NCBI RefSeq assembly: GCF_963676665.1
Contig: NZ_OY781371.1
Coordinates: 637,001-701,000, forward strand
Direction of reading: 5' to 3'
From: an uncultured Tolumonas sp.
Lineage (GTDB): Bacteria; Pseudomonadota; Gammaproteobacteria; Enterobacterales; Aeromonadaceae
Length of the DNA stretch: 64,000 nucleotides
The position numbers and the translations under genes are program-made. How positions within the stretch are numbered: position 1 is the first letter of the stretch; every line of letters begins with the position of its first letter. Positions 1 through 64,000 of this stretch are shown piece after piece. The notes under the pieces are model-generated. The model did not search any database. It saw nothing but the letters and a program-made list of their open reading frames with translations, and was not told where the DNA came from.

Positions 1-241
1 AACGGGGACTGACCGCCAAAAAAACTGCGCTCCGATGATGAGCCGCTTTAGGCGTACACACTGACGGCGCCGATGGTTGCCGAAACGTAACCAGTGCAGG
101 CTTTCAGTTTGCCACCACACGTGAATTCATGTGTTGCGCGAGGCAACCCACGCTCAGGAAGTGAGCCGCAAACACCACTGGGCTATCCGATTAGCCGCTT
201 TAAGGCTCGAATTCATCGCAAAAACGGAATCTGTTTTTATT
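1..241. repeat. gene-less cassette, family A (left part cut by window)
   Basis: Right-hand part of a gene-less cassette of family A, entering from the window edge. It carries the family core: a GATGATGAGCCGCTTTAGGC stretch, then GGTTGCCGAAACGTAACC, then GTTGCGCGAGGCAACC, then AGTGAGCCGC and TAGCCGCTTTAAGGCT. No ORF with a ribosome-binding site or family match is visible on either strand. Its attC lies outside the window. Confidence 0.8.
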
Positions 242-299
242 ACCTAACTTCGACTTATGGGGCGGTTGAAAACCGTCCCACATTAAGTTTTTGTTGTGC
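242..299 (-). repeat. attC site 1 (58 bp)
   Basis: R-boxes ACCTAAC and GTTGTGC flank a perfect central hairpin GGGCGGTTGAAAACCGTCCC. It belongs to the RelBE cassette on its right, whose other end is GCACAAC. Confidence 0.9.
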
Positions 300-383
300 G
301 CTGACACTCTAAAGTGTGATTTTACAACGCTGAAACCAGAATAAAGCCACAAGAGGTGTGTTTAATGGTGCTTTTATTGGTGC

Positions 384-389
384 TATAAT
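384..389 (+). promoter_or_regulatory. -10 hexamer of the relBE cassette
   Basis: Exact TATAAT, 28 bases before the ATG at 418. A TTTAAT at 361-366 sits 17 bases upstream and could act as a weak -35. A private promoter is expected because this operon points against the array direction. Confidence 0.5.
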
Positions 390-417
390 TAATGAAACTA
401 CAGTATGGAGCACTAAA

Positions 418-669
418 ATGGCATATCAAATTTTGACATCTGTTGCCGCTAGTATCACCGAATTAAAGAAAAATCCGATGGGCACAGCTATGGAAGGCGA
501 GGGGCAGCCAGTAGCAATTCTGAATCGAAATGAGCCTGCATTTTATATTGTACCTCCAGCGCTATTTGGCTATTTTCAAGAGCTAGCCGAAGATGCTGAA
601 CTGAACCGTATCGCTGATGAACGGATGCAATATCCTGATTTTATTGAGGTCAATATAGATGACCTATAA
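418..669 (+). CDS. Type II antitoxin, Phd/YefM-RelB-like
   Basis: 83-residue antitoxin that would neutralise the RelE-type toxin encoded directly downstream and repress their shared promoter. The protein starts MAYQILTSVAASITELKKNP, with the N-terminal beta/helix of Phd-type antitoxins; the segment around PVAILNRNEPAFYIVPP matches the Phd/YefM fold and the acidic C-terminus would bind toxin. I chose the ATG at 418 rather than 358 because the family begins here and TATAAT lies between the two. It overlaps relE by 11 bases. The pair is on the plus strand, opposite to the array. Confident as an antitoxin, less so of the exact subfamily. Confidence 0.85.
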   Translation: MAYQILTSVAASITELKKNPMGTAMEGEGQPVAILNRNEPAFYIVPPALFGYFQELAEDAELNRIADERMQYPDFIEVNIDDL

Positions 670-940
670 GCTTAAATTTGATAAAAGAGCTTGGAAAGAA
701 TGGGAAAAACTTGGTCATCCAGTCAAAGAGCAATTTAAAAAGAAATTGAAAGAACGTCTGGAGAATCCTCGAGTGCCAAGCGCCAAACTGAGTGGTCATG
801 CTGATCGTTATAAAATTAAATTGCGTTCTGCTGGTTATCGACTTGTTTATCAAGTAATTGACGAAGAGGTAGTTGTCAGTGTGATCGCCATTGGTAAACG
901 TGAAAATTCAGACGTATATAATTTAGCCAGCGATCGATAA
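659..940 (+). CDS. relE: mRNA interferase toxin RelE
   Basis: 93-residue ribosome-dependent mRNA endonuclease of the RelE family, the usual length. The sequence follows E. coli RelE closely: the FDxRAxKEWxKLG motif near residues 7-18, KLSGHADRYKIKLRSAGYRL in the middle, and the VISVGKRE-like strand (VIAIGKREN) near residues 77-85. Basic residues of the active face (the K/R cluster in RYKIKLR and the GYRLVYQ strand) are kept, so it looks functional. The start overlaps the antitoxin end, a translational coupling typical of TA operons. In superintegrons such modules are thought to stabilise the array because losing the cassette kills the cell. Confidence 0.93.
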   Translation: MTYKLKFDKRAWKEWEKLGHPVKEQFKKKLKERLENPRVPSAKLSGHADRYKIKLRSAGYRLVYQVIDEEVVVSVIAIGKRENSDVYNLASDR

Positions 941-1010
941 CAACCATACCATCTGGTATCAATTGAGTTTTTCTTGTTTTTCTGCCTTATCACAAATTAA
1001 TAACCTCAGC

Positions 1011-1087
1011 GCACAACGTCCAATTAAACGGCGGCACGGAGTGCCGTCCAGTGAGCAACGCGAACGGGTTTGAATTGTTTGTTGTGC
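1011..1087 (-). repeat. attC site 2 (77 bp)
   Basis: R-boxes GCACAAC and GTTGTGC; hairpin CGGCGGCACGGAGTGCCGTC plus the longer right arm CCAGTGAGCAACGCGAACG typical of the 77-bp class. Confidence 0.9.
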
Positions 1088-1450
1088 AAAGCGACAGGGC
1101 GCGGAGTTGATGATGAATGACACCGAGCTCGCTAGTGGTGTCACGCAGCCCAAATTCAACGTTGAAATCGCCATTTACTCTAACTCAAACAGAATTCACC
1201 GTGGTTGAATGTTTCACAGTGGTGAATTAGCGAGCCTTAGCTGCACACAAATTACACACTGACAGACTTGGCGGTTGCCGGAGACATAGCCCGCACGGTA
1301 ATGAATATTTGGCACACACGTGAATGCCTGTGTTATGCGAAGGCAACCACTCACGGAAAGTGAGCGCGTCCAACCACTGAAATTGGCATTACAGCGCTTA
1401 GCTTTTTCAGCGGGGCTGGAATTGACCAAATTAAATCACCATTTAACTCC
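1088..1450. repeat. gene-less cassette, diverged family member
   Basis: No credible gene in these 363 bases. It shares only parts of the common core: TTGGCGGTTGCCGGAGACAT near 1270, ACACACGTGAATGCCTGTGT near 1315 and GTTATGCGAAGGCAACCACT near 1331, followed by AAGTGAGCGC. It looks like an older relative of families A to E. Confidence 0.65.
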
Positions 1451-1510
1451 GCACAACTTCGTTTTATGCGGTGGCACGTAGTGCCATCCGACATTAAATA
1501 TTTGTTAGGC
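1451..1510 (-). repeat. attC site 3 (60 bp)
   Basis: R-boxes GCACAAC and GTTAGGC; hairpin GGTGGCACGTAGTGCCATCC. Confidence 0.9.
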
Positions 1511-1891
1511 AAAAGCAAAAAAGAATGGGCTATTTGCCTGAACAACCAAAAAAACTAACGCAAATTTCTCGTGTAACACACCGACGGCGTTGAATAAATT
1601 AGCAATGATGAATTCACGTCGAAATCAAATTAGCGAGCGATGCTTGACCGTAAAACCCGCAGAGGCGAGGGGCCACACTGCTTATTGTGCTCTGAAGGAA
1701 CCCTCACTGACGGCGCTGATGGTTGCCGAAGACGTAACCAGAGCTGGCTTGATGTCAGAACATAAACGTAAATTCATGTGTTGCGCGAGGCAACCCACTC
1801 GCAGGTATTGAACCGTAAATAACACAGAACTTAGATGTTTCACCGCTTTAAGGCTCGAATTCAACACAGAAAATTGGTTAAAAAACAAACC
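1511..1891. repeat. gene-less cassette, family E
   Basis: Starts GCAAAAGCAAAAAAGAATGG and shares most of its length with the cassette at 44298. It carries the common core GGTTGCCGAAGACGTAACCA and GTTGCGCGAGGCAACCCACT, with ACCGCTTTAAGGCTCGAATT near its right end. The 73- and 68-codon ORFs inside lack ribosome sites and are in different frames from any ORF of the sister copy. Confidence 0.75.
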
Positions 1892-1947
1892 TCCTAACTT
1901 CGACTTGTGGGGTTGCGTAGCAATCCCACACCAAGTTTTTGTTATGT
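1892..1947 (-). repeat. attC site 4 (56 bp)
   Basis: R-boxes TCCTAAC and GTTATGT; hairpin GGGGTTGCGTAGCAATCCC. The left box differs by one base from the GCCTAAC expected from attC 3. Confidence 0.88.
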
Positions 1948-1952
1948 GCGTT

Positions 1953-2414
1953 TTACCACGTGAGATAAATTAGCTTTTCATTCTTATTTTTGTACTCATC
2001 AGACCAACGTAGGCGCAATGTCTGTTTTCTTGCTGTTTGAGAATGTACGTAAGCAATGAGTTCAACCGCAGCATGTTTTTCCAAGCATTCATACGGAAAT
2101 TTATCGTTTAATTCAGATTCACTGACAAGTTCATTACCATTTGGGAAGTCGACCTCTACATTCCTTGCAACGGCACTACCTTTGTTCCAAATTTTCAACC
2201 GATATTTGTTGTTTCCAAGTTTGACGATTGACGCGCCCAAATCAGCTTTTTTATCATCGAGGATTTCTTCGGTTTCCTTAACAAGCAACAGCTTGTTGAG
2301 TTCTTTTTGCGTTTCAACCAGTCCATCTTGTCGTTTGTTAAATTGAACGGTTTTCCAAGTGGCATATCCTGATAGGAACAAAGCTAGAAGAGCAATGCCA
2401 TCACCAAAATCCAT
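1953..2414 (-). CDS. Small membrane-anchored protein of unknown function
   Basis: About 153 residues, family not recognised. An N-terminal hydrophobic segment (GIALLALFLSGYATW, residues 5-19) is followed by a charged, coiled-coil-like stretch to about residue 50 and then a beta-rich domain, which suggests a protein anchored in the inner membrane with a cytoplasmic domain. I moved the start to the ATG at 2414: it lies just after the stop of the upstream gene (2428) and has AAGG a few bases before it, whereas the longer start at 2465 overlaps that gene. It forms a two-gene cassette with the zinc-ribbon protein. Confidence 0.6.
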   Translation of the reverse strand: MDFGDGIALLALFLSGYATWKTVQFNKRQDGLVETQKELNKLLLVKETEEILDDKKADLGASIVKLGNNKYRLKIWNKGSAVARNVEVDFPNGNELVSESELNDKFPYECLEKHAAVELIAYVHSQTARKQTLRLRWSDEYKNKNEKLIYLTW

Positions 2415-2427
2415 ACTCAACTTTACC

Positions 2428-2703
2428 TTATTTAAATTTGATATTCTTATTGCCTTTAAAGGCATTTCGAAGCATTTTTTTTAATTCAGCTTCGAGCTGT
2501 TTCTGAGCTTCTTTTGCTATTTCATTTTGAGTTTCAGTCAATAATTCAGAGTTTTCTTCATATAGCTCAGACCTGGTCATTTGACGCTCACATTGAGAAC
2601 AAGTAACTAGTTTCTCTTCTTCATGCTCTACAACCGAAAAGTCTGTACCTCCGCAGGTCGGACAATGCATTCTAATTTCTTTATTGAGCTTATCTAGTTT
2701 CAT
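2428..2703 (-). CDS. Zinc-ribbon protein with coiled coil
   Basis: 91 residues. CPTCGG near residue 14 and CSQCERQ near residue 35 form two CxxC knuckles of a zinc ribbon. The second half (SELLTETQNEIAKEAQKQLE) is highly charged and helical, ending in a basic tail (KGNKNIKFK). A nucleic-acid- or protein-binding role is possible but not shown. Likely co-transcribed with the membrane protein downstream on the minus strand. Family not recognised beyond the ribbon. Confidence 0.65.
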   Translation of the reverse strand: MKLDKLNKEIRMHCPTCGGTDFSVVEHEEEKLVTCSQCERQMTRSELYEENSELLTETQNEIAKEAQKQLEAELKKMLRNAFKGNKNIKFK

Positions 2704-2717
2704 TTATCCTCCAAAGC

Positions 2718-2794
2718 ACATAACTTCTAATTAAACGGCGGCACGTAGTGCCGTCCAGTGAACGAAGTGAACGCGTTTGAATTATTTGTTAGAC
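2718..2794 (-). repeat. attC site 5 (77 bp)
   Basis: R-boxes ACATAAC and GTTAGAC; hairpin CGGCGGCACGTAGTGCCGTC. Belongs to HigBA copy 1; the second HigBA copy has a different attC (site 13) with the same R-boxes. Confidence 0.9.
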
Positions 2795-2812
2795 GCTTTT
2801 GCTTTTCGTTTG

Positions 2813-3241
2813 TCAGTTTGATCGGTTGAAAAATAGGGCAGGGCTGATTTTGAAACGATCGCACAATGCCTGAATGTGATCTTTTGATAGTTTTCGTGTG
2901 CCACCAAGGATCATTGAGACCATGCTTTTACCGCCAATTTCATTTTTAAAATCATCGGTTTTCAAATGGTATTGATCCATGAGTGTTCGCAACACCGCTG
3001 CGCCGCTGTCCAGTGTCGCAACCTTGCGATTGAACTCAGCAAATTCAGGTGCATTATTCTCCCAGCGTTCAATCGACGCAGAAAGTAACTCAATGAGTGG
3101 TTCGTAGAGATCGTATTCTTCAATCAGCTCCTCCATAAATGAGAGGGCTTGCTCATATTCTTCCTTGTTGCTGATGTGAACAAGGAAACTAGCATTGGAG
3201 AACAAAGATCGGGCTTGTTCTTTCACTTGTAAGAAGCTCAT
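2813..3241 (-). CDS. higA: HigA antitoxin, copy 1
   Basis: 142-residue antitoxin of the HigBA system, the length of E. coli HigA. The N-terminal half (residues 1-80) is helical and acidic; the C-terminal half carries an XRE-type helix-turn-helix (SMVSMILGGTRKLSKDHIQA, about residues 105-124), ending FKISPALFFNRSN. It binds HigB and represses the operon. The start overlaps the toxin stop by four bases. A near-identical copy lies at 9690-10118; differences are concentrated in the first 60 codons. Confidence 0.92.
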   Translation of the reverse strand: MSFLQVKEQARSLFSNASFLVHISNKEEYEQALSFMEELIEEYDLYEPLIELLSASIERWENNAPEFAEFNRKVATLDSGAAVLRTLMDQYHLKTDDFKNEIGGKSMVSMILGGTRKLSKDHIQALCDRFKISPALFFNRSN

Positions 3242-3552
3242 TGTTCAGACTCCTTAGCGTATTTTTTGCAAAGTTTATCGTATTCAGCATGTGTCACGAT
3301 GTGTTTAACGTACATGCGGTTATCTCTGAACTCAATGAAAGCGATCATGCGCAGGTTGTTACCACCGATATCAATGACCCACCATTTTTTCTTGTATTTG
3401 AAGTTATCAAGGCTGGGGAAAACGGCCTTTAACTCAAGTGGATCGTCAAAGTTACCGTTTCGCAGCACCTTATAAGCGGACTCAATGGCGGTTGCATCGT
3501 TGGGATAAAGTTTAACCGCATCATTAAACGGCTTTCGGGAAATTACATGCAC
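3238..3552 (-). CDS. higB: HigB toxin, copy 1
   Basis: 104-residue RelE-superfamily mRNA interferase. Family landmarks: MHVISRKPFNDAVKLYP at the start, LKAVFPSLDNFKYKKKWWVI in the centre (close to E. coli HigB), GGNNLRMIAFIEF and the C-terminal VKHIVTHAEYD strand with the active-site His/Tyr region. The toxin gene precedes the antitoxin gene, as is normal for hig loci. The second copy (10115-10429) differs at a single residue (S26 to A), so both should make active toxin and cross-neutralise. Confidence 0.93.
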   Translation of the reverse strand: MHVISRKPFNDAVKLYPNDATAIESAYKVLRNGNFDDPLELKAVFPSLDNFKYKKKWWVIDIGGNNLRMIAFIEFRDNRMYVKHIVTHAEYDKLCKKYAKESEQ

Positions 3553-3564
3553 AAGCAGGTCTCA

Positions 3565-3588
3565 TAAGTTCACTATACGTAAACTTTA
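3565..3588 (-). promoter_or_regulatory. Candidate HigA operator, copy 1
   Basis: Near-perfect inverted repeat TAAGTTCAC / GTAAACTTTA separated by TATAC, just upstream of higB. The same sequence precedes the second higBA copy (about 10442-10465). Position and symmetry suggest the autorepression site. Confidence 0.5.
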
Positions 3589-3627
3589 GCAGTGATCTGT
3601 TATGTTCACAAGTGGTGAATTTCTTTA

Positions 3628-3685
3628 GTCTAACTTTTACTTATGGGGCGGTTGAAAACCGTCCCACATTAAGTTTTTGTTAAAT
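3628..3685 (-). repeat. attC site 6 (58 bp)
   Basis: R-boxes GTCTAAC and GTTAAAT; hairpin GGGCGGTTGAAAACCGTCCC. Confidence 0.9.
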
Positions 3686-3698
3686 TTTTCTTTATAGA

Positions 3699-4253
3699 TC
3701 AGACGGGCTCTTTTGATGCAAAAAATCCGTAAACATTGGCATCAACATAACCGCTTTTAAGTTGAATTCGTTGTTTATCGACGTATTCAAATCTAGCACC
3801 CGATTTAATAGCAACACGATTGCTAGGTTTGTTATCAATCGCAGCAACGATTTCTAAACGAAGCAGTTTTAATTCACGAAAGCCAAATTGTTTAATCGCT
3901 AGAACAGCCTCATGGGCATAACCGAGACCTTGCTTGGTTTCACGCACCCAATAACCGATATTGCCTATTTTCATATCGGGTTTAAGTTGATTAATTGTCA
4001 CGCTACCAATGAGTTGATTCGTCTCTTTATCGAATAAACCGAACGTAAAAGCGTCACCTTCTTTCATTGCATCATCACAAATAACGAACCATTCAGCTGC
4101 ATCTCTTACTGTGTAGTCAGCTGTGCACCATGATAACCAACGACCTACAGTTGTAACTGACTCAAGCACAGCCTCGGTTTGTTCATTGATATCTGAGGCA
4201 GAATAAGGACGAATGAATAATCGAGCGGTTTCAATGGGAAAATCAAAAGTCAT
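3699..4253 (-). CDS. GNAT family N-acetyltransferase (RimJ/RimL-like)
   Basis: 184 residues from the chosen ATG. MTFDFPIETARLFIRPYS opens like the RimJ/RimL (Acetyltransf_3) group that acetylates protein N-termini or small amines using acetyl-CoA. Acetyl-CoA-binding motif A is seen in IGYWVRETKQGLGYAHEAVL and the LLRLEIVAAIDNKPSNRVA segment is the following beta-4/helix region. I prefer the start at 4253 (11-base overlap with the upstream monooxygenase stop) over 4313, whose extra residues do not fit the family. Substrate unknown. Confidence 0.85.
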   Translation of the reverse strand: MTFDFPIETARLFIRPYSASDINEQTEAVLESVTTVGRWLSWCTADYTVRDAAEWFVICDDAMKEGDAFTFGLFDKETNQLIGSVTINQLKPDMKIGNIGYWVRETKQGLGYAHEAVLAIKQFGFRELKLLRLEIVAAIDNKPSNRVAIKSGARFEYVDKQRIQLKSGYVDANVYGFFASKEPV

Positions 4254-4554
4254 AATCACGTTCAACTTTGGCGATTCTTGTTTTAAAAGTTTTGTACCAT
4301 TTTTCGCGGCCAAGCTTTTGTGCTAGCAAGTGCTCAGAGTTTGATTTCCACTGCTTAATTGAATCAAGGTCAGCCCAATAAGAAACGGTAATGCCAACGT
4401 CATTTCGTGCGGATTCAACACCAAGAAAGCCAGGCTGTTTTTCAGCTAATGTCACCATGGCATCAGCAGTCAGACCGTAACCCTCATCAATATCAGTGCG
4501 AATAGAAGTAAAAATCACAGCATAGTAGGGTGGTGTTGGCGTTTTGGCGATCAT
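4243..4554 (-). CDS. Antibiotic biosynthesis monooxygenase (ABM) domain protein
   Basis: 103 residues, a single ABM ferredoxin-like fold. VIFTSIRTDIDEGYGLTADA, the PGFLGVESARNDVGITVSYW strand pair and SIKQWKSNSEHLLAQKLGR match the small ABM/heme-degrading-like monooxygenases often found in cassettes. Overlaps the acetyltransferase gene, so the two are probably translated together from one cassette transcript. The substrate cannot be told from sequence. Confidence 0.85.
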   Translation of the reverse strand: MIAKTPTPPYYAVIFTSIRTDIDEGYGLTADAMVTLAEKQPGFLGVESARNDVGITVSYWADLDSIKQWKSNSEHLLAQKLGREKWYKTFKTRIAKVERDYDF

Positions 4555-4570
4555 GGAATATCTCAGAAAA

Positions 4571-4625
4571 ATTTAACTTCTAATTGTGGGGTGCGTAAGC
4601 ATCCCACACTAATTATTTGTTAGGA
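4571..4625 (-). repeat. attC site 7 (55 bp)
   Basis: R-boxes ATTTAAC and GTTAGGA; hairpin GGGGTGCGTAAGCATCCCAC. The protease stop codon (4620-4622) lies within the right R-box. Confidence 0.9.
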
Positions 4626-5285
4626 GTTGTTACGCACAAGATCAATAGCGTGTGCAATATCATAGGCAACAAGAAAACCGGTGTTGTATGCTACAGACAT
4701 CTTAGTTTCCTCACCTTCATGATCTAAAACTGTTTCATATTCAACTTTAAATTTAGATACTACACCAGCAATGCAGATATCATGAACATCCCCATTTCTG
4801 AAGTAATAAAGTGGTGCACCAGAAAATCCTTCGTTATTAATTGCATCAACATAAATAATTTTTGGAGGCCCTGACTCAAATGCAGAAAGCGTTCCCTTCT
4901 TCAAAAAAACACCCGGTTGACCACTTGCTGTTTCTCCATAATCAATAGACATCTTGTAAGGAAAGCCAGCAAAAAAGACATCTTGTCCTACATAGCAATC
5001 TGCGAATTTTGCATGAACAGCTAAATCAGCTGAAGAGATCCGCATAGGTAATTTGATAATTCCTATATCTAATTCGCCACGCCCAACTGCAATAACCTCG
5101 CAATCAAGATTACGCCACTGACCTTGATTCAGGATTTTTATCGCAGAGCTACCTTTTTTTTGATGTTCTAAAAGATGTTTTGCTGTAACTAAATATTCAT
5201 TCCCATCGATATCAAGAGTAAATGCAGTTCCATATTGGGCTGACTTAATAAAAAATGTACGAAAGAAAATATTTGTAGGCAACAT
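4620..5285 (-). CDS. Trypsin-like serine protease
   Basis: 221 residues. A trypsin fold is supported by a full catalytic triad in order: His37 in LVTAKHLLE (cf. TAxHC), Asp73 in ELDIGIIKLP and Ser155 in NEGFSGAPLYY (cf. GxSGGP). No signal peptide, so it probably acts in the cytoplasm; cytosolic trypsin-like proteases of this size occur as lone effectors in phage-defence and signalling loci. The stop codon is inside attC 7, the standard cassette layout. Role inferred only. Confidence 0.8.
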   Translation of the reverse strand: MLPTNIFFRTFFIKSAQYGTAFTLDIDGNEYLVTAKHLLEHQKKGSSAIKILNQGQWRNLDCEVIAVGRGELDIGIIKLPMRISSADLAVHAKFADCYVGQDVFFAGFPYKMSIDYGETASGQPGVFLKKGTLSAFESGPPKIIYVDAINNEGFSGAPLYYFRNGDVHDICIAGVVSKFKVEYETVLDHEGEETKMSVAYNTGFLVAYDIAHAIDLVRNNS

Positions 5286-5299
5286 TATCTTCTCTAAAC

Positions 5300-5359
5300 T
5301 CCTAACTTCGTTTTATGCGGTGGCACATAGTGCCATCCGCCATTAAAATTTTGTTATGT
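5300..5359 (-). repeat. attC site 8 (60 bp)
   Basis: R-boxes TCCTAAC and GTTATGT; hairpin GGTGGCACATAGTGCCATCC. Its cassette body is cut after 43 bases by IS630. Confidence 0.9.
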
Positions 5360-5402
5360 ATAGATTGAAAAAAATAGCTCAAATTCAACTCTGCATTGGC
5401 TA
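5360..5402. repeat. Fragment of gene-less cassette, family D
   Basis: ATAGATTGAAAAAAATAGCT and CTGCATTGGCTA match the first 40 bases of the family D cassettes at 10582 and 33709. Intact copies continue TAGTGGTTTCACAG; here the IS630 element starts at that TA and the rest is missing. Confidence 0.75.
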
Positions 5403-6553
5403 AATAACTGATCCTAATTGTGCTCCACCTATTTATTCTGTGTTGCTGTTGCAAACGAGCTGACATGATCCAAAAAATACTTAACCTTTCTCAATAATTC
5501 CCACATCGCCCGACATCGGTGGTTTCTGGTGACCATCTCGTGCATTGAGCGCCAGAGTAGTTCAATTCGATTGACCCAAGGCGAGTAAACAGGTTGAAAC
5601 AATAGCTCAAATTTTGGATTGTTCTTGAGCCATCTCTGCGTTTTTTGGCTTTTGTGGATCACGTAATTATCAAGGACCAGAATAATTTTCTTCGCTCGAC
5701 GGTAATGCCGTTTCAGCTTTTCCAGTAGTTGTATAAATAGATCTGAATCTTTACTCAGTCCAGTGGTGTAAATCACCTTGCCCGTCTGACTATTGAGTGC
5801 ACCAGCAACATAATGTTTTTCGTTTTTCCCTGGCGTGGGAATGCGTTTTTGTTGATGACGACGCATCCAATCCGCACCAATTTTAGGATTCAGATCGATA
5901 TCTGCTTCATCAACATAAAAAACCGGTTCATCCATAGAGTGATGTTGTAATGCATTGTTTATTAATGCCATTTTCTCATCACGATGTGGGTCACGAATAT
6001 GGAGTGTCGGTGCAGCCCTGCGCCAGACAATGCCCATTTTAGGTAACCAACGGCGAATGGTTGAAGCCGCAATGTTGAGTTCAGGGCACAGACGATGAAT
6101 AAGTGACGCAAAAAGTTCTGAACTCCAACGTGAGCGTTGATAACCAAAATCTTCAGGCGAAAACTGAATAAGCAGCTCAATGATGAGTCGGATCTGTTGG
6201 TATGGCAAAGAACAAAATCGCCCGCGCTGTTTACTTTCGAGGCCATGAATGCCGCATTCTTGATACCAACTGAGCCAGCGCTGAATTGACGAACGAGCCG
6301 CGGCGGTCAGTTGATGAACAGTAGAAACAGTATGTCCCTGATGCAGCATTAAAATGGCGGTCAGACGCCGGGCATGTTCTTTATCGTTGGTTTTATGAAT
6401 GATTTTTTCGATGCGTCTGCGTTCGGCACGAGATAAAACTGGTAACATAGCGCTAACTCGGTTTTGGGCGGTTGTTTAGTTTGGCGACGATATGATCGCA
6501 TAACTAAAACCGAGTTACTCCTACCAAGTGATCTACATTTCGGAACAGTTATT
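5403..6553 (-). mobile_element. IS630-family insertion sequence
   Basis: 1.15-kb element flanked by TA on both sides (5401-5402, 6554-6555), the IS630 target. Imperfect terminal inverted repeats read AATAACTGATCC at the left and the complement of GGAACAGTTATT at the right. The left flank is a family D cassette, but the right flank is a different cassette's gene, so DNA next to the element has been lost or rearranged. Its only gene is the transposase. Confidence 0.85.
5429..6448 (-). CDS. IS630 family transposase
   Basis: 339 residues. N-terminal helix-turn-helix domains (TAILMLHQGHTVSTVHQLTA; SIQRWLSWYQECGIHGLESK) are followed by a DDE core: Asp in VFYVDEADIDLNPKIG, Asp in IILVLDNYVIHKS, and Glu in SPWVNRIELLWRSMHE. 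The length and the SPWxNxIE motif are characteristic of IS630/Tc1-mariner-like transposases. All three acidic residues are present, so it may be active. Confidence 0.93.
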   Translation of the reverse strand: MLPVLSRAERRRIEKIIHKTNDKEHARRLTAILMLHQGHTVSTVHQLTAAARSSIQRWLSWYQECGIHGLESKQRGRFCSLPYQQIRLIIELLIQFSPEDFGYQRSRWSSELFASLIHRLCPELNIAASTIRRWLPKMGIVWRRAAPTLHIRDPHRDEKMALINNALQHHSMDEPVFYVDEADIDLNPKIGADWMRRHQQKRIPTPGKNEKHYVAGALNSQTGKVIYTTGLSKDSDLFIQLLEKLKRHYRRAKKIILVLDNYVIHKSQKTQRWLKNNPKFELLFQPVYSPWVNRIELLWRSMHEMVTRNHRCRAMWELLRKVKYFLDHVSSFATATQNK

Positions 6554-7184
6554 TAGTAAGTGAGTGAAGCAAATCATAAATAAATAGATTTTGATTAGAA
6601 CTGGCCGTATTTCGTTCAATAAATACTGGGGTATGTTTTTTCATGGTCAAAAACCAAACAAAAAATATTGGACTCGATAATGTGTTTTTCTTTGGTTTTA
6701 TCACATATGGAATCATACCTGAATCAGGTTGTAGGTTCTGGATACTTTTAGATGTAAATACAGGAAATCCAAAATCATCGTTCTTTTCGGTTAATGGCGG
6801 TGTAGTATAAAAATCAAGATTAAACTTTGGGGTTAACGGTCTAGAAAAGCTGCACTCAATATGTAGTATCTGTTTCTTTTTGCTGTATTGTTGAAGGATT
6901 TTTTCATTATGAAAATTTATATCAATATAACCAACATAATTGGCTATTTTGTTACTTATTATAAATGAATCAATTGCGCCATCTTTTATACAAATGCAAA
7001 CCGTAGATTCAATATTATATTCAGTAATATTGGCGTTTATTGCTAAATAATGTTGCCATGAAGAGTATCCAAGAGCTTTTGCTAAATATTGTTGCCACTG
7101 ACCGAGAGGTTGATTAAAGCCACAATGTGATGAAGTTCTTTGTAGGAGTGCAGCAAGTTTTTTGAATTGTTCAACTGTATACAT
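6549..7184 (-). CDS. Unknown protein, 3' end truncated by IS630
   Basis: Not recognised. About 211 residues from the chosen ATG (7184), which has GAGG eight bases upstream; the ATG at 7190 is too close to it. The N-terminal part contains LAKALGYSSWQHYLAIN, a short helical motif (LGYxSWxxxL) common in plasmid and island proteins; the rest is beta-rich. The last codon and the stop (6549-6551) come from the IS630 terminal repeat, so the native C-terminus and its attC were lost. An unusually AT-rich 5' region (7230-7358) contains no gene. Confidence 0.6.
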   Translation of the reverse strand: MYTVEQFKKLAALLQRTSSHCGFNQPLGQWQQYLAKALGYSSWQHYLAINANITEYNIESTVCICIKDGAIDSFIISNKIANYVGYIDINFHNEKILQQYSKKKQILHIECSFSRPLTPKFNLDFYTTPPLTEKNDDFGFPVFTSKSIQNLQPDSGMIPYVIKPKKNTLSSPIFFVWFLTMKKHTPVFIERNTASSNQNLFIYDLLHSLTK

Positions 7185-7358
7185 ATTCATATCCTCGATA
7201 TATCGCGGTGCTCTCTTTGCCAACGAAGATAAGAAATGAACAAATGAATTATGTTTAAAAGGTTTTTTACCATGCTTGCGCGAGAGCGGTAGGTACCTCT
7301 ACCTATACTGATTTTAGCATTATTCATACTGTTGTAAATGCACTATGTTTGCAAAAGC

Positions 7359-7418
7359 AACTAACTTCGATTTAAGTGGCAGCACGTAGTGCTGTCCAAC
7401 TTTAAATTTTTGTTAGGT
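7359..7418 (-). repeat. attC site 9 (60 bp)
   Basis: R-boxes AACTAAC and GTTAGGT; hairpin GTGGCAGCACGTAGTGCTGT. The left box does not pair with the right box of attC 8, consistent with the deletion beside IS630. Confidence 0.9.
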
Positions 7419-7726
7419 ATGAACAAAGAAAAAGTGATTTAAAATCAACAATAAAGTTGGCTAACTGGTGCCACGGGCTTTCAGTTTTCGCTGTGCTTGC
7501 CACAAACAACCGCGCCCCGATGATGAGCCGCTTTAGGCGTACACACTGACGGCGTCGATGGTTGCCGAAACGTAACCAGTGCAGGCTGTCAGTTTGCCAC
7601 CACACGTGAATTCATGTGTTGCGCGAGGCAACCCACGCTCAGGAAGTGAGCCGCAAACACCACAGGACTATCCGACTAGCCGCTTTAAAGCTTGAATTCA
7701 TCGCAAAAACGGAATCTGTTTTTATT
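7419..7726. repeat. gene-less cassette, family A short form
   Basis: Short (about 308 bases) family A variant: ATGAACAAAGAAAAAGTGAT at the left, then an internal deletion of about 100 bases joining AACAACCGC to GCCCCGATGATGAGCCGC. The core with GGTTGCCGAAACGTAACC and GTTGCGCGAGGCAACC is intact. Confidence 0.8.
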
Positions 7727-7786
7727 ACCTAACTATTACTTATGGGGCAGCACGTAGTGCTGTCCGCCATTAAGTTTTTGTTATAA
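7727..7786 (-). repeat. attC site 10 (60 bp)
   Basis: R-boxes ACCTAAC and GTTATAA; hairpin GGGCAGCACGTAGTGCTGTC. Confidence 0.9.
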
Positions 7787-7823
7787 GAAATTTGTATCGA
7801 CGAAGAAAGGCAAGAAGATGGGA

Positions 7824-8123
7824 TCACGCAATTGCCGAGAATTTTAAACCAGTTGCGTGTATTACCTGCTTCATTGTTCGTAATGTTGGATTGCCTTTTG
7901 GCGACAGCGAACGATATAGGCTTTCGCGTGACAAGCCTGTTTTTTCAGCAAGCTGAGTCATACCACCTCGAGCTTCAACAATGTGCCGTAGTGCCATTAG
8001 AAAGGCTGCTTCGCCACCATCTTCATCCATTTCTTCAAATGCGACCTTGAGATATTCAGTCGCAAAATCAGGATCATTGCGAAGCATTTCAATGACAGCT
8101 TCATCATGATTTCGTGATTTCAT
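7824..8123 (-). CDS. Addiction-module antidote, HI1420 family
   Basis: 99 residues. XRE-like helix-turn-helix in GGMTQLAEKTGLSRESLYRS with the family ending NPTLRTMKQVIHATGLKFSA. It is the DNA-binding antitoxin partner of the killer protein encoded just upstream. Start set at 8123: a strong AGGAGA lies six to seven bases before it, inside the end of the toxin gene, whereas the longer ORF start at 8201 overlaps the toxin heavily. Confidence 0.88.
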   Translation of the reverse strand: MKSRNHDEAVIEMLRNDPDFATEYLKVAFEEMDEDGGEAAFLMALRHIVEARGGMTQLAEKTGLSRESLYRSLSPKGNPTLRTMKQVIHATGLKFSAIA

Positions 8124-8124
8124 T

Positions 8125-8439
8125 TTATCTCTCCTGATAGTCTTGCCAGCAATCAATGGCTTTATCGATATCGGCTTGTTGAGTTCGTTTATCACCACCA
8201 AGAAGTAGAAGCACTAATGATTTACCCGCTTGTGCATAATAAACGCGATAACCAGGACCATGATTAATTTTCAGCTCCCAGACACCATCACCAACATGGC
8301 GACAATCACCAAAAGCACCGGCAGCTACACGGTTAACTCTCATTGTAATGCGTGCCTGAGCGGCACGATCACGAAGAGAATCTAACCAGTTTTGGTAAAG
8401 GTCTTGACCATTTGTGGTCAAATAATGTTGTATGTTCAT
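8125..8439 (-). CDS. RelE/HigB-type toxin, HI1419 family
   Basis: 104 residues. Putative addiction-module killer protein: YLTTNGQDLYQNWLDSLRD at the start, GDCRHVGDGVWELKINHGPG in the middle and GYRVYYAQAGKSLVLLLLGG, then a C-terminal helix with DKAIDCWQDY. This is the RelE/ParE fold; the central EL(K)xxxGxGYRVYY strand is diagnostic of the group. Toxin-first order and a one-base gap to the antidote indicate a single TA operon on the minus strand. Confidence 0.9.
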   Translation of the reverse strand: MNIQHYLTTNGQDLYQNWLDSLRDRAAQARITMRVNRVAAGAFGDCRHVGDGVWELKINHGPGYRVYYAQAGKSLVLLLLGGDKRTQQADIDKAIDCWQDYQER

Positions 8440-8512
8440 GAATGAAGTGTAGCTTTAAAGCTACTAACTGGCAAGTAACCGATCTGATAGAAAGGCTAGA
8501 ATTCACTATTTC

Positions 8513-8567
8513 TTATAACTTTTACTTGTGGGGTGCGTAAGCATCCCACACCAAGTTTTTGTTAACC
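8513..8567 (-). repeat. attC site 11 (55 bp)
   Basis: R-boxes TTATAAC and GTTAACC; hairpin GGGGTGCGTAAGCATCCCAC. Confidence 0.9.
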
Positions 8568-8727
8568 TGAAACCACACTAACAAAACAACTAGTGAATTA
8601 TCGGTGTAGTGGTTTTGCTGTAAAACAACAGTGATATAAATTTGATTTATATCAATAAATTGTTGCTGAACTAAATTTGTTAACTATAGTTATTGCGATT
8701 TTCACTCAAAAACTGAAGAGATTGTTT

Positions 8728-9114
8728 ATGAAGAAAGTAATCGCATTATCTTTCGCGTTCATTTCATTCAATACGCTGGCTCATATGGATTGCTTAGTCG
8801 GTGATTATCAAAATGACCAAGGCAAAACGGAACTTACAATCACAGGGCAACACCATGAGGGGACTTTAACGACCCCAACAGGTGAAAAAATCACGGTTGC
8901 CATGATGAAAGATAAGCAAATTTCGCAGTTATGGAAACAAATGCACTGGGATCGCAAATCAGCGGATGATGCTGAATGTGCCTCAGATACAAACAAGATG
9001 CATGTTGTTTGTGAACTCTCAAATGCTGATGCAGAGCCAGCCTTTAAACATGCTACAAATATCTACTTAAAAGCGGGAAAAGAGCTTCAGCTTTTAAAAC
9101 ATGAAGATAAATAA
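8728..9114 (+). CDS. Small secreted/periplasmic protein
   Basis: 128 residues from the ATG at 8728, which has GAAGAG about seven bases upstream. A clear signal peptide (MKKVIALSFAFISFNTLA, cleavage likely before HMD) leaves a mature protein with three cysteines (near residues 22, 90 and 101). Family not recognised. It runs against the array and must use its own promoter in the AT-rich region 8568-8727, which contains repeated TTTGATTTATATCAA-like palindromic stretches near 8638-8655. Confidence 0.7.
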   Translation: MKKVIALSFAFISFNTLAHMDCLVGDYQNDQGKTELTITGQHHEGTLTTPTGEKITVAMMKDKQISQLWKQMHWDRKSADDAECASDTNKMHVVCELSNADAEPAFKHATNIYLKAGKELQLLKHEDK

Positions 9115-9128
9115 CAAGATTTTTTTCA

Positions 9129-9205
9129 GGTTAACTTTTAGTTAAACGGCGGCACGTAGTGCCGTCCAGTGAGCAACGCGAACGTGTTTGAACTTTTTGT
9201 TAGGT
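9129..9205 (-). repeat. attC site 12 (77 bp)
   Basis: R-boxes GGTTAAC and GTTAGGT; hairpin CGGCGGCACGTAGTGCCGTC and long right arm. Confidence 0.9.
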
Positions 9206-9611
9206 AGGAGAATAAAGGAAAGGCCATTTATTCTTCACCACAGAACCAACTTATTGGTGTACGGACTTTCAGTTTTTCACTGCACCAGCTTCAAACCACC
9301 GCTCGGAATTACCCGCCGACGATGTTGAAACAACGAAATTTGCGGGCATTTCAAATTAACTTATTTAGTGAACGGGCAGTGGTTGCCAAAAACACAACGC
9401 CCGGATGATGAGCCGCTTCAGGCGTACACACCGACGGCCTTGACGGTTGCCGAAGACATAACCAGTGCGGCATCGAATTACACACCGGCAGTGATGTCAT
9501 GAGTTATGCGAGGCAACCATTTCACCGACAGTGAGCCGCAAACAACCCTGAACCCTCATACCCACCGCTTTAAGGCTTTAATTCACCGCAAAAAAGTTAA
9601 GAAAATTAATT
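9206..9611. repeat. gene-less cassette, family B
   Basis: About 405 bases starting AGGAGAATAAAGGAAAGGCC and ending AAAAAAGTTAAGAAAATTAA. Core boxes are ACATAACCAGTGCGG and GTTATGCGAGGCAACC. No credible gene. Confidence 0.8.
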
Positions 9612-9671
9612 ACCTAACTTCGATTAAAGTGGCGGCACATAGTGCCGTCCAACTTTAAATTTTTGTTAGAC
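9612..9671 (-). repeat. attC site 13 (60 bp)
   Basis: R-boxes ACCTAAC and GTTAGAC; hairpin GTGGCGGCACATAGTGCCGT. Serves HigBA copy 2. Confidence 0.9.
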
Positions 9672-9689
9672 GCTTTTGCTTTTGGTTTG

Positions 9690-10118
9690 TCAGTTTGATC
9701 GGTTGAAAAATAGGGCAGGGCTGATTTTGAAACGATCGCACAATGCCTGAATGTGATCTTTTGATAGTTTTCGTGTGCCACCAAGGATCATTGAGACCAT
9801 GCTTTTACCGCCAATTTCATTTTTAAAATCATCGGTTTTCAAATGGTATTGATCCATGAGTGTTCGCAACACCGCTGCGCCGCTGTCCAGTGTCGCAACC
9901 TTGCGATTGAACTCAGCAAATTCAGGTGCATTATTCTCCCAGCGTTCAATCGACGCAGAAAGTAACTCAATGAGTGGTTCGTAGAGATCGTATTCTTCAA
10001 TCAGCTCCTCCATAAAGGAAAGAGCCTGTTCGTATTCTTCATTGTTGCTGATGTGAACAAGGAAACTGGCATTGGAGAACAATGACCGTGCCTGTTCTTT
10101 CACTTGTAAGAAGCTCAT
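9690..10118 (-). CDS. higA: HigA antitoxin, copy 2
   Basis: 142 residues, identical to the copy at 2813-3241 except K/N at position 27 (EEY context), although the DNA carries several silent differences clustered near the 5' end. The same helix-turn-helix (about residues 105-124) is present. Its flanking attC differs in length and arm sequence from that of copy 1, so the gene body and attC have different histories. Confidence 0.92.
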   Translation of the reverse strand: MSFLQVKEQARSLFSNASFLVHISNNEEYEQALSFMEELIEEYDLYEPLIELLSASIERWENNAPEFAEFNRKVATLDSGAAVLRTLMDQYHLKTDDFKNEIGGKSMVSMILGGTRKLSKDHIQALCDRFKISPALFFNRSN

Positions 10119-10429
10119 TGTTCAGACTCCTTAGCGTATTTTTTGCAAAGTTTATCGTATTCAGCATGTGTCACGATGTGTTTGACGTACATGCGGTTAT
10201 CTCTGAACTCAATGAAGGCGATCATGCGCAGGTTATTGCCACCGATATCTATTACCCACCATTTTTTCTTGTATTTGAAGTTATCCAGGCTTGGGAAAAC
10301 GGCTTTTAACTCAAGTGGATCGTCAAAATTACCGTTTCGCAGCACTTTATAAGCAGCTTCAATGGCGGTTGCATCGTTCGGGTAAAGTTTAACCGCATCA
10401 TTAAACGGCTTTCGGGAAATCACATGCAC
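10115..10429 (-). CDS. higB: HigB toxin, copy 2
   Basis: 104 residues; differs from copy 1 at residue 26 (A for S). The central FPSLDNFKYKKKWWVIDIGG and C-terminal THAEYDKL motifs are intact. Overlaps higA by four bases. Two nearly identical HigBA modules 7 kb apart can recombine and delete or invert the DNA between them, and each can mask loss of the other. Confidence 0.92.
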   Translation of the reverse strand: MHVISRKPFNDAVKLYPNDATAIEAAYKVLRNGNFDDPLELKAVFPSLDNFKYKKKWWVIDIGGNNLRMIAFIEFRDNRMYVKHIVTHAEYDKLCKKYAKESEQ

Positions 10430-10441
10430 AAGCAGATCTCA

Positions 10442-10465
10442 TAAGTTCACTATACGTAAACTTTA
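10442..10465 (-). promoter_or_regulatory. Candidate HigA operator, copy 2
   Basis: TAAGTTCAC / GTAAACTTTA inverted repeat upstream of higB copy 2, identical to the one at 3565-3588. Confidence 0.5.
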
Positions 10466-10504
10466 GCAGTGATTTGTTATGTTCACAAGTGGTGAATTTC
10501 TTTA

Positions 10505-10581
10505 GTCTAACTTTTACTTAAACGGCGGCATGAAATGCCGTCCAGTGAGCAAAGCGAACGTGTTTCAAGTTGTTGTTATGT
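10505..10581 (-). repeat. attC site 14 (77 bp)
   Basis: R-boxes GTCTAAC and GTTATGT; hairpin CGGCGGCATGAAATGCCGTC, in which both arms changed relative to GGCACGTAGTGCC (compensatory change). Confidence 0.9.
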
Positions 10582-11020
10582 AGAGATTGAAAAAAATCAG
10601 CTCAAATTCAACACGGCATTCGCTAGTGGTTTCACAGACCTGAATTCAACACCTTGTTGGCTATTGGTGTCACGAAACCCGAATTCATCGCATCACTTAA
10701 ATTATCAACCGCTCGGAATTACCCGCCAGCAGGTTTGAAACGGCCTGTTTACTTTGTGTTTCACTGATATTATTCAGGAAATGGGTAGTGGTCGCATCAA
10801 ACCAAAACGCTCGGATGATGAGCCGCTCCAGGCGTACACACAGACGGCCATGAAGGTTGCCGAAGACATAACCAGTGCGAGATTGAATTCCACACCGGAA
10901 GTGATGTCATGAGTTATGCGAGGCAACCATTTCACCGGAAGTGAGCCGTAAACAACACCGAACTCTCATACCCACCGCTTTAGGGCTCGAATTCACCACA
11001 AAAAATTAAGAAAATTAATT
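10582..11020. repeat. gene-less cassette, family D
   Basis: Starts AGAGATTGAAAAAAATCAGC, has TAGTGGTTTCACAGACCTGA near 10624, then the common core (GATGATGAGCCGCTCCAGGC, ACATAACCAGTGCGAG, GTTATGCGAGGCAACC) and ends AAGAAAATTAATT. Sister copy at 33709; fragment at 5360. No credible gene. Confidence 0.8.
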
Positions 11021-11078
11021 ACATAACTATTACTTATGGGGCGGTTGAAAACCGTCCCACATTAAGTTTTTGTTAGAA
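11021..11078 (-). repeat. attC site 15 (58 bp)
   Basis: R-boxes ACATAAC and GTTAGAA; hairpin GGGCGGTTGAAAACCGTCCC. Contains the stop codon of the gene on its right. Confidence 0.9.
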
Positions 11079-11582
11079 GTTTGTTTTTTGTCGCATTGTT
11101 TCAGATAGAACGGTTTTCATCTGAAATATCATTTCTGTCATGCTATCACTTAAGCGTTCAGAATCGTGATTATATGTTTCGATATCTATAGTGGAAAAAG
11201 AGTCAATAATATTGCTGTGGTAATTGATCAACTCAGTTTCGATTTCACAAAACTCATCAACTAATTCATCCATAAATGGGAAATATAATTCTATTAGTGC
11301 CAAGGCTTTATCACTAGCCTCTGACGCCTGAAAACCATATTCAGAGTTTTTTATTTTATCTAAATCCGAATCACGAATACCTTTGTAGAATATAATCGCC
11401 TCATTAACATATAAGTTTTCTATTCTTCTGAGTAATTCAAATGCTTCTTGAACCGTTTCTCTGTATAGTTTATCTCTCTCTCGACGGTCTGATTTACGTT
11501 GGACAAAATAAACTCCAAGTAAAGTCATTAAACCACCAACTAAAGTTTGAAAAAATGGCATCAATTCTTTTGCTTCTAACAT
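11073..11582 (-). CDS. Membrane-anchored helical protein, unknown
   Basis: 169 residues, not recognised. One N-terminal transmembrane segment (LVGGLMTLLGVYFVQRK, about residues 14-30) followed by a long charged helical domain, a common architecture of small cassette-encoded proteins facing the cytoplasm. The stop codon is inside attC 15 (GTTAGAA), so the ORF fills its cassette exactly. No neighbour in the same cassette. Confidence 0.65.
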   Translation of the reverse strand: MLEAKELMPFFQTLVGGLMTLLGVYFVQRKSDRRERDKLYRETVQEAFELLRRIENLYVNEAIIFYKGIRDSDLDKIKNSEYGFQASEASDKALALIELYFPFMDELVDEFCEIETELINYHSNIIDSFSTIDIETYNHDSERLSDSMTEMIFQMKTVLSETMRQKTNF

Positions 11583-11609
11583 TATTTAATCTCAGAATTT
11601 ACCGAAAAC

Positions 11610-11665
11610 TTCTAACTTTTACTTGTGGGGTTGCGTAGCAATCCCACACCAAGTTTTTGTTATAT
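11610..11665 (-). repeat. attC site 16 (56 bp)
   Basis: R-boxes TTCTAAC and GTTATAT; hairpin GGGGTTGCGTAGCAATCCC. Confidence 0.9.
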
Positions 11666-12592
11666 TTTTTTATTTGCTGAAAAACTGACTCCAGGTGAAG
11701 CGACTGTAATGTAAGAGCTAATTACGGATTCAATAGTGCTTTTGTTTATTTCAATATGTGGATCGTGAATAGCTTCACTCACAACAGTTTTAAGCTGTTG
11801 ATAATGATCCTCTGAAATGTTAAACCTAACCACACGTTGTTCTATTTTTTCATGAATTGGTAATCTTTGAGATTTTTTTGGTGTTCTTTTTTTACATTCA
11901 GAATTCCTTTCTGATATAAATTTTTCAAAATTTGATTTTGATGCGTTTTGATGTCTTTTAGATGCGCAAACAGTAACTGCCATTTTTGGATTATAATTAT
12001 GCTTTGTAGGGTTTATAACAACCATATCTATTCCAGAATCAGGTTTATTAAATGACTTACACTCTATTACCAATGGGTTCCATTCTATTTCTAATGGTTT
12101 TTTTACGATGCATTCTGAAAAAATTGAACGACGAACTCTAGCTCTTTGCTGTAATAAATGATGACTCCGAGGTTTATACAGTGTGTAATCAGTTTTTGGT
12201 AAACTCATTATATGAGTAGTAGCGAAATCAAAACTATTATCTTTGGCGGATAGATTTGCAGTCAGTAAATTATCAATAGTGATTTTAACTACATTTTCTA
12301 GTCTTTTTGATTTAACAAAATTAGAAATTTCTCTGTGAATGGTTTCAGTTATAAAATATGAATTTATTTCGGTGAATAAAATCTCTAACCACACATCTGG
12401 TTTTGATAGGGCTTTTCTATGCCTATGTAAGGCCTGCTGGACACTGGCTCTATCATTAAGTGAAAAAGCGTAAGCATTCGCCCATTGTGAATCAAACCTA
12501 TTCACTGTTTTATCAGATGCTATAAGTTTTTTGCTATCTAGGTTTTCATTAAATTTTTCAAGGAGTTGAAGTATCTCTTGTTCTTTATTCAT
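11660..12592 (-). CDS. Unknown protein partnered with an ADP-ribosyltransferase
   Basis: 310 residues, family not recognised. Helical N-terminal half (residues 1-150) with no transmembrane segment, a central strand-rich part around EIEWNPLVIECKSFNKP (about residues 167-183), a basic stretch (KKRTPKKSQRLP, about 228-239) and a C-terminal region ending SYITVASPGVSFSANKKI. It lies 10 bases downstream of the predicted ADP-ribosyltransferase in the same cassette and would be co-expressed, so an antidote, target or co-effector role is possible. The stop overlaps attC 16. AT-rich compared with neighbouring cassettes. Confidence 0.6.
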   Translation of the reverse strand: MNKEQEILQLLEKFNENLDSKKLIASDKTVNRFDSQWANAYAFSLNDRASVQQALHRHRKALSKPDVWLEILFTEINSYFITETIHREISNFVKSKRLENVVKITIDNLLTANLSAKDNSFDFATTHIMSLPKTDYTLYKPRSHHLLQQRARVRRSIFSECIVKKPLEIEWNPLVIECKSFNKPDSGIDMVVINPTKHNYNPKMAVTVCASKRHQNASKSNFEKFISERNSECKKRTPKKSQRLPIHEKIEQRVVRFNISEDHYQQLKTVVSEAIHDPHIEINKSTIESVISSYITVASPGVSFSANKKI

Positions 12593-12602
12593 TCATGCCT
12601 CC

Positions 12603-13154
12603 TCATGTATTAGACTCTAAAACTTCAGGGTTTATTTGTTCAAGATAGAGAGTATTCTGTTCTTGGTCAAATCTTAGTACCTTAAAAAAACTAGATCGAT
12701 CAATTAAAACTTCACTTTCATCTTTAAATTCAGAATATTCACTAATTTCACTTCCGTTAGTTTTATAGATGAATATTTTATATTTTCTTTGTGTTGGGAA
12801 GTTAAAGTTTGGATTGTTTGATGAGCTAGTAAAACCAAGCTCATGTATTATCATGTTTGGTTCTATTATTTTATCAATAATATCTTTACTTAAATCAGAA
12901 AACCTAATAACACATTGAGATTTATTATAATCAGGTAACCACATTAAAGCATTGTCGATATAATCTGAAATTTGTATCGTCTTTTTATCTGGATCTGATG
13001 ATCTAAGTTGGCTATTGATTTCTAAATATCCATCATTTGTATAATAATTCAGTGCAACCTTATAATTATCGATTTGGCTAGGAGTTTTATATTTATCTAA
13101 ACCTAATCTATCTGCATGTTCTTCGTATGTATAAGAACCTAAAATTTTTCTCAT
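12603..13154 (-). CDS. Predicted ADP-ribosyltransferase (R-S-E type)
   Basis: 183 residues. The three motifs of NAD-dependent mono-ADP-ribosyltransferases of the R-S-E class occur in the right order and spacing: Arg84 in QCVIRFSDLS, the Ser-Thr-Ser-like FTSSS at 108-112, and Glu-x-Glu at 146-148 in DESEVLID, followed by a beta strand (FFKVLRF). This supports transfer of ADP-ribose to a cytoplasmic target, since there is no signal peptide. It is the first gene of a two-gene cassette. Similar enzymes occur in phage-defence TA loci and as phage effectors. The fold assignment is by motif only. Confidence 0.65.
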   Translation of the reverse strand: MRKILGSYTYEEHADRLGLDKYKTPSQIDNYKVALNYYTNDGYLEINSQLRSSDPDKKTIQISDYIDNALMWLPDYNKSQCVIRFSDLSKDIIDKIIEPNMIIHELGFTSSSNNPNFNFPTQRKYKIFIYKTNGSEISEYSEFKDESEVLIDRSSFFKVLRFDQEQNTLYLEQINPEVLESNT

Positions 13155-13185
13155 ATTATAATTTCTAGAGTGAAGTGGTGGAAAA

Positions 13186-13267
13186 ATATAACTTCAAGTT
13201 AAACGGCGGCACGCAGTGCCGTCCAGTGAGCAGCGTAGCGCGAACGGGTTTGAACGCCTTGTTATGC
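13186..13267 (-). repeat. attC site 17 (82 bp)
   Basis: R-boxes ATATAAC and GTTATGC; hairpin CGGCGGCACGCAGTGCCGTC and an 82-bp variant right arm (GCAGCGTAGCGCGAACGG). Confidence 0.9.
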
Positions 13268-13558
13268 AGTATTGAAAAGATGAACCTGATTCCGCCTCGG
13301 AAATAGCGACTGGTTTCACGGACTCGCGTTCAACACCATAAACAGAAAAAATTGGTTGTAAGGAATTACCCACGACGGCATTGATGTGCAGAAGCTCATA
13401 ATCGCCGCGTCGAATTTGCTGAAGCTCACGGCTGAAATTGTTTGGCGTATTATGAGCGGGCACTACTCTCGGTAGTGAGCTGTAAATAACACTGAACTTG
13501 CAGCCAACACCGCTTTAAAACTCGAATTCCCCGCAAAACTATCAGCAAATTAAAAACT
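13268..13558. repeat. gene-less cassette, family C
   Basis: About 290 bases: AGTATTGAAAAGATGAACCT at the left, an inverted repeat GCTCATAATCGCC ... GGCGTATTATGAGC at 13394-13457, then CACTACTCTCGGTAGTGAGC and ACCGCTTTAAAACTCGAATT. Sister copy at 47047 shows compensatory changes in the inverted repeat. No credible gene. Confidence 0.8.
13394..13457. repeat. attC-like palindrome inside a family C cassette
   Basis: Arms of 13 and 14 bases pair with one bulged base; the inner boxes CATAAT and ATTATG resemble attC R-boxes. The copy at 47173-47235 has T-A replaced by G-C at the same pair. Confidence 0.7.
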
Positions 13559-13618
13559 GCATAACTTCGATTTAAGTGGCGGCACGTAGTGCCGTCCAAC
13601 TTTAAATTTTTGTTAGCT
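13559..13618 (-). repeat. attC site 18 (60 bp)
   Basis: R-boxes GCATAAC and GTTAGCT; hairpin GTGGCGGCACGTAGTGCCGT. Confidence 0.9.
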
Positions 13619-13650
13619 TTCGGTTAAGACAAGGAACAGATAAGGAATTA

Positions 13651-13926
13651 TCAGACTAAGCGGATTTCAAGTTTTTTACCTAACGCAGAAGCAACACGCT
13701 CAAGCGTTGATAATTTAATGTCATCAGAATGGTTTTCGATGCGAGAAATGGCACTTTTCTGAGTATTCAACTTATCAGCCAAGTCATCTTGAGTAAAACC
13801 GGCATTTAAACGAGCTTCTTTGAGAAGAGCTCCGAATTTGAAGGCTGAGTAGCCTTCGTCAAAATTATCAGCAAAAGCTGGGTCGACCTTTCTTCTTTGA
13901 GAAATGTATTTCTGTAAATCACTCAT
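13651..13926 (-). CDS. XRE-family antitoxin (HigA-like)
   Basis: 91 residues. Standard XRE helix-turn-helix in [20 protein letters not shown] and [20 protein letters not shown] (about residues 31-73), ending GKKLEIRLV. It is the antitoxin for the Gp49-like toxin gene directly upstream, with a 4-base ATGA-type overlap. It would bind its own promoter region near 14280-14320. Confidence 0.9.
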
Positions 13927-14273
13927 TTCGGCCTCCTTCGCAGGTAGTCTTTACGGCGAGTTTCTGCAAGTTTGATATCAGCAGCAGGTGTTTTTTGAGT
14001 TTTCTTCTGGAAACCATGATTAAGAATGACAAGGTTATCATCATCATAGAAACCAAGAAGTCGAAAAATATTGCTGCCGACTTGAACGCGGACTTCCCAA
14101 AGCTCATCCGTGTTCACCATTTTTTTGAAGTATGTGACAGGTACAATGTCAGTTTCTTCAACGAGTTGCAAAACCCAAGCGACCTTTTGAGCTTGTTTAC
14201 TTTGCAGTGAGTCGAGAAATTCACTGACAGGGCAATAGCCATCTTCAGTTGTGTAAAATTGAATAGTTCTCAT
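13923..14273 (-). CDS. Type II toxin, phage Gp49-like/HigB family
   Basis: 116 residues of the RelE superfamily, Gp49-like branch: [20 protein letters not shown] at the start, [20 protein letters not shown] in the middle, and [20 protein letters not shown] at the end, the hallmark of this toxin group. Probable ribosome-dependent mRNase. First gene of the operon; the antitoxin follows. Intact. Confidence 0.92.
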
Positions 14274-14331
14274 ACATCAATGTTAACACGTAAGTGAACA
14301 TTTGCAAATGCAACATGCACCAACTCAAGAA

Positions 14332-14391
14332 AGCTAACTTCGATTTAAGTGGCAGCACGTAGTGCTGTCCGACTTTAAATTTTTGTTAGGT
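14332..14391 (-). repeat. attC site 19 (60 bp)
   Basis: R-boxes AGCTAAC and GTTAGGT; hairpin GTGGCAGCACGTAGTGCTGT. Confidence 0.9.
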
Positions 14392-14797
14392 ATGAACAAA
14401 GAAAAAGTGATTTATTAACCACCACAAAACTGGCTAAGTGGTGCCACAGGTTTCAATGTTGCAACTGTGCCAGCTTTAAACAACCGCTCGGAATTACTCG
14501 CCGACAGTGTTGAATCAACGAAATCTGCTGAAACATCGACAGACTTATTCAGCGAACGGGGAGTGCCTGCCCAAAAAACTGCCCCCCCGATGATGAGCCG
14601 CTTTAGGCGTACACACTGACGGCGTTGATGGTTGCCGAAACGTAACCAGTGCAGGCTTTCAGTTTGCCAAATTACGTGAATTCATGTGTTGCGCGAGGCA
14701 ACCCACTCGCAGGAAGTGAGCCGCAAAAAACACCGAGCTATCCGACTAGCCGCTTTAAGGCTTGAATTCACCGCCAACAATGAGCCGTTATTATTAC
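14392..14797. repeat. gene-less cassette, family A, cut by IS21
   Basis: Full-length family A body (ATGAACAAAGAAAAAGTGAT ... GAGCCGTTATTATTAC). IS21 joins it within the right-hand R-box: ATTAC is present but the CTAAC that should follow is gone. Confidence 0.8.
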
Positions 14798-14910
14798 TGT
14801 TGATTTGCGTTTAAAACTGACCCACTAAACCCACATATTTGCGTCGAAATTTGACCCACGTAAACAGACTATCCTGCTTATTTTATGAGCGGGAGTTAGG
14901 AGTGATTAAC

Positions 14911-16415
14911 GTGGCCATTTTGAGCAAGATCAGACGTTGGTATTTCCGCGATAAACTCTCGATCCGGGAGATCGCCCGCCGTACCGGATTTTCCCGCAAT
15001 ACAGTTCGCCGTTATCTCAGAACTGAGATTGCTGAACCCCTTTATCCTCAACGGCAAACACCCAGTAAACTCGATGCTTTTACCGATAAACTGACGCAGT
15101 GGTTAACCGATGCAGCCAGAACCTCTCGTAAACAACGCCGCTCCGTCAAACAGATGCACGCTGATTTATGTACCCTCGGTTTTGATGGCTCCTATGATCG
15201 CGTAGCGGTATTTGCCCGCGAGTGGCGTCGTCGGCAATTAGAATCCACTCACGGTGCTAGCAAGCACACCTATATCCCTTTGCAGTTTTCGCCCGGCGAA
15301 GCATTTCAATTTGATTGGAGCGAGGATTGGGCGGTAATTGCGGGTGAACGCGTCAAGCTGCAAGTTGCTCATTGTAAATTGAGTTACAGCCGTGCTTTCT
15401 TCGTTCGCGCTTATCCGCTGCAAACCCATGAGATGCTGTTTGATGCGCATTACCATGCCTTTACGGCATGGGGTGGTATTCCACAACGGGGCATCTACGA
15501 CAATATGAAGACCGCCGTAGATAAGGTAAAACAGGGTAAGCAGCGCGATGTGAATGCCCGGTTTGCGGCCATGGTTAGTCACTATTTGTTTGATGCTGAG
15601 TTTTGTAATCCAGCCGCCGGTTGGGAAAAGGGTCAGATCGAGAAGAATGTACAGGATGCCCGGCGACGATTGTGGCAAAAAGTGCCTGAGATGCCGTCAC
15701 TGACGGCATTGAACGATTGGTTGGCTGCACGTTGTGTCGCGCTCTGGCATGAATCAACCCATCCTACTGAAGCCAGAACAATCCAGGCCGCACTGGATGA
15801 TGAACGTCCCTTCCTGATGCCAGTTGGCCAGCCTTTTGATGGATTCGTCGAGCAAACAAAGCGGATCTCTCCCACGAGTTTGCTGACCTTTGAACGCACG
15901 CGTTACAGCGTGCCCTCGTCATTTGCCAACCGCACATTTATCATGACCGTCTCGAGGTGATTGCAGAAGGCGGCATTATCGCGGTCCATCAACGGTTGTT
16001 TAATCGCAAACATGAACACCCACTCATCATCTACGACTGGCGACATTATCTCTCTGTATTACAGCGAAAGCCGGGGGCATTGCGTAACGGTGCGCCGTTT
16101 GTCGAATTGCCTCAAGCCTTCCGGACATTGCAATCCATTCTACTCAAGCGCATAGGAGGTGATCGGGAGATGGTGGACATTTTAGCGCTGGTATTGCTGC
16201 ACGATGAACAGGATGTATTGACGGCAGTTGAATTAGCGTTGGAGACGGGCGCACCCTCGAAGCAAATTGTCCTCAATATTTTGAGTCGATTACTGGATAA
16301 AACACCGCTGGCACCGATAGATGTCCCACCCGAGCTGACACTGAAGATCGAGCCGTTGGCTAACGTGACCCGCTATGACAATCTGAGACTGCAAGGAGAT
16401 CATCATGCTCACTAA
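14911..16415 (+). pseudogene. istA: istA transposase, frameshifted
   Basis: IS21 transposase in two frames. The first part (to 15960) has the N-terminal helix-turn-helix (SIREIARRTGFSRNTVRRYL) and DDE core (FDWSEDWAVIAGERVKLQVA; GIYDNMKTAV; GWEKGQIEKNVQ), and then stops at ...TFIMTVSR. The frame that continues as HDRLEVIAEGG runs from before 15957 to 16415 with the usual C-terminal domain. A short deletion near 15935-15950, where the expected valine/arginine-rich strand is missing, explains the shift. I chose the GTG at 14911 because AGGAGT lies seven bases upstream. Probably inactive unless rescued by frameshifting. Confidence 0.8.
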
Positions 16416-17193
16416 TGCCATGCTCCCCGTACTTAAATCACTGAAGTTATATGGCATGGCTCACGCGCTGGCAGATCTTGCGGAACAAGACTCACCGGCA
16501 TTTCAGGCCAGCATCACGGTATTAGATCATTTATTGAAAGCAGAACTGGCAGAGCGAGAAGTTCGCTCGGTGGCCTATCAATTAAAAGCCGCTAAGTTTC
16601 CTGCCTATCGAGATGTGAATGGTTTTAACTTTACTGAGAGCATGGCTAATGAGGCGCTTATCCGGCAACTATGCCAAGGTGACTTTATGGATAATGCACA
16701 AAATGTGGTTTTAGTGGGCGGCCCGGGAACCGGTAAAACCCATCTTGCTACCGCCATCGGGATACAGGCCATTGAACAGTTTCACCGACGCGTTCGATTC
16801 TTTTCGACCATTGAATTGGTGAATGCGCTGGAGAAAGAAAAACAGCAAGGCAAAGCAGGACAAATCGCGGCCAGATTGATGCACACCGACTTAGTTGTAC
16901 TGGATGAAATGGGTTACTTACCCTTTAGTCAAACGGGTGGCGCCTTACTCTTTCACTTGATGAGTAAACTATACGAATGTACCAGCATGATCATCACGAC
17001 CAATCTGAATTTTGCGGAATGGTCGAATGTATTTGGTGATGCGAAGATGACAACAGCCCTGTTAGATCGGGTGACACACCATTGCCATATTGTTGAAACT
17101 GGGAATGACAGCTATCGTTTTAAAGAAAGTTCAACCAAGGGGAAAAAGGAGAAAAAGACACCGGTTTATCCACAACCCAAACCCGTAAAATAG
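16405..17193 (+). CDS. istB: IS21 helper ATPase IstB
   Basis: 262-residue AAA+ ATPase that directs the IstA transposase to its target. Walker A is [15 protein letters not shown] (about residues 104-118), Walker B is [12 protein letters not shown] (about 167-178), and [15 protein letters not shown] follows as in the family. It overlaps the end of istA by 11 bases, the normal arrangement. Apparently intact. Confidence 0.95.
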
Positions 17194-17254
17194 TGAATTA
17201 GGGTGGGTCAAAATTCAACGCAAAAAGTGGGTCAGTTTTAAGCGCAAATCAACA

Positions 17255-17340
17255 ATAATGGTACAGTCAGCATCATTAACCACTTGATCTAAAACTGATT
17301 TAAGATTGTTGCGTGCTTCTGTAAATGAAACGACTTGCAT
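17255..17340 (-). pseudogene. yefM antitoxin remnant truncated by IS21
   Basis: First 28 codons (MQVVSFTEARNNLKSVLDQV...) of a YefM antitoxin, identical to the start of the intact gene at 46619-46873 and with the same upstream region. IS21 replaces the rest, and the YoeB toxin gene is missing. The fragment could still make a short DNA-binding-like peptide, but it lacks the toxin-binding half. Confidence 0.9.
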
Positions 17341-17394
17341 AAAGGCTCCGTTAACTGTGCAACTTATGGTACAAGTATAGCTCAGTCAACGAAA

Positions 17395-17412
17395 TGTACA
17401 ATTGGTTGTACA
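17395..17412 (-). promoter_or_regulatory. YefM operator copy upstream of the remnant
   Basis: Two TGTACA motifs (17395-17400, 17407-17412), the core recognised by YefM, kept upstream of the truncated gene. If the intact YefM at 46619 is made, it could bind here as well. Confidence 0.6.
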
Positions 17413-17431
17413 ACTAAAACTTTCAAAAGAT

Positions 17432-17491
17432 AGATAACTTCGTTTTATGCGGTGGCACGAAGTGCCATCCGACATTAAAACTTTGTTATGT
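17432..17491 (-). repeat. attC site 20 (60 bp)
   Basis: R-boxes AGATAAC and GTTATGT; hairpin GGTGGCACGAAGTGCCATCC. The left box does not pair with attC 19, marking the IS21 fusion. Confidence 0.9.
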
Positions 17492-17530
17492 GATTTTGTT
17501 GTTGCAGCAAACAAGTCGATTTTGATGGTC

Positions 17531-17640
17531 ATGGCTACCGCACTGATTAATGACGGATCAGATGCCCAACACCGGTTTTCTGCTTTTGATTTGCTCATAG
17601 AAACATGATGCCGAATGGTGCTAACAGAGACAAATGAAAT
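17531..17640 (-). other. Conserved attC-adjacent element, copy 1
   Basis: Contains GGCTACCGCACTGA at the left and ATGATGCCGAATGG at the right, shared with 28603, 41692 and 45653. Read on the minus strand it has the frame ...STIRHHVSM seen in the other copies. It lies between attC 20 and the Nudix gene stop; no separate gene is convincing here. Confidence 0.55.
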
Positions 17641-17711
17641 CGAGGACTCAATTAAGCAAAACTGAGCTATATCAATGTTAATAGGGGATTTGGCAGGATA
17701 AATGGATCGCG

Positions 17712-18116
17712 TTAAAACTTGGCACTGACGACAACACCAGCATAATTAAGACAGTCAGAAATGCGCTGTTGTTGGACGCCACTGAGTTCTGAAATTGAGG
17801 CATAACGAAATTCAGAATGTTCGTGGCTGAGGATGATTTTAGAAGGTGAGGGCAGTTCACAGCGAAAAATAAAAGCCTGTGAATTATAGGCTGAATGGAA
17901 ATATACACCGCTGAGATAATTGATCAGAATGTCAGAACCTAATTCCTCACGGCACTCACGGATCAACGCTTCGTGAATGGTCTCACCAGGCTCTAATGCA
18001 CCACCAGGAAGACCCCAAGATTTAGCGCCGTAATCTGCTTTTAAGAGTAAAACTTCGCCGACAGAATTGAGGATAACAGCGTGACTGCTGAGTCTGAATT
18101 TATCATCAAAGGCCAT
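17712..18116 (-). CDS. Nudix hydrolase
   Basis: 134 residues. A complete Nudix box, GALEPGETIHEALIRECREE (starting at residue 39) with the following LG, gives the metal-binding helix that hydrolyses nucleoside diphosphates linked to another group. WGLPGG precedes it as usual. Nudix enzymes of this size clean up oxidised nucleotides or regulate metabolites; the substrate cannot be assigned. Single-gene cassette on the minus strand with an unusually long (220-base) stretch between its stop and attC 20. Confidence 0.93.
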   Translation of the reverse strand: MAFDDKFRLSSHAVILNSVGEVLLLKADYGAKSWGLPGGALEPGETIHEALIRECREELGSDILINYLSGVYFHSAYNSQAFIFRCELPSPSKIILSHEHSEFRYASISELSGVQQQRISDCLNYAGVVVSAKF

Positions 18117-18130
18117 GACTACCTCTAATC

Positions 18131-18190
18131 ACATAACTTCGTTTTATGCGGTGGCACGCAGTGCCATCCGACATTAAAATTTTGTTAGGT
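18131..18190 (-). repeat. attC site 21 (60 bp)
   Basis: R-boxes ACATAAC and GTTAGGT; hairpin GGTGGCACGCAGTGCCATCC. Confidence 0.9.
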
Positions 18191-18437
18191 ATGAACAAAG
18201 AAAAAACTGTTTATTAGCAACCAACATGCTGGCTAATTGGTGCCACAGGTCTCAATGTTTCAACTGCGCCAGCTTCAAAAAACCGCTCGGAATTACATGC
18301 CGACAATATTGAATCAACGAAATTGGCTGAAATCTCAAATTGGCGCATTTAATGAACGGGCAGTGATGGCTAAAAAAACTGAGCCCCGATGATGAGCCGC
18401 TTTAGGCGTACACACTGACGGCGCTGATGGTTGCCGA
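18191..18437. repeat. gene-less cassette, family A, cut by IS1111-type element
   Basis: Left 247 bases of a family A cassette up to GATGGTTGCCGA, where an IS1111-type element begins. The right half of the cassette is lost in the IS cluster that follows. Confidence 0.8.
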
Positions 18438-18866
18438 CATAGATGGTCGCCCCCGGTTTGCCAAGCCCTCAATCAATGACGGTGGATCAGGTGGAGATTG
18501 CAGCCATAGATCCGGATTTATATCGAGGCTACTGCCTCTATCCCTGATGGAATTCGCTGACTGGCTCCTCAATCACGTAAGCGCACTTAAAAACGTGCAG
18601 TGTCGGTACCGGGTTTTGCCAGTCACGGTCTGACCTGTCTCGCCATCATGTCATGATTGCCTGTGCAATCAGTGGTTCTTCTTGATAATTGCTGCTATCG
18701 CGTTGTTACGCAGTTGGATCACCGCCACTGGTAAGCCGTGGAGAGCTCGTGTTCATGCTGTCGCCCCATAATTGGGTTCAAATACTCGGTCATGGGCAAG
18801 CAGTGCCCACACGATACGGGCATTTTTGTTAGCGAGTGCTACTGCGGCTACATTCTGATTGCGACG
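18438..18866 (-). mobile_element. IS1111-type (IS110 family) element, left fragment
   Basis: 429 bases identical in arrangement to the left end of the complete copy at 62003-63436, including GATGGTCGCCCC and the transposase 3' end. It is interrupted after GCTACATTCTGATTGCGACG by an ISAs1 element. Confidence 0.9.
18753..18866 (-). pseudogene. IS1111-type transposase, C-terminal fragment
   Basis: Last 38 codons (to the stop) of the transposase encoded intact at 62318-63346. The remainder was removed when the ISAs1 element inserted and the region rearranged. Confidence 0.88.
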
Positions 18867-20009
18867 CAGGGCAAAATCATGAAGACCCGCAGCCCGTAAG
18901 GATTTGCGAGAGGTACTCATTATTCCGACCCGCTCGTTTTTGTTTCCGTTTAATACCCGCTTTAAATGTTTTGTCCGCTGTCAGTAAGTTCATGGCTATG
19001 TGTCGACATACGGCGAGATTTGCACCCGCTTCACCCCGAACAATTTGGCATTCATCTTCCCGCATTCCGACATCTAAACGCCAGTGTAATTGGTTCTCGA
19101 TCGACCAATGCGCTCGGGTGGCCTCTAATAATTCTTTGGCGGTTAACTTTGCGGAGCTGATGTAATAGCGAAGGACAATTGATTCTGCGCGTACAGGCGC
19201 AACGCTCTCCTGTCGGTTAACGCCGACGATACCTATGGTGGTCAATTCTGGCCAGTCATAGGCCAGATCACCTAAGGGCGTTAAATCATGGCTCACAATG
19301 CAGAAACGAGTTTCTTCCCGACCATGCCCTTTTTCCTGCGTACTGTAACTGTCGTACAATTTTCCCATCCACATCGCAGGGGAATACCAGTTATCAAACG
19401 CATCAGCCAGTTTTCCCTGATTTCCTTTCACTGCCAGTAAATAGTCCGCTTTCTTTTTAATGATTTCCTGTGCAATTTTATGCTGACATCCCATGGCGTC
19501 TAGTGTCACTAAACAACCTTTTAATTCAAGCAGTTGCAGTAGTTCAGGAACAGCAGTGATCTCATTGGATTTAGTGGCTGTTTTTACTTGCCCTAAGACC
19601 ATACTATTCTGAGCACTGAACGCACTGACCATGTGGATCACGTTATCACGTTTGAATTTATCATAAGTGGCGCGTAGCGATTTACCATCAATGGCAACAA
19701 CAGAACCAGCCGTGAGGGTATGACAATTTTTCATCCACTGACAAAATAGCGTCTGTAGCTGTTTTCCTGAAATCATCCCCATGACACGTGCAATGGTGTG
19801 ATGAGAAGGACAGCCATTTTCAAAATCACCGTATAAACGTAACCAATCCAGATGATCTTCACCGAAATCGGCAATTTCTTCCCAGCCCTCAGCACCACCA
19901 ATAATGGCAGTGATAGTCAGAAAAAGAATATCAGCCAGGGTATAACTGGTTTTCTAAGATTGACGGTAGTCATGAATAATAGATATTTGATCCAAAAGGC
20001 TGAGTCCGT
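18867..20009 (-). mobile_element. ISAs1-family element, copy 1, truncated
   Basis: Begins with the terminal repeat CAGGGCAAAATCATGAAG and ends abruptly in the first codons of the transposase, where copy 2 begins. It lacks its right 175 bases with promoter and start codon. Confidence 0.88.
18877..20009 (-). pseudogene. ISAs1 transposase, copy 1, inactive
   Basis: Nearly identical to the copy at 20020-21156 but without the initiator ATG, and with an amber codon in place of the tryptophan near residue 20 (TTCTAAG versus TTCCAAG on the plus strand, near 19956). The open part from 18877 to 19782 still encodes 301 residues with the DDE-like core. Confidence 0.9.
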
Positions 20010-21328
20010 CAGGGCAAAATCATGAAGACCCGCAGCCCGTAAGGATTTGCGAGAGGTACTCATTATTCCGACCCGCTCGTTTTTGTTTCCGTTTAATACC
20101 CGCTTTAAATGTTTTGTCCGCTGTCAGTAAGTTCATGGCTATGTGTCGACATACGGCGAGATTTGCACCCGCTTCACCCCGAACAATTTGGCATTCATCT
20201 TCCCGCATTCCGACATCTAAACGCCAGTGTAATTGGTTCTCGATCGACCAATGCGCTCGGGTGGCCTCTAATAATTCTTTGGCGGTTAACTTTGCGGAGC
20301 TGATGTAATAGCGAAGGACAATTGATTCTGCACGTACAGGCGCAACGCTCTCCTGTCGGTTAACGCCGACGATGCCTATGGTGGTCAATTCTGGCCAGTC
20401 ATAGGCCAGATCACCTAAGGGCGTTAAATTATGGCTCACAATGCAGAAACGAGTTTCTTCCCGACCATGCCCTTTTTCCTGCGTACTGTAACTGTCGTAC
20501 AATTTTCCCATCCACATCGCAGGGGAATACCAGTTATCAAACGCATCAGCCAGTTTTCCCTGATTTCCTTTCACTGCCAGTAAATAGTCCGCTTTCTTTT
20601 TAATGATTTCCTGTGCAATTTTATGCTGACATCCCATGGCGTCTAGTGTCACTAAACAACCTTTTAATTCAAGCAGTTGCAGTAGTTCAGGAACAGCAGT
20701 GATCTCATTGGATTTAGTGGCTGTTTTTACTTGCCCTAAGACCATACTATTCTGAGCACTGAACGCACTGACCATGTGGATCACGTTATCACGTTTGGAT
20801 TTATCATAAGTGGCGCGTAGCGATTTACCATCAATGGCAACAACGGAACCCGCCGTGAGGGTATGACAATTTTTCATCCACTGACAAAATAGCGTCTGTA
20901 GCTGTTTTCCTGAAATCATCCCCATGACACGTGCAATGGTGTGATGAGAAGGACAGCCATTTTCAAAATCACCGTATAAACGTAACCAATCCAGATGATC
21001 TTCACCGAAATCGGCAATTTCTTCCCAGCCCTCAGCACCACCAATAATGGCAGTGATAGTCAGAAAAAGAATATCAGCCAGGGTATAACTGGTTTTCCAA
21101 GATTGACGGTAGTCATGAATAATAGATATTTGATCCAAAAGGCTGAGTCCGTTCATAGTGAGTTATCCGGCAAAAGAAAGGATAAGATCACAGGGGGATA
21201 GGATCGTCAAATCGATCGAAAAAATAGTTTCAGAATTTAAAGAATTACGGTAAAAATAAGATCAGAATTTTAAAATTCAATCCTTTCTCAAAGCCTTATA
21301 TCATGCGGGCTTTCATGCTTTTGCCCTG
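20010..21328 (-). mobile_element. ISAs1-family element, copy 2, complete
   Basis: 1.32 kb between CAGGGCAAAATCATGAAG (left) and CTTTCATGCTTTTGCCCTG (right), which are inverted repeats. Copy 2 is inserted in copy 1 on its left side and abuts an IS4-type transposase gene on its right. Confidence 0.82.
20020..21156 (-). CDS. ISAs1 family (H-repeat type) transposase
   Basis: 378 residues, normal family length. MNGLSLLDQISIIHDYRQSW at the start, GAEGWEEIADFGEDHLDWLR and the catalytic-core motifs VVAIDGKSLRATYD, VTLDAMGCQHKIAQEII and HWSIENQLHWRLDVGMREDE are those of ISAs1/H-repeat proteins. Start ATG at 21154-21156. About 170 bases upstream, before the terminal repeat, have no gene. Likely functional. 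Confidence 0.94.
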   Translation of the reverse strand: MNGLSLLDQISIIHDYRQSWKTSYTLADILFLTITAIIGGAEGWEEIADFGEDHLDWLRLYGDFENGCPSHHTIARVMGMISGKQLQTLFCQWMKNCHTLTAGSVVAIDGKSLRATYDKSKRDNVIHMVSAFSAQNSMVLGQVKTATKSNEITAVPELLQLLELKGCLVTLDAMGCQHKIAQEIIKKKADYLLAVKGNQGKLADAFDNWYSPAMWMGKLYDSYSTQEKGHGREETRFCIVSHNLTPLGDLAYDWPELTTIGIVGVNRQESVAPVRAESIVLRYYISSAKLTAKELLEATRAHWSIENQLHWRLDVGMREDECQIVRGEAGANLAVCRHIAMNLLTADKTFKAGIKRKQKRAGRNNEYLSQILTGCGSS

Positions 21329-22282
21329 GCACTGAAAGCAAAGTTGCCCACCAAACTCGACTGTTTTGACGATATCCTGTTACAGGATGGCAGTTCTTTC
21401 CGAGTTCATGATGGCTTAGCGGAAGTTTTCCCAAGTCGATTTCCAACCCATCCGGCGGCGATTGAATGTCATATGACGTTATCGCTAAAACATCAAATGC
21501 CAAAAGCCATGATGATCACCGCCGATACAGCTTCAGAGCGGGCGTATTTGCCGAAAACAGAACTGATGCGCAATCAGTTGCTGCTGGCGGATGCCGGGTA
21601 TGTAGACTTCAAGTATTTCAGTCAGTTATCTGAACATGGCGGTTCATTCATCGTCAGAGGCGGTAAAAACCTCAATCCAGTGATAATCGAAGCACGCAAT
21701 GGTCAGGGTCGGATATTACCCAAACTCGCCGGTCTGAAACTCAAAGAAATCGACCGAAAAATGAATCGCTCAGAGGTTTTGGACTTAAAAATCAAGCGAG
21801 GCGCGGATGAATTCCGGTTAGTCCGTCGTTGGTTTGCAGAAGAAAAACGATTTTGTATCTGGGTCACCAATTTACCAGCAACAACGTGGTCAGCCGATGA
21901 GATCATGATGATTTACCGGTGTCGTTGGCAGGTTGAGTTACTGTTTAAAGAGCTGAAATCCGATACAAACTGGCGAAGTTTTGCAACGGGCCAACAAGCC
22001 ATCATGAAAGGATTGGTCTGGGCCAGTTTGCTGGCATTGATCATCCGCAGGTACATCGCGATGCAAAGTATGCCATCCGCTTCGGTGTACAAAGCAGGGA
22101 AGAATGTTGATGTTTGGTTGTTACCACTACTGGAGGCTTATATTCATCAAGCATGGTTGGAAATAACGGCTCGGCTGGAATGGGCTATAGCGTATATATC
22201 AAAGAATGCGAAAAAAGCCCAACAAAGAAAAGCCAAGAAAAATAGGACCTTAGATGGAATTTTTGAAATGTTTAATTCTTAA
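21329..22282 (+). pseudogene. IS4 family transposase, 5' truncated
   Basis: Open frame from the ISAs1 boundary to 22282, 318 codons including the stop, of a transposase normally about 430-450 residues. The DDE core is kept: Asp in ILLQDGSSFRVHD, Asp in LLLADAGYVDF and the YREK signature YRCRWQVELLFKELKS. The N-terminal part and the left end of the IS are missing, replaced by ISAs1. Its right end lies between 22283 and about 22310, touching the stop of the Mrr-like gene. Confidence 0.85.
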
Positions 22283-22303
22283 GGTCCAGTCTATGAGCTG
22301 CAA

Positions 22304-23233
22304 TTACCCCGTTGTACTGATTAACCAATCAATTAGGCCAGAATTAATACAAAAATTTGCTAATTTTTTGGCATCCCAAATTTTAATTTTATCGTCAAGG
22401 GTTGATTCTATATATTTCTGTAACTGCTTATTGGGTGAGTGAGTGACATAAAATATATGATCATATTCAGGAATGTCGAGTCGTTCTTTGTATTCTTGAA
22501 ATAACTTTAAATCACTTTGTGATTTCACCTGAACAATGGCACGTTCACCTGTAACTGGCGCTATCAATTCAATATCAATTGTTTTTATTGTTTTTCCAAG
22601 TAAACCAACTCTGGACCAACCTGAGTTTCTAAATATAAGATCAACAAAAACCTCAAAATCTTGAGGTGAAAGATTTTTTATTAGAGTCTCAATGCTATTT
22701 TTGAGTGCAGCAAGATTGTTTTCAACTTTTTCAACTGCAGGACTTTGAGTATTATTGATTTTATTGATTAAATAATCCTTTTCTGAAACATCACAAATTG
22801 CTCCTCTGAATCCTTGAACTTTTGTGAGCTTACCACTTAGAGCTTGTATAAATAATGTATTATTTTTTGAATCTACAGAACTCCAGCCATTGATAGTTTT
22901 TCTCGATTTTGTCCTAGAGTTCGTATCATAACTAATTTCAGGCTTCGCAAAGCAGTACCATAATTTACCATCGTAAAATGTGATCCACATTGTGGAGGCT
23001 GGTTCTGTATAAAATTTTTTAATCTGATTTCTGTGGCTTGTTGTTGCAGCTTGATTTGTTTTGTATTTTTCCTTTATAAGCTCTTCAACTTCATCCCATT
23101 TATCATTTATGCACAATTCATGAGAAATTTCTTTATAGCTTAATTTGATTGTTTGCTCATTCTCTATGCAATCAGTTTCAAATAAACCTTTTTCGCCAAG
23201 TTTAATAAATAAGACTTTTGTTGGTATTATCAT
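22304..23233 (-). CDS. Mrr-like restriction endonuclease with novel N-terminal domain
   Basis: 309 residues. The C-terminal domain (from about residue 187, LSPQDFEVFVDLIFRNSGWS) is an Mrr-type PD-(D/E)xK nuclease: Asp220 and Glu222 in TIDIELIAP and the QVK motif (Gln235-Lys237) in AIVQVKSQSD. The N-terminal 165 residues (MWITFYDGKLWYCFA near 82-96; GWSSVDSKNNTLFIQALSGK near 116-135) are not recognised and may read a modified base or other target. The last residues (STTG) may be altered by the adjacent IS4 end; its own attC is missing. Likely role: restriction of foreign or modified DNA. Confidence 0.72.
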   Translation of the reverse strand: MIIPTKVLFIKLGEKGLFETDCIENEQTIKLSYKEISHELCINDKWDEVEELIKEKYKTNQAATTSHRNQIKKFYTEPASTMWITFYDGKLWYCFAKPEISYDTNSRTKSRKTINGWSSVDSKNNTLFIQALSGKLTKVQGFRGAICDVSEKDYLINKINNTQSPAVEKVENNLAALKNSIETLIKNLSPQDFEVFVDLIFRNSGWSRVGLLGKTIKTIDIELIAPVTGERAIVQVKSQSDLKLFQEYKERLDIPEYDHIFYVTHSPNKQLQKYIESTLDDKIKIWDAKKLANFCINSGLIDWLISTTG

Positions 23234-23256
23234 TAATACACCATAGTTATATTTGC

Positions 23257-23316
23257 AGCTAACTTCGTTTTATGCGGTGGCACGTAGTGCCATCCGACAT
23301 TAAAATTTTGTTAAAT
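23257..23316 (-). repeat. attC site 22 (60 bp)
   Basis: R-boxes AGCTAAC and GTTAAAT; hairpin GGTGGCACGTAGTGCCATCC. The left box cannot pair with attC 21, marking the IS-caused loss to its left. Confidence 0.9.
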
Positions 23317-24546
23317 TTCATTCCTACTGCTAACACCTATATCATCCAGTGCATAAAGACATACAAACGATGTTATAAAATCAGCAATATTGACAATCGT
23401 TGTCAAAAGATCAGAACTATATACACTTTTATCTCCGTGCTCTAACGCGTGCCTATAGCGCGCGGTGCTGCTAAAATCGTGGTGAGTTATGTCTGATAAA
23501 AATCTGTAGATGCTTTCATAATAAGACTCACCAAATGGCGAGAATTTAGCTTTTTCTATCACCTTCGATACTAAATTATATTGATAAGTGTATATTTTTT
23601 CTAACTCGCGGAGTTGGGTTGTATTTAAGTCGCTATTGTTATTTTTTACAATTTTGAGTAACTCATTTATTGATAGTAAACTTTTAAATTTCAACATTTC
23701 ACTCATTTCGCGTGGACTAATCCATACGAGATAAAAGTTTAACATTAGCTCATAAATGCTTCTAAGCAATCCGGCAGATTGAATTAATAAGTTGTTGTCA
23801 ATGAGCATTTTTATTGCCTTTAAATCTTCATAAAGTCGCAAAAGAATTGCATGAATAATGTGATGATAATGAATCTCTATTTTAAAAGCATGAAATAATT
23901 TATATTCATGTTTTGTATTTGAAACAAGTTCAATACAATTATCTAAACATTTTGATATATCAGGGATTGTACTCTTTTTGCTATCATGGGTTATGGATGG
24001 AAAATAATTTCGATTGATATTTATATTAGAGTGTGAATAATAATGATCTTCTTTATCTTTAAATAAGCCCTTGTTTTTAAATGTGGATTCCTCTAGTTCT
24101 CCGGGATCTCCATAAATTATAACTGGTACCTTTTTGATGCCTAACTGTTTGTAAGCATAATAAACATGAATATCATCTGGACTGCAGTATTCATAATCGA
24201 ATTCTTTTGTATATAACTTGTATATGTGAAGAGGCGGTCTTTCGCCTGATTTAATTAAATCAATGACATATTCAATTTGTCCATCTAAGATTGAATCTTC
24301 AACATGAATAAGCTTTCCATTTTCTCTTTTCAAGAACCCTGGCATTATTCTTGATATAGTTAGACGAGTAATAAAGCAGCTTTTATTTTTCAGAAGATAT
24401 TCAGTGTATTTCTTTTGGAACTGTGGGTCTAACTCAATGTCATCTCGTCCAATTATATTTTTAGGATCTATTTTAACCACTTTTCTAGAAGTTATAAGTG
24501 AAAATGGATTTGCATCTAAATTTGGTTTTTTATGTTTCAATGTCAT
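23311..24546 (-). CDS. ParB/Srx-like domain fused to a HEPN-like (DUF5677-type) domain
   Basis: 411 residues. Residues about 40-150 resemble a ParB/sulfiredoxin fold: ITRLTISRIMPG, EDSILDGQIEYVIDLIKSGE, and DDIHVYYAYKQLGIKKVPVI, with the usual (h)hxAhxxLG pattern. The C-terminal 220 residues are all-helical, with SAGLLRSIYELMLNFYLVW and SDITHHDFSSTARYRHALEH, similar to DUF5677/HEPN-type proteins (possible RNase). The fusion may be a nucleotide- or nucleic-acid-sensing defence protein. Single-gene cassette; the stop is inside attC 22. Domain calls are by eye. Confidence 0.55.
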   Translation of the reverse strand: MTLKHKKPNLDANPFSLITSRKVVKIDPKNIIGRDDIELDPQFQKKYTEYLLKNKSCFITRLTISRIMPGFLKRENGKLIHVEDSILDGQIEYVIDLIKSGERPPLHIYKLYTKEFDYEYCSPDDIHVYYAYKQLGIKKVPVIIYGDPGELEESTFKNKGLFKDKEDHYYSHSNININRNYFPSITHDSKKSTIPDISKCLDNCIELVSNTKHEYKLFHAFKIEIHYHHIIHAILLRLYEDLKAIKMLIDNNLLIQSAGLLRSIYELMLNFYLVWISPREMSEMLKFKSLLSINELLKIVKNNNSDLNTTQLRELEKIYTYQYNLVSKVIEKAKFSPFGESYYESIYRFLSDITHHDFSSTARYRHALEHGDKSVYSSDLLTTIVNIADFITSFVCLYALDDIGVSSRNEI

Positions 24547-24570
24547 ATGTTATTAAATATTTCTCATGAA

Positions 24571-24652
24571 ATTTAACTTTTAATTAAACGGCGGCACGTA
24601 GTGCCGTCCAGTGAGCAGCGTAGCGCGAACGGGTTTGAATTTGTTGTTAGGT
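24571..24652 (-). repeat. attC site 23 (82 bp)
   Basis: R-boxes ATTTAAC and GTTAGGT; hairpin CGGCGGCACGTAGTGCCGTC and the 82-bp variant right arm. Confidence 0.9.
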
Positions 24653-25209
24653 ATGAACAAAGAAAAGCATTTTATTTTCAAACACAAAGTTGGCTAAGTG
24701 GTGCCACAGGTATCAATGTTTCAACTGTGCCTGCTTCAAACCACCGCTCGGAATTACTCGCCGACAATGTCAAATCAGCGAAATGTGCTGAATTCTCAAA
24801 TTAACTCATTAATGAACGAGTAGTGGTTACCAAAAACACCGCGCCCCGATGATGAGCCGCTTAGGCGTACACACTGACGGCGCTGACGGTTGCCGAAGAC
24901 GCGGCCCGTGCAGGCTTGCAGCCAGAATATTAACGTGAACGCATGTGTTGCGCGAGGCAACCACCGCAGAGGTAGTGAGCCGCAAAAGCCACTGAGCCAT
25001 CAGTACCGCCGCTTTAGGCGTACACATCGACGGACTCTTGATGTGCCGCAGACATAACCGCCTTGTATGTCTTGATTGAAGACAGCAAAACAAAGTAAGC
25101 GTGTTATGCGTAGGCACTACTCGCGGAAGTGGACCGTAAAAAATACGGGACCATCTGCACAGCCGCTTTAGAACTCGAATTTACCGTAAGAACTTAAATA
25201 AAATTAATT
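24653..25209. repeat. gene-less cassette, family A, with duplicated core
   Basis: 557 bases, the longest gene-less cassette. The core unit occurs twice in tandem: once at about 24846-25005 (GGTTGCCGAAGACGCGGCCC, GTTGCGCGAGGCAACC) and again at about 25007-25170 (CCGCTTTAGGCGTACACATC, GACATAACCGCC, GTTATGCGTAGGCACTACTC). The 96-codon minus-strand ORF across it is an accident of the repeats. Confidence 0.78.
25052..25109. repeat. Internal attC-like palindrome
   Basis: ACATAAC at the left and GTTATGC at the right enclose arms that pair in register (TGTCTT with AAGACA; TTGT with ACAA) around a GATTG loop. This is the most attC-like of the internal structures. Confidence 0.6.
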
Positions 25210-25267
25210 ACCTAACTTCAACTTATGGGGCGGTTGAAAACCGTCCCACATTAAGTTTTTGTTAACT
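25210..25267 (-). repeat. attC site 24 (58 bp)
   Basis: R-boxes ACCTAAC and GTTAACT; hairpin GGGCGGTTGAAAACCGTCCC. Confidence 0.9.
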
Positions 25268-25278
25268 GGTTTTTTCAT

Positions 25279-26037
25279 TTATTGATATTCGTAAAATTCG
25301 ATAAATATTTTTGGGGTTCCTTTTTTACATTCTTGTTTTGTTGCCATATATTCTTTATATGATGTGGTTATGAAGTTCGTTTTGTTGTCTTTATTGATAA
25401 TCAGCACTTCGTCATTATGTTTATCGCTAATAACTTGCTTGCATATTTTAAAATTACCTGCATCTAAGTCTACTTTCATTGGGTGATCTTTTAATGCGGG
25501 CATTTCTTTTTTTTCGGATTGAAATGTTTTTAATTCGCTTAGAGGATAACCATTTTTCCCATGAAATGGTGACTTATTTATATTGAATTCAAAAATGTGC
25601 TCACCATTTTGGTAAATTGTTGTTTCAATCAATAATTTCTTACCAGCCAAAATGGATCTTTTGGTTGTGACATTCAAACTACCAATTAGCATGTTAGTGC
25701 TACCGTCATGGGGTATAGCAACTGGGATGCTAAAGCTTTCATTATTGTCAATTCTAGCAGTAATTGAACACCCCGTAACACCACAAATAAATTGACCTTT
25801 CTCAATTAATATTACTAATTCATTGTCAGTATTGTAAAGTCTTCGTAAAACTAGAGTAGCATGCTGACTGCCCATATATGGGGCTTGTAATTCAAAGGTG
25901 TTTTCACTTTGTATTGATGCAACTTCATTATAACCTCTTCCCATTGATTCTTCTTTATTTGAATAATCCCATTGGTTAGCAAATGATTGATGCATAAAGC
26001 CAAGTGCTAACACGGTTATAATCGTAAATAATTTCAT
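25279..26037 (-). CDS. Secreted protein of unknown function
   Basis: 252 residues with a signal peptide (MKLFTIITVLALGFMHQSFA, cleavage before NQW). The mature part is beta-rich: ATLVLRRLYNTDNELVILIE, FICGVTGCSITARIDN (a C-x4-C pair near residues 85-90) and a C-terminal half with two further cysteines. Family not recognised. Probably periplasmic or exported; the only gene in its cassette. Confidence 0.7.
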   Translation of the reverse strand: MKLFTIITVLALGFMHQSFANQWDYSNKEESMGRGYNEVASIQSENTFELQAPYMGSQHATLVLRRLYNTDNELVILIEKGQFICGVTGCSITARIDNNESFSIPVAIPHDGSTNMLIGSLNVTTKRSILAGKKLLIETTIYQNGEHIFEFNINKSPFHGKNGYPLSELKTFQSEKKEMPALKDHPMKVDLDAGNFKICKQVISDKHNDEVLIINKDNKTNFITTSYKEYMATKQECKKGTPKIFIEFYEYQ

Positions 26038-26093
26038 GGCTTTTCCTAAGTTGGTGTTGTTTTAGTAAAACACTAATATCAAATTGATAAACC

Positions 26094-26153
26094 AGTTAAC
26101 TGCGATTTAAGTGGCAGCACGGAGTGCTGTCCGACTTTAAATTTTTGTTAGGT
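26094..26153 (-). repeat. attC site 25 (60 bp)
   Basis: R-boxes AGTTAAC and GTTAGGT; hairpin GTGGCAGCACGGAGTGCTGT. Confidence 0.9.
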
Positions 26154-26559
26154 ATGAACAAAGAAAAAGTGATTTATTAACCACCACAAAACTGGCTAAG
26201 TGGTGCCACAGGTTTCAATGTTGCAACTGCGCCAGCTTTAAACAACCGCTTGGAGTTACTCGCCGACAATATCGAATTAGCTAAATTTACTGAATTCTCA
26301 AATTAGCTCATTTAATGAGCGTGAAGTGGTTGCTAAAAACACTGTGCCCCGATGATGAGCAGCTTAGGCGTTACACACTGACGGCGCGGATGGTTGCCGA
26401 AGACGTAACCAGCGCAGGCTTTCAGTTTGCAACTTCACTTGAATTCATGTGTTGCGCGAGGCAACCCACGCACAGGAAGTGAACTGCAAAAAACACTGGG
26501 CCATCTGCATAGCCGCTTTAAGGCTAGAATTCACCGCCACCAATAAAGCCGCTTTTATT
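26154..26559. repeat. gene-less cassette, family A
   Basis: About 405 bases, ATGAACAAAGAAAAAGTGAT to AAAGCCGCTTTTATT. Core boxes ACGTAACCAGCGCAGG and GTTGCGCGAGGCAACC. No credible gene. First of five gene-less cassettes in a row. Confidence 0.8.
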
Positions 26560-26636
26560 ACCTAACTTTTAATTAAACGGCGGCACGCAGTGCCGTCCAG
26601 TGAGCAAAGCGAACGGGTTTGAATTGGTTGTTAGGT
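26560..26636 (-). repeat. attC site 26 (77 bp)
   Basis: R-boxes ACCTAAC and GTTAGGT; hairpin CGGCGGCACGCAGTGCCGTC. Confidence 0.9.
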
Positions 26637-27042
26637 AGGAGAATAAAGGAAAGGCCATTTATTCTTCACCACAGAACCAACTTATTGGTGCACGGACTTT
26701 CAGTTTTTCACTGCGCCAGCTTCAAACCACCGCTCGGAATTACCCGCCGACGATGTTGAAACAACGAAATTGGCTGGCATTTCAAATTAACTTATTTAGT
26801 GAACGGGCAGTGGTTGCCAAAAACGCCACGCCCGGATGATGAGCCGCTCCAGGCATACACACCGACGGCCTTGAAGGTTGCCGCAGACATAACCAGTGCA
26901 GTTTTGAATTACACACTGAAGGTGAATTCATGAGTTATGCAAGGCAACCATTTCACCGGCAGTGAGCCGCAAACAACACCGAACCCTCATACCCACCGCT
27001 TTAAGGCTTTAATTCACCGCAAAAAAGTTAAGAAAATTAATT
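26637..27042. repeat. gene-less cassette, family B (tandem 1 of 4)
   Basis: AGGAGAATAAAGGAAAGGCC to AAAAAAGTTAAGAAAATTAA. Core boxes ACATAACCAGTGCAG and GTTATGCAAGGCAACC. Nearly identical to the next copy. Confidence 0.82.
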
Positions 27043-27119
27043 ACCTAACTGTTAGTTAAACGGCGGCACGTAGTGCCGTCCAGTGAGCAACGCGAACGTG
27101 TTTGAACTTTTTGTTAGGT
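27043..27119 (-). repeat. attC site 27 (77 bp)
   Basis: R-boxes ACCTAAC and GTTAGGT; hairpin CGGCGGCACGTAGTGCCGTC; R-boxes equal to those of sites 26, 28 and 29. Confidence 0.9.
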
Positions 27120-27525
27120 AGGAGAACAAAGGTGCTGTCATTTATTCTTCACCACAGAACCAACTTATTGGTGCACGGACTTTCAGTTTTTCACTGCGCC
27201 AGCTTCAAACCACTGCTCGGAATTACCAGCCGACGATGTTGAAACAACGAAATTGGCTGGCATTTCAAATTAGCTTATTTAGTGAACGGGCAGTGGTTGC
27301 CAAAAACGCCACGCCCGGATGATGAGCCGCTCCAGGCATACACACCGACGGCCTTGAAGGTTGCCGCAGACATAACCAGTGCAGTTTTGAATTACACACT
27401 GAAGGTGAATTCATGAGTTATGCAAGGCAACCATTTCACCGGCAGTGAGCCGCAAACAACACCGAACCCTCATACCCACCGCTTTAAGGCTTTAATTCAC
27501 CGCAAAAAAGTTAAGAAAATTAATT
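27120..27525. repeat. gene-less cassette, family B (tandem 2 of 4)
   Basis: Like the previous cassette but with the left-end variant GAGAACAAAGGTGCTGTC. Internal attC-like palindrome at 27370-27423, with GAATTACAC pairing with GTGAATTC inside it. Confidence 0.82.
27370..27423. repeat. Internal attC-like palindrome, family B example
   Basis: Boxes ACATAAC and GTTATGC, 54 bases end to end; inside, GAATT-a-CAC pairs with GTG-AATTC around a 7-base loop leaving one bulged A, the kind of extrahelical base that attC sites use. Confidence 0.6.
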
Positions 27526-27602
27526 ACCTAACTTTTAGTTAAACGGCGGCACGTAGTGCCGTCCAGTGAGCAACGCGAACGTGTTTGAACTTTTTGTTAG
27601 GT
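27526..27602 (-). repeat. attC site 28 (77 bp)
   Basis: R-boxes ACCTAAC and GTTAGGT; hairpin CGGCGGCACGTAGTGCCGTC. Confidence 0.9.
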
Positions 27603-28008
27603 AGGAGAATAAAGGAAAGGCCACTTATTCTTCACCACAGAACCAACTTATTGGTGCACGGACTTTCAGTTTTTCATTGCACCAGCTTCAAACCACCGCT
27701 CGGAATTACCCGCCGACGATGTTGAAACAACAAAATTGGCGGGCATTTCAAATTAACTTATTTAGTGAACGGGCAGTGGTTGCCAAAAACACAACGCCCG
27801 GATGATGAGCCGCTTCAGGCGTACACACCGACGGCCTTGAAGGTTGCCGAAGACATAACCAGTGCGGCATCGAATTACACACCGGCAGTGATGTCATGAG
27901 TTATGCGAGGCAACCATTTCACCGACAGTGAGCCGCAAACAACACTGAACCCTCATACCCACCGCTTTAAGGCTTTAATTCACCGCAAAAAAGTTAAGAA
28001 AATTAATT
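27603..28008. repeat. gene-less cassette, family B (tandem 3 of 4)
   Basis: B variant with ACATAACCAGTGCGGCATCG and GTTATGCGAGGCAACC, closest to the copies at 9206 and 38237 rather than to its neighbours, so the run did not arise by simple duplication alone. Confidence 0.8.
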
Positions 28009-28085
28009 ACCTAACTTTTAATTAAACGGCGGCACGTAGTGCCGTCCAGTGAGCAAAGAGAACGTGTTTCAATTTTTTGTTAGGT
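28009..28085 (-). repeat. attC site 29 (77 bp)
   Basis: R-boxes ACCTAAC and GTTAGGT; hairpin CGGCGGCACGTAGTGCCGTC. Confidence 0.9.
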
Positions 28086-28488
28086 AGGAGAACAAAGGTG
28101 CTGTCATTTATTCTTCACCCATACAGCTAATTGGTGCACGGACTTTCAGTTTTTCACTGCGCCAGCTTCAAACCACCGCTCGGAATTACCCGCCTACGAT
28201 GTTGAAACAACGAAATTGGCGGGTATTTCAAATTAACTTATTTAGTGAACGGGCTGTGGTTGCCAAAACCACAACGCCCGGTTGATGAGCCGCTCCAGGC
28301 ATACACACCGACGGCCTTGAAGGTTGCCGCAGACATAACCAGTGCAGTTTTGAATTACACACTGAAGGTGAATTCATGAGTTATGCAAGGCAACCATTTC
28401 ACCGGCAGTGAGCCGCAAACAACACCGAACCCTCATACCCACCGCTTTAAGGCTTTAATTCACCGCAAAAAAGTTAAGAAAATTAATT
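28086..28488. repeat. gene-less cassette, family B (tandem 4 of 4)
   Basis: Left end AGGAGAACAAAGGTGCTGTC, then CACCCATACAGCTAATTGGT; core boxes ACATAACCAGTGCAG and GTTATGCAAGGCAACC. No credible gene. Confidence 0.8.
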
Positions 28489-28548
28489 ACCTAACTTCGA
28501 TTTAAGTGGCAGCACGTAGTGCTGTCCAACTTTAAATTTTTGTTATGT
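28489..28548 (-). repeat. attC site 30 (60 bp)
   Basis: R-boxes ACCTAAC and GTTATGT; hairpin GTGGCAGCACGTAGTGCTGT. Confidence 0.9.
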
Positions 28549-28602
28549 TTTCAACAATGAACGTGTTTAACCTGACCTTTTCGCTTGTGTTTTTAAGCGA
28601 CA

Positions 28603-28712
28603 AAGCTACCGCCAGACCTGAACAAAGGCCAGAGCCAAAAGAGTAATGATAAAACGCATGTTTTTCATATGAATATGATGCCGAAAGGCTCTGATATTGG
28701 CAAATGGAACCT
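28603..28712 (-). other. Conserved attC-adjacent element, copy 2
   Basis: AGCTACCGCCAGACCTG at the left and ATGATGCCGAAAGG ... TTGGCAAATGGAACCTGA at the right. On the minus strand one frame reads QVPFANIRAFRHHIHMKNM and then continues hydrophobic to a stop, parallel to copies 3 and 4. The 86-codon ORF at 28532-28792 is in a different frame and I do not accept it. Confidence 0.55.
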
Positions 28713-28855
28713 GAGCAGTCGTGTAAAAAAGAGTAGGGTGGTTTTATCAAAACACGAAAAGGTACAGGAAAAACAGCATGAATTGGACGCATTTTAGCGT
28801 CACGGTTTAATGAATAAAAAACGACCGAAATCTGTTTTCACAAAGGCTTACCTGT

Positions 28856-29164
28856 TTACTCAATGGGGTTGTTTAGCATGTGAAACGAACTAATACGGGC
28901 CAATTTATTCATGTCTAAGATATCAATGAGTAACTGAATTTTGTTATCAATAGTGAACTCAATGTCAGCCTGAGTGATGGAGCTGGTGTGAATATGAGCA
29001 AGGATAAAATGTCGCAATCGCGGAACATCAAGCAAGAAGCCATGGTCAGTCATGTATTGCTCAATGAAATCGTAAGCCAGAAGGATTTGATGTTCATTAG
29101 GCGATGACATTTCAGCGTCAAGCCACAGCAATAATTTGGCTTTAGATGTTTCAGATAAAAGCAT
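28856..29164 (-). CDS. Small helical protein, unknown
   Basis: 102 residues from the second ATG (29164); an ATG nine bases upstream is also possible. All-helical, with no membrane segment: LLLWLDAEMSSPNEHQILLA and DVPRLRHFILAHIHTSSITQ. Family not recognised. It is separated from attC 30 by about 300 bases that hold the conserved element (28603-28712) and nothing else I can support. Confidence 0.6.
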   Translation of the reverse strand: MLLSETSKAKLLLWLDAEMSSPNEHQILLAYDFIEQYMTDHGFLLDVPRLRHFILAHIHTSSITQADIEFTIDNKIQLLIDILDMNKLARISSFHMLNNPIE

Positions 29165-29213
29165 GTGAACCAATATTTAACCTATTGAATAAACAAGAGT
29201 AATTTCTTTAAAA

Positions 29214-29290
29214 ACATAACTTCTAATTAAACGGCGGCACGCAGTGCCGTCCAGTGAACGAAGTGAACGTGTTTGAATTATTTGTTAGGT
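29214..29290 (-). repeat. attC site 31 (77 bp)
   Basis: R-boxes ACATAAC and GTTAGGT; hairpin CGGCGGCACGCAGTGCCGTC. Confidence 0.9.
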
Positions 29291-29694
29291 ATGAACAAAG
29301 AACAAACAGTTCATTATCAACCATAAAGCTGGCTAATTGGTGACACAGACTTTCAGTTTATCTCTGCGCCAGCATCAAACAACCGCTTGGAATTACTCGC
29401 CGACAATATTGAATCAACGAAATTGACTGAATTCTCAAATTGGCTCATTTAATGAGCGAGCAGTGGTTGCTAAAAACGTCGAGCCCTGATGATGAGCCGC
29501 TTTAGGCGTACACACTGACGGCGTTGATGGTTGCCGAAACGTAACCAGTGCAGGCAGTCAGTTTGCCACCACACGTGAATTCATGTGTTGCGCGAGGCAA
29601 CCCACGCTCAGGAAGTGAGCCGCAAACACCACAGGACTATCCGACTAGCCGCTTTAAGGCTTGAATTCACCGCCAACAATGAGCCGTTTTTATT
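29291..29694. repeat. gene-less cassette, family A
   Basis: About 404 bases, ATGAACAAAGAACAAACAGT to GAGCCGTTTTTATT; core ACGTAACCAGTGCAGG and GTTGCGCGAGGCAACC. No credible gene. Confidence 0.8.
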
Positions 29695-29754
29695 ACCTAA
29701 CTTCGACTTAAGTGGCGGCATGTAATGCCGTCCACCTTTAAGTTTTTGTTATAA
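29695..29754 (-). repeat. attC site 32 (60 bp)
   Basis: R-boxes ACCTAAC and GTTATAA; hairpin GTGGCGGCATGTAATGCCGT, with a paired change (CAT/ATG for CAC/GTG) against related sites. Confidence 0.9.
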
Positions 29755-29759
29755 TTTGA

Positions 29760-29897
29760 TTATTCTTTTTTTGTTGGTTTCATGGGGGGAGGCGGTGCAA
29801 CGGGTTTTACATCGGCTCTACCTTGCGGTTTAACACTACCTTTTTGAACATCTCGCGTGTACCCTTCATTTAATGGCTGCGGTCTCTTATTGGTCAT
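29760..29897 (-). CDS. 45-residue proline-rich basic protein
   Basis: Small gene filling the gap between the DUF6338-like gene and attC 32. The product starts MTNKRPQPLNEGYTRDVQKG and ends PPPPMKPTKKE; it is rich in Pro and Lys, has no hydrophobic segment and is probably disordered. The start is strongly supported: GAGGTGA lies five bases before the ATG and overlaps the last codons of the upstream gene, which stops at 29901, so the two are translationally coupled. The NEGY motif recalls short proline-rich proteins linked to membrane partners, but I cannot assign a function. Confidence 0.75.
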   Translation of the reverse strand: MTNKRPQPLNEGYTRDVQKGSVKPQGRADVKPVAPPPPMKPTKKE

Positions 29898-29900
29898 AAA

Positions 29901-30599
29901 TCACCTCAAGTTATTTGCTGGAATTGCTTCAATGACAAACTTCCCTATTTCTTTTGCTAAATATATAGTAGGGATTTCATATAACAGACATGAATCGTTA
30001 GAGTCGTATACTGAAACATCAGATAGAACTAATTCTTGAATCTTATCATTTTCAGAATGAGATACAATACGACCTTGATAAGTTAAATTATGCTCTAAAT
30101 CCCTTATGTAAACCCAATCAATTTCTTGAGCATTAAGATAATAGGAGTACAAGTTTTCATCACCGAATTTTGATGATACTTTTATTTTTTGTGCTATTTT
30201 GTTGAATATTTTAAAATTTATCAACCATGATGCAAAAAAAGCCACAAAGACAGATAAAAATGTTGCGGAACAAATTTCCCATGCAACTAATTTTTTACCC
30301 CCATCAAGAGCACTACTCCATATACTTAAATTTGTCCAAGAGAGATCTTTAAAATTAAAGCTAACATTAAAACTTTGTTGTTTGGTATCTATTATGTGAT
30401 TTATTTTTAAAGCTAAATACGCATCATGAAAATATAAGAGTATTTGTAATAGTGCGTATGACATGACACCTAGCATTAAAGAGTAAAGTACAAATTTAAA
30501 GCTATCCCATTTGGAATGTGATGTTATCTTGTCGGCAATTATCGCAGCAACGATTCCCGGCATTAAAATAAAAATAACCACGATCACTAATTGATCCAA
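29901..30599 (-). CDS. Membrane protein, probable DUF6338 family
   Basis: 232 residues. The N-terminal segment LVIVVIFILMPGIVAAIIAD carries the PG motif of DUF6338 proteins; further membrane segments at about 36-58 (FVLYSLMLGVMSYALLQILL) and 112-133 (ATFLSVFVAFFASWLINF) follow, then a cytoplasmic beta-rich domain (WVYIRDLEHNLTYQGRIVSH) ending in TIYLAKEIGKFVIEAIP. The function of the family is unknown. Forms a two-gene cassette with the 45-residue protein. Confidence 0.7.
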   Translation of the reverse strand: MDQLVIVVIFILMPGIVAAIIADKITSHSKWDSFKFVLYSLMLGVMSYALLQILLYFHDAYLALKINHIIDTKQQSFNVSFNFKDLSWTNLSIWSSALDGGKKLVAWEICSATFLSVFVAFFASWLINFKIFNKIAQKIKVSSKFGDENLYSYYLNAQEIDWVYIRDLEHNLTYQGRIVSHSENDKIQELVLSDVSVYDSNDSCLLYEIPTIYLAKEIGKFVIEAIPANNLR

Positions 30600-30630
30600 T
30601 CTTGACTCCTAATGCTGAGTTTCTAGAAAA

Positions 30631-30690
30631 TTATAACTTCGATTTAAGTGGCAGCACGTAGTGCTGTCCGACTTTAAATTTTTGTTAGGT
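30631..30690 (-). repeat. attC site 33 (60 bp)
   Basis: R-boxes TTATAAC and GTTAGGT; hairpin GTGGCAGCACGTAGTGCTGT. Confidence 0.9.
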
Positions 30691-30999
30691 ATGAACAAAG
30701 AAAAAGCAGTTTATTAGCAACCAACAGGCTGGCTAATTGGTTTCACGGACTTTCAGTGTTCACTGCGCCAGCGTCAAACAACCGCGTCCCGATGATGAGC
30801 CGCTTTAGGCGTACACACTGACGGCGTCGATGGTTGCCGAAACGTAACCAGTGCAGGCTTTCAGTTTGCCTAATCAACGTGAATTCATGTGTTACGTGAG
30901 GCAACCCACGCTCAGGAAGTGAGCTGCAACCACCTCTGGGCTATCCGACTAGCCGCTTTAAGACTTGAATTCACTGCCAACAATGACGCCGCTTTTATT
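30691..30999. repeat. gene-less cassette, family A short form
   Basis: Short A variant joining CAAACAACCGC to GTCCCGATGATGAGCCGC. Core ACGTAACCAGTGCAGG and GTTACGTGAGGCAACC. The left part (GGTTTCACGGACTTTCAGTG) matches the IS1111-interrupted copy at 61853. Confidence 0.78.
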
Positions 31000-31059
31000 A
31001 CCTAACTTCGTTTTATGCGGTGGCACGGAGTGCCATCCGACATTAAAATTTTGTTAGGT
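31000..31059 (-). repeat. attC site 34 (60 bp)
   Basis: R-boxes ACCTAAC and GTTAGGT; hairpin GGTGGCACGGAGTGCCATCC. Confidence 0.9.
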
Positions 31060-31065
31060 TTGGAA

Positions 31066-31548
31066 TCATAGTTTGTTTTTTACTATTTCTTCCATTATGC
31101 CATCTATGAAACCATTTTCGATTTTATTTATTTTAAATAAATAGTATCGATGGATGATTAATGATGTTAGATATGTGATGAAAGTTATCATAAGGAATAA
31201 GAATGAAGTATCATGAATATCGATGTAATTGAATTTAAATAGCAATATAAATATTATTAACAAGATAAAGGTAAATAGATTGCTAAACTTTACATCAATA
31301 TGATGCTGTATTTTTCTATTATTGAACTTCATGGTTTGAAGTGTTATGTATGAATATAGTTCATGCTTATTCTCTGTCGACTTTGCCTCATTTAGTAAGG
31401 ATGATGCTGTCTTTCGAGATTTAACTTCTTCAGATAAAGCAACTTTATATTTATTTCTAATCCAGCGAATAAAATTTCCTAGCCATATTAATACTGTTGG
31501 AATCCCAAGTCCTAAAGTGGCGTAACTTGATAAATCTGACAAATTCAT
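31066..31548 (-). CDS. Membrane protein with three predicted TM segments
   Basis: 160 residues, not recognised. Hydrophobic segments at about residues 10-28 (ATLGLGIPTVLIWLGNFI), 88-107 (LFTFILLIIFILLFKFNYI) and 115-136 (FLFLMITFITYLTSLIIHRY), separated by a charged cytoplasmic loop (EEVKSRKTASSLLNEAKS). It resembles small membrane effectors of unknown role common in cassettes. Very AT-rich. Confidence 0.65.
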   Translation of the reverse strand: MNLSDLSSYATLGLGIPTVLIWLGNFIRWIRNKYKVALSEEVKSRKTASSLLNEAKSTENKHELYSYITLQTMKFNNRKIQHHIDVKFSNLFTFILLIIFILLFKFNYIDIHDTSFLFLMITFITYLTSLIIHRYYLFKINKIENGFIDGIMEEIVKNKL

Positions 31549-31570
31549 ATTATTACCTATAATAGTTAAA

Positions 31571-31630
31571 ACCTAACTTCGTTTTATGCGGTGGCACATA
31601 GTGCCATCCGACATTAAAATTTTGTTAGTT
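31571..31630 (-). repeat. attC site 35 (60 bp)
   Basis: R-boxes ACCTAAC and GTTAGTT; hairpin GGTGGCACATAGTGCCATCC. Confidence 0.9.
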
Positions 31631-31646
31631 TTTTTGAATCAACACA

Positions 31647-32258
31647 TTAATTAGCTGATGCGAGAACCAAGTCTGCTTCAGCATCTCTTCGTCGAGACAT
31701 GCCTTGTTCAATGCTTGTTCCTTTCCAGATCCGCTTCATTGCACGAATTTGCGCGGCAATATTTTTATAATCTTTTTTAGGAACTAAATCTTTGATATTT
31801 CGCATCTCAAGTCGGGAGTCGCCCTTCATGCTGGTGCCTCGATTAAACACCAGTGACAGCAATGCGCCTTGACAGTTGGGATCACAATTTTCAATACCAG
31901 GAAATGTCGAACACGTTAACTTCCAGAATTTTGGAATAGTAACATTGTTGTAAACACTAAAAGCCGCAGACCACGGGATGTCGATATTTTTTACAGAGCT
32001 GAGAAGAGATTGTGCTGCTGTGCCGGTTTTCTGTGCACAGGGTAATAGTTGGTCAATGTAACTTTTATTGAGAACTTGACCCCAATCATCAGAAATGGTT
32101 GAAGCCGTGTTATAACCCATATCATAGCCGACGCCGATAGTGATGCCGGACTGACCTTCAGGCCAGGTGGGAAAGCGAAGGTATTTATCATAGTAAGGTT
32201 CGCCACCACCGACTTCGAAACGTAGGATAAGATTCATGCTGGCATCATTCAGCTGCAT
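31647..32258 (-). CDS. Lysozyme-like muramidase (pesticin/T4-lysozyme-like fold)
   Basis: 203 residues from the chosen start. The N-terminal LILRFEVGGGEPYYDKYLRF places a catalytic Glu as in pesticin/T4-type lysozymes, followed by TWPEGQSGITIGVGYDMGYN (cf. the GYGH/TIGxGYD loop) and a helical C-terminal lobe ending MSRRRDAEADLVLASAN. It would cleave peptidoglycan. Start chosen at 32258 because AGGAGG lies six bases before it and overlaps the end of the holin-like gene; the longer ORF start at 32327 has no such site. No signal peptide, so release would need a partner such as the upstream membrane protein. Confidence 0.75.
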   Translation of the reverse strand: MQLNDASMNLILRFEVGGGEPYYDKYLRFPTWPEGQSGITIGVGYDMGYNTASTISDDWGQVLNKSYIDQLLPCAQKTGTAAQSLLSSVKNIDIPWSAAFSVYNNVTIPKFWKLTCSTFPGIENCDPNCQGALLSLVFNRGTSMKGDSRLEMRNIKDLVPKKDYKNIAAQIRAMKRIWKGTSIEQGMSRRRDAEADLVLASAN

Positions 32259-32604
32259 AATCATCCTCCTTTGCCCGAGACTGAAGGTCGACTTTGCGTT
32301 CGGTGAGTTCAATATCTTTGTGCTCAACGGAGGATGAATTCATTGAGGAGATATTGTCCTGCATCTTCCAGTCAACGAAACTTTGACCCGTAGTATATGC
32401 ACCGACAAGGGCTCCGAGGAATGTGATCACCTGCCCACTCAGAACGCTGATTTGTTGAGCGACATCAGGGCGGAAAAGACAAACACCAGCCGCGATAATA
32501 AACGTGAGCATGACACAGGCAATGCCAATGATAGCCATCAACCATTTTCTACTTCTATGAGGCTCTTTGTGGACAACATCCGCGATATATTGTTCAACAT
32601 TCAT
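32245..32604 (-). CDS. Holin-like membrane protein
   Basis: 119 residues with two hydrophobic segments, about 21-44 (WLMAIIGIACVMLTFIIAAG) and 50-70 (ISVLSGQVITFLGALVGAYT), and a charged C-terminal tail. This class-II-holin-like layout, directly upstream of and overlapping a lysozyme gene by 14 bases, suggests a membrane permeabiliser or an export partner for the muramidase. The lysis role is inferred from context; no holin family signature is visible. Confidence 0.6.
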   Translation of the reverse strand: MNVEQYIADVVHKEPHRSRKWLMAIIGIACVMLTFIIAAGVCLFRPDVAQQISVLSGQVITFLGALVGAYTTGQSFVDWKMQDNISSMNSSSVEHKDIELTERKVDLQSRAKEDDYAAE

Positions 32605-32694
32605 AATGACCTCGATGGGATATTTGTATAAGGATTATCAATAGTTGTAGCAGACAATGAGTCTCATAGGGGTATTGCTATGGAAAAAGTAAAA

Positions 32695-32754
32695 AACTAA
32701 CTATTACTTATGGGGCAGCACGCAGTGCTGTCCGTCATTAAGTTTTTGTTATGT
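32695..32754 (-). repeat. attC site 36 (60 bp)
   Basis: R-boxes AACTAAC and GTTATGT; hairpin GGGCAGCACGCAGTGCTGTC. Confidence 0.9.
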
Positions 32755-32978
32755 AATTGACCTAATCAGCAACAATAACCAGTCTAAGCGGATACGCGTT
32801 GGACTGATTCTTGATGCAATATTGATATATGTTTTTAAATTAACCTGAATTCGACAGTAACAAACTAGCACCAGACCAATCATTGCGCGACGTTGCGCTT
32901 CATTTTTACATTTCACTTTGCATCAAATAAAGATGCTGACAACCAGACATTGTACGGATCACAACAGAAGGAATTGGT

Positions 32979-33641
32979 ATGTTGACATCAGTAGATAATG
33001 ATCTATGGCTCGCCATGTGGAAAAACAGCCAGACGGATTTTCATCAAGTTTTAGTAAATCAACAATTGCAAGATCACTGGCATAAACTCGATATCCCTAC
33101 AATGGGTAGAGTGTTGGTCCCTTTATGTGGGAAAAGTAACGATATGATTTGGTTAGCCGCAGAAGGATTTCAAGTGATTGGGATAGAACTAAGTGCAATC
33201 GCTGTGAAAGCTTTTTTCGTGGAAAATAACCTCAAACCAAAGAAAACACGCGTCGGAAACTTCACTGTGTGGCGACATGGCCGGATCAGCATTTATTGTG
33301 GCGATATATTTTTATTAAAAGGCTCAAATCTGGGTATGATCGATGCGATTTATGATCGTGCAGCACTAACAGCATTGCCAGTAGAGCTCAGGAAGTTATA
33401 TGTCACCAAGTTAATGTCATTTATGCCGTTACTGAAACCTATGTTGCTCCTGACAACAGAAGATGCAGATCCACAGAGGAACCAGAATTCACCAGCAATC
33501 ATTGATCAAGAAGTTGCTGTTTTATATTCACCATATTTTGATATAGATGTTCGATATGGCGATCAATACGTAGGTGAATTTCAAAAAGAAACCGTGAATA
33601 AGGTTTATCAAATGACCCGCCTTGCAACGGTCACACAATAA
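32979..33641 (+). CDS. tpm: Thiopurine S-methyltransferase (TPMT-like)
   Basis: 220 residues, the length of bacterial Tpm. SAM-dependent methyltransferase: GRVLVPLCGKSNDMIWLAAE (motif I, about 41-60), FQVIGIELSAIAVKAFF (motif II), IYDRAALTALP and the C-terminal MLLLTTED. Bacterial Tpm methylates selenium or tellurium species and thiopurines and gives tellurite tolerance. AGAAGGA lies about seven bases before the ATG. It runs against the array; the 224 bases upstream (32755-32978) have no other gene and must hold its promoter. Confidence 0.93.
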   Translation: MLTSVDNDLWLAMWKNSQTDFHQVLVNQQLQDHWHKLDIPTMGRVLVPLCGKSNDMIWLAAEGFQVIGIELSAIAVKAFFVENNLKPKKTRVGNFTVWRHGRISIYCGDIFLLKGSNLGMIDAIYDRAALTALPVELRKLYVTKLMSFMPLLKPMLLLTTEDADPQRNQNSPAIIDQEVAVLYSPYFDIDVRYGDQYVGEFQKETVNKVYQMTRLATVTQ

Positions 33642-33652
33642 CTTCAGAAATT

Positions 33653-33708
33653 ACATAACTTCGTTTTATGCGGTGGCGGAGCCATCCGCCATTAAAATTT
33701 TGTTATGT
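33653..33708 (-). repeat. attC site 37 (56 bp)
   Basis: R-boxes ACATAAC and GTTATGT; shortened hairpin GCGGTGGCGGAGCCATCCGC, four bases shorter than the related 60-bp sites. Confidence 0.88.
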
Positions 33709-34150
33709 ATAGATTGAAAAAAAATAGCTCAAATTCAACGCTGCATTGGCTAGTGGTTTCACAGACTAGAATTTAACACCACGTTAGCTATTGGTGTCAC
33801 AAAATCTGAATTCATGAATGTCACTTGCATCATCAACCGCTTGGAATTACTCACTGACGGCCTTGAAACAACCTGCAGGATTTGTATTTCACTGAAATTA
33901 TTCAGCAAACGGGCAGTGGTTGTTCAAAACACTACGCCCGGATGATGAGCCGCTTTGGGCGTACTCACGACGGGGCTGATGGGTTGCTGCAGTCATAACG
34001 AAGCACAAAACCCAGTTAAACACGTTGATATTGAAAACTGTTATGCGTAAGCAACCCCACTCGCAGGAAGTGAGCCGCAAACAACACGGAACCCTCTTAC
34101 TCACCGCTTTAAGGCTCGAATTCACCAAAAAAGAATTAAGAAAATTAATT
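33709..34150. repeat. gene-less cassette, family D
   Basis: About 440 bases: ATAGATTGAAAAAAAATAGC, TAGTGGTTTCACAGACTAGA, then the core with TCATAACGAAGCAC and GTTATGCGTAAGCAACCCC. The palindrome between these boxes differs in sequence from other copies, but the R-box-like ends are kept. No credible gene. Confidence 0.78.
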
Positions 34151-34210
34151 ACATAACTTCGTTTTATGCGGCTGCACGTAGTGCAGTCCGACATTAAAAT
34201 TTTGTTAGGT
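34151..34210 (-). repeat. attC site 38 (60 bp)
   Basis: R-boxes ACATAAC and GTTAGGT; hairpin GGCTGCACGTAGTGCAGTCC, with paired substitution CTGC/GCAG relative to GTGGC/GCCAT sites. Confidence 0.9.
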
Positions 34211-35023
34211 TTATTTTAAATTTTGCTCACGACGTAAACGTTTAGCAAGTGAGTCTAAATCACAGAAGATTGTATCTTCAGTGATACCTATCTTATTTAA
34301 TTGGTTTAATATTTTTGTATTGCTATGAACGTCAATATCAACATGGGTCAGAATGTTGTTATCAAGTAATTTATCTAAACTTCTATCATCAGTGCCGTGA
34401 ATAGAAAAAACACTTTGTTGAGCGGACATTCTGGCATCAAGTGGAATAGTTTCAATCGCGAATGGATGTGCAACTAATCGATGAGGGAGTGAATCAACCA
34501 GATTACTTGGTAAATAGGAATCAAATAATAATTTTAGTTTACCTAATTCTGAACGTTTTACTTCGTTATTTTCAGCATCGAAATAAACCTCTCGCTCAAT
34601 ATAGCGCATTGCGTTGCTCATTTGAGATGGGCAAAACACATTAGAATTTCCAGTGAAATAGTTATTCAACTCGTATGGGTTTAAAATCCAAACTCTATGA
34701 TTATCAGCTTCATCTATTTTGTTTTGCGTTAAAGCAAAATATAGAGCAACAAGAGGGGATTTGCTCCAATCGAGAAGACGAGTTGGTAACCCATGATGTT
34801 GCATCAGTGCGTACATATACCATGGGTTATTATTACTTGATGTATGATATCTAAACTGATCTCTGAGAAATCCATAGATTAGATTTTCTTCACATGATTT
34901 ATCTATTTTATCCCAATGGACTCTTGGTTTTAACTCATATTTTGGTGATGCAACACCTCTAAACCATACATTTTCAAACGGCTGAATTGCATCAATAAAT
35001 CCTTCAAGTGAAGATACAATCAT
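34211..35023 (-). CDS. FRG domain protein
   Basis: 270 residues. Named motifs of the FRG domain are clear: VWFRGVASPKYELKPRV near residue 19, LMQHHGLPTRLLDWSKSPLV near 88-107 and ALYFAL just after. FRG proteins are often found in defence islands and phage-defence loci and are suggested to act as effectors, but a biochemical activity is not settled. Single-gene cassette; the stop abuts attC 38. Confidence 0.9.
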   Translation of the reverse strand: MIVSSLEGFIDAIQPFENVWFRGVASPKYELKPRVHWDKIDKSCEENLIYGFLRDQFRYHTSSNNNPWYMYALMQHHGLPTRLLDWSKSPLVALYFALTQNKIDEADNHRVWILNPYELNNYFTGNSNVFCPSQMSNAMRYIEREVYFDAENNEVKRSELGKLKLLFDSYLPSNLVDSLPHRLVAHPFAIETIPLDARMSAQQSVFSIHGTDDRSLDKLLDNNILTHVDIDVHSNTKILNQLNKIGITEDTIFCDLDSLAKRLRREQNLK

Positions 35024-35051
35024 ATAGTCTATTCTCGTGAATATGATAAAA

Positions 35052-35128
35052 ACCTAACTGTTAGTTAAACGGCGGCACGTAGTGCCGTCCAGTGAGCAAC
35101 GCGAACGTGTTTGAACTTTTTGTTAGGT
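35052..35128 (-). repeat. attC site 39 (77 bp)
   Basis: R-boxes ACCTAAC and GTTAGGT; hairpin CGGCGGCACGTAGTGCCGTC. Confidence 0.9.
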
Positions 35129-35535
35129 AGGAGAATAAAGGAAAGGCCATTTATTCTTCACCACAGAACCAACTTATTGGTGCACGGACTTTCAGTTTTT
35201 TCACTGCGCCAGCTTCAAACCACCGCTCGGAATTACCCGCCGACGATGTTGAAACAACGAAATTGGCTGGCATTTCAAATGAACTTATTTAGTGAACGGG
35301 CGGTGGTTGCCAAAAACGCCACGCCCGGATGATGAGCCGCTCCAGGCATACACACCGACGGCCTTGAAGGTTGCCGCAGACATAACCAGTGCAGACTAAA
35401 ATTACACACTGAACGTGAATTCATGAGTTATGCAAGGCAACCCACGCTCAGGAAGTGAGCCGCAAACACCACTGGGCTATCCGACTAGCCGCTTTAAGGC
35501 TCGAATTCATCGCAAAAACGGAATCTGTTTTTATT
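35129..35535. repeat. gene-less cassette, B/A chimera
   Basis: Left two thirds is family B (AGGAGAATAAAGGAAAGGCC to GAGTTATGCAAGGCAACC); from about 35440 it is family A (CACGCTCAGGAAGTGAGCCG to AACGGAATCTGTTTTTATT). The switch lies at the right box of the internal palindrome. Confidence 0.85.
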
Positions 35536-35590
35536 ACCTAACTTTTATTTGTGGGGTGCGATAGCATCCCACACCAAATTTTTGTTAGGC
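35536..35590 (-). repeat. attC site 40 (55 bp)
   Basis: R-boxes ACCTAAC and GTTAGGC; hairpin GGGGTGCGATAGCATCCCAC, with a paired AT insert-type loop change. Confidence 0.9.
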
Positions 35591-35626
35591 AAACCTTTAC
35601 CTATAAGCCGCTAATTAAAATTTAAT

Positions 35627-36178
35627 TTACTGATCTGTATTTGGAATTAAAGGTTCCAGTGTTTTTATCACATCCCAAGGATCAGCCACATTTGGTATAT
35701 CAGTGTTGCATTTAATATCACTTATTTCTTTTTCATTTCGATTTACAGTTATTCCCGCGTGATGGCCATATTCACCTGTTTTATCTTCATTCATTGCTTC
35801 AGTTTCACCGATAACGAGATCGGAGTAAATTGTGTAGGTATATTTACCATTTTTGAAATTAATGAATAGAGATGCACTACCATTATCCCACTTTGTAAAG
35901 GAACGAGTAAATGAAGATGGTTTGTAATGACTTAAGTCGTCTGGATACGCGAAATCAATTCTGTTTGAAGTACCAAATCTGTATTGGATTTTAGATTGGT
36001 TTGCTTGTTGTTTAATTTCACATATCGAAATGATTTTTTTCTTAGTTACACAGCTGAAAATGATGTTTTCATCATTGCTGCATAAATTTAAAATTTCTGC
36101 TGTTGCATTGAAATTAATGGAGATAAGAGAAAAACAAACAAATTTGGTTGAGTTTTTTAATAGCGACATAAAATTCAC
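35627..36178 (-). CDS. Secreted protein, unknown
   Basis: 183 residues. Signal peptide around residues 4-28 (STKFVCFSLISINFNATA, cleavage likely before EIL). The mature domain is beta-rich with cysteines near residues 33, 43, 53 and 156. Family not recognised. The start could be either Met1 or Met4. The only gene in its cassette. Confidence 0.65.
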   Translation of the reverse strand: MNFMSLLKNSTKFVCFSLISINFNATAEILNLCSNDENIIFSCVTKKKIISICEIKQQANQSKIQYRFGTSNRIDFAYPDDLSHYKPSSFTRSFTKWDNGSASLFINFKNGKYTYTIYSDLVIGETEAMNEDKTGEYGHHAGITVNRNEKEISDIKCNTDIPNVADPWDVIKTLEPLIPNTDQ

Positions 36179-36220
36179 ATATTGAGTTATTCGATTTCTT
36201 AAAAGAAAACCATCAAGGTT

Positions 36221-36276
36221 GCCTAACTTTTACTTGTGGGGTTGCGAAGCAATCCCACACCAAGTTTTTGTTATGT
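36221..36276 (-). repeat. attC site 41 (56 bp)
   Basis: R-boxes GCCTAAC and GTTATGT; hairpin GGGGTTGCGAAGCAATCCCA. Confidence 0.9.
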
Positions 36277-36297
36277 TTTGCTCGGTTAAAAATATGG

Positions 36298-36657
36298 TTA
36301 TATGTCATTTTTGCGTGAAATAGTTAAATGTTCATATCTCAACAATATCAACCCACATATATCATCAATTTCAATATAATCAGCTTTTTTTCTGCAAGAT
36401 AAAATTGTGATTGGAGGTGATAAAGACTCAATATTTGCGTATCTGTCATACGTGGTAGACATATCAGCACTGACATAACGTTCATAAGTGAATAAGTCAC
36501 AATTTTGTAGATTCAGAATCAAATTTTTATATGTGATAAGATCTGAGTTGAATATTGGTTTTCTGATAAATATTGTTAAATCGCCATTTGCATGAGGTTG
36601 GATCTTTTGGATTTGTGCATCATGAAAATTATTCCAATATGTGCATATATTCATCAT
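36298..36657 (-). CDS. Small protein, unknown
   Basis: 119 residues with no signal peptide or TM segment. The opening CTYWNNFHDAQIQKIQPHAN has a W-x5-DA-x-I pattern seen in small immunity-like or sensor proteins, but I do not recognise the family. Strand-rich. The 255 bases upstream (36658-36912) contain no gene I can support; they are AT-rich and may hold a promoter. Confidence 0.55.
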   Translation of the reverse strand: MMNICTYWNNFHDAQIQKIQPHANGDLTIFIRKPIFNSDLITYKNLILNLQNCDLFTYERYVSADMSTTYDRYANIESLSPPITILSCRKKADYIEIDDICGLILLRYEHLTISRKNDI

Positions 36658-36912
36658 TATTTACGCTATTGATATCGACCATATAATTTTAAAATCAGAT
36701 ACAAAAATCAACATACTATTGGGTACAGGGTTATGACAGATTAAACCAAGGATAGTTAAGTTATCATCAAACTGAATTAACAGACGTTGTCGGATGTAGC
36801 CCGTTTTACCAATTAAAACCCAATAATTTTCGTGCGGGTATATGGCTGACCGTTGAATGTGACTGACGCTACTTTGCTGTTTACATCCATGATCACAATA
36901 TCTCGACTAAAA

Positions 36913-36972
36913 ACATAACTATTACTTATGGGGCAGCACGAAGTGCTGTCCGCCATTAAGTTTTTGTTATGT
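36913..36972 (-). repeat. attC site 42 (60 bp)
   Basis: R-boxes ACATAAC and GTTATGT; hairpin GGGCAGCACGAAGTGCTGTC. Contains the DUF1272 stop codon. Confidence 0.9.
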
Positions 36973-37215
36973 GTTTTTATTTCGCAGAGCTGGGTTAAAA
37001 ATTCGTTTAATCGAAGCCGGATTGTTAGCCAGTTTTTCTGCTGGGCGGCGAGGGCGTCGAACTAACTCACCACCACAATTCGGGCATTGATCATGAAGAT
37101 AATTTTTTGCACAGGCGACACAGAAAGTACATTCAAACGAACAAATCAGCACGTCTGTTGCTTCAGGTGATAAGTCTTTATCGCAGCATTCACAGTTTGG
37201 TCGCATTTCAAGCAT
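36967..37215 (-). CDS. DUF1272 zinc-binding protein
   Basis: 82 residues. MLEMRPNCECCDKDLSPEAT, ICSFECTFCVACAKNYLHDQ and CPNCGGELVRRPRRP are diagnostic of DUF1272, a small cysteine-rich family with about eight metal-binding cysteines. Biological role unknown. It is the second gene of a two-gene cassette after a GNAT enzyme, with its stop inside attC 42; the family is often found beside acetyltransferases. Confidence 0.92.
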   Translation of the reverse strand: MLEMRPNCECCDKDLSPEATDVLICSFECTFCVACAKNYLHDQCPNCGGELVRRPRRPAEKLANNPASIKRIFNPALRNKNT

Positions 37216-37225
37216 AACTGCCTCG

Positions 37226-37657
37226 TTAGGTATTCAAATAGATATTCGGGTTATGAATACTCAGATAATTTTCAGATTGAGTAATAGGCTGGAACCCAAA
37301 TTGTTGATAGAGGCCATGTGCATCAGCAGTCACCAGCAACAATCTACGTAATCCTTGCAGCAATGGATGTTCAATAATGAACTTAACTAACCACTTACTT
37401 AATCCTTTCTTTCGGTGATTTTCAACGACAAAAACATCGCCGAGATAAGCAAAAGTAGCAAAATCAGTAATGACACGGGCAAAGGCAACTTGGGTGCCTG
37501 AAGCAGCATAAATACCCACACAAAAAGAGTTATCAATGGAGCGTTGAACGGTATCGACAGGAATATTTTTAGCCCAGTATGAATGGCTCAGGAAATGATG
37601 AATAACCTGAACATCTAATTTGTTTTTGTCATCAGAAATGGAATAACCATCAACCAT
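37226..37657 (-). CDS. GNAT family N-acetyltransferase
   Basis: 143 residues from the ATG at 37657, which has GGAG seven bases upstream; the longer ORF start falls in attC 43. The acetyl-CoA motif is in DVFVVENHRKKGLSKWLVKF (about residues 72-91), and the ending DAHGLYQQFGFQP is the classic GNAT GLY..FGF motif. Likely acetylates a small molecule. Co-transcribed with the DUF1272 gene. Confidence 0.9.
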   Translation of the reverse strand: MVDGYSISDDKNKLDVQVIHHFLSHSYWAKNIPVDTVQRSIDNSFCVGIYAASGTQVAFARVITDFATFAYLGDVFVVENHRKKGLSKWLVKFIIEHPLLQGLRRLLLVTADAHGLYQQFGFQPITQSENYLSIHNPNIYLNT

Positions 37658-37680
37658 AGAAATCTCCGAAACCGATAAAC

Positions 37681-37757
37681 ACATAACTGTTAGTTAAACG
37701 GCGGCACGTAGTGCCGTCCAGTGAGCGCAGCGAACGGGTTTGAACTTTTTGTTAGGT
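37681..37757 (-). repeat. attC site 43 (77 bp)
   Basis: R-boxes ACATAAC and GTTAGGT; hairpin CGGCGGCACGTAGTGCCGTC. Confidence 0.9.
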
Positions 37758-38159
37758 AGGAGAACAAAGGTGCTGTCATTTATTCTTCACCCATACAGCT
37801 AACTGGTACACGGACTTCCCATTTTCACTGCTTCAGCTTCAAACCACCGCTCGGAATTACCCGCCGACGAGCTTGAAAAGGCCTGTTGACGTTATGTTTC
37901 ACCGAAATTATTCAGAAAACGGGAAGTAATTGCCACAAACGACAGCGCTCGGATGATGAGCCGCTCCAGGCATACACACCGACGGCCTTGACAGTTGCCG
38001 CAGACATAACCAGTGCAGACTTGAATTACACACCGGAAGTGATGTCATGAGTTATGCAAGGCAACCATTTCACCGGCAGTGAGCCGCAAACAACACTGAA
38101 CCTTCATACCCACCGCTTTAAAGCTTTAATTCACCGGAAAAAAGTTAAGAAAATTAATT
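37758..38159. repeat. gene-less cassette, family B
   Basis: B variant with CGACGAGCTTGAAAAGGCCT and a family D-like middle section (TTCACCGAAATTATTCAG near 37899), so it may be mosaic. Core ACATAACCAGTGCAG and GTTATGCAAGGCAACC. No credible gene. Confidence 0.78.
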
Positions 38160-38236
38160 ACCTAACTGTTAGTTAAACGGCGGCACGTAGTGCCGTCCAG
38201 TGAGCAACGCGAACGTGTTTGAACTTTTTGTTAGGT
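38160..38236 (-). repeat. attC site 44 (77 bp)
   Basis: R-boxes ACCTAAC and GTTAGGT; hairpin CGGCGGCACGTAGTGCCGTC. Confidence 0.9.
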
Positions 38237-38642
38237 AGGAGAATAAAGGAAAGGCCACTTATTCTTCACCACAGAACCAACTTATTGGTGCACGGACTTT
38301 CAGTTTTTCATTGCACCAGTTTCAAACCACCGCTCGGAATTACCCGCCGACGATGTTGAAACAACGAAATTGGCTGGCATTTCAAATTAACTTATTTAGT
38401 GAACGGGCAGTGGTTGCCAAAAACACAACGCCCGGATGATGAGCCGCTTCAGGCGTACACACCGACGGCCTTGAAGGTTGCCGAAGACATAACCAGTGCG
38501 GCATCGAATTACACACCGACAGTGATGTCATGAGTTATGCGAGGCAACCATTTCACCGACAGTGAGCCGCAAACAACACTGAACCCTCATACCCACCGCT
38601 TTAAGGCTTTAATTCACCGCAAAAAAGTTAAGAAAATTAATT
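38237..38642. repeat. gene-less cassette, family B
   Basis: Near-identical to the copies at 9206 and 27603 (GCGGCATCGAATTACACACC; GTTATGCGAGGCAACC). No credible gene. Confidence 0.8.
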
Positions 38643-38702
38643 ACCTAACTATTACTTATGGGGCAGCACGTAGTGCTGTCCGCCATTAAGTTTTTGTTAG
38701 AT
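38643..38702 (-). repeat. attC site 45 (60 bp)
   Basis: R-boxes ACCTAAC and GTTAGAT; hairpin GGGCAGCACGTAGTGCTGTC. Confidence 0.9.
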
Positions 38703-38707
38703 TAACC

Positions 38708-39448
38708 TTACGCTAATGATTTCATGGCTAAACAGGCGGTCAGCACACCAGAAATGAGAATAAGATAAAGAGATAACTTCTTGAATACAGGTTCATTGAT
38801 ATGATGAATGGATTTTGCACCAATAAACCCGCCAATAATCAAACCTGGAACTAACCAACTTAGATGTGCCTTTACATCATGATTGATCAGGCCTGTGGTA
38901 TAGAAGCCAGCAATCGTGAAAGAATTAAGGATCACCCCCATAGCAGTGCCATTGGCACGAAAAACCTCTTTAGAAACCCCTTGGTTTGATAAGAATAAAA
39001 CAACAGGTGGTCCACTCATGGAAATGCTACCGTTGAGTAAACCACTCAAGAAACCAACAGGAAAATAGGCTAAGCGTTCATGTTTAATCGGAAAGGACTT
39101 ATTGCCGATGAGTAATAAAGCAAAACTAGAAATCAAAATACCCGCCGCCAGTTTCAAATAATCAGAATCGACATAGAGCAATAAATAAGTACCAAGTGGA
39201 GCTGCGACTAAACTAGCCGAGATTAATAACCAAACTCGAGTCAGTTGAACATGTCGCCAAGTTTGGATCAGAAGCATGATGTTAATAATACAGCTCATGA
39301 TGACGACTAATGGAACGGCTTCTTGCAACGGAACGAGTTTAGAAAGTAATGGCATTGAAATCAGCGCGAAACCAAAACTCGTGAGACCCTGAGTGAAGCC
39401 AGCGAATAGGATAACTATGATAGATAGAAAAATAAGCATGTAGTTCAC
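38708..39448 (-). CDS. TauE/SafE family sulfite or anion exporter
   Basis: 246 residues, integral inner-membrane protein with about eight hydrophobic segments. FAGFTQGLTSFGFALISMPL at the start and GFLSGLLNGSISMSGPPVVL in the middle are the two repeated glycine-rich motifs of TauE/SafE permeases, which move sulfite, sulfonates or other small anions. Single-gene cassette of unusually complete metabolic type. The substrate cannot be inferred. Confidence 0.92.
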   Translation of the reverse strand: MNYMLIFLSIIVILFAGFTQGLTSFGFALISMPLLSKLVPLQEAVPLVVIMSCIINIMLLIQTWRHVQLTRVWLLISASLVAAPLGTYLLLYVDSDYLKLAAGILISSFALLLIGNKSFPIKHERLAYFPVGFLSGLLNGSISMSGPPVVLFLSNQGVSKEVFRANGTAMGVILNSFTIAGFYTTGLINHDVKAHLSWLVPGLIIGGFIGAKSIHHINEPVFKKLSLYLILISGVLTACLAMKSLA

Positions 39449-39464
39449 ATATGTTTGTTGGTAA

Positions 39465-39520
39465 ATCTAACTTTGACTTGTGGGGTTGCGTAGCAATCCC
39501 ACACTAAGTTTTTGTTATAT
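39465..39520 (-). repeat. attC site 46 (56 bp)
   Basis: R-boxes ATCTAAC and GTTATAT; hairpin GGGGTTGCGTAGCAATCCC. Confidence 0.9.
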
Positions 39521-40240
39521 GTTTTTTAGCTGGAATAAGATGACAGAATAATCATCTTTAATATTTTTGTGTTCAATAGTATTTTTGATTTTTTCACATA
39601 ATAAATCTAGTTTTGGCTCTTTTATCGACAAGTCTCGGAGTTCTTTTTTACTTATTAATGAATAAGCACCATCAGTAGATAACAATAAACGATCATTATT
39701 TTGGATGCGAAAGTAACCAGTTTGTAATGTATATGGTCTCCTAGCAGACATAACAGATAATAAGATGTTTTTTCTTGGATAATTTTTTGCAACAGATTTT
39801 GTGATAACTTTATCGTCGATTAATTTTTGTAATTCAGTTTGGTCTTTTGTTATTGAAATTATGCCATTATCTCTTAAGTGATATAAACGAGTGTCACCTA
39901 CGTGAGCAAATGAAACATAATCTTTATCTATTAGACATGCTGTTAACGTGGTACCCATTTTTTCTAAGTCGGGGTGTTCAGTTATATATGTTTCTAAATC
40001 TTTTTGTATTTTGTCATAAATAACATTCCATCTGATTTCAATATTGAAATCGACAAATGATTTTAAGGACTCGATAGCGACCGATGAGGCGATTTTGCCT
40101 CCTGTTTGCCCACCCATACCATCTGCAATTGCTAAAAGTAAACGTGAGTCTCCTAGATCCTTAATCAAGATGTTGTCTTGATTGTCCTTTTTACGACCCT
40201 CATGACTAAAACTGCTTGTAATGTATTTATCAAATGTCAT
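39515..40240 (-). CDS. PP2C-family protein phosphatase
   Basis: 241 residues. Metal-dependent Ser/Thr phosphatase: HEGRKKDNQDNILI (motif 1), LAIADGMGGQTGGKIAS (motif 2 with the metal-binding DGMGG), GTTLTACLI, SFAHVGDTRLYHLRDN, TKDQTELQ and RLLLSTDGAYSLIS are all present. It would reverse phosphorylation by the kinase encoded directly upstream, whose end it overlaps by 11 bases. The stop lies in attC 46. Confidence 0.95.
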   Translation of the reverse strand: MTFDKYITSSFSHEGRKKDNQDNILIKDLGDSRLLLAIADGMGGQTGGKIASSVAIESLKSFVDFNIEIRWNVIYDKIQKDLETYITEHPDLEKMGTTLTACLIDKDYVSFAHVGDTRLYHLRDNGIISITKDQTELQKLIDDKVITKSVAKNYPRKNILLSVMSARRPYTLQTGYFRIQNNDRLLLSTDGAYSLISKKELRDLSIKEPKLDLLCEKIKNTIEHKNIKDDYSVILFQLKNI

Positions 40241-41558
40241 TTAGTTTTTTCTGAAGTATAGGATGTAGTATTTCAATTTCGACTCCAATCGAACTGCTCA
40301 GGTGGGAGAATTTTCTTTTAAATTCAAACTCTTGAACATCAATCTCAATTGCTATTCGTTTTGCGAGCTGTTCAGGAATGTCTACCCCAACCATTGAAAC
40401 AAATTTTCTTTCAACATACCAGCGATTGTGAGAAGTACCCAGTTCTAGTGTTGCTAACGCAATTTTAGCTTTTAGTTGTATATCACCCAATTCATAAAAT
40501 AAACCTGCCTTACTTGCCAGTATGTCGCAATAATCAAAATTAAATGCATTGTTGTTTATAAAATCAGCAAACATGACACCAACTGCGACAAGTAACTCAG
40601 GAGATTCAATTGATAGTTGCTTTATATGTGATTCTCGAAGAGAAGAAAAAATATTGTGAATATTATTTTTTTTATCAATATTATAATCAAGAATTGTATA
40701 AACACTATCCCATTCTGATTCTGTCAACTCATTTTTTAGGTTAAGTAAATCTACAACCATTTTTTCATCTGAGGAATTAAATGTGATCGTGGTTGTATTT
40801 AACACATTATATAAATCTTCTCTGAGAGCGCTTATGTTTGAGTAACGACGAATAGGAAGTGATTTAGTACATTTTGTTATGATTGGGCCTAATTCACCAG
40901 GAATATTTAATTCAGTGTATGGAATTCTTATAGTGTTATTACTATATATGTCATGTAGGATTGCACCAAATGAATATATATCAGCTAGATGAGTAGCCGT
41001 CTTAAACCCTCTAAGTAATTCAGGTGCGGCATAATTAGGAGTACCGCCTCCATCATTTGAACCTGTTAATGTTGTAGAATCGCCATGATCACCAGTTATC
41101 AAGCCAAAGTCAGAAATGGCATAATCTATTGAACCGTTATTATTAAATTTTAAAACATTAGCAGGTTTAAGATCTCTATGAACAAAACCCGCAGCATGCA
41201 GTGCTTCTAAGCCGGCTAATATATCAAATAATGATTTTTTAGGATCCCAGCCTGTTTGTTGTCTGGTCTTTATATCATCACTCATAGTCCCTATTGCCAA
41301 AGGCATAATAAATGATGGAGGCTCATCATCTAAATTTTCTTCAACAATTTGGACAATATTGGGGTGATTTAGACTTTTTTGATAACGAACTTCACGTTTA
41401 AATCGTTTTTTTAAATGTTCATCTCCCACTACTGTTACCAAATGTTTCTGAGGAGAATATATTTTTTTTGCGAAATTAACACCGGTACTATCTTCTTGAA
41501 CTTGCATAACAATTGCAAATCCACCTTCACCAAGTTTTTTTACATCTGAATAAGTCAT
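40230..41558 (-). CDS. Hanks-type serine/threonine protein kinase
   Basis: 442 residues. An intact kinase domain lies at about 1-260: glycine loop KLGEGGFAIVMQV, lysine in VNFAKKIYSP, catalytic loop GFVHRDLKPANVL, YAISDFGLITG and YAAPELLRGFKT with SFGAILHDI. The C-terminal 180 residues are helical and not recognised; there is no transmembrane segment, so it is a cytoplasmic kinase. The kinase-PP2C pair is a complete reversible signalling module in one cassette, comparable in content (not in order) to defence kinases and to PpkA/PppA pairs. Confidence 0.94.
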   Translation of the reverse strand: MTYSDVKKLGEGGFAIVMQVQEDSTGVNFAKKIYSPQKHLVTVVGDEHLKKRFKREVRYQKSLNHPNIVQIVEENLDDEPPSFIMPLAIGTMSDDIKTRQQTGWDPKKSLFDILAGLEALHAAGFVHRDLKPANVLKFNNNGSIDYAISDFGLITGDHGDSTTLTGSNDGGGTPNYAAPELLRGFKTATHLADIYSFGAILHDIYSNNTIRIPYTELNIPGELGPIITKCTKSLPIRRYSNISALREDLYNVLNTTTITFNSSDEKMVVDLLNLKNELTESEWDSVYTILDYNIDKKNNIHNIFSSLRESHIKQLSIESPELLVAVGVMFADFINNNAFNFDYCDILASKAGLFYELGDIQLKAKIALATLELGTSHNRWYVERKFVSMVGVDIPEQLAKRIAIEIDVQEFEFKRKFSHLSSSIGVEIEILHPILQKKLNDI

Positions 41559-41586
41559 TTAGACCCCAAATTTATTTTGATTAAAC

Positions 41587-41671
41587 ATATAACTGCTCGG
41601 TTAACAGGCTGCAACCGCGTAGCGGTGCAGTCCAGTGAGCAACGCGAACGGTGTTGAACCGTTTGTTATGC
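41587..41671 (-). repeat. attC site 47 (85 bp)
   Basis: R-boxes ATATAAC and GTTATGC; distinct arms CTGCAACCGCGTAGCGGTGCAG are a near-palindrome (split here as CTGCAACCGC and GCGGTGCAG). Confidence 0.85.
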
Positions 41672-41691
41672 GCTCTTGCTTTTATAAGACA

Positions 41692-41812
41692 TGGCTACCG
41701 CACTGACTTTCAACAAGCCAGAGGCCATAAACACAGAATGTGTAAGGATTTGATCATTTTTCTATGATGCCGAATGGTACTGTTGTTGGCAAATGAAACC
41801 TGATAGCGCATG
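41692..41812 (-). other. Conserved attC-adjacent element, copy 3
   Basis: TGGCTACCGCACTGAC to TTGGCAAATGAAACCTGA, shared with copies at 17531, 28603 and 45653. The minus-strand frame 41811-41710 encodes 33 residues, MRYQVSFANNSTIRHHRKMI and onward to a TGA; no ribosome site is visible. It may be a small ORF, an RNA or a 3'-cassette element. Confidence 0.55.
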
Positions 41813-41930
41813 GTTTTATGTGAGGTTAATTCCGCGGGTTCTAAAACAAAAAAATGATTCATATGAGTTTTATTTTGTTAGCTTAAGGCATATAAATGTA
41901 AGCGCCCGATGAACAACTTTAGGAACAATA

Positions 41931-42239
41931 ATGAGTAAAACTGGGTTATTACTGGTTGGAATGTTGCTCTCAATGCCTGCGCTGGCAGAAGGCTCAATGC
42001 GGTGTGGTAGTTCCATTATTTCAGTGGGCGACACTAAAACTGAAATGTTGATGAAATGTGGAACGCCAATGAGCACGGATGTAAAAACGACACTGATTAA
42101 AAATGAAAATGGTACACAGTCTGTTGTTCAAACGGGTGAAATATTCACTATGGATATGGGCAAAGATAAATTTGTGGCATTGGTAACCATAGAAAATGGA
42201 GTTATCACACATATCGAAGATGGCCCACGGAATGAGTGA
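41931..42239 (+). CDS. DUF2845 secreted protein, copy 1
   Basis: 102 residues with a signal peptide (KTGLLLVGMLLSMPALA, cleavage before EGS). MRCGSSIISVGDTKTEMLMK CGTP is the DUF2845 signature with two conserved cysteines, followed by KDKFVALVTIENGVITHIED. Periplasmic, role unknown. It runs against the array with its own promoter region, which includes the conserved element. A paralogue with about 80% identity is at 45881. Confidence 0.88.
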   Translation: MSKTGLLLVGMLLSMPALAEGSMRCGSSIISVGDTKTEMLMKCGTPMSTDVKTTLIKNENGTQSVVQTGEIFTMDMGKDKFVALVTIENGVITHIEDGPRNE

Positions 42240-42312
42240 TGAAGCTCATTGAGTAGGGATGACCTCAGTCAGTAAAAGCTGAGACTGAGGTTTTATCGAA
42301 GAATGCTTTTAG

Positions 42313-42389
42313 GCATAACTTTTAATTAAACGGCGGCACGCAGTGCCGTCCAGTGAGCAAAGCGAACGGGTTTGAATTAGTTGTTAGGT
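42313..42389 (-). repeat. attC site 48 (77 bp)
   Basis: R-boxes GCATAAC and GTTAGGT; hairpin CGGCGGCACGCAGTGCCGTC. Confidence 0.9.
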
Positions 42390-42795
42390 AGGAGAATAAA
42401 GGAAAGGCCATTTATTCTTCACCACAGAACCAACTTATTGGTGCACGGACTTTCAGTTTTTCACTGCGCCAGCTTCAAACCACCGCTCGGAATTACCCGC
42501 CGACGATGTTGAAACAACGAAATTGGCGGGTATTTCAAATTAACTTATTTAGTGAACGGGCAGGGGTTGCCAAAAACACAATGCCCGGATGATGAGCCGC
42601 TCCAGGCGTACACACCGACGGCCTTGAAGGTTGCCGAAGACATAACCAGTGCGGCATTGAATTACACACGGGCAGTGATGTCATGAGTTATGCAAGGCAA
42701 CCATTTCACCGGCAGTGAGCCGCAAACACCACTGAACCCACATACCCACCGCTTTAAGGCTTTAATTCACCACAAAAAAGTTAAGAAAATTAATT
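42390..42795. repeat. gene-less cassette, family B
   Basis: AGGAGAATAAAGGAAAGGCC to AAAAAAGTTAAGAAAATTAA with core ACATAACCAGTGCGGC and GTTATGCAAGGCAACC. No credible gene. Confidence 0.8.
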
Positions 42796-42866
42796 ACCTA
42801 ACTTCTGCCTTAACTGGACGAGGGGCGCGTAGCGTCCCGAGGTCCAAGTTGAAGGCATTGTTATAA
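42796..42866 (-). repeat. attC site 49 (71 bp)
   Basis: R-boxes ACCTAAC and GTTATAA; different arm type: GGACGAGGGGCGCGTAGCGT pairs with CGTCCCGAGGTCC-like sequence. Rare class in this window. Confidence 0.82.
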
Positions 42867-43358
42867 GTTTGGCTTAAAGTTTTCTTCAATATATGGTTTA
42901 AACCAACGGCCAACAGGTTCTTGCGGTAGTAAGCGAACCTTTTGAAGACTTTCAATATGATGTTTCAAGCATATAGCCAAGCCTTTTATCGTCTTGTCTG
43001 CGCAACCGTCTTTTTTGCATTTTTCTTCTCCTTTTTCGAACCCTTGTTTAAGGAACTCACTTAGGCCTCCTACGTAAATTAGCAGCTCATCCGGTTGCAC
43101 ATACGGTTGTTTTAACCACTCATCTAAAAAAACCGGAGGAACTTTAAATAAATATAGATCGTTCCCCCAGTTCCAAGCCCGGCTACTTTGCCAAGTTTGG
43201 CCACAGGATTCGCAAACCCACAATTGATGCTCTTTGTCTTCGGACTTAGCTATTTCTTTGAGCTTCTTTTTTAGGTCTTTTGATTCTTTAATGCGATTGG
43301 ATATAACTTTTCTAAGCATCTCCAGATCTTCGTATTTGTCGCACTGGCAATTTGGCAA
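42861..43358 (-). CDS. Cysteine-rich protein, unknown
   Basis: 165 residues. An N-terminal charged helix (LRKVISNRIKESKDLKKKLK) is followed by a zinc-ribbon-like CESCGQTW (about 49-56) and then C-x4-C and C-x2-H motifs (EKCKKDGCADKTIKGLAICL KHH). Several metal-binding pairs are possible, including MPNCQCD at the start. Family not recognised. The stop falls inside attC 49. Confidence 0.6.
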   Translation of the reverse strand: MPNCQCDKYEDLEMLRKVISNRIKESKDLKKKLKEIAKSEDKEHQLWVCESCGQTWQSSRAWNWGNDLYLFKVPPVFLDEWLKQPYVQPDELLIYVGGLSEFLKQGFEKGEEKCKKDGCADKTIKGLAICLKHHIESLQKVRLLPQEPVGRWFKPYIEENFKPNL

Positions 43359-43374
43359 CTATTTTTCTCCAAAC

Positions 43375-43430
43375 TTATAACTTTTACTTGTGGGGTTGCG
43401 TAGCAATCCCACACCAAGTTTTTGTTAGGC
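43375..43430 (-). repeat. attC site 50 (56 bp)
   Basis: R-boxes TTATAAC and GTTAGGC; hairpin GGGGTTGCGTAGCAATCCC. Confidence 0.9.
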
Positions 43431-43440
43431 GCTGCCAATA

Positions 43441-44217
43441 TTAGAAATCTAACCACCACGGGCGTTGAGGTAAGCTTTGGTATGAATGACCATTGTAGTG
43501 AAGGACATAATGTTCGATTTTATGTTTGGGCTCAACGCTAGGGGAGCTAGTCATAATTTTCGCGGTTACTATTAAATCATGAAAACCATTTGAGCTTGTA
43601 TTAGCGACACTAATAGTTAATGTTGCTTCTTCAACTAACGAATCACTGACTTCAGCAGGACATCCTTTTAGCCATCGCTGTACGGCTGTATTTAGAGTAA
43701 GAACGGGTCGCAAATATTCTCCATCAGGAATATAAAGCGTAAGTTGATCATTTTGATAGCCACTTCCACAGCTTGGACCTAAGGCTGAACTATAGAAACG
43801 CAAACCGAAAGCCCTTAAGTTATCACTTAATTGATATTTGGCTGTATCTAATTTGAGACTGAAAGGGCCGACAGCGACAGTTGAATCTTCATTTATTGTT
43901 GATTTTAGGCTGTGAATGATATGGCGATTATTTTTATCAATAATAGAAACGTACAAATCCTTTTGCTCTTCATTGCCGGAGTCATATGCAAATGCGGTAA
44001 TTAGATGATTTTTGTTATAACTCCATTGCTTACATGCAGATGAAATAATCACTCCACCATTATTTCTTGGCGCAAAATTAGATATATTCAGTTGTTTTTT
44101 TATAATCTCGATATCTTCACTCGCGCAGTGATTATCTACATATTCTGCGAGTGAATTGAAACTAAATACATAACATAAAAAGCACACTAAATAATAATAT
44201 TTCACTTTGATATCCAT
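43441..44217 (-). CDS. Secreted protein, unknown
   Basis: 258 residues. Signal peptide in YLVCFLCYVFSFNSLA (cleavage before EYV). The mature part is beta-rich with four cysteines (near residues 31, 62, 150 and 187) and ends SYQSLPQRPWWLDF. Probably periplasmic. Family not recognised. Single-gene cassette. Confidence 0.65.
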   Translation of the reverse strand: MDIKVKYYYLVCFLCYVFSFNSLAEYVDNHCASEDIEIIKKQLNISNFAPRNNGGVIISSACKQWSYNKNHLITAFAYDSGNEEQKDLYVSIIDKNNRHIIHSLKSTINEDSTVAVGPFSLKLDTAKYQLSDNLRAFGLRFYSSALGPSCGSGYQNDQLTLYIPDGEYLRPVLTLNTAVQRWLKGCPAEVSDSLVEEATLTISVANTSSNGFHDLIVTAKIMTSSPSVEPKHKIEHYVLHYNGHSYQSLPQRPWWLDF

Positions 44218-44237
44218 GTGAGAGTGCTTGATTAAGC

Positions 44238-44297
44238 GCCTAACTTCTTTTTATGCGGTGGCACGCAGTGCCATCCGACATTAAATATTTGTTAGGC
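44238..44297 (-). repeat. attC site 51 (60 bp)
   Basis: R-boxes GCCTAAC and GTTAGGC; hairpin GGTGGCACGCAGTGCCATCC. Confidence 0.9.
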
Positions 44298-44678
44298 AAA
44301 CGCAAAAAGGGAATGGGCTATTTGCCTGAACAACCTAAAAAACTGACGCAATTTTCTCGTGCAACACACCGAGAGAGTTGAATAAACGCACAATGATGAA
44401 TTTACACTGAAACCAATTTAGCAAACGATGCTCAACCGTAAAACCCGCCGCGGCGAGGGCCCACACCGCTTATTGTGCTCTGAAGGAACACACACTGACG
44501 GCGTTGATGGTTGCCGAAGACGTAACCAGAGCAGGCTTGATGTCAGAATATAAACGTAAATTCATGTGTTGCGCGAGGCAACCCACGCTCAGGTACTGAA
44601 CCGTAAAAACACAGAACTCAGATGTTTCACCGCTTTAAGGCTCAAATTCAACACGGAAAATTGGTTAAAAAACAAACC
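44298..44678. repeat. gene-less cassette, family E
   Basis: AACGCAAAAAGGGAATGGGC at the left, matching the cassette at 1511 along its length, including GACGTAACCAGAGCAGGC and GTTGCGCGAGGCAACC. No credible gene. Confidence 0.8.
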
Positions 44679-44734
44679 GCCTAACTTCGAATTATGGGGC
44701 CACGAAGTGGTCCCACATTAATTTTTTGTTAGGT
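44679..44734 (-). repeat. attC site 52 (56 bp)
   Basis: R-boxes GCCTAAC and GTTAGGT; hairpin GGGGCCACGAAGTGGTCCCA. Confidence 0.9.
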
Positions 44735-45042
44735 ATGAACAAAGAAAAAGTGATTTAAAATCAACAATAAAGTTGGCTAACTGGTGCCACGGGCTTTCAG
44801 TTTTCGCCGTGCTTGCCACAAACAACCGCGCCCCGATGATGAGCCGCTTTAGGCGTACACACTGACGGCGCCGATGGTTGCCGAAACGTAACCAGTGCAG
44901 GCTTTCAGTTTGCCACCACACGTGAATTCATGTGTTGCGCGAGGCAACCCACGCTCAGGAAGTGAGCCGTAAACACCACAGGACTATCCGACTAGCCGCT
45001 TTAAGGCTTGAATTCACCGCCAACAATGAAGCCGTTTTTATT
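44735..45042. repeat. gene-less cassette, family A short form
   Basis: Short A variant (AACAACCGC joined to GCCCCGATGATGAGCCGC). Core ACGTAACCAGTGCAGG and GTTGCGCGAGGCAACC. Confidence 0.8.
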
Positions 45043-45102
45043 ACCTAACTTCGATTTAAGTGGCAGCACGTAGTGCTGTCCAACTTTAAATTTTTGTTAG
45101 GT
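45043..45102 (-). repeat. attC site 53 (60 bp)
   Basis: R-boxes ACCTAAC and GTTAGGT; hairpin GTGGCAGCACGTAGTGCTGT. Confidence 0.9.
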
Positions 45103-45504
45103 ATGAACAAAGAAAAAGTGATTTAAAATCAACAATAAAGTTGGCTAACTGGTGCCACGGGCTTTCAGTTTTCGCTGTGCCTGCCACAAACAACCGCTCG
45201 GATGACTCGCCGACAGTGTTGAATCAACGAAATCTGCTGAAACATCGACAAACTTATTCAACGAACGGGGACTGACCGCCAAAAAAACTGCGCCCCGATG
45301 ATGAGCCGCTTTAGGGGTACACACTGACGGCGCCGATGGTTGCCGAAACGTAACCAGTGCAGGCTTTCAGTTTGCCAAATTACGTGAATTCATGTGTTGC
45401 GCGAGGCAACCCACGCTCAGGAAGTGAGCCGCAAACACCACTGGGCTATCCGACTAGCCGCTCTAGGGCTCAAATCCGCCGCAAAAACGGAATCTGTTTT
45501 TATT
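45103..45504. repeat. gene-less cassette, family A
   Basis: Full-length A (ATGAACAAAGAAAAAGTGAT to ACGGAATCTGTTTTTATT) directly beside the short form on its left. No credible gene. Confidence 0.8.
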
Positions 45505-45591
45505 ACCTAACTTCAAGTTAACGGGCTGGGCGTAGCGAAGCGGAGACCAGTCCAGTGAGCAACGCGAACGGCGTTGAACGCCTTGTTATGC
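45505..45591 (-). repeat. attC site 54 (87 bp)
   Basis: R-boxes ACCTAAC and GTTATGC; arms GGGCTGGGCGTAGCGAAGCG and GGAGACCAGTCC differ from the other classes. Confidence 0.82.
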
Positions 45592-45652
45592 GCTTTTGCT
45601 CTTAATGTTCTTAATGCTGAAATGTCAGCTATAAAAGAGAAACGCTACCGCA

Positions 45653-45752
45653 CCGACTATTGACGCGCCGGATGCCAAAACCACAGTAAGCCTAATGTCA
45701 TTAACATATTTTCATGATGCCGAATGACGCTTTTATTGGCAAATGAAACCTG
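45653..45752 (-). other. Conserved attC-adjacent element, copy 4
   Basis: CGCTACCGCACCGACT to TTGGCAAATGAAACCTGA. The minus-strand frame reads YHQVSFANKSVIRHHENMLM and continues to a stop. Differences from copy 3 include silent ones, which hints at protein-level conservation. Confidence 0.55.
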
Positions 45753-45880
45753 ATGATAAATTGTCTTAAATTTTTGTAAGTTTCTGGGAAACAACGAATA
45801 AAATTGATTCATTTGAGTTTTCTTTTGTGAAATTAAAGCCTATAAATGTCAGCGTCAAATGATCAACTATTGGAACAATA

Positions 45881-46189
45881 ATGAAGAAAATCGGGTTATT
45901 GCTGGTCGGAATGCTGCTTTCAACGTCTGTGTTGGCAGAAGGGGCAATGCGGTGTGGTAGTTCAATCATTTCGGTAGGAGATACCAAATCAGAAATGCTG
46001 ATGAAATGCGGCACACCGATAAGCACAGATGTCAAAACAACTGTCACAAAGAATGAAAATGGCACGAAATCCGTCATTCAAACAGGTGAAATTTTCACCA
46101 TTGATATGGGGAAAGATAAATTCATGGCGTTGGTAACAGTCGAAAATGGTGTGATCACGCACATTGAAGATGGCCCACGTAACGAATAA
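45881..46189 (+). CDS. DUF2845 secreted protein, copy 2
   Basis: 102 residues; signal peptide (KKIGLLLVGMLLSTSVLA) and DUF2845 motifs (MRCGSSIISVGDTKSEMLMK; ITHIEDGPRNE) are conserved with the paralogue at 41931. Both have the same arrangement: conserved element, gene, short tail, then a GCATAAC R-box, so the cassette was duplicated and then diverged, while the attC on its left is a different class. Confidence 0.88.
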   Translation: MKKIGLLLVGMLLSTSVLAEGAMRCGSSIISVGDTKSEMLMKCGTPISTDVKTTVTKNENGTKSVIQTGEIFTIDMGKDKFMALVTVENGVITHIEDGPRNE

Positions 46190-46284
46190 TCAAAAATATC
46201 GCTGGCTGGGATAAACGCTCAGCCAGAATTAGCTTTTCAAATTCCAGAATTCTTAGCTGAAATTTAATCAAAGAGTGCTTTTAG

Positions 46285-46344
46285 GCATAACTTCGTTTTA
46301 TGCGGTGGCACGTAGTGCCATCCGACATTAAAATTTTGTTATCT
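46285..46344 (-). repeat. attC site 55 (60 bp)
   Basis: R-boxes GCATAAC and GTTATCT; hairpin GGTGGCACGTAGTGCCATCC. Confidence 0.9.
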
Positions 46345-46362
46345 ATCGTTTAGTTTCAGCCT

Positions 46363-46629
46363 TTATTCATAGTGATAACGACAAGAAATGATCGTGAAAC
46401 GGTTATCTTCTACTGCATAAACAAGGCGATTGGTGTCATCAATGCGGCGAGACCAAAAACCTGATAGATTCATTTTTAATGGTTCTGGTTTTCCAATGCC
46501 TTCAAACGGCGACCGTTTGATATCTTCGATAATTTTATTGATGCGTTTTAGCGTTTTTTTGTCTTGGTTTTGCCAATAAAGATAATCATTCCAAGCTTCG
46601 TCAGTCCAAGTCAGTAATCTACTCATCAA
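46363..46629 (-). CDS. yoeB: YoeB toxin
   Basis: 88 residues. Ribosome-dependent mRNA interferase of the YoeB family: LTWTDEAWNDYLYWQNQDKK at the start, INKIIEDIKRSPFEGIGKPE in the middle and the C-terminal WSRRIDDTNRLVYAV and FTIISCRYHYE, with the catalytic Glu/Arg/His/Tyr set. Overlaps the antitoxin gene by 11 bases. Confidence 0.95.
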   Translation of the reverse strand: MMSRLLTWTDEAWNDYLYWQNQDKKTLKRINKIIEDIKRSPFEGIGKPEPLKMNLSGFWSRRIDDTNRLVYAVEDNRFTIISCRYHYE

Positions 46630-46873
46630 TCAGATCTCTCTCTTGAGTCTGATTATTACGGTATTGCGCGATTGATTTCGCCAAATGAGCAGCATTAGCT
46701 GGCGACTTTAATAGATGAACGGTTTCCATGAGGCTGTTGTAATAATCAAGAGACATCACCACAGCATCTTCAGCATCACGACGAGTGATAATGGTACAGT
46801 CAGCATCATTAACCACTTGATCTAAAACTGATTTAAGATTGTTGCGTGCTTCTGTAAATGAAACGACTTGCAT
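46619..46873 (-). CDS. yefM: YefM antitoxin
   Basis: 84 residues. MQVVSFTEARNNLKSVLDQV and CTIITRRDAEDAVVMSLDYY are the YefM/Phd signature; the C-terminus (QYRNNQTQERDLIDE) binds YoeB. It precedes yoeB and represses the pair through TGTACA motifs upstream. The first 28 codons and the whole upstream region are duplicated at 17255-17431. Confidence 0.95.
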   Translation of the reverse strand: MQVVSFTEARNNLKSVLDQVVNDADCTIITRRDAEDAVVMSLDYYNSLMETVHLLKSPANAAHLAKSIAQYRNNQTQERDLIDE

Positions 46874-46927
46874 AAAGGCTCCGTTAACTGTGCAACTTAT
46901 GGTACAAGTATAGCTCAGTCAACGAAA

Positions 46928-46945
46928 TGTACAATTGGTTGTACA
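46928..46945 (-). promoter_or_regulatory. YefM operator
   Basis: Two TGTACA hexamers (46928-46933 and 46940-46945) upstream of yefM, the established core of the YefM-YoeB operator. Confidence 0.65.
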
Positions 46946-46964
46946 ACTAAAACTTTCAAAAGAT

Positions 46965-47046
46965 AGATAACTTCAAGTTAAACGGCGGCACGTAGTGCCG
47001 TCCAGTGAGCAGCGTAGCGCGAACGGGTTTGAACGCCTTGTTATGC
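46965..47046 (-). repeat. attC site 56 (82 bp)
   Basis: R-boxes AGATAAC and GTTATGC; hairpin CGGCGGCACGTAGTGCCGTC, 82-bp variant right arm. Confidence 0.9.
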
Positions 47047-47336
47047 AGTATTGAAAAGATGAACCTGATTTCGCCTCGGAAATAGCGACTGGTTTCACGG
47101 GTTCAAAATCAACACTGCAACTAGAAAACAGGGTTGTAAGGAATTACCCGCTGACGGCGTTGAAGTGCAGAAGCGCATAATCGCCGCGTCGAAATAGCTG
47201 AAGCTCACGGCTAAAATGTTTGGCGTATTATGCGCGGGCACTACTCTCGGTAATGAGCCGGAAATAACGCAGGACTTGCAGCCAACACCGCTTTAAAGCT
47301 GGAATTCCCCGCAAAACTACCAGCAAATTAAAAACT
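47047..47336. repeat. gene-less cassette, family C
   Basis: Sister of the cassette at 13268, with an 82-bp attC of the same class. Contains the covarying inverted repeat at 47173-47235. No credible gene. Confidence 0.8.
47173..47235. repeat. attC-like palindrome inside a family C cassette, second copy
   Basis: GCGCATAATCGCC pairs with GGCGTATTATGCGC, one base bulged. Relative to 13394-13457 both partners of the third pair changed (T-A to G-C). Confidence 0.7.
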
Positions 47337-47396
47337 GCATAACTTCGATTTAAGTGGCAGCACGTAGTGCTGTCCAACTTTAAATTTTTGTTAGGT
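47337..47396 (-). repeat. attC site 57 (60 bp)
   Basis: R-boxes GCATAAC and GTTAGGT; hairpin GTGGCAGCACGTAGTGCTGT. Confidence 0.9.
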
Positions 47397-47704
47397 ATGA
47401 ACAAAGAAAAATTGATTTTAAATCAACAATAAAGTTGGCTAACTGGTGCCACGGGCTTTCAGTTTTCGCCGTGCCTGCCACAAACAACCGCGCCCCGATG
47501 ATGAGCCGCTTTAGGCGTACACACTGACGGCGCCGATGGTTGCCGAAACGTAACCAGTGCAGGCTTTCAGTTTGCCACCACACGTGAATTCATGTGTTGC
47601 GTGAGGCAACCCACGCTCAGGAAGTGAGCCGCAAACACCACTGGGCTATCCGATTAGCCGCTTTAAGGCTTGAATTCATCGCAAAAACGGAATCTGTTTT
47701 TATT
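47397..47704. repeat. gene-less cassette, family A short form
   Basis: Short A variant, core ACGTAACCAGTGCAGG and GTTGCGTGAGGCAACC. No credible gene. Confidence 0.8.
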
Positions 47705-47759
47705 ACCTAACTTTTAATTGTGGGGTGCGTCAGCATCCCACACCAATTTTTTGTTAGGC
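47705..47759 (-). repeat. attC site 58 (55 bp)
   Basis: R-boxes ACCTAAC and GTTAGGC; hairpin GGGGTGCGTCAGCATCCCAC. Confidence 0.9.
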
Positions 47760-47760
47760 T

Positions 47761-48501
47761 TCACCTTGCCCATACGATATTACCATAACAATTGTTAAAA
47801 TATTCATAACCACGGATCTCGCTAGCAACTTTCAATGAATAACCTGTGCTGATTTCTGTGTAATCAAAACCAATTAAGAAAAAGCCTTCTCGAATTCTAA
47901 CTGGATTAAGTTTAACAACTAACGTGTGTTCATTATCCCAATCAAGCCATGGTGTACTTTCTGATTGGTGCCAGATTTTAACTGAGTAATTGTAACGGTC
48001 ATCTGAGAAGGTAGTGAAATAATCAGTAAAAAGACTCTTTTTACTATTGAATATATTCGATATTTCTTCTCTGCTAATTTTATTGTTGATATCAGATGCT
48101 GATTTATCAAGATTTATAAATGTTGACCGTAACGAAGAGTCTAGGGCTATTCTGCGTTTTAATTCTGAACATATATGGTATGCAAGATCAATTATGTTTG
48201 ATTCATGTGCTGGTGTGCCATTGAGATAATGATCGCAAGATAAATTTATTGAAACTGCTATGTCTTTAACATTTGGTAAGAAATAATCTGATTGCACATA
48301 CTCTCTAATTAAACCGCGGAATGCTCTTTGGTTTATTAAGTCTAATGGTGACATTTCAGACGAAATATTGAAGATTGAATCACATTCTCTCAATATGCTA
48401 CGGACGTGCACATTTAAAAACCATTTAGCGATAAAGCTGGTTACTCTATTTTTAAAAGGAAATAAAACCCAGTCTAATAGTTTTATCAATAACTCAATCA
48501 T
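47761..48501 (-). CDS. Unknown protein with N-terminal membrane anchor
   Basis: 246 residues, not recognised. An amphipathic/hydrophobic N-terminus (LLIKLLDWVLFPFKNRVTSF) may associate with the membrane; the rest is helical to about residue 160, followed by a strand-rich end (YNYSVKIWHQSESTPWLDWD; EGFFLIGFDYTEISTGYSLK). Single-gene cassette whose stop lies two bases from attC 58. Confidence 0.6.
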   Translation of the reverse strand: MIELLIKLLDWVLFPFKNRVTSFIAKWFLNVHVRSILRECDSIFNISSEMSPLDLINQRAFRGLIREYVQSDYFLPNVKDIAVSINLSCDHYLNGTPAHESNIIDLAYHICSELKRRIALDSSLRSTFINLDKSASDINNKISREEISNIFNSKKSLFTDYFTTFSDDRYNYSVKIWHQSESTPWLDWDNEHTLVVKLNPVRIREGFFLIGFDYTEISTGYSLKVASEIRGYEYFNNCYGNIVWAR

Positions 48502-48515
48502 AGAAATCCCGTGAA

Positions 48516-48575
48516 GCCTAACTTCGTTTTATGCGGTGGCACGTAGTGCCATCCGACATTAAAATTTTGTTAAGC
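48516..48575 (-). repeat. attC site 59 (60 bp)
   Basis: R-boxes GCCTAAC and GTTAAGC; hairpin GGTGGCACGTAGTGCCATCC. Confidence 0.9.
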
Positions 48576-48585
48576 AACGCTCTGT

Positions 48586-49512
48586 TTAGCCATTAGCTAG
48601 TGTATGTAGTTTTATTTTTCTACTAAGTGGAATAACAGCCTCATCAAAGCCTTTTTTTATTAATGCTACATCTTTGAACTGATTTTTACGAACCCATGAA
48701 ATAGTGTCGTCAGGATATGGATCTACAATAATTAAATTTGTTTTATTATTCTCAAGAGGCTTCCATATATGTTCATCATGTTCTATGTATTTAACGCCGA
48801 CTAAAACAACCAGATCAGATGTTGATATGGCATTTGCATAGTCATCTTGTATTTTTTTTATTACTGTATTGTTGACTACGACCCTTTTTCCCTTTTCATA
48901 TAGTGCTAAAACTGGACTAAAATCTGAGCTTCTAATGTCTGAGCACCAAGCCTTAACTTCATCATGAGATTGAACTGCTTTTGTAGGAAAGCCATCATAG
49001 AATGATTGACAGTCGATAGCTGTAATTCCTGATACCCGAGGACATAGATCAAGGTCTAATAAAAAATTTGATGATCCATGAGGTTTTAAAACGTTAGCAT
49101 GATTGTTTTTAGGCGGAAAATTATAATCAGTAGGTATACCTATATACCCTAATGCTTGCTCGATTAATATATCATAGTTTAGTGTTGCTATCGTAATTGA
49201 TGGGAGTATATCTTTTATTTTTGAAAAAAATCTAACATATGCATTTTCTGGTTTAATTGTGAATTTAGATAAATATAATGCAATCTCTTTTTGTAATGGA
49301 TTTAGTATTCTACTGTCATTGGGTAAGGAAGCCATGCCCTGCTCGAACCCATGATTGATAAATATTTGTTTATTGTCAGTAGACAGGTTAAAGAATGTTT
49401 CTCCATGTTTTTCTAATTCAGTAAATAAATTATTCCCAAGAGGTGGTACATGAGGGTTACATGCACCAGATCCATAACTAGCTCCAGCACCAAATAATAA
49501 TGTAATTTTCAA
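48586..49512 (-). CDS. SIR2-like domain protein
   Basis: 308 residues. NAD-binding SIR2 fold: LLFGAGASYGSGA at residues 6-18, ITIATLNYDILIEQAL in the middle and NVLKPHGSSNFLL with the catalytic His, then a C-terminal Rossmann strand LVVLVGVKYIEHDEHIW. SIR2-like proteins outside the deacylase group often act as NAD-depleting effectors in phage defence (Thoeris, DSR and others). No partner gene is in the cassette, so it may act alone or be a sensor-effector in one chain. Confidence 0.85.
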   Translation of the reverse strand: MKITLLFGAGASYGSGACNPHVPPLGNNLFTELEKHGETFFNLSTDNKQIFINHGFEQGMASLPNDSRILNPLQKEIALYLSKFTIKPENAYVRFFSKIKDILPSITIATLNYDILIEQALGYIGIPTDYNFPPKNNHANVLKPHGSSNFLLDLDLCPRVSGITAIDCQSFYDGFPTKAVQSHDEVKAWCSDIRSSDFSPVLALYEKGKRVVVNNTVIKKIQDDYANAISTSDLVVLVGVKYIEHDEHIWKPLENNKTNLIIVDPYPDDTISWVRKNQFKDVALIKKGFDEAVIPLSRKIKLHTLANG

Positions 49513-49538
49513 GTTACACCTCAGGATTAATAAAAGTT

Positions 49539-49598
49539 GCTTAACTTCGTTTTATGCGGTGGCACGTAGTGCCATCCGACATTAAAATTTTGTTAGGT
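49539..49598 (-). repeat. attC site 60 (60 bp)
   Basis: R-boxes GCTTAAC and GTTAGGT; hairpin GGTGGCACGTAGTGCCATCC. Confidence 0.9.
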
Positions 49599-50001
49599 AT
49601 GAACAAAGAAAAAGTGATTTAAAATCAACAATAAAGTTGGCTAACTGGTGCCACAGGTTTTCAGTGTTCGCTGTGCTTGCCACAAACAACCGCTCGGATG
49701 ACTCGCCGACAGTGTTGAATCAACGAAATCTGCGGAAACATCGACTGACTTATTCAGCGAACGGGGAGTGGTCGCCAAAAAAACTGCGCCCCGATGATGA
49801 ACCGCTTTAGGCGTACACACTGACGGCGTTGATGGTTGCCGAAACGTAACCAGTGCAGGCTTTCAGTTTACCGAAGTAGCGTGAATTCATGTGTTGCGCG
49901 AGGCAACCCACGCTCAGGAAGTGAGCCGCAAACACCACAGGGCTATCCGATTAGCCGCTTTAAGGCTCGAATTCATCGCAAAAACGGAATCTGTTTTTAT
50001 T
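49599..50001. repeat. gene-less cassette, family A
   Basis: Full-length A. Core ACGTAACCAGTGCAGG and GTTGCGCGAGGCAACC; GATGATGAACCGC replaces GATGATGAGCCGC. No credible gene. Confidence 0.8.
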
Positions 50002-50061
50002 ACCTAACTTCGATTTAAGTGGCAGCACGTAGTGCTGTCCAACTTTAAATTTTTGTTAAGT
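50002..50061 (-). repeat. attC site 61 (60 bp)
   Basis: R-boxes ACCTAAC and GTTAAGT; hairpin GTGGCAGCACGTAGTGCTGT. Confidence 0.9.
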
Positions 50062-50066
50062 GGCTT

Positions 50067-50369
50067 TTAATGCTGACCAAACTGTCGTTCACATGGAATG
50101 CCATCACCGTCGCCATCCATTTCAACGCCCGGACAGTTTGCTAAATAAAACTTGGCTTCCTCAAAGGATTGCATTTGACCACAACGTGTTTTTCCTTGGC
50201 AACTGAACTGGCTTGAAGTTGTTGGTGTGAAATTTTGGCTTACATCAGCAGTAGAATTGTCATCGGAATAGGAAATTTGAGTTGGCTCTGGCGGAGAAAC
50301 AGCCGCATGTTGAGTAAAATATTGATAAATGCCTAAACCAATTGCCGCGAGTAAAATTAATTTGCGCAA
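50067..50369 (-). CDS. Excalibur calcium-binding domain protein
   Basis: 100 residues. Signal-anchor at residues 1-17 (MRKLILLAAIGLGIYQYF), a low-complexity linker, then an Excalibur domain: CQGKTRCGQMQSFEEAKFYL and the calcium loop DGDGDGIPCERQF, with paired cysteines. Periplasmic. Forms a two-gene cassette with the DUF3465 gene. The role is unknown, but the pairing of two exported small proteins suggests a shared function. Confidence 0.9.
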   Translation of the reverse strand: MRKLILLAAIGLGIYQYFTQHAAVSPPEPTQISYSDDNSTADVSQNFTPTTSSQFSCQGKTRCGQMQSFEEAKFYLANCPGVEMDGDGDGIPCERQFGQH

Positions 50370-50379
50370 AATCTGAACC

Positions 50380-50796
50380 TTATTGATATGTTTGACCGTT
50401 ATGCTTTAACCAACCATCGGTATGGCGGCCACTCGGATCATGGTGTGTCCAATGAATAACACCACCTTTTTCATTCCATTCATATTCACCATAGAACTCG
50501 ACAGTATCACCAACTTGTAAGTCTGGGATACGAGCGGCCAAGTCGATGTTGTGAGCAACAAGCAACGTTAGCCCGTTTGATAATTTAAGAATGAAGCGTT
50601 GATGTTGAGAGCCTTTTGTATCATCAGGAAGCGTTTTATAAACAACACCATCACCTTTGATTTGCAAATTACTCTGTTGATTCTGAAAAGCAGTTGCGAG
50701 CTGGGTGTCTGATTCGCCAGCGAATGAAAAAGGTGAGAATGTAAGTGCGTACAGAGCAATAAATAATATTGCTTTTAATTTTGATAAATTCGTCAT
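50380..50796 (-). CDS. DUF3465 exported protein
   Basis: 138 residues from the ATG at 50796; the longer ORF start lies in the attC 62 R-box. Signal peptide ([19 protein letters not shown]), then an OB-like beta domain: [40 protein letters not shown] and [20 protein letters not shown], the DUF3465 signature. Probably periplasmic. GAGAAT lies upstream as a weak ribosome site. Confidence 0.9.
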
Positions 50797-50812
50797 AAGT
50801 ATTCTCAAAGAC

Positions 50813-50868
50813 ACTTAACTTCGAATTATGGGGCCACGAAGTGGTCCCACATTAATTTTTTGTTAGGT
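50813..50868 (-). repeat. attC site 62 (56 bp)
   Basis: R-boxes ACTTAAC and GTTAGGT; hairpin GGGGCCACGAAGTGGTCCCA. Confidence 0.9.
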
Positions 50869-51501
50869 TTATGTACCAAAACTGGACAATATTGCATATT
50901 GATCTTCCATAGCATCGTACAGCTCATCAAATGTGTAACATGTGATGTGTTTGCTATCTATCAAAGATTTACTAATTCGGTGGTCGAATCGCTCGCGGCA
51001 ATCTCCATGTTGTAATGAACTATTTCTGCCAATAATCAGCGCACCAAAATATTTTATAGAGAAGCTACCAAATTCAGATTTCATATTCTGAGTTTGGATA
51101 TTTGATGCCAGATGAATATACCAATCGACAACTTGGCTGTATCCATGTTCAAATCTATTAGCCCAAGGATATGTTGAAGTTTTCTTGTTAATATTCTTAT
51201 TAAATATGGAATTGTTTTTTGCATCCTCAAATTCAATAAATGAAAATATTGATTGCGATTGATCTGCTACGACAAAGTCGGCGCGATATTTATTGATTAT
51301 AGGTAATTCATTGTTGTATTTGCGAGGGGCATCTATACCTACAACTCGCCCCATTAAGAGTATAAGTTGCGGTCTTTTAATAAAAAAATCCTGAAGAGTT
51401 GTTTCATCGATCTCTGAGTATTTATTTAATAATTCTTTATATTCTTCCAGTTCTATTTTGCATTGCGTGCTGGAAAGTTGTCCTGTTTGGAGTGAGATCA
51501 T
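50869..51501 (-). CDS. Shedu-like (SduA/DUF4263) nuclease domain protein
   Basis: 210 residues. DETTLQDFFIKRPQLILLMG resembles the helical entry of DUF4263, and YRADFVVADQSQSIFSFIEF followed by EDAK gives a PD-(D/E)xK-type active site (Asp in ADFVV, Glu-x-Glu in IEFE). This is the domain of Shedu anti-phage effectors. It overlaps the end of the RelE-like gene upstream by four bases, an unusual pairing. No signal peptide. The stop abuts attC 62. Probably a DNA-targeting defence effector. Confidence 0.75.
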   Translation of the reverse strand: MISLQTGQLSSTQCKIELEEYKELLNKYSEIDETTLQDFFIKRPQLILLMGRVVGIDAPRKYNNELPIINKYRADFVVADQSQSIFSFIEFEDAKNNSIFNKNINKKTSTYPWANRFEHGYSQVVDWYIHLASNIQTQNMKSEFGSFSIKYFGALIIGRNSSLQHGDCRERFDHRISKSLIDSKHITCYTFDELYDAMEDQYAILSSFGT

Positions 51502-51770
51502 ACGTCTGACCTCATCACAGTTGATATTGTGTCTATTTTTATAAAGTCAACAATTATAATATAAGTTTCAAACTTTGAATAAATTATTCTATATTTATTG
51601 TTTAATCTGCCACTGAATAAATTTCTACCCAATTGTAATTTGGATGGTTTCACTGACCTCTCATTGTCAGTTTTTAGATATTCTACTGCTCTTCTAGCTT
51701 TTAATTGAATGTCTCTTGGTAAAGACTCCATAGCTTTTAAAGCTTTTTGACTAATTCTAACATCAATCAC
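51498..51770 (-). CDS. RelE-fold protein paired with a Shedu-like nuclease
   Basis: 90 residues. IRISQKALKAMESLPRDIQL-type start (DVRISQKALKAMESLP), then LQLGRNLFSGRLNNKYRIIY and a C-terminal IIIVDFIKIDTISTVM strand: a RelE/ParE superfamily fold with the GRLNNKYRIIY strand matching toxin R-x-x-YRI/VIY. No antitoxin-like gene is in the cassette; instead the partner is a Shedu-like nuclease, so it may act as a sensor or regulator rather than a toxin. First gene of the cassette. Confidence 0.75.
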   Translation of the reverse strand: MIDVRISQKALKAMESLPRDIQLKARRAVEYLKTDNERSVKPSKLQLGRNLFSGRLNNKYRIIYSKFETYIIIVDFIKIDTISTVMRSDV

Positions 51771-51814
51771 TATTATTCTCTGTTATCTTGAACTTAAAGG
51801 GAAATGAATAAAAA

Positions 51815-51872
51815 ACCTAACTTCAAATTGTGGGGCGGTTGAAAACCGTCCCACACTAATTTTTTGTTAGAT
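51815..51872 (-). repeat. attC site 63 (58 bp)
   Basis: R-boxes ACCTAAC and GTTAGAT; hairpin GGGCGGTTGAAAACCGTCCC. Confidence 0.9.
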
Positions 51873-51946
51873 TAATTCGACGATATTGATAAATTCTGGT
51901 CATTTTTAAAAACTGAACGATTTGTAGGTTATCGTTAAAGTGATGA

Positions 51947-52552
51947 TTAAATCAGACTTTTATATTTATTCTTTTCAATGACCTGGCTGAATATATTCAT
52001 GAGATCAGGGTCATATTTTTTATTTGTTTCACTGTAAAGTATGTCCATGATTTCAGAATGCGATTTCGGTGTATGGTAAGGTCTTGCAACAGCCATAGCA
52101 TCATAACTATCAGCAATTGAAATGATCCGTGAACATAAAGGAATATTATCGCCAGCAAGTTTATCGGGATAACCTAAACCATCAACCTGTTCATGGTGAT
52201 GACGGATCAACGTTGCTGCTTGTTTGGCACCATCTAATTCAGTAGCGAGCATGATTTGTTCGCCGATGATGGGGTGTTTTTGCATGACTTGCCATTCAAG
52301 GGCGTCGAAAGAACTCGGTTTTAAAAGAACATTATCCGGGATGCCAATTTTGCCGATGTCATGAAAAGAGGCCGCGATTTTAAGGATATGGATCATCTCG
52401 GAGGGTAAGTTGCAGCTATAAGCGATTTCAACAGACAAAACTTGTACCCGTTCGGAATGCAGACGAGTTAAAGGGTCACGATACCCAAGAGCAACGGATA
52501 GTGCCTTTGTATATTGGTATAAAGCATCGAACATTGGATCATCAATTTTCAT
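51947..52552 (-). CDS. HD-GYP domain phosphodiesterase
   Basis: 201 residues, a stand-alone HD-GYP domain. The HD pair is His64-Asp65 in IAASFHDIGKIGIPDNVLLK; RHHHEQVDGLGYPDKLAGDN gives the HHE...DGxGYP motif and IPLCSRIISIADSYDAM the terminal part. Such enzymes hydrolyse cyclic di-GMP or other cyclic dinucleotides. No receiver or sensor domain is attached, so regulation would be by expression. Single-gene cassette. Confidence 0.95.
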   Translation of the reverse strand: MKIDDPMFDALYQYTKALSVALGYRDPLTRLHSERVQVLSVEIAYSCNLPSEMIHILKIAASFHDIGKIGIPDNVLLKPSSFDALEWQVMQKHPIIGEQIMLATELDGAKQAATLIRHHHEQVDGLGYPDKLAGDNIPLCSRIISIADSYDAMAVARPYHTPKSHSEIMDILYSETNKKYDPDLMNIFSQVIEKNKYKSLI

Positions 52553-52578
52553 CGCTATACCTCAAAATTTCAGGAAAA

Positions 52579-52638
52579 ATCTAACTTCGATTTAAGTGGC
52601 GGCACGTAGTGACGTCCAACTTTAAATTTTTGTTAGGT
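52579..52638 (-). repeat. attC site 64 (60 bp)
   Basis: R-boxes ATCTAAC and GTTAGGT; hairpin GTGGCGGCACGTAGTGACGT with one uncompensated mismatch. Confidence 0.88.
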
Positions 52639-53040
52639 ATGAACAAAGAAAAAGTGATTTAAAATCAACAATAAAGTTGGCTAACTGGTGCCAAGGGCTT
52701 TCAGTTTTCGCTGTGCTTGCCACAAACAACCGCTCGGATGACTCGCCGACAGTGTTGAATCAACGAAATCTGCGGAAATATCGACAGACTTATTCAGCGA
52801 ACGGGGACTGACCGCCAAAAAAACTGCGCTCCGATGATGAGCCGCTTTAGGCGTACACACTGACGGCGCCGATGGTTGCCGAAACGTAACCAGTGCAGGC
52901 TTTCAGTTTGCCAAATTACGTGAATTCATGTGTTGCGCGAGGCAACCCACGCTCAGGAAGTGAGCCGCAAACACCACTGGGCTATCCGACTAGCCGCTTT
53001 AAGGCTCGAATTCATCGCAAAAACGGAATCTGTTTTTATT
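52639..53040. repeat. gene-less cassette, family A
   Basis: Full-length A; core ACGTAACCAGTGCAGG and GTTGCGCGAGGCAACC. No credible gene. Confidence 0.8.
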
Positions 53041-53096
53041 ACCTAACTTCTAATTGTGGGGCAGCGTAGCTGTCCCACACTAATTATTTGTTATAA
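53041..53096 (-). repeat. attC site 65 (56 bp)
   Basis: R-boxes ACCTAAC and GTTATAA; hairpin GGGGCAGCGTAGCTGTCCCA. Contains the stop of the gene on its right. Confidence 0.9.
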
Positions 53097-53819
53097 CTCA
53101 ATTAATTTGTGCTCAATGTCTCTGATGTTTCGGCAGGATGGGTAATTAGTACAGCCATAAAACTGCCTACCCACATTTGAACCTTTTTTGCTCACACGAA
53201 GGATCATCGGTGAACCACATTTGTCACAAGAAATATCTGCTTGTGTTGTGGCGATATTCTCTATGTATGGTTTTAACAAATCAGTGACTTCTTGAAGTAT
53301 ATAACCATTTTTTGCTGGTACTTCTATCAATGGTAAACCAGCACCAGAACAGGCCGAACGGAGAAAATCATCTCTATCTTGGCGATCAGCATTATTGTGT
53401 GATTTATCATTGAGCTCAATGGCACAAATGATAGATAGGTCATCCGATTTGCATAAAACAAAATCAAAATGCTTAGATGAAATGCTATTGAATGCTCGTT
53501 GCCAAAGGCTACGATCGTTTGTCGGTAATGGTGTTAATGCATCAGCAACGCGGACTTTAGTCAAAATGATAATGTCATCGTCAAGAATGGCATTTAAAAC
53601 GCCCAAGAAAGATCGTTCAGCAGGAGAGACAATGCGATCAATTTTCTTATATTTGTAAGTTGATTTCTGCTCAATACTTGGTTCGTTTTCCAACGCTTTA
53701 ATTTGCCCAGCATTTTCATTAAATAACGAAGGCTCACGCTTAATGGGCTTTTTCTTGTTTTTGCCAACAAGAATAATGAAAACGACACCAATAATAATTA
53801 ATACAATTAAGGGATTCAT
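53091..53819 (-). CDS. DUF2726 protein with TM anchor and topoisomerase-type zinc finger
   Basis: 242 residues. N-terminal membrane segment (LIVLIIIGVVFIILVGK), then a DUF2726 nuclease-like domain (SPAERSFLGVLNAILDDDII; FDFVLCKSDDLSIICAIELN DKSHN, about residues 65-180), then a C-terminal topoisomerase-like zinc finger (CDKCGSPMILRVSKKGSNVG and FYGCTNYPSCRN). DUF2726 is related to restriction-endonuclease-like folds, so a membrane-tethered DNA-acting role is plausible, not proven. Confidence 0.88.
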   Translation of the reverse strand: MNPLIVLIIIGVVFIILVGKNKKKPIKREPSLFNENAGQIKALENEPSIEQKSTYKYKKIDRIVSPAERSFLGVLNAILDDDIIILTKVRVADALTPLPTNDRSLWQRAFNSISSKHFDFVLCKSDDLSIICAIELNDKSHNNADRQDRDDFLRSACSGAGLPLIEVPAKNGYILQEVTDLLKPYIENIATTQADISCDKCGSPMILRVSKKGSNVGRQFYGCTNYPSCRNIRDIEHKLIEL

Positions 53820-53842
53820 GTTAACGCCTATGTATCATTGAG

Positions 53843-53902
53843 TTATAACTTCGTTTTATGCGGTGGCACGTAGTGCCATCCGACATTAAAATTTTGTTAG
53901 AG
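53843..53902 (-). repeat. attC site 66 (60 bp)
   Basis: R-boxes TTATAAC and GTTAGAG; hairpin GGTGGCACGTAGTGCCATCC. Confidence 0.9.
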
Positions 53903-55681
53903 TGTTTTGTTGCTTGAGTAACAAAAAAGTAATGTCTCAAGATTATCATTAGTAAAAGCCAAATTCTTCTCACCTAATTTCTTTAAATATGTATTATATT
54001 GTAGGGAAACCAGTTTAAATCCCTGGCCAACGGTGTAAATTGTTTTGTTGTTTGAGGCTAAATCAACTAATTTGGTTAGAACAATATCCAAATAGTTATG
54101 AGAGTGCTCAATTAGAGGTCTTATATAATCAGGTGTATTTCCGCTGTGAACAATAATATTTCTTGCTCTGTATATTCTTCTAATCTGCCATTCAAGTCTT
54201 ACTTTGTGTGCATCTAGTGCTGTGGTTATATTTTTGGGGGAAGATAATAACACCTTGAATAACTCAACTCGATCTTTTAATAAGTGATAATCATTAAAAG
54301 ATGATTCAAGAGTATTTAGTTCAGATGCGTATTCATTACACACTAGTAATTTTGCTAGTTTATGATGAATCTTTTTTGCTGGGATATTTTTTAAAGTTTT
54401 TCTGGTAAGTAAACTATTCCATCGAAGTAGATCTTTTACTAAGTTGTTAAGGAGTGATTCAATATAGTCCATGTTTAAAAATGGAATTAGTGATGCAGTT
54501 ATATGTTCAATATTTGAAACATCATCACCTTTTGTCTCTGATGGTATCAAGGATTCTAGTGCGATCCATAAGTTTAATATTTGATTTTCGTCTGTATTGC
54601 TGGCTAAAGCCATAGAGTGTAATTCGGCACTTCTAAAAAATTTATTAAAAGAGTCGCGATCTAGTGAGAAGCTGGTAATGAAATTAGTTAATTTCTTACT
54701 TGCCACCATTGGTTTCAGATCTGCACATTTATGCATGGAGTTTATAGGTTTAGCTAGTTTAATAGATATATTATTATCTATTGAATGCACTATACATTCT
54801 GATGTCCAGTTTGGTGATTCTTTATGGTGGAATAACCCCAATGTTGTTGAAATTAGCTTAAGCATGTATTCAGCTCGCTCACGAGCTGTATAGACATCAA
54901 ATGCTTTAATATCAGATATTATGGCAAATAATTTATTATTATTATGAGATTTAAATGAATTAAATTTGGATAAATCTATATCCTGTGGAATTTCTCTGGT
55001 TATTTTTACAGACAGCTTCTCAATTGCTTTAGCTGTATGTTCAAATATTTGGTCTACTCTAAAAATGATTGTAAAACTCTGTGTTTTGCAATCAAACTTG
55101 GATAGAAATGCTTCGACATCTGAAATGGATTCAATTCTGTTCTTGTTAGAGTAAAAGAAGTTTATGCACTCATTTAGTATAAATTTTTGATTGTAATCAA
55201 TAGACACGAGTGATGTTATTAATGTTCTTGTTAATCGCCTGATATCGGAAAATGAGTTTTTTTCAAGAATGGCTTGACATAATAATTGTTTGTTTTTTTC
55301 AAGATATTTATCCAAGTATAAATTAACAGATAGCAACTCTAGAACGTTTTTTAACTCTTTTATAGGTGTTTTTTTATTTTTTAAGTCTGGATAAAATATA
55401 GAATGTTCAATTGGTAACATGGTTTGTGCTACAACATCTTTTTCTAAACATGCAGCAAGTTCTTCGACAACATGATAGATATTAGGTGTTTTTATGTTAC
55501 CTTCTTCAATTTGATTTATGGTTTCAATTGCTTCCAGACACAATAAGCTGGCGTTCATTACGGATGGTTTATATGTATCTAAAGAAAAATCAAATAACAT
55601 TTCCTCTAGCAATTGTACAAAATAGAGCAATTCAGGAGTTTTTGAATCCTCATTCCATGTTGTTATATTTCTATATTTCAT
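53897..55681 (-). CDS. Large helical protein with C-terminal HEPN-like motif
   Basis: 594 residues, the largest gene in the window outside the IS elements. No membrane segment. Around residues 372-382 LNLWIALESLIPSETKGDD and, near residue 520, RRIYRARNIIVHSGNTPDYI match the ApeA-like HEPN pattern (E...; R-x4-H). HEPN proteins are commonly RNases in phage defence. The N-terminal 350 residues are helical and unrecognised. Single-gene cassette; the stop lies within attC 66. Confidence 0.65.
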   Translation of the reverse strand: MKYRNITTWNEDSKTPELLYFVQLLEEMLFDFSLDTYKPSVMNASLLCLEAIETINQIEEGNIKTPNIYHVVEELAACLEKDVVAQTMLPIEHSIFYPDLKNKKTPIKELKNVLELLSVNLYLDKYLEKNKQLLCQAILEKNSFSDIRRLTRTLITSLVSIDYNQKFILNECINFFYSNKNRIESISDVEAFLSKFDCKTQSFTIIFRVDQIFEHTAKAIEKLSVKITREIPQDIDLSKFNSFKSHNNNKLFAIISDIKAFDVYTARERAEYMLKLISTTLGLFHHKESPNWTSECIVHSIDNNISIKLAKPINSMHKCADLKPMVASKKLTNFITSFSLDRDSFNKFFRSAELHSMALASNTDENQILNLWIALESLIPSETKGDDVSNIEHITASLIPFLNMDYIESLLNNLVKDLLRWNSLLTRKTLKNIPAKKIHHKLAKLLVCNEYASELNTLESSFNDYHLLKDRVELFKVLLSSPKNITTALDAHKVRLEWQIRRIYRARNIIVHSGNTPDYIRPLIEHSHNYLDIVLTKLVDLASNNKTIYTVGQGFKLVSLQYNTYLKKLGEKNLAFTNDNLETLLFCYSSNKTL

Positions 55682-55706
55682 AATGAACTACCATATTGGA
55701 GAAACA

Positions 55707-55766
55707 CTCTAACTTCGATTTAAGTGGCAGCACGTAGTGCTGTCCAACTTTAAATTTTTGTTAGGT
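55707..55766 (-). repeat. attC site 67 (60 bp)
   Basis: R-boxes CTCTAAC and GTTAGGT; hairpin GTGGCAGCACGTAGTGCTGT. Confidence 0.9.
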
Positions 55767-56168
55767 ATGAACAAAGAAAAAGTTATTTAAAATCAACAAT
55801 AAAGTTGGCTAACTGGTGCCACGGGCTTTCAGTGTTCGCTGTGCCCGCCACAAACAACCGCTCGGATGACTCGCCGACAGTGTTGAATCAACGAAATTTG
55901 CGGACATATCGACAGACTTATTCAGCGAACGGGGACTGACCGCCAAAAAAACTGCGCCCCGATGATGAGCCGCTTTAGGCGTACACACTGACGGCGCCGA
56001 TGGTTGCCGAAACGTAACCAGTGCAGGCTTTCAGTTTGCCACCACACGTGAATTCATGTGTTGCGCGAGGCAACCCACGCTCAGAAAGTGAGCCGCAAAC
56101 ACCACTGGGCTATCCGACTAGCCGCTTTAAGGCTCGAATTCATCGCAAAAACGGAATCTGTTTTTATT
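55767..56168. repeat. gene-less cassette, family A
   Basis: Full-length A. Internal palindrome boxes ACGTAAC (56012-56018) and GTTGCGC (56060-56066). No credible gene. Confidence 0.82.
56012..56066. repeat. Internal attC-like palindrome, family A example
   Basis: Boxes ACGTAAC and GTTGCGC, 55 bases end to end, with ACACGTGAA facing TTCATGTGT inside. Compared with family B (ACATAAC, GTTATGC) the third pair is G-C instead of A-T. Confidence 0.6.
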
Positions 56169-56224
56169 ACCTAACTTTTAATTATGGGGCCACGAAGTGG
56201 TCCCACATTAATTTTTTGTTAAAT
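56169..56224 (-). repeat. attC site 68 (56 bp)
   Basis: R-boxes ACCTAAC and GTTAAAT; hairpin GGGGCCACGAAGTGGTCCCA. Confidence 0.9.
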
Positions 56225-56245
56225 GTCTTGTCTAGCTTTTAGTTT

Positions 56246-56280
56246 ACACGCATACTTAATGCGCATAAATGATACGCATA
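56246..56280 (+). promoter_or_regulatory. Candidate CcdAB promoter/operator
   Basis: Three related motifs, ACGCATAC, ATGCGCAT (palindrome) and ATACGCAT, are spaced about 10-15 bases apart just upstream of ccdA, as expected for a cooperative CcdA-CcdB operator. Confidence 0.45.
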
Positions 56281-56295
56281 TTGAGTGGTGAGACT

Positions 56296-56541
56296 ATGAG
56301 AAACGCATTCAGCGCGCAAGCACCTAAAAAAGCAACCAACCTTAGCTTGAATAGTGAGTTATTAGCTGAGGCTAAACGCTTGAACATCAATCTTTCGGCA
56401 ACAATGGAAAAAGCACTCATTCAAGAAGTTCACGAACGGAAGAAGGCAGAATGGCTAAAACAAAATGTTGAAGCTATCAGTGCCTGCAACGAACTTACTG
56501 AAAAACATGGACTATTTTCTGATTCATTTCGAGCATTCTGA
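56296..56541 (+). CDS. ccdA: CcdA antitoxin
   Basis: 81 residues from the ATG at 56296, with a GGTGAG upstream. An N-terminal ribbon-helix-helix (KKATNLSLNSELLAEAKRLN) binds DNA, and the C-terminal tail (NELTEKHGLFSDSFRAF) binds CcdB. It neutralises the CcdB gyrase poison and represses the operon. Plus strand, opposite to the array; the stop overlaps the ccdB start (TGATG). Confidence 0.93.
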   Translation: MRNAFSAQAPKKATNLSLNSELLAEAKRLNINLSATMEKALIQEVHERKKAEWLKQNVEAISACNELTEKHGLFSDSFRAF

Positions 56542-56858
56542 TGTCACAATTTACGTTATATAGAAATCCCGATAAAGCTACAGCCACCACATATCCGTTT
56601 TTCGTTGATGTGCAAAGCGACCTCTTAGAAAACTTGAATACGCGTTTGGTCATTCCGTTAACGCCAGTAGAGCTAATAGAAAAGAAAGCGCCAAGTCATT
56701 TATGCCCGATCATCCATTTGGATGAAGGGGACTTCGTGATCCTGACACAACAGACGACGAGTGTGCCCACCAAGATCTTGATTGAGCCAACGTATGATCT
56801 GAGTATGTTCAGGGATGAAATTATTGCTGCGATCGATTTTTTGATTACCGGAATTTAA
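56541..56858 (+). CDS. ccdB: CcdB toxin
   Basis: 105 residues, the length of CcdB. MSQFTLYRNPDKATATTYPF, DVQSDLLENLNTRLVIPLTP and the C-terminal EIIAAIDFLITGI match the gyrase-poison family; the last residues contact GyrA. Intact. Chromosomal-integron CcdB copies can immunise the cell against plasmid CcdB systems. Confidence 0.94.
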   Translation: MSQFTLYRNPDKATATTYPFFVDVQSDLLENLNTRLVIPLTPVELIEKKAPSHLCPIIHLDEGDFVILTQQTTSVPTKILIEPTYDLSMFRDEIIAAIDFLITGI

Positions 56859-56910
56859 ACCGGAAAAGAATAAAATATCTTTTGGGACAGCAAAAATAAT
56901 TCTCACAAGC

Positions 56911-56970
56911 ATTTAACTTCGATTTAAGTGGCAGCACGTAGTGCTGTCCAACTTTAAATTTTTGTTAGGT
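56911..56970 (-). repeat. attC site 69 (60 bp)
   Basis: R-boxes ATTTAAC and GTTAGGT; hairpin GTGGCAGCACGTAGTGCTGT. Confidence 0.9.
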
Positions 56971-57371
56971 ATGAACAAAGAAAAAGTAGTTTATTATCAA
57001 CTAACATGCTGGCTAACTGGTGCCACGGGCTTTCAGTTTTCGCTGTGCCTGCCACAAACAACCGCTCGGATGACTCGCCGACAGTGTTGAATCAACGAAA
57101 TCTGCGGACATATCGACAAACTTATTCAGCGAACGGGGACTGACCGCCAAAAAAACTGCGCCCCGATGATGAGCCGCTTTAGGCGTACACACTGACGGCG
57201 CCGATGGTTGCCGAAACGTAACCAGCGCAGGCTTTCAGTTTGCCACCACACGTGAATTCATGTGTTGCGCGAGGCAACCCACGCTCAGGAAGTGAGCCGC
57301 AAAACCCACTGTGCTATCCGACTAGCCGCTTTAAGGCTTGAATTCACCGCCAACAATGAGCCGTTTTTATT
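56971..57371. repeat. gene-less cassette, family A
   Basis: Full-length A; core ACGTAACCAGCGCAGG and GTTGCGCGAGGCAACC. No credible gene. Confidence 0.8.
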
Positions 57372-57427
57372 ACCTAACTTCAACTTGTGGGGCCACGAAG
57401 TGGTCCCACACCAAGTTTTTGTTAAAT
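57372..57427 (-). repeat. attC site 70 (56 bp)
   Basis: R-boxes ACCTAAC and GTTAAAT; hairpin GGGGCCACGAAGTGGTCCCA. Contains the stop of the next gene. Confidence 0.9.
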
Positions 57428-58792
57428 ATTTTTCTTGCGATATGCTGTTTTGAATCGAGATTCGCCTTGTATTACATCAATCATTTCAGCATCAACCATT
57501 CTACGTAAAATATGTTTCATCGCGTTTTCAGAATTAATGTTGCATATATCTCTTGCTTGTTTATTTGTTATTGTCTCATGAGTCTCAAAAAAGGTCATAA
57601 TTAATTCTTGAGGAGTGCCTAGTGATTCGTGTTTCAATGTGATAAGAACATTTGCTCCTTTTTGTTCTATAGTTGGTTCTTTTAGTCTCATTTTTCTCAT
57701 GGAGTCAAACGCAGTATTTAAACCTTCACCTACATCTTTATTTGGTGGCTCTGGAAATTTATTAATTAATCTGACTAATACACCGTTTCTAGCAAAGCGT
57801 TCATCTAATATATTTTCAGTGGTTATATGTCCTGGTAAAGTGCCAGGGCTTTGAATTTCAACTCGATTGTCGTATATGCGAATATGTATATCATCAGTTA
57901 TGCTGTAATCTCTATGCAAGACTGCATTAGTGACTATTTCATGTAGTGCTTCCATCGGATATGACACGTTTTTTAAACCCTCTGCTGTCATTACCCTGAT
58001 TGATTCAATTATTTCAATCGTTTTTGCAACTGAATTTTTTATCAAGTCATATATGCAACCCTCAATAGTTAGTGGGGCAAACATCAATGAGTCTCTTGTT
58101 CCCTCTTTTTCTTTTGTTGAATATTGATAAATTTTAATTCCAGATTGCTTTGGCAAAATTGCTTGTGGTTCATCGCAGAAAAGTAGTATCCCAGCCACAG
58201 TGGGATGTTCGCCTATTATTAATCTTTGCTTTTTTAGCCAGGTTATAGGCTCTGCACTTGGAATAACATCTATCATGAATTTAATTATTGCGTTTGAATT
58301 TTCAACAATATCCGTTTCGACCGCGATAGTTTCTGTTTCAAAAGAAATAATACCTTTATTTCTTTTTAATCTATCAATTTGTTCTTGACTATCTTGCACT
58401 AAGTTTTGAGCTGCTCGTCTTAGATATGCTTTCCCATTAGAAGCACTCTTAATGGCTCTGTTTTTTTCTATATCTATTTTGAGCACAAGTCCATTATGTT
58501 TTTTGTTTTCCAAAAACTCATACTCATAACCATCACCTAATGGAAATAATTCCTCAAAGACTCGAATATGAGCATTTGCTTCCTCTATATTATCAAATCC
58601 GGCCCATATTCTAGGTTCATCTTCGATACCAACATATATTTCGCCACCTTCAGCATTAGAAAATGCACTTATTGTTCTTGTTAACTTTGCTGGTTCTATT
58701 CGTTTTGATTTCAAGTCTACGAAATGACTTTCTTCTATACTCAAAATGAGCTGTACTTGCTCATCAGTAATATTTGATTTTTTTATCATCAT
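57422..58792 (-). CDS. AlbA_2/Schlafen-type protein with ATPase-like and wHTH domains
   Basis: 456 residues. Residues 15-135 form an AlbA_2 (Schlafen core) domain: ESHFVDLKSKRIEPAKLTRT and AFSNAEGGEIYVGIEDEPRI. At about 265-390 is a GHKL-like (HATPase_c_4) domain: MEALHEIVTNAVLHRDYSIT, YDNRVEIQSPGTLPG and KDVGEGLNTAFDSMRKM. The C-terminus has a winged helix (ITNKQARDICNINSENAMKH). This architecture is typical of bacterial transcription-regulator-like or defence-associated Schlafen proteins. Cytoplasmic; single-gene cassette. Confidence 0.9.
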   Translation of the reverse strand: MMIKKSNITDEQVQLILSIEESHFVDLKSKRIEPAKLTRTISAFSNAEGGEIYVGIEDEPRIWAGFDNIEEANAHIRVFEELFPLGDGYEYEFLENKKHNGLVLKIDIEKNRAIKSASNGKAYLRRAAQNLVQDSQEQIDRLKRNKGIISFETETIAVETDIVENSNAIIKFMIDVIPSAEPITWLKKQRLIIGEHPTVAGILLFCDEPQAILPKQSGIKIYQYSTKEKEGTRDSLMFAPLTIEGCIYDLIKNSVAKTIEIIESIRVMTAEGLKNVSYPMEALHEIVTNAVLHRDYSITDDIHIRIYDNRVEIQSPGTLPGHITTENILDERFARNGVLVRLINKFPEPPNKDVGEGLNTAFDSMRKMRLKEPTIEQKGANVLITLKHESLGTPQELIMTFFETHETITNKQARDICNINSENAMKHILRRMVDAEMIDVIQGESRFKTAYRKKNI

Positions 58793-58806
58793 AATTTACT
58801 CAAAAA

Positions 58807-58883
58807 ATTTAACTTCTAATTAAACGGCGGCACGTAGTGCCGTCCAGTGAACGAAGTGAACGTGTTTGAATTATTTGTTAGCT
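58807..58883 (-). repeat. attC site 71 (77 bp)
   Basis: R-boxes ATTTAAC and GTTAGCT; hairpin CGGCGGCACGTAGTGCCGTC. Confidence 0.9.
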
Positions 58884-58885
58884 GC

Positions 58886-59188
58886 CTATTGCTTGCTTAA
58901 AATAAACCGTCGGAAATCTCTTTCTTCTCGCATGACAAATAAGATAAAAACCTGTGATTCATCTTGTTTGTAAAATATGCGGCAAGGACTAACAATCACT
59001 TCTCGATAACTCAAGTGCGGTAGTTCAGGTGGAATGCGCCCTGAATCAGGGAAAAGTTCGAGTCGTTCTACTTTAGCAAAAACAGTTTCGACTAACTGTT
59101 CAGCTGCAACGACGTTCTCTATAGCAATGTATTCAGCGATATCATTTAGGTCTTGTAGCGCAGATTCAGTCCAGATTATTTCAGCCAT
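58886..59188 (-). CDS. ParE-type toxin (RelE superfamily)
   Basis: 100 residues. IIWTESALQDLNDIAEYIAI, LFPDSGRIPPELPHLSYREV and VSPCRIFYKQDESQVFILFV are the ParE/RelE motifs (FP..GR.., RIFY). Toxin of a two-gene TA operon; it overlaps the antitoxin gene by 13 bases. Target may be gyrase (ParE) or mRNA (RelE); motif placement favours ParE-like. Confidence 0.92.
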   Translation of the reverse strand: MAEIIWTESALQDLNDIAEYIAIENVVAAEQLVETVFAKVERLELFPDSGRIPPELPHLSYREVIVSPCRIFYKQDESQVFILFVMREERDFRRFILSKQ

Positions 59189-59433
59189 TTTGACATTTTG
59201 CCTCTGGCTTCATTGTGAGTCAGCGTTCTACCCTCAGAAAGAGAGCGTTCACCTCTGGCGATCCCCTCTAGAATGGAGAGGCGATTCTGCATGTATTCAT
59301 AATCTTGAACATCAATGAGATAAGCAGATGGTTTACCATGCTCAGTGATCAAAATGGGTTCTTTAGACTCGTGTAGATCAGCAAGGATCTTCGTTGCCTG
59401 TCGTTTCAATGAAGTTACTAATTCAACTTTCAT
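59176..59433 (-). CDS. Phd/YefM-family antitoxin
   Basis: 85 residues from the ATG at 59433, which has AGGAG about seven bases upstream; the longer ORF start is unlikely. VTSLKRQATKILADLHESKE and PILITEHGKPSAYLIDVQDY are the Phd domain, and the C-terminal RSLSEGRTLTHNEARGKMSK tail should wrap the toxin. First gene of the operon. Confidence 0.92.
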   Translation of the reverse strand: MKVELVTSLKRQATKILADLHESKEPILITEHGKPSAYLIDVQDYEYMQNRLSILEGIARGERSLSEGRTLTHNEARGKMSKWLK

Positions 59434-59500
59434 GTGGCTACTCCTGTCACAGCACAAAAGTGATACTATTCTATCACTCGGAGAGTTGCAACAAATCAGC

Positions 59501-59555
59501 AGCTAACTTTTACTTGTGGGGTGCGTAAGCATCCCACACCAAGTTTTTGTTGTGG
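59501..59555 (-). repeat. attC site 72 (55 bp)
   Basis: R-boxes AGCTAAC and GTTGTGG; hairpin GGGGTGCGTAAGCATCCCAC. Confidence 0.9.
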
Positions 59556-59578
59556 GGCAATAGCAACCTTTTAGAAAT

Positions 59579-59632
59579 GCTACCGCCTGATAGTGAAATC
59601 AGGCATTTGGTTGGCATTTGAGGCTAACAAGA
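59579..59632 (+). other. Partial copy of the conserved attC-adjacent element
   Basis: GCTACCGCCTGATAGTGAAATC and GGTTGGCATTTGAGGC resemble the two ends of copies 1-4 brought close together (given as GCTACCGCCTGATAGTGAAA here). It contains a hairpin CCTGATAGTGAAATCAGG and sits between attC 72 and the GST gene. Confidence 0.45.
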
Positions 59633-59714
59633 TTACATAGAAACAGTAGCGATTGACAACAGAACTCTATCTATGAATTAATCGATAACATCTTGTTAAC
59701 ACTGGTGTTGGGCA

Positions 59715-60314
59715 ATGCTAAAAATTTATGGCGATATACTCTCTGGTAACTGCTACAAAATTAAATTACTGGCTTCTTTTCTATCACTGGAACACGAATG
59801 GATTGCAGTAAACATTCTTGCGGGTGACACAAAGACAGCAGAATTCTTAGCAAAGAACCCAAACGGGAAAATTCCGTTGCTGGAACTTGAAAGCGGTGAA
59901 TGCCTTTCTGAATCAAACGCTATTTTGAACTACCTTGCCAATGGGACAGACTTGCTGCCTACAGCAAAATTTGAACGAGCAAAAGTGCTGCAATGGCAAT
60001 TCTTTGAACAATATAGCCATGAGCCATATATCGCTGTTGCTCGATTCATCAATAAATATCTCGGAATGCCAGAAGATAGAAAAGATGAATACCATAAATT
60101 GCAGAGTGGGGGTCATAAAGCTCTGGTAGTTATGGAAACTCAGCTTCAGAAAACGCCTTATCTCATAGGAGATAACCTCACGATTGCAGATATCTCACTC
60201 TATGGTTATACCCATGTCGCTGATGAAGGTGGCTTTGACTTATCTGGTTATCCAGGCATTCAAAAATGGATAAGTCGAATTCAGGAACACTCTAAATATA
60301 TTGGAATGAAATGA
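59715..60314 (+). CDS. Glutathione S-transferase family protein
   Basis: 199 residues. The N-terminal thioredoxin-like domain (LKIYGDILSGNCYKIKLLAS; NPNGKIPLLELESGECLSES NAIL with the cis-Pro and ES motif) and the C-terminal helical domain (YLIGDNLTIADISLYGYTHV, the N-capping box) define a GST. It would conjugate glutathione to electrophiles. Runs against the array; start ATG at 59715, with TTGGGCA upstream rather than a strong ribosome site. Confidence 0.93.
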   Translation: MLKIYGDILSGNCYKIKLLASFLSLEHEWIAVNILAGDTKTAEFLAKNPNGKIPLLELESGECLSESNAILNYLANGTDLLPTAKFERAKVLQWQFFEQYSHEPYIAVARFINKYLGMPEDRKDEYHKLQSGGHKALVVMETQLQKTPYLIGDNLTIADISLYGYTHVADEGGFDLSGYPGIQKWISRIQEHSKYIGMK

Positions 60315-60341
60315 ATTCAACGCTGAATTATTTCTGTTGCC

Positions 60342-60418
60342 CCACAACTTTTAATTAAACGGCGGCACGCAGTGCCGTCCAGTGAGCACAGCGAACGAGT
60401 TTGAATTTTTTGTTATGC
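60342..60418 (-). repeat. attC site 73 (77 bp)
   Basis: R-boxes CCACAAC and GTTATGC; hairpin CGGCGGCACGCAGTGCCGTC. Confidence 0.9.
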
Positions 60419-60444
60419 CTATTTATAAATTATTGGAATGTTAA

Positions 60445-61119
60445 TTAGCTACTTTTTAATTCTGACTTTCCCAACTCTCTAAGTTTTTTATTAAGAGACT
60501 CACGTCTTTGTTCAAGTTTGGCCGGTTGAACAAAAACAAAATCAAAAAGTGACTCTAGAACCTCCAGTAGCCATTCTGCTTCACCTGGTTCAACTTCTAC
60601 AATTTCACCAGTATTTGCATTTTTGATTGGGTGTGCAGCAAAATTTCCTATCTGTCGCACGGCATCAATAGCGTCAGTCAAATATGTTGGTGCATTAGCC
60701 GTATTAATAAACGTTTCAATTTCTTGAGACAAGTCTCGCTTTGTAATACCTAGAACTTCTCTTAGCGTTTTCTGTAGAAGTCGACGTGAAAGTGCTGCAC
60801 TAGCTTTTGCGCTATAATTTAGTGCCTCATGGGCTTCTAATATGTCATCTGAGAATTGTTTTGGTACTTCTTGCGGTATTGTAAACTCTGATGATTGAGG
60901 ATAAATGACAGATTCGCTTTCAATATCACTAAACATTATGGCATTGCTAATTTTATATGCTTGTCCCTTTTCTTTAATAATTAAAGTTTCACAACAAGAA
61001 GGGCATTGTTGAATTGAAAATCTCACTGCATCTTTTGAGTTTTTATCTCGATTAGTGAAGTAAACACCAAGTTTATCTGGTTGTGGATAAAATTCTTTTT
61101 CACAAGTTGGGCAGTGCAT
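60445..61119 (-). CDS. DUF4145 protein with zinc ribbon
   Basis: 224 residues from the ATG at 61119 (AAGGAT upstream); the ORF's longer start runs into attC 74. MHCPTCEKEFYPQPDKLGVY and QQCPSCCETLIIKE form a zinc ribbon, followed by the helical DUF4145 domain (EAHEALNYSAKASAALSRRL; DAVRQIGNFAAHPIKNANTG), a HEPN-like fold found beside restriction and other defence genes. Single-gene cassette. Confidence 0.88.
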   Translation of the reverse strand: MHCPTCEKEFYPQPDKLGVYFTNRDKNSKDAVRFSIQQCPSCCETLIIKEKGQAYKISNAIMFSDIESESVIYPQSSEFTIPQEVPKQFSDDILEAHEALNYSAKASAALSRRLLQKTLREVLGITKRDLSQEIETFINTANAPTYLTDAIDAVRQIGNFAAHPIKNANTGEIVEVEPGEAEWLLEVLESLFDFVFVQPAKLEQRRESLNKKLRELGKSELKSS

Positions 61120-61135
61120 AAAATATCCTTTATAG

Positions 61136-61195
61136 GCATAACTATTACTTATGGGGCAGCACGTAGTGCTGTCCGCCATTAAGTTCTTGTTAAGT
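61136..61195 (-). repeat. attC site 74 (60 bp)
   Basis: R-boxes GCATAAC and GTTAAGT; hairpin GGGCAGCACGTAGTGCTGTC. Confidence 0.9.
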
Positions 61196-61213
61196 TTTTG
61201 AACCACAGCAGAC

Positions 61214-61666
61214 TCAGAACTTTCTTGATAGTCTTGCCGGATTGCCTAAATAAGTGCCTGGAACGGTAATATTTTTTGTGACAACGGCGCCTGCACCAAT
61301 AACTGCACCGGAACAAATATGGACGGGAAGTATTGTTGCATTCGAGCCAACCGTCACGTTGTCTTCAAGAACGGTTCGCCCCCATGAATTTGGATCTGCG
61401 TTAGGGGAACCGTTTTTGAATAAGTCATTAGCGAACATCACCCCATGACCAATGAAGCAGTCATTGCCAATTGTGACAAATTCACAAATAAATGTATGGG
61501 ACTGGATCTTTGTTCGTTGGCCGATTGAAACATTCTTTTGGATTTCGACAAAAGGGCCGACAAAAGAATCATCACCAATAGTACTGGTTGGTTCAATAAC
61601 TTTCACATTGCGGCCGAAACGCACATCACGAACAGAAACCTTGAGAGTAATTGGTTGATTATCCAT
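61214..61666 (-). CDS. Hexapeptide-repeat acyltransferase
   Basis: 150 residues forming a left-handed beta helix: repeats such as IGDDSFVGPFVEIQKNVSIG, IGNDCFIGHGVMFAND, VTVGSNATILPVHICSGAVI and GAGAVVTKNITVPGTYLGNP. The WbbJ/LbetaH family transfers acyl groups to sugars, often in O-antigen or capsule synthesis; such genes are common as cassettes that alter the cell surface. Catalytic His probably in GHGVMF. Confidence 0.92.
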   Translation of the reverse strand: MDNQPITLKVSVRDVRFGRNVKVIEPTSTIGDDSFVGPFVEIQKNVSIGQRTKIQSHTFICEFVTIGNDCFIGHGVMFANDLFKNGSPNADPNSWGRTVLEDNVTVGSNATILPVHICSGAVIGAGAVVTKNITVPGTYLGNPARLSRKF

Positions 61667-61775
61667 GTGATTATCGCCATTGGTTGGTCATGTTTTTGGA
61701 TATATATGAGTTATAGCGAACCCAATGAAATAAGAATATTTTTTACGAATTACACACTGAACGAGCTGTTCAAGA

Positions 61776-61852
61776 ACTTAACTTTTAATTAAACGGCGGC
61801 ACGCAGTGCCGTCCAGTGAGCAAAGCGAACGGGTTTGAATTAGTTGTTAGGT
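61776..61852 (-). repeat. attC site 75 (77 bp)
   Basis: R-boxes ACTTAAC and GTTAGGT; hairpin CGGCGGCACGCAGTGCCGTC. Confidence 0.9.
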
Positions 61853-62002
61853 ATGAACAAAGAAAAAGCAGTTTATTAGCAACCAACAGGCGGGCTAATT
61901 GGTTTCACGGACTTTCAGTGTTCACTGCGCCAGCGTCAAACAACCGGGCCCCGATGATGAGCCGCTTTAGGCGTACACACTGACGGCGCCGATGGTTGCC
62001 GA
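61853..62002. repeat. gene-less cassette, family A short form, left part
   Basis: Short A variant, up to GATGGTTGCCGA, where the IS1111-type element starts. It continues at 63437. Confidence 0.8.
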
Positions 62003-63436
62003 CATAGATGGTCGCCCCCGGTTTGCCAAGCCCTCAATCAATGACGGTGGATCAGGTGGAGATTGCAGCCATAGATCCGGATTTATATCGAGGCTACTGC
62101 CTCTATCCCTGATGGAATTCGCTGACTGGCTCCTCAATCACGTAAGCGCACTTAAAAACGTGCAGTGTCGGTACCGGGTTTTGCCAGTCACGGTCTGACC
62201 TGTCTCGCCATCATGTCATGATTGCCTGTGCAATCAGTGGTTCTTCTTGATAATTGCTGCTATCGCGTTGTTACGCAGTTGGATCACCGCCACTGGTAAG
62301 CCGTGGAGAGCTCGTGTTCATGCTGTCGCCCCATAATTGGGTTCAAATACTCGGTCATGGGCAAGCAGTGCCCACACGATACGGGCATTTTTGTTAGCGA
62401 GTGCTACTGCGGCTACATTCTGATTGCGACGCCTCATTATCCCTGCTAACCAACTTCCGGCATGTTCGGCCTTGCGTTCAGCAACCCGAAGCACTGCTCG
62501 AGCCCCGTGGATCAGCAGAGTTCGCAGATAGCTGTCGCCGCGTTTGCTTATACCCAGCAGGGTTTGTTTCCCGCCGCTGGAATGTTGCCGTGGCACTAAC
62601 CCCAGCCAAGCAGCCAGTTGCCGACTATTCTCGAAATTCGTCGCGTTGCCGACAGAAGCGACCAAGGCACTGGCAGTGATTGGGCCGATGCCGGGGATCT
62701 GCGCCAGCTTTTTACTGGCTGTATTCTCTCTGTGCCAACGCTGAATTTGGACTTCCAGTTCTTTGGTGTGCCGGTCGAGTTCCTTGAGATGCTCACCCAG
62801 ACGATTGAGCAATTGGCGAAACGTCCCCGGCAGGTCGTTCTCGCTTTCTTCCAAGATCTTGGGTAAGCGCAGGCTGATGTGCACAATGCCTTTAGGGATA
62901 ATGATCCCTTGTTCAGCCAACAGGCCCCGGATCTGGTTGGCTTGCGCAGTTCTCGCCTTGACGAACCCTTGCCGGGCACGGTGCAGGGCCAAGACGGCTA
63001 ACTGCTCGCGACTCTTTATCGGTACAAAGCGCATGGTAGGCCTAGTCACCGCTTCGCAGATCGCCTCCGCATCAGCTGCGTCGTTCTTATTGGTCTTCAC
63101 ATAGGGTTTAACGAATTGTGGCGGCATCAATTTCACGATATGACCCACCCTTTGCAACTGATTAGCCCAGTAGTGGGCGCTACCGCAAGCCTCCATTCCA
63201 ATTAAGCAGGGGGGAAGATTGGTGAAGAAGAGCATCATCTGCTCCCGCTTCAGTTGCTTCTTCAACATCGTCTTGCCACGCTCATTCACACCGTGCACTT
63301 GGAATACGTTTTTTGCCAGATCAATACCAACAGTTGTGATCTTCATAGCGGTCGCCTCTCTCATCCATCTGTGGGAACACTTATTCGCCACTTTGACACG
63401 TTAGATGCCGTTTTGGGGAGGGGCGACCATCCCATT
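62003..63436 (-). mobile_element. IS1111-type (IS110 family) element, complete
   Basis: 1.43 kb with subterminal inverted repeats GATGGTCGCCCC near the left end and GGGGCGACCATC near the right, as in the IS1111 group. Inserted inside a gene-less family A cassette between GGTTGCCGA and ACGTAACC, precisely where the fragment at 18438 also begins. About 300 bases (62003-62317) downstream of the transposase hold no gene. Confidence 0.9.
62318..63346 (-). CDS. IS1111-group transposase
   Basis: 342 residues from MKITTVGIDLAKNVFQVHG, with GAGAGG upstream. The N-terminal DEDD domain (GIDLAKN; CLIGMEACGSAHYWANQLQR; KTNKNDAADAEAICEAV) and C-terminal transposase_20 domain (IPGIGPITASALVASVGNAT; WLGLVPRQHSSGGKQTLLGI) define the family. 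The ORF could extend to 63391, but the extra residues are not conserved. Intact. Confidence 0.95.
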   Translation of the reverse strand: MKITTVGIDLAKNVFQVHGVNERGKTMLKKQLKREQMMLFFTNLPPCLIGMEACGSAHYWANQLQRVGHIVKLMPPQFVKPYVKTNKNDAADAEAICEAVTRPTMRFVPIKSREQLAVLALHRARQGFVKARTAQANQIRGLLAEQGIIIPKGIVHISLRLPKILEESENDLPGTFRQLLNRLGEHLKELDRHTKELEVQIQRWHRENTASKKLAQIPGIGPITASALVASVGNATNFENSRQLAAWLGLVPRQHSSGGKQTLLGISKRGDSYLRTLLIHGARAVLRVAERKAEHAGSWLAGIMRRRNQNVAAVALANKNARIVWALLAHDRVFEPNYGATA

Positions 63437-63594
63437 ACGTAACCAGTGCAGGCTTTCAGTTTGCCTAATCAACGTGAATTCATGTGTTGCGCGAGGCAAC
63501 CCACGCTCAGGAAGTGAGCCACAACCCCCACAGGACTATCCGACTAGCCGCTTTAGGGCTTGAATTCACCGCCAACAAATAAGCCGCTTTTATT
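63437..63594. repeat. gene-less cassette, family A short form, right part
   Basis: Continuation after the IS: ACGTAACCAGTGCAGG, GTTGCGCGAGGCAACC, AGTGAGCCACAACC and TAGCCGCTTTAGGGCT. No gene. Confidence 0.8.
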
Positions 63595-63652
63595 ACCTAA
63601 CTTCGAATTGTGCGGTGGCTGAAAGCCATCCGACACTAATTTTTTGTTAGGT
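63595..63652 (-). repeat. attC site 76 (58 bp)
   Basis: R-boxes ACCTAAC and GTTAGGT; hairpin GCGGTGGCTGAAAGCCATCC. Confidence 0.9.
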
Positions 63653-64000
63653 TTAGCCAAAGTTTTTCAAAAAATAGGATGTATCAATTTGTTCAAAATC
63701 TTTACTTTCTAAGAGGAGCTTAGTTGCTAATTGTTCACGTAATGTTCGAATATGATCATTTTCTGAAATTGATGATTTACCCGTCGTTGCATCATTTATA
63801 ACTATCGGATCAGATTCAGTTAGTGATAATTTAAGCTTTCTTCGCAATGAAATGATACATAATGCATTTTTCAGATAATAACTATGTTTTCCGGTTTTGT
63901 GTCTCTCAATCGTAGATGTAATTGTGGAAAACTCATTCAATGATATCTCCTCAATTTTTATGCAATTAAGGAAGTTTTTTCTTAGTACTTGAACAATTCT
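63653..64000 (-). CDS. Unknown protein, cut by window edge
   Basis: The frame is open from 63653 through the right edge of the window, giving at least 115 residues. A TTG at 63940 with GAGGAG six bases upstream could be an internal or real start, yielding 95 residues (LNEFSTITSTIERHKTGKHS...). A helical, moderately charged C-terminus ends IDTSYFLKNFG. Family not recognised. The stop abuts attC 76. Confidence 0.55.
   Translation of the reverse strand, partial: RIVQVLRKNFLNCIKIEEISLNEFSTITSTIERHKTGKHSYYLKNALCIISLRRKLKLSLTESDPIVINDATTGKSSISENDHIRTLREQLATKLLLESKDFEQIDTSYFLKNFG

Follow-up and report, generated by a model that had tools for sequence, protein, structure and literature searches.

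Many of the cassettes carried by superintegrons are gene-less. The closest described case is a non-coding cassette family of Vibrio vulnificus with 45 and 34 copies in two strains, which, according to its report, was not found outside vibrios, has related copies in other species and appears to be under purifying selection, with selfish, promoter and RNA roles being proposed (Boucher 2006, PMC1382264). Gene-less integron cassettes have also been reported as promoter-bearing cassettes of Vibrio, similar in size to those analysed here (PMC11014356), and as ORF-less cassettes from oral metagenomes (PMC6557892). A non-coding RNA carried on an integron cassette, sRNA-Xcc1, is described in Xanthomonas (PMC12444791), but by that account the Xanthomonas cassette also carries symE, whereas the Tolumonas cassettes presented here are gene-less.

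An expanded non-coding cassette family is hence already known in V. vulnificus; the Tolumonas family is new and better resolved. Like the V. vulnificus family as published, it is apparently non-coding, present in many copies per array, limited to a genus or group and endowed with relatives in other species, but its host, Tolumonas (Aeromonadaceae), belongs to another bacterial family. What the present description adds is a core at a fixed position, with conserved blocks, a likely stem and an internal repeat, the comparison resting on the published description of the Vibrio family. With respect to the gene-less cassettes of PMC11014356 and PMC6557892, as these sources portray them, the Tolumonas cassettes differ in presenting no detected promoter signal and in belonging to a single related family that shares a conserved core.

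The gene-less cassettes and their array

The 64,000-nt stretch analysed here (the window) is part of a ~140-kb cassette array in a Tolumonas genome, and both the array and the attC sites of the window read on the minus strand. Complementary R boxes across the cassette, the feature that assigns a body to the integron gene cassettes, were found in nearly all cases: the 7 nt that end the upstream attC are perfectly complementary to the 7 nt that open the body's own attC in 173 of the 182 bodies whose boxes are complete, and in 66 of the 69 gene-less ones, while the two ends of one attC are exact complements in only 37 of 182. Sites were detected with a home-made attC profile that overlooks a type of about 90 nt, so that cassette counts are approximate. 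Two contigs of one genome (G002) that overlap other contigs were kept in the ORF, core-position and attC-complementarity counts (200 gene-less cassettes) and left out of the conservation, base-composition, T-run, terminator and promoter analyses (186 gene-less cassettes).

An integron integrase gene over the cut-off is encoded in the same genome. The array contig (C4) returned no integron-integrase match at E 0.001, and a search of four genomes over some 9-20 kb to either side of intI detected no attC at E <0.05. The array is a large cluster of attC sites without a neighbouring integrase, as in CALIN elements; it differs from these in that the array-bearing genomes encode a full-length integron integrase elsewhere, which could act in trans.

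A profile of the ~165-nt core shared by the gene-less cassettes identified 31 full-length and 4 partial matches, every one of them on the minus strand of the window, in agreement with the approximately 32 gene-less cassettes of related families counted in a sequence-only reading of this DNA. The core boxes quoted in that reading are present in the window, but had been taken from the complementary strand rather than from that of the array. The core-bearing cassettes of the window are short. The features are listed below.

38-200, minus strand, full-length core (E 9e-48); upstream attC 242-296, own attC beyond the left edge of the window
1239-1399, minus strand, core of a diverged subfamily; own attC 1013-1084
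1690-1848, minus strand, core; own attC 1452-1509
7523-7685, minus strand, core of a short-form cassette; own attC 7361-7417
9407-9570, minus strand, core; own attC 9132-9204
10818-10980, minus strand, core; own attC 10507-10580
13357-13515, minus strand, core of subfamily 1; own attC around 13188-13225
14593-14755, minus strand, core within a longer parsed body; own attC 14334-14390
18392-18441, minus strand, core fragment adjoining an IS110 remnant
24852-25014, minus strand, core, one of a tandem pair in a single cassette; own attC 24574-24651
25008-25168, minus strand, core, the other of the tandem pair (period about 155 nt)
26355-26518, minus strand, core; own attC 26097-26152
26838-27001, minus strand, core; own attC 26560-26634
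27321-27484, minus strand, core; own attC 27043-27118
27804-27967, minus strand, core; own attC 27526-27601
28284-28447, minus strand, core; own attC 28009-28084
29492-29654, minus strand, core; own attC 29214-29289
30795-30958, minus strand, core, short form; own attC 30633-30689
33834-33867, minus strand, possible extra copy of the core terminal module (weak match, E 0.0069)
33945-34109, minus strand, diverged core; own attC 33653-33707
35332-35494, minus strand, core; own attC 35052-35127
37955-38118, minus strand, core; own attC 37681-37756
38438-38601, minus strand, core; own attC 38160-38235
42592-42754, minus strand, core within a longer parsed body; own attC 42314-42388
44478-44635, minus strand, core; own attC 44239-44296
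44839-45001, minus strand, core, short form; own attC 44680-44733
45301-45462, minus strand, core; own attC 45043-45101
47132-47293, minus strand, core of subfamily 1; own attC around 46967-47004
47501-47663, minus strand, core, short form; own attC 47338-47395
49797-49960, minus strand, core; own attC 49540-49597
52837-52999, minus strand, core; own attC 52581-52637
55965-56127, minus strand, core; own attC 55709-55765
57169-57331, minus strand, core; own attC 56914-56969
61957-63553, minus strand, core interrupted by an IS110 insertion, with its pieces at 61957-62006 and 63437-63553; own attC 61777-61851

The five families (A-E) distinguished in the sequence-only reading resolve into two main cassette lengths, of about 308 and 401-409 nt, plus diverged subfamilies, with the short form lacking a stretch of ~94 nt. 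Pooled over five Tolumonas genomes, the core starts at nucleotide 46-52 in 195 of 200 gene-less cassettes, and its orientation is that of the attC in all 252 core matches within parsed cassettes. Chance is excluded as the source of this recurrence, since a short IUPAC pattern describing the core occurs 19 times in the window and never in 100 shuffles, and since the 59 matches listed in a search of positions 1-600 against the own genome have, the window itself aside, 73 to 98% identity. In the four largest array pieces, core-bearing cassettes make up 21-43% and are interspersed among gene cassettes at positions that fit a random order. The core has a G+C content of 53%, against 36% in gene cassettes, and the cassettes present a T-rich end before the attC (a run of at least five T in 66% of 137, compared with 4% of 379), at which no intrinsic terminator signal was detected in 60 sampled cassettes. 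An internal degenerate repeat relating two modules, A and B, has narrow support (score 34, against a maximum of 33 in 1000 base shuffles). An arrangement of three modules per element was discarded, the A-C similarity being marginal (0.019) and B-C unsupported (0.41).

Coding content and promoter signals

That these cassettes hold no credible ORF was borne out in 200 of them from five Tolumonas genomes, with a median longest ORF of 51 aa forward and 44 aa reverse, not above the 56 and 51.5 aa of dinucleotide shuffles of 150 gene-less cassettes; core-free cassettes of up to 1500 nt (n=412) present a forward median of 169 aa. On either strand, the longest ORF is at most 50 aa in 71 of the 200 and at most 70 aa in 155. 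For reference, the limits given in the corresponding reports are no ORF >150 bp and no BLASTX match (Boucher 2006, PMC1382264) and 210 bp (PMC11014356). The core as a 5' leader fused to genes was also considered, and rejected for the inspected cases, in which an attC of the ~90-nt type had been overlooked. It is very improbable that the cassettes are decayed genes, that is, remnants of a protein-coding cassette family multiplied before or after loss of the frame. Some gene-less Vibrio cassettes are reported to derive from genes (PMC11014356), and some subfamilies contain short stretches that, judged by eye, are readable in similar frames, but the ORFs do not exceed shuffled lengths, neither cassette lengths nor core indels are multiples of three, and conservation across species is confined to short blocks.

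Supply of internal promoters to downstream genes, as in gene-less Vibrio cassettes, is an unlikely function of the family. It has a precedent in the 29 Vibrio gene-less cassettes selected in one study, most of them reported with sense-strand activity (PMC11014356), and the interspersion among gene cassettes would fit. Yet the conserved part is G+C-rich, and the best sigma-70-like scores are no higher in the cassettes than in base shuffles (medians of 8.2 vs 8.4 forward and 8.2 vs 8.2 reverse) or at the attC junction (5.7 vs 5.8 shuffled; 179 junctions). The promoter role put forward in the sequence-only reading hence found no support in consensus scoring, a method described as unreliable for cassettes (PMC11014356), which makes this counter-evidence weak.

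Conservation and distribution of the family

The core-bearing cassettes form 12 clusters at 80% identity, 7 of them common to more than one genome. Relatives were found in the same genome for 179 of 186 gene-less cassettes and in another genome for 181 of 186, with a median best identity of 92.7% within and 88.8% between genomes. Duplicated gene cassettes share 99.1% identity, and the comparison indicates that the gene-less copies are old and mostly not fresh duplicates. The family has diversified. Conservation in 68 long-form cassettes is block-wise: it reaches 96% in the left stem arm, 90% in the right arm, 93% in two other blocks of 20 nt each and 95% where body and attC meet, and falls to 76% between blocks.

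The family was present in five of six Tolumonas genomes with an integrase over the cut-off and in none of five without. Whole-genome searches of the family, order and class under strict filters, which lose weak matches and may therefore miss distant relatives, yielded no core outside Tolumonas, and no homologue was found in plasmids, phages or viral contigs, with one query or one pattern each. Five pattern matches in non-Tolumonas genome contigs were dismissed, the core profile not being significant in any (best E 0.41). The family is thus multi-copy in arrays and, within the reach of these searches, genus-limited, with relatives in other species, the combination reported for the V. vulnificus family (Boucher 2006).

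This distribution is also what a selfish lineage would leave: non-autonomous, MITE-like cassettes exploiting the integrase without benefit to the host, with a core that aids their own persistence or movement as DNA, for instance as a single-strand hairpin or protein-binding site assisting excision, insertion or persistence. We regard this main rival as somewhat unlikely. It accounts for the absence of a gene, the high copy number, the restriction to the genus, the seemingly random dispersal and the confinement to arrays in this genome, where all 59 listed matches to positions 1-600 fall within 607-744 kb of C4 or on another array contig (C12). It also agrees with the co-occurrence of family and integrase, but this concordance may merely reflect possession of an array. 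Against it, some of the best-conserved blocks fall within the core, although attC-type mobility is not known to depend on an internal core, and the copies are old, in contrast to duplicated gene cassettes.

A likely stem in the core and its possible roles

The core can form a two-part stem, GGTTGCC/GGCAACC plus a CATAAC/GTTATG-type pairing, with paired changes; from the alignments, this stem is likely but weak. Pair counts and a first tree were based on 115 matches from 20 loci (G009, G010, G006 and two stretches of G000), excluding the window. Over 110 distinct aligned cores, 89.6% of the cells in the 14-pair stem pair, against 85.5% in shuffles and 27-50% when the stem is slid by 1-3 columns, a comparison biased in the stem's favour because the stem was selected after inspecting the same families. 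Both sides are altered in 69 cells, compared with 20 in shuffles. Two of the five pair measures do not exceed shuffles (double-change pairs, 5 vs 4.2; further pair types, 9 vs 13.3), and independent double changes on trees are few and not significant.

In subfamily 1, the two columns that covary most strongly form a stem pair (T-A 20, G-C 8, T-C 2; n=30; z 18.8), and among all 209 distinct cores another stem pair ranks fifth (G-C 124, A-T 76, G-T 7, A-C 2); in the two subfamilies of larger size, with 116 and 39 cores, the top covarying pairs are not stem pairs. One central pair of the stem fails to form in 68 of 109 cores, for the most part as C-A in the main subfamily. This partly explains why a blind stem scan of the alignment did not recover the proposed stem as a single helix in its ranking, where a three-pair piece came third. 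RNAalifold, run on a MAFFT alignment, returned a weak consensus (-2.8 kcal/mol) that differs from this stem. Single sequences fold equally to or slightly better than shuffles, with one exception (z -2.5), and folding of the core exceeds chance only modestly, though on either strand by more than that of gene segments (mean z of -0.85 and -1.06 in 61 cores; -0.16 and -0.06 in 60 gene segments). Mismatches of G-U and A-C type are about equally common (27.7 vs 31.9 weighted cells), so that no strand preference is visible and neither strand stands out as the RNA. Rfam returned no match at gathering over the window, although it may not include sRNA-Xcc1, and only four weak matches, far below gathering, at relaxed E-values for positions 1-2000. 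The structured RNA suggested in the sequence-only reading is accordingly possible and its stem likely, but it is unproven, the stem being weak and favouring neither strand.

The stem was also assessed as a second attC, for which an R box with conserved AAC...GTT as the outermost pairing was required. Most of subfamily 1 presents AAT...ATT instead, and the GGTTGCC/GGCAACC helix lies outside, so that this identification was rejected, a point that also counts against the selfish reading. The broader suggestion of a selected or self-propagating function is strengthened by an old multi-copy family in several Tolumonas genomes, by block-wise conservation and by coordinated changes in one stem; with this stem signal and this range, divergence does not appear structure-free and the family extends beyond the array.

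Dozens of gene-less cassettes with a conserved, partly hairpin-forming core suggest maintenance for DNA or RNA and not for protein. We tentatively favour integron cassettes whose payload is a conserved nucleic-acid element, kept for the function of its folded form and spread by the integrase. The payload favoured here, with selfish DNA as the main rival, is a selected nucleic acid, probably RNA. Each cassette is bounded by attC, holds no ORF beyond chance and bears the core near its start. The integron integrase, whose gene lies a long way from the array, would excise and re-insert these cassettes and thereby spread copies, and the core would be kept because its folded form acts, most likely as a small non-coding RNA produced by transcription along the array in its reading direction; alternatively, a folded single DNA strand may do the work.

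Some 200 related copies with a defined core in several species make an RNA or DNA function separable from selfish and promoter roles by direct tests, and the Tolumonas arrays also offer a case of an integrase far from its array. A bolder form of the proposal, which we consider rather unlikely, is a genus-wide family of structured non-coding RNAs carried as cassettes, amplified by an integrase in trans and diversified into subfamilies, that would make the array in part an RNA library. If true, about a fifth to two fifths of the cassettes of these superintegrons would be RNA genes or RNA regulatory elements.

Gene-less cassettes and their conserved core

The window covers positions 637001-701000 of contig C4 in a 4.2-Mb genome of the genus Tolumonas (Aeromonadaceae), here G000. 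On a 204-kb stretch of C4, a home-made attC profile identified 178 sites (E < 0.05), all on the minus strand and spanning 597,479 to about 745.7 kb; at E < 0.1, 74 sites fall within the window. Of 182 bodies whose boxes are complete, 173 have an upstream attC end that is exactly complementary to the start of the cassette's own attC; between both ends of a single attC this holds for 37 of the 182. This indicates that the array is read along the minus strand. Contig C12 (14.5 kb), unplaced in the assembly, is array throughout, with 17 attC sites and seven cores.

The C4 array and C12 contain 76 mutually related bodies of at most 560 nt, mainly 307-312 nt and 401-409 nt long. A profile of the conserved element of these short cassettes (about 165 nt, hereafter the core) returned 92 matches there at E up to 1; 81 are full length, including 31 in the window, where the sequence-only reading had counted about 32 gene-less cassettes. 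Loci of five Tolumonas genomes yielded 248 full-length cores (209 distinct), which form 12 clusters at 80% identity, seven of them with members from more than one genome. A core is present in 238 of 681 parsed cassettes, and the short, gene-less ones among the 238 (no longer than 460 nt) number 200; overlap between some G002 contigs inflates these counts somewhat.

Core-bearing cassettes in Tolumonas genomes, counted after adding a second attC type
G000, contig C4: 77 of 180
G010: 48 of 126
G009: 43 of 202
G002, contig C3: 24 of 63

The core begins at cassette nt 46-52 in 195 of 200 cassettes, and all 252 core matches in parsed cassettes are oriented along the array. On the reading strand, GGTTGCC ... 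GGCAACC encloses CGCAAC/GTTACG, CATAAC/GTTATG or CATAAT/ATTATG, and the apical part of the proposed two-part pairing (14 pairs, hereafter the stem) measures roughly 40-70 nt. A stretch of about 50 nt located 5' of the stem is repeated 3' of it (score 34, against at most 33 in 1000 base shuffles), and one window cassette carries two tandem cores about 155 nt apart. The core has a G+C content of 53%, versus 36% in gene-cassette bodies, and a T-rich tract (T 51% versus 27% in gene cassettes) ends the body just before attC. In the short form of the cassette, some 94 nt downstream of the core are missing.

These cassettes do not appear to encode a protein. Their longest forward ORF has a median of 51 aa, versus 56 aa in shuffled sequence and 169 aa in 412 core-free cassettes of up to 1500 nt; ORFs of at least 100 aa occur in 3 of 200, and 155 of 200 have no ORF above 70 aa on either strand. 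Neither core indels nor cassette lengths are multiples of three.

Distribution, integrases and insertions

A sequence model detected the core in five of 11 Tolumonas genomes (91, 74, 49, 45 and 5 matches), in none of 64 genomes from the family's other genera, and only in the window's genome in an order-wide sample of 394 genomes. The same single genome was returned by a structured model in a class-wide sample of 369. With a short core pattern, the only true copies recovered were those of a metagenome-assembled genome of Tolumonas sp., and plasmid, phage and viral-contig searches gave no match. Lone cores with one to four attC sites lie far from the main arrays (G010 C1:711,192 and G009 C1:2,061,798), as if inserted at secondary sites.

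All five core-carrying genomes, and no others, have an integrase match of full length; one further genome, 70% complete, has a partial integrase above the cut-off and no core. Only one G000 gene passes the curated TIGR02249 threshold for an integron integrase, scoring 447 bits; it lies on contig C11 (508,906-509,853), and no attC (E < 0.05) was detected in the surrounding 40 kb, nor in the 20 kb surrounding each integrase of G002, G009 and G010. The integrase gene is away from the array in four genomes. G010 consists of a single contig, on which 2.4 Mb separates the array (947-1036 kb) from the integrase (3,447 kb); if that contig is circular, the opposite route measures about 1.4 Mb. The absence of attC sites near the integrases and this large separation make the arrays resemble CALINs (attC clusters without a neighbouring integrase), on which an integrase encoded far off could act in trans.

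The core at window positions 61957-63553 is split by a transposase element of the IS110 family (NCBIfam NF033542; the window copy scores 379.5 bits), which also occurs in gene-less cassettes at C4 607,828-609,289 and 655,395-655,867. The element occupies an identical point of the core right arm in separate gene-less cassettes, and in two full copies compared the IS parts are far more alike (99.6%) than the flanks (88-90%), so that the insertions look independent. An additional full copy lies outside the array (C11:1,440,940), following a similar TTACGT. Identical cassettes at C4 628,619-630,499 and 732,835-734,714 contain the same 425-aa IS-like ORF inside the core, indicating duplication of the whole cassette together with its insertion. 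In G009, an element with a 335-aa ORF, which we take to resemble the IS1111-attC group, breaks attC at the same point at C1:1,550,205-1,551,772 and 1,447,554-1,449,235. The window array also contains ISAs1-family transposase ORFs (18877-21156) and a two-ORF cassette (240-940), of which positions 240-652 are similar to genes that enterobacterial plasmids carry for a Phd/YefM-type antitoxin or for stbD plasmid stability (1036 plasmid records, 60-80% identity, none spanning 80% of the query).

Divergence, conservation and pairing

The gene-less family is old, as its divergence shows, and did not arise chiefly through recent expansion. A same-genome relative exists for 179 of 186 gene-less cassettes, with a median best identity of 92.7% (at least 97% in 43 of 186); among gene cassettes, 101 of 386 have a same-genome copy, with a median identity of 99.1%. 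The order of core-bearing cassettes looks random, with 28 adjacent pairs observed versus 32.5 expected in G000 and 14 versus 18.0, 10 versus 8.9 and 11 versus 8.7 in the other arrays; no test fell below 0.05. Neighbouring cassettes of 708 and 636 nt recur in the same order at G000 C4 673.3-674.7 and 744.2-745.6 kb, which suggests block duplication.

In 68 long-form cassettes conservation is block-wise: 96% in the left arm of the stem, 95% at the attC border, 93% in two more 20-nt blocks and 90% in the right arm, with 76% in the lowest stretch. Functionless sequence drifting neutrally would not yield such blocks, unless local gene conversion causes them.

The stem itself is likely but modest. 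One stem pair is standard in 207 of all 209 cores. In an alignment built with a sequence-only model, 89.6% of cells are paired across the 14 pairs, versus 27-50% when the stem is slid. Its covariation score is 0.137, whereas shuffles give 0.070 and slid versions 0.014-0.093; the stem was named after inspecting these same families, which biases the comparison with slid versions in its favour. The highest-covarying column pair of subfamily 1 of the cores is a stem pair, standard in 28 of 30. For the larger subfamilies, of 116 and 39 cores, the highest-covarying pairs lie outside the stem, a stem pair ranks only fifth across all 209 cores, two of five stem-pair measures are no better than shuffles, and 68 of 109 cores leave one particular stem pair unpaired. 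Trees built without the stem columns contain few paired changes: at four stem pairs, supported independent pairs run in the same direction in 2 of 3, 1 of 4, 1 of 1 and 0 of 4 cases and never in the opposite one, numbers too small to reach significance. The subfamily 1 tree requires 7 and 7 changes on the two sides and 9 for the pair, hence about five coincide; gene conversion among copies could move both arms together. Core folding energy is modestly better than in shuffles on both strands (z of -0.85 and -1.06, 61 sequences), compared with -0.16 and -0.06 for gene segments (n=60) and about -2.9 and -3.0 for attC with flank (n=50). In the stem, G-U mismatches are roughly as frequent as A-C ones, and so neither strand stands out.

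Possible function and precedent

Promoter supply was among the functions suggested by the sequence-only reading. Sigma-70-like scores are not above base shuffles, either in gene-less cassettes or at junctions, and passages of PMC11014356 describe in-silico promoter calls as missing known promoter cassettes. No terminator was seen in 60 sampled gene-less cassettes. A selfish DNA element would fit the copy number and the restriction to arrays. We put first a selected nucleic-acid payload, for which RNA is the likelier form; an RNA payload would suit the high G+C content of the core, its pairing and its constant position. We infer that the gene-less cassettes are transcribed and mobile.

No publication on Tolumonas arrays was found in the literature searched. 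For Vibrio, sections of Boucher et al. 2006 (PMC1382264) report that non-coding cassettes make up 6-49% of arrays, describe a paralogous non-coding family whose copies number 45 in one V. vulnificus strain and 34 in another, with none outside vibrios, and already raise selfish, promoter and RNA ideas. Set beside the precedent in those sections, the Tolumonas family adds to a kind already known and is described at finer resolution.
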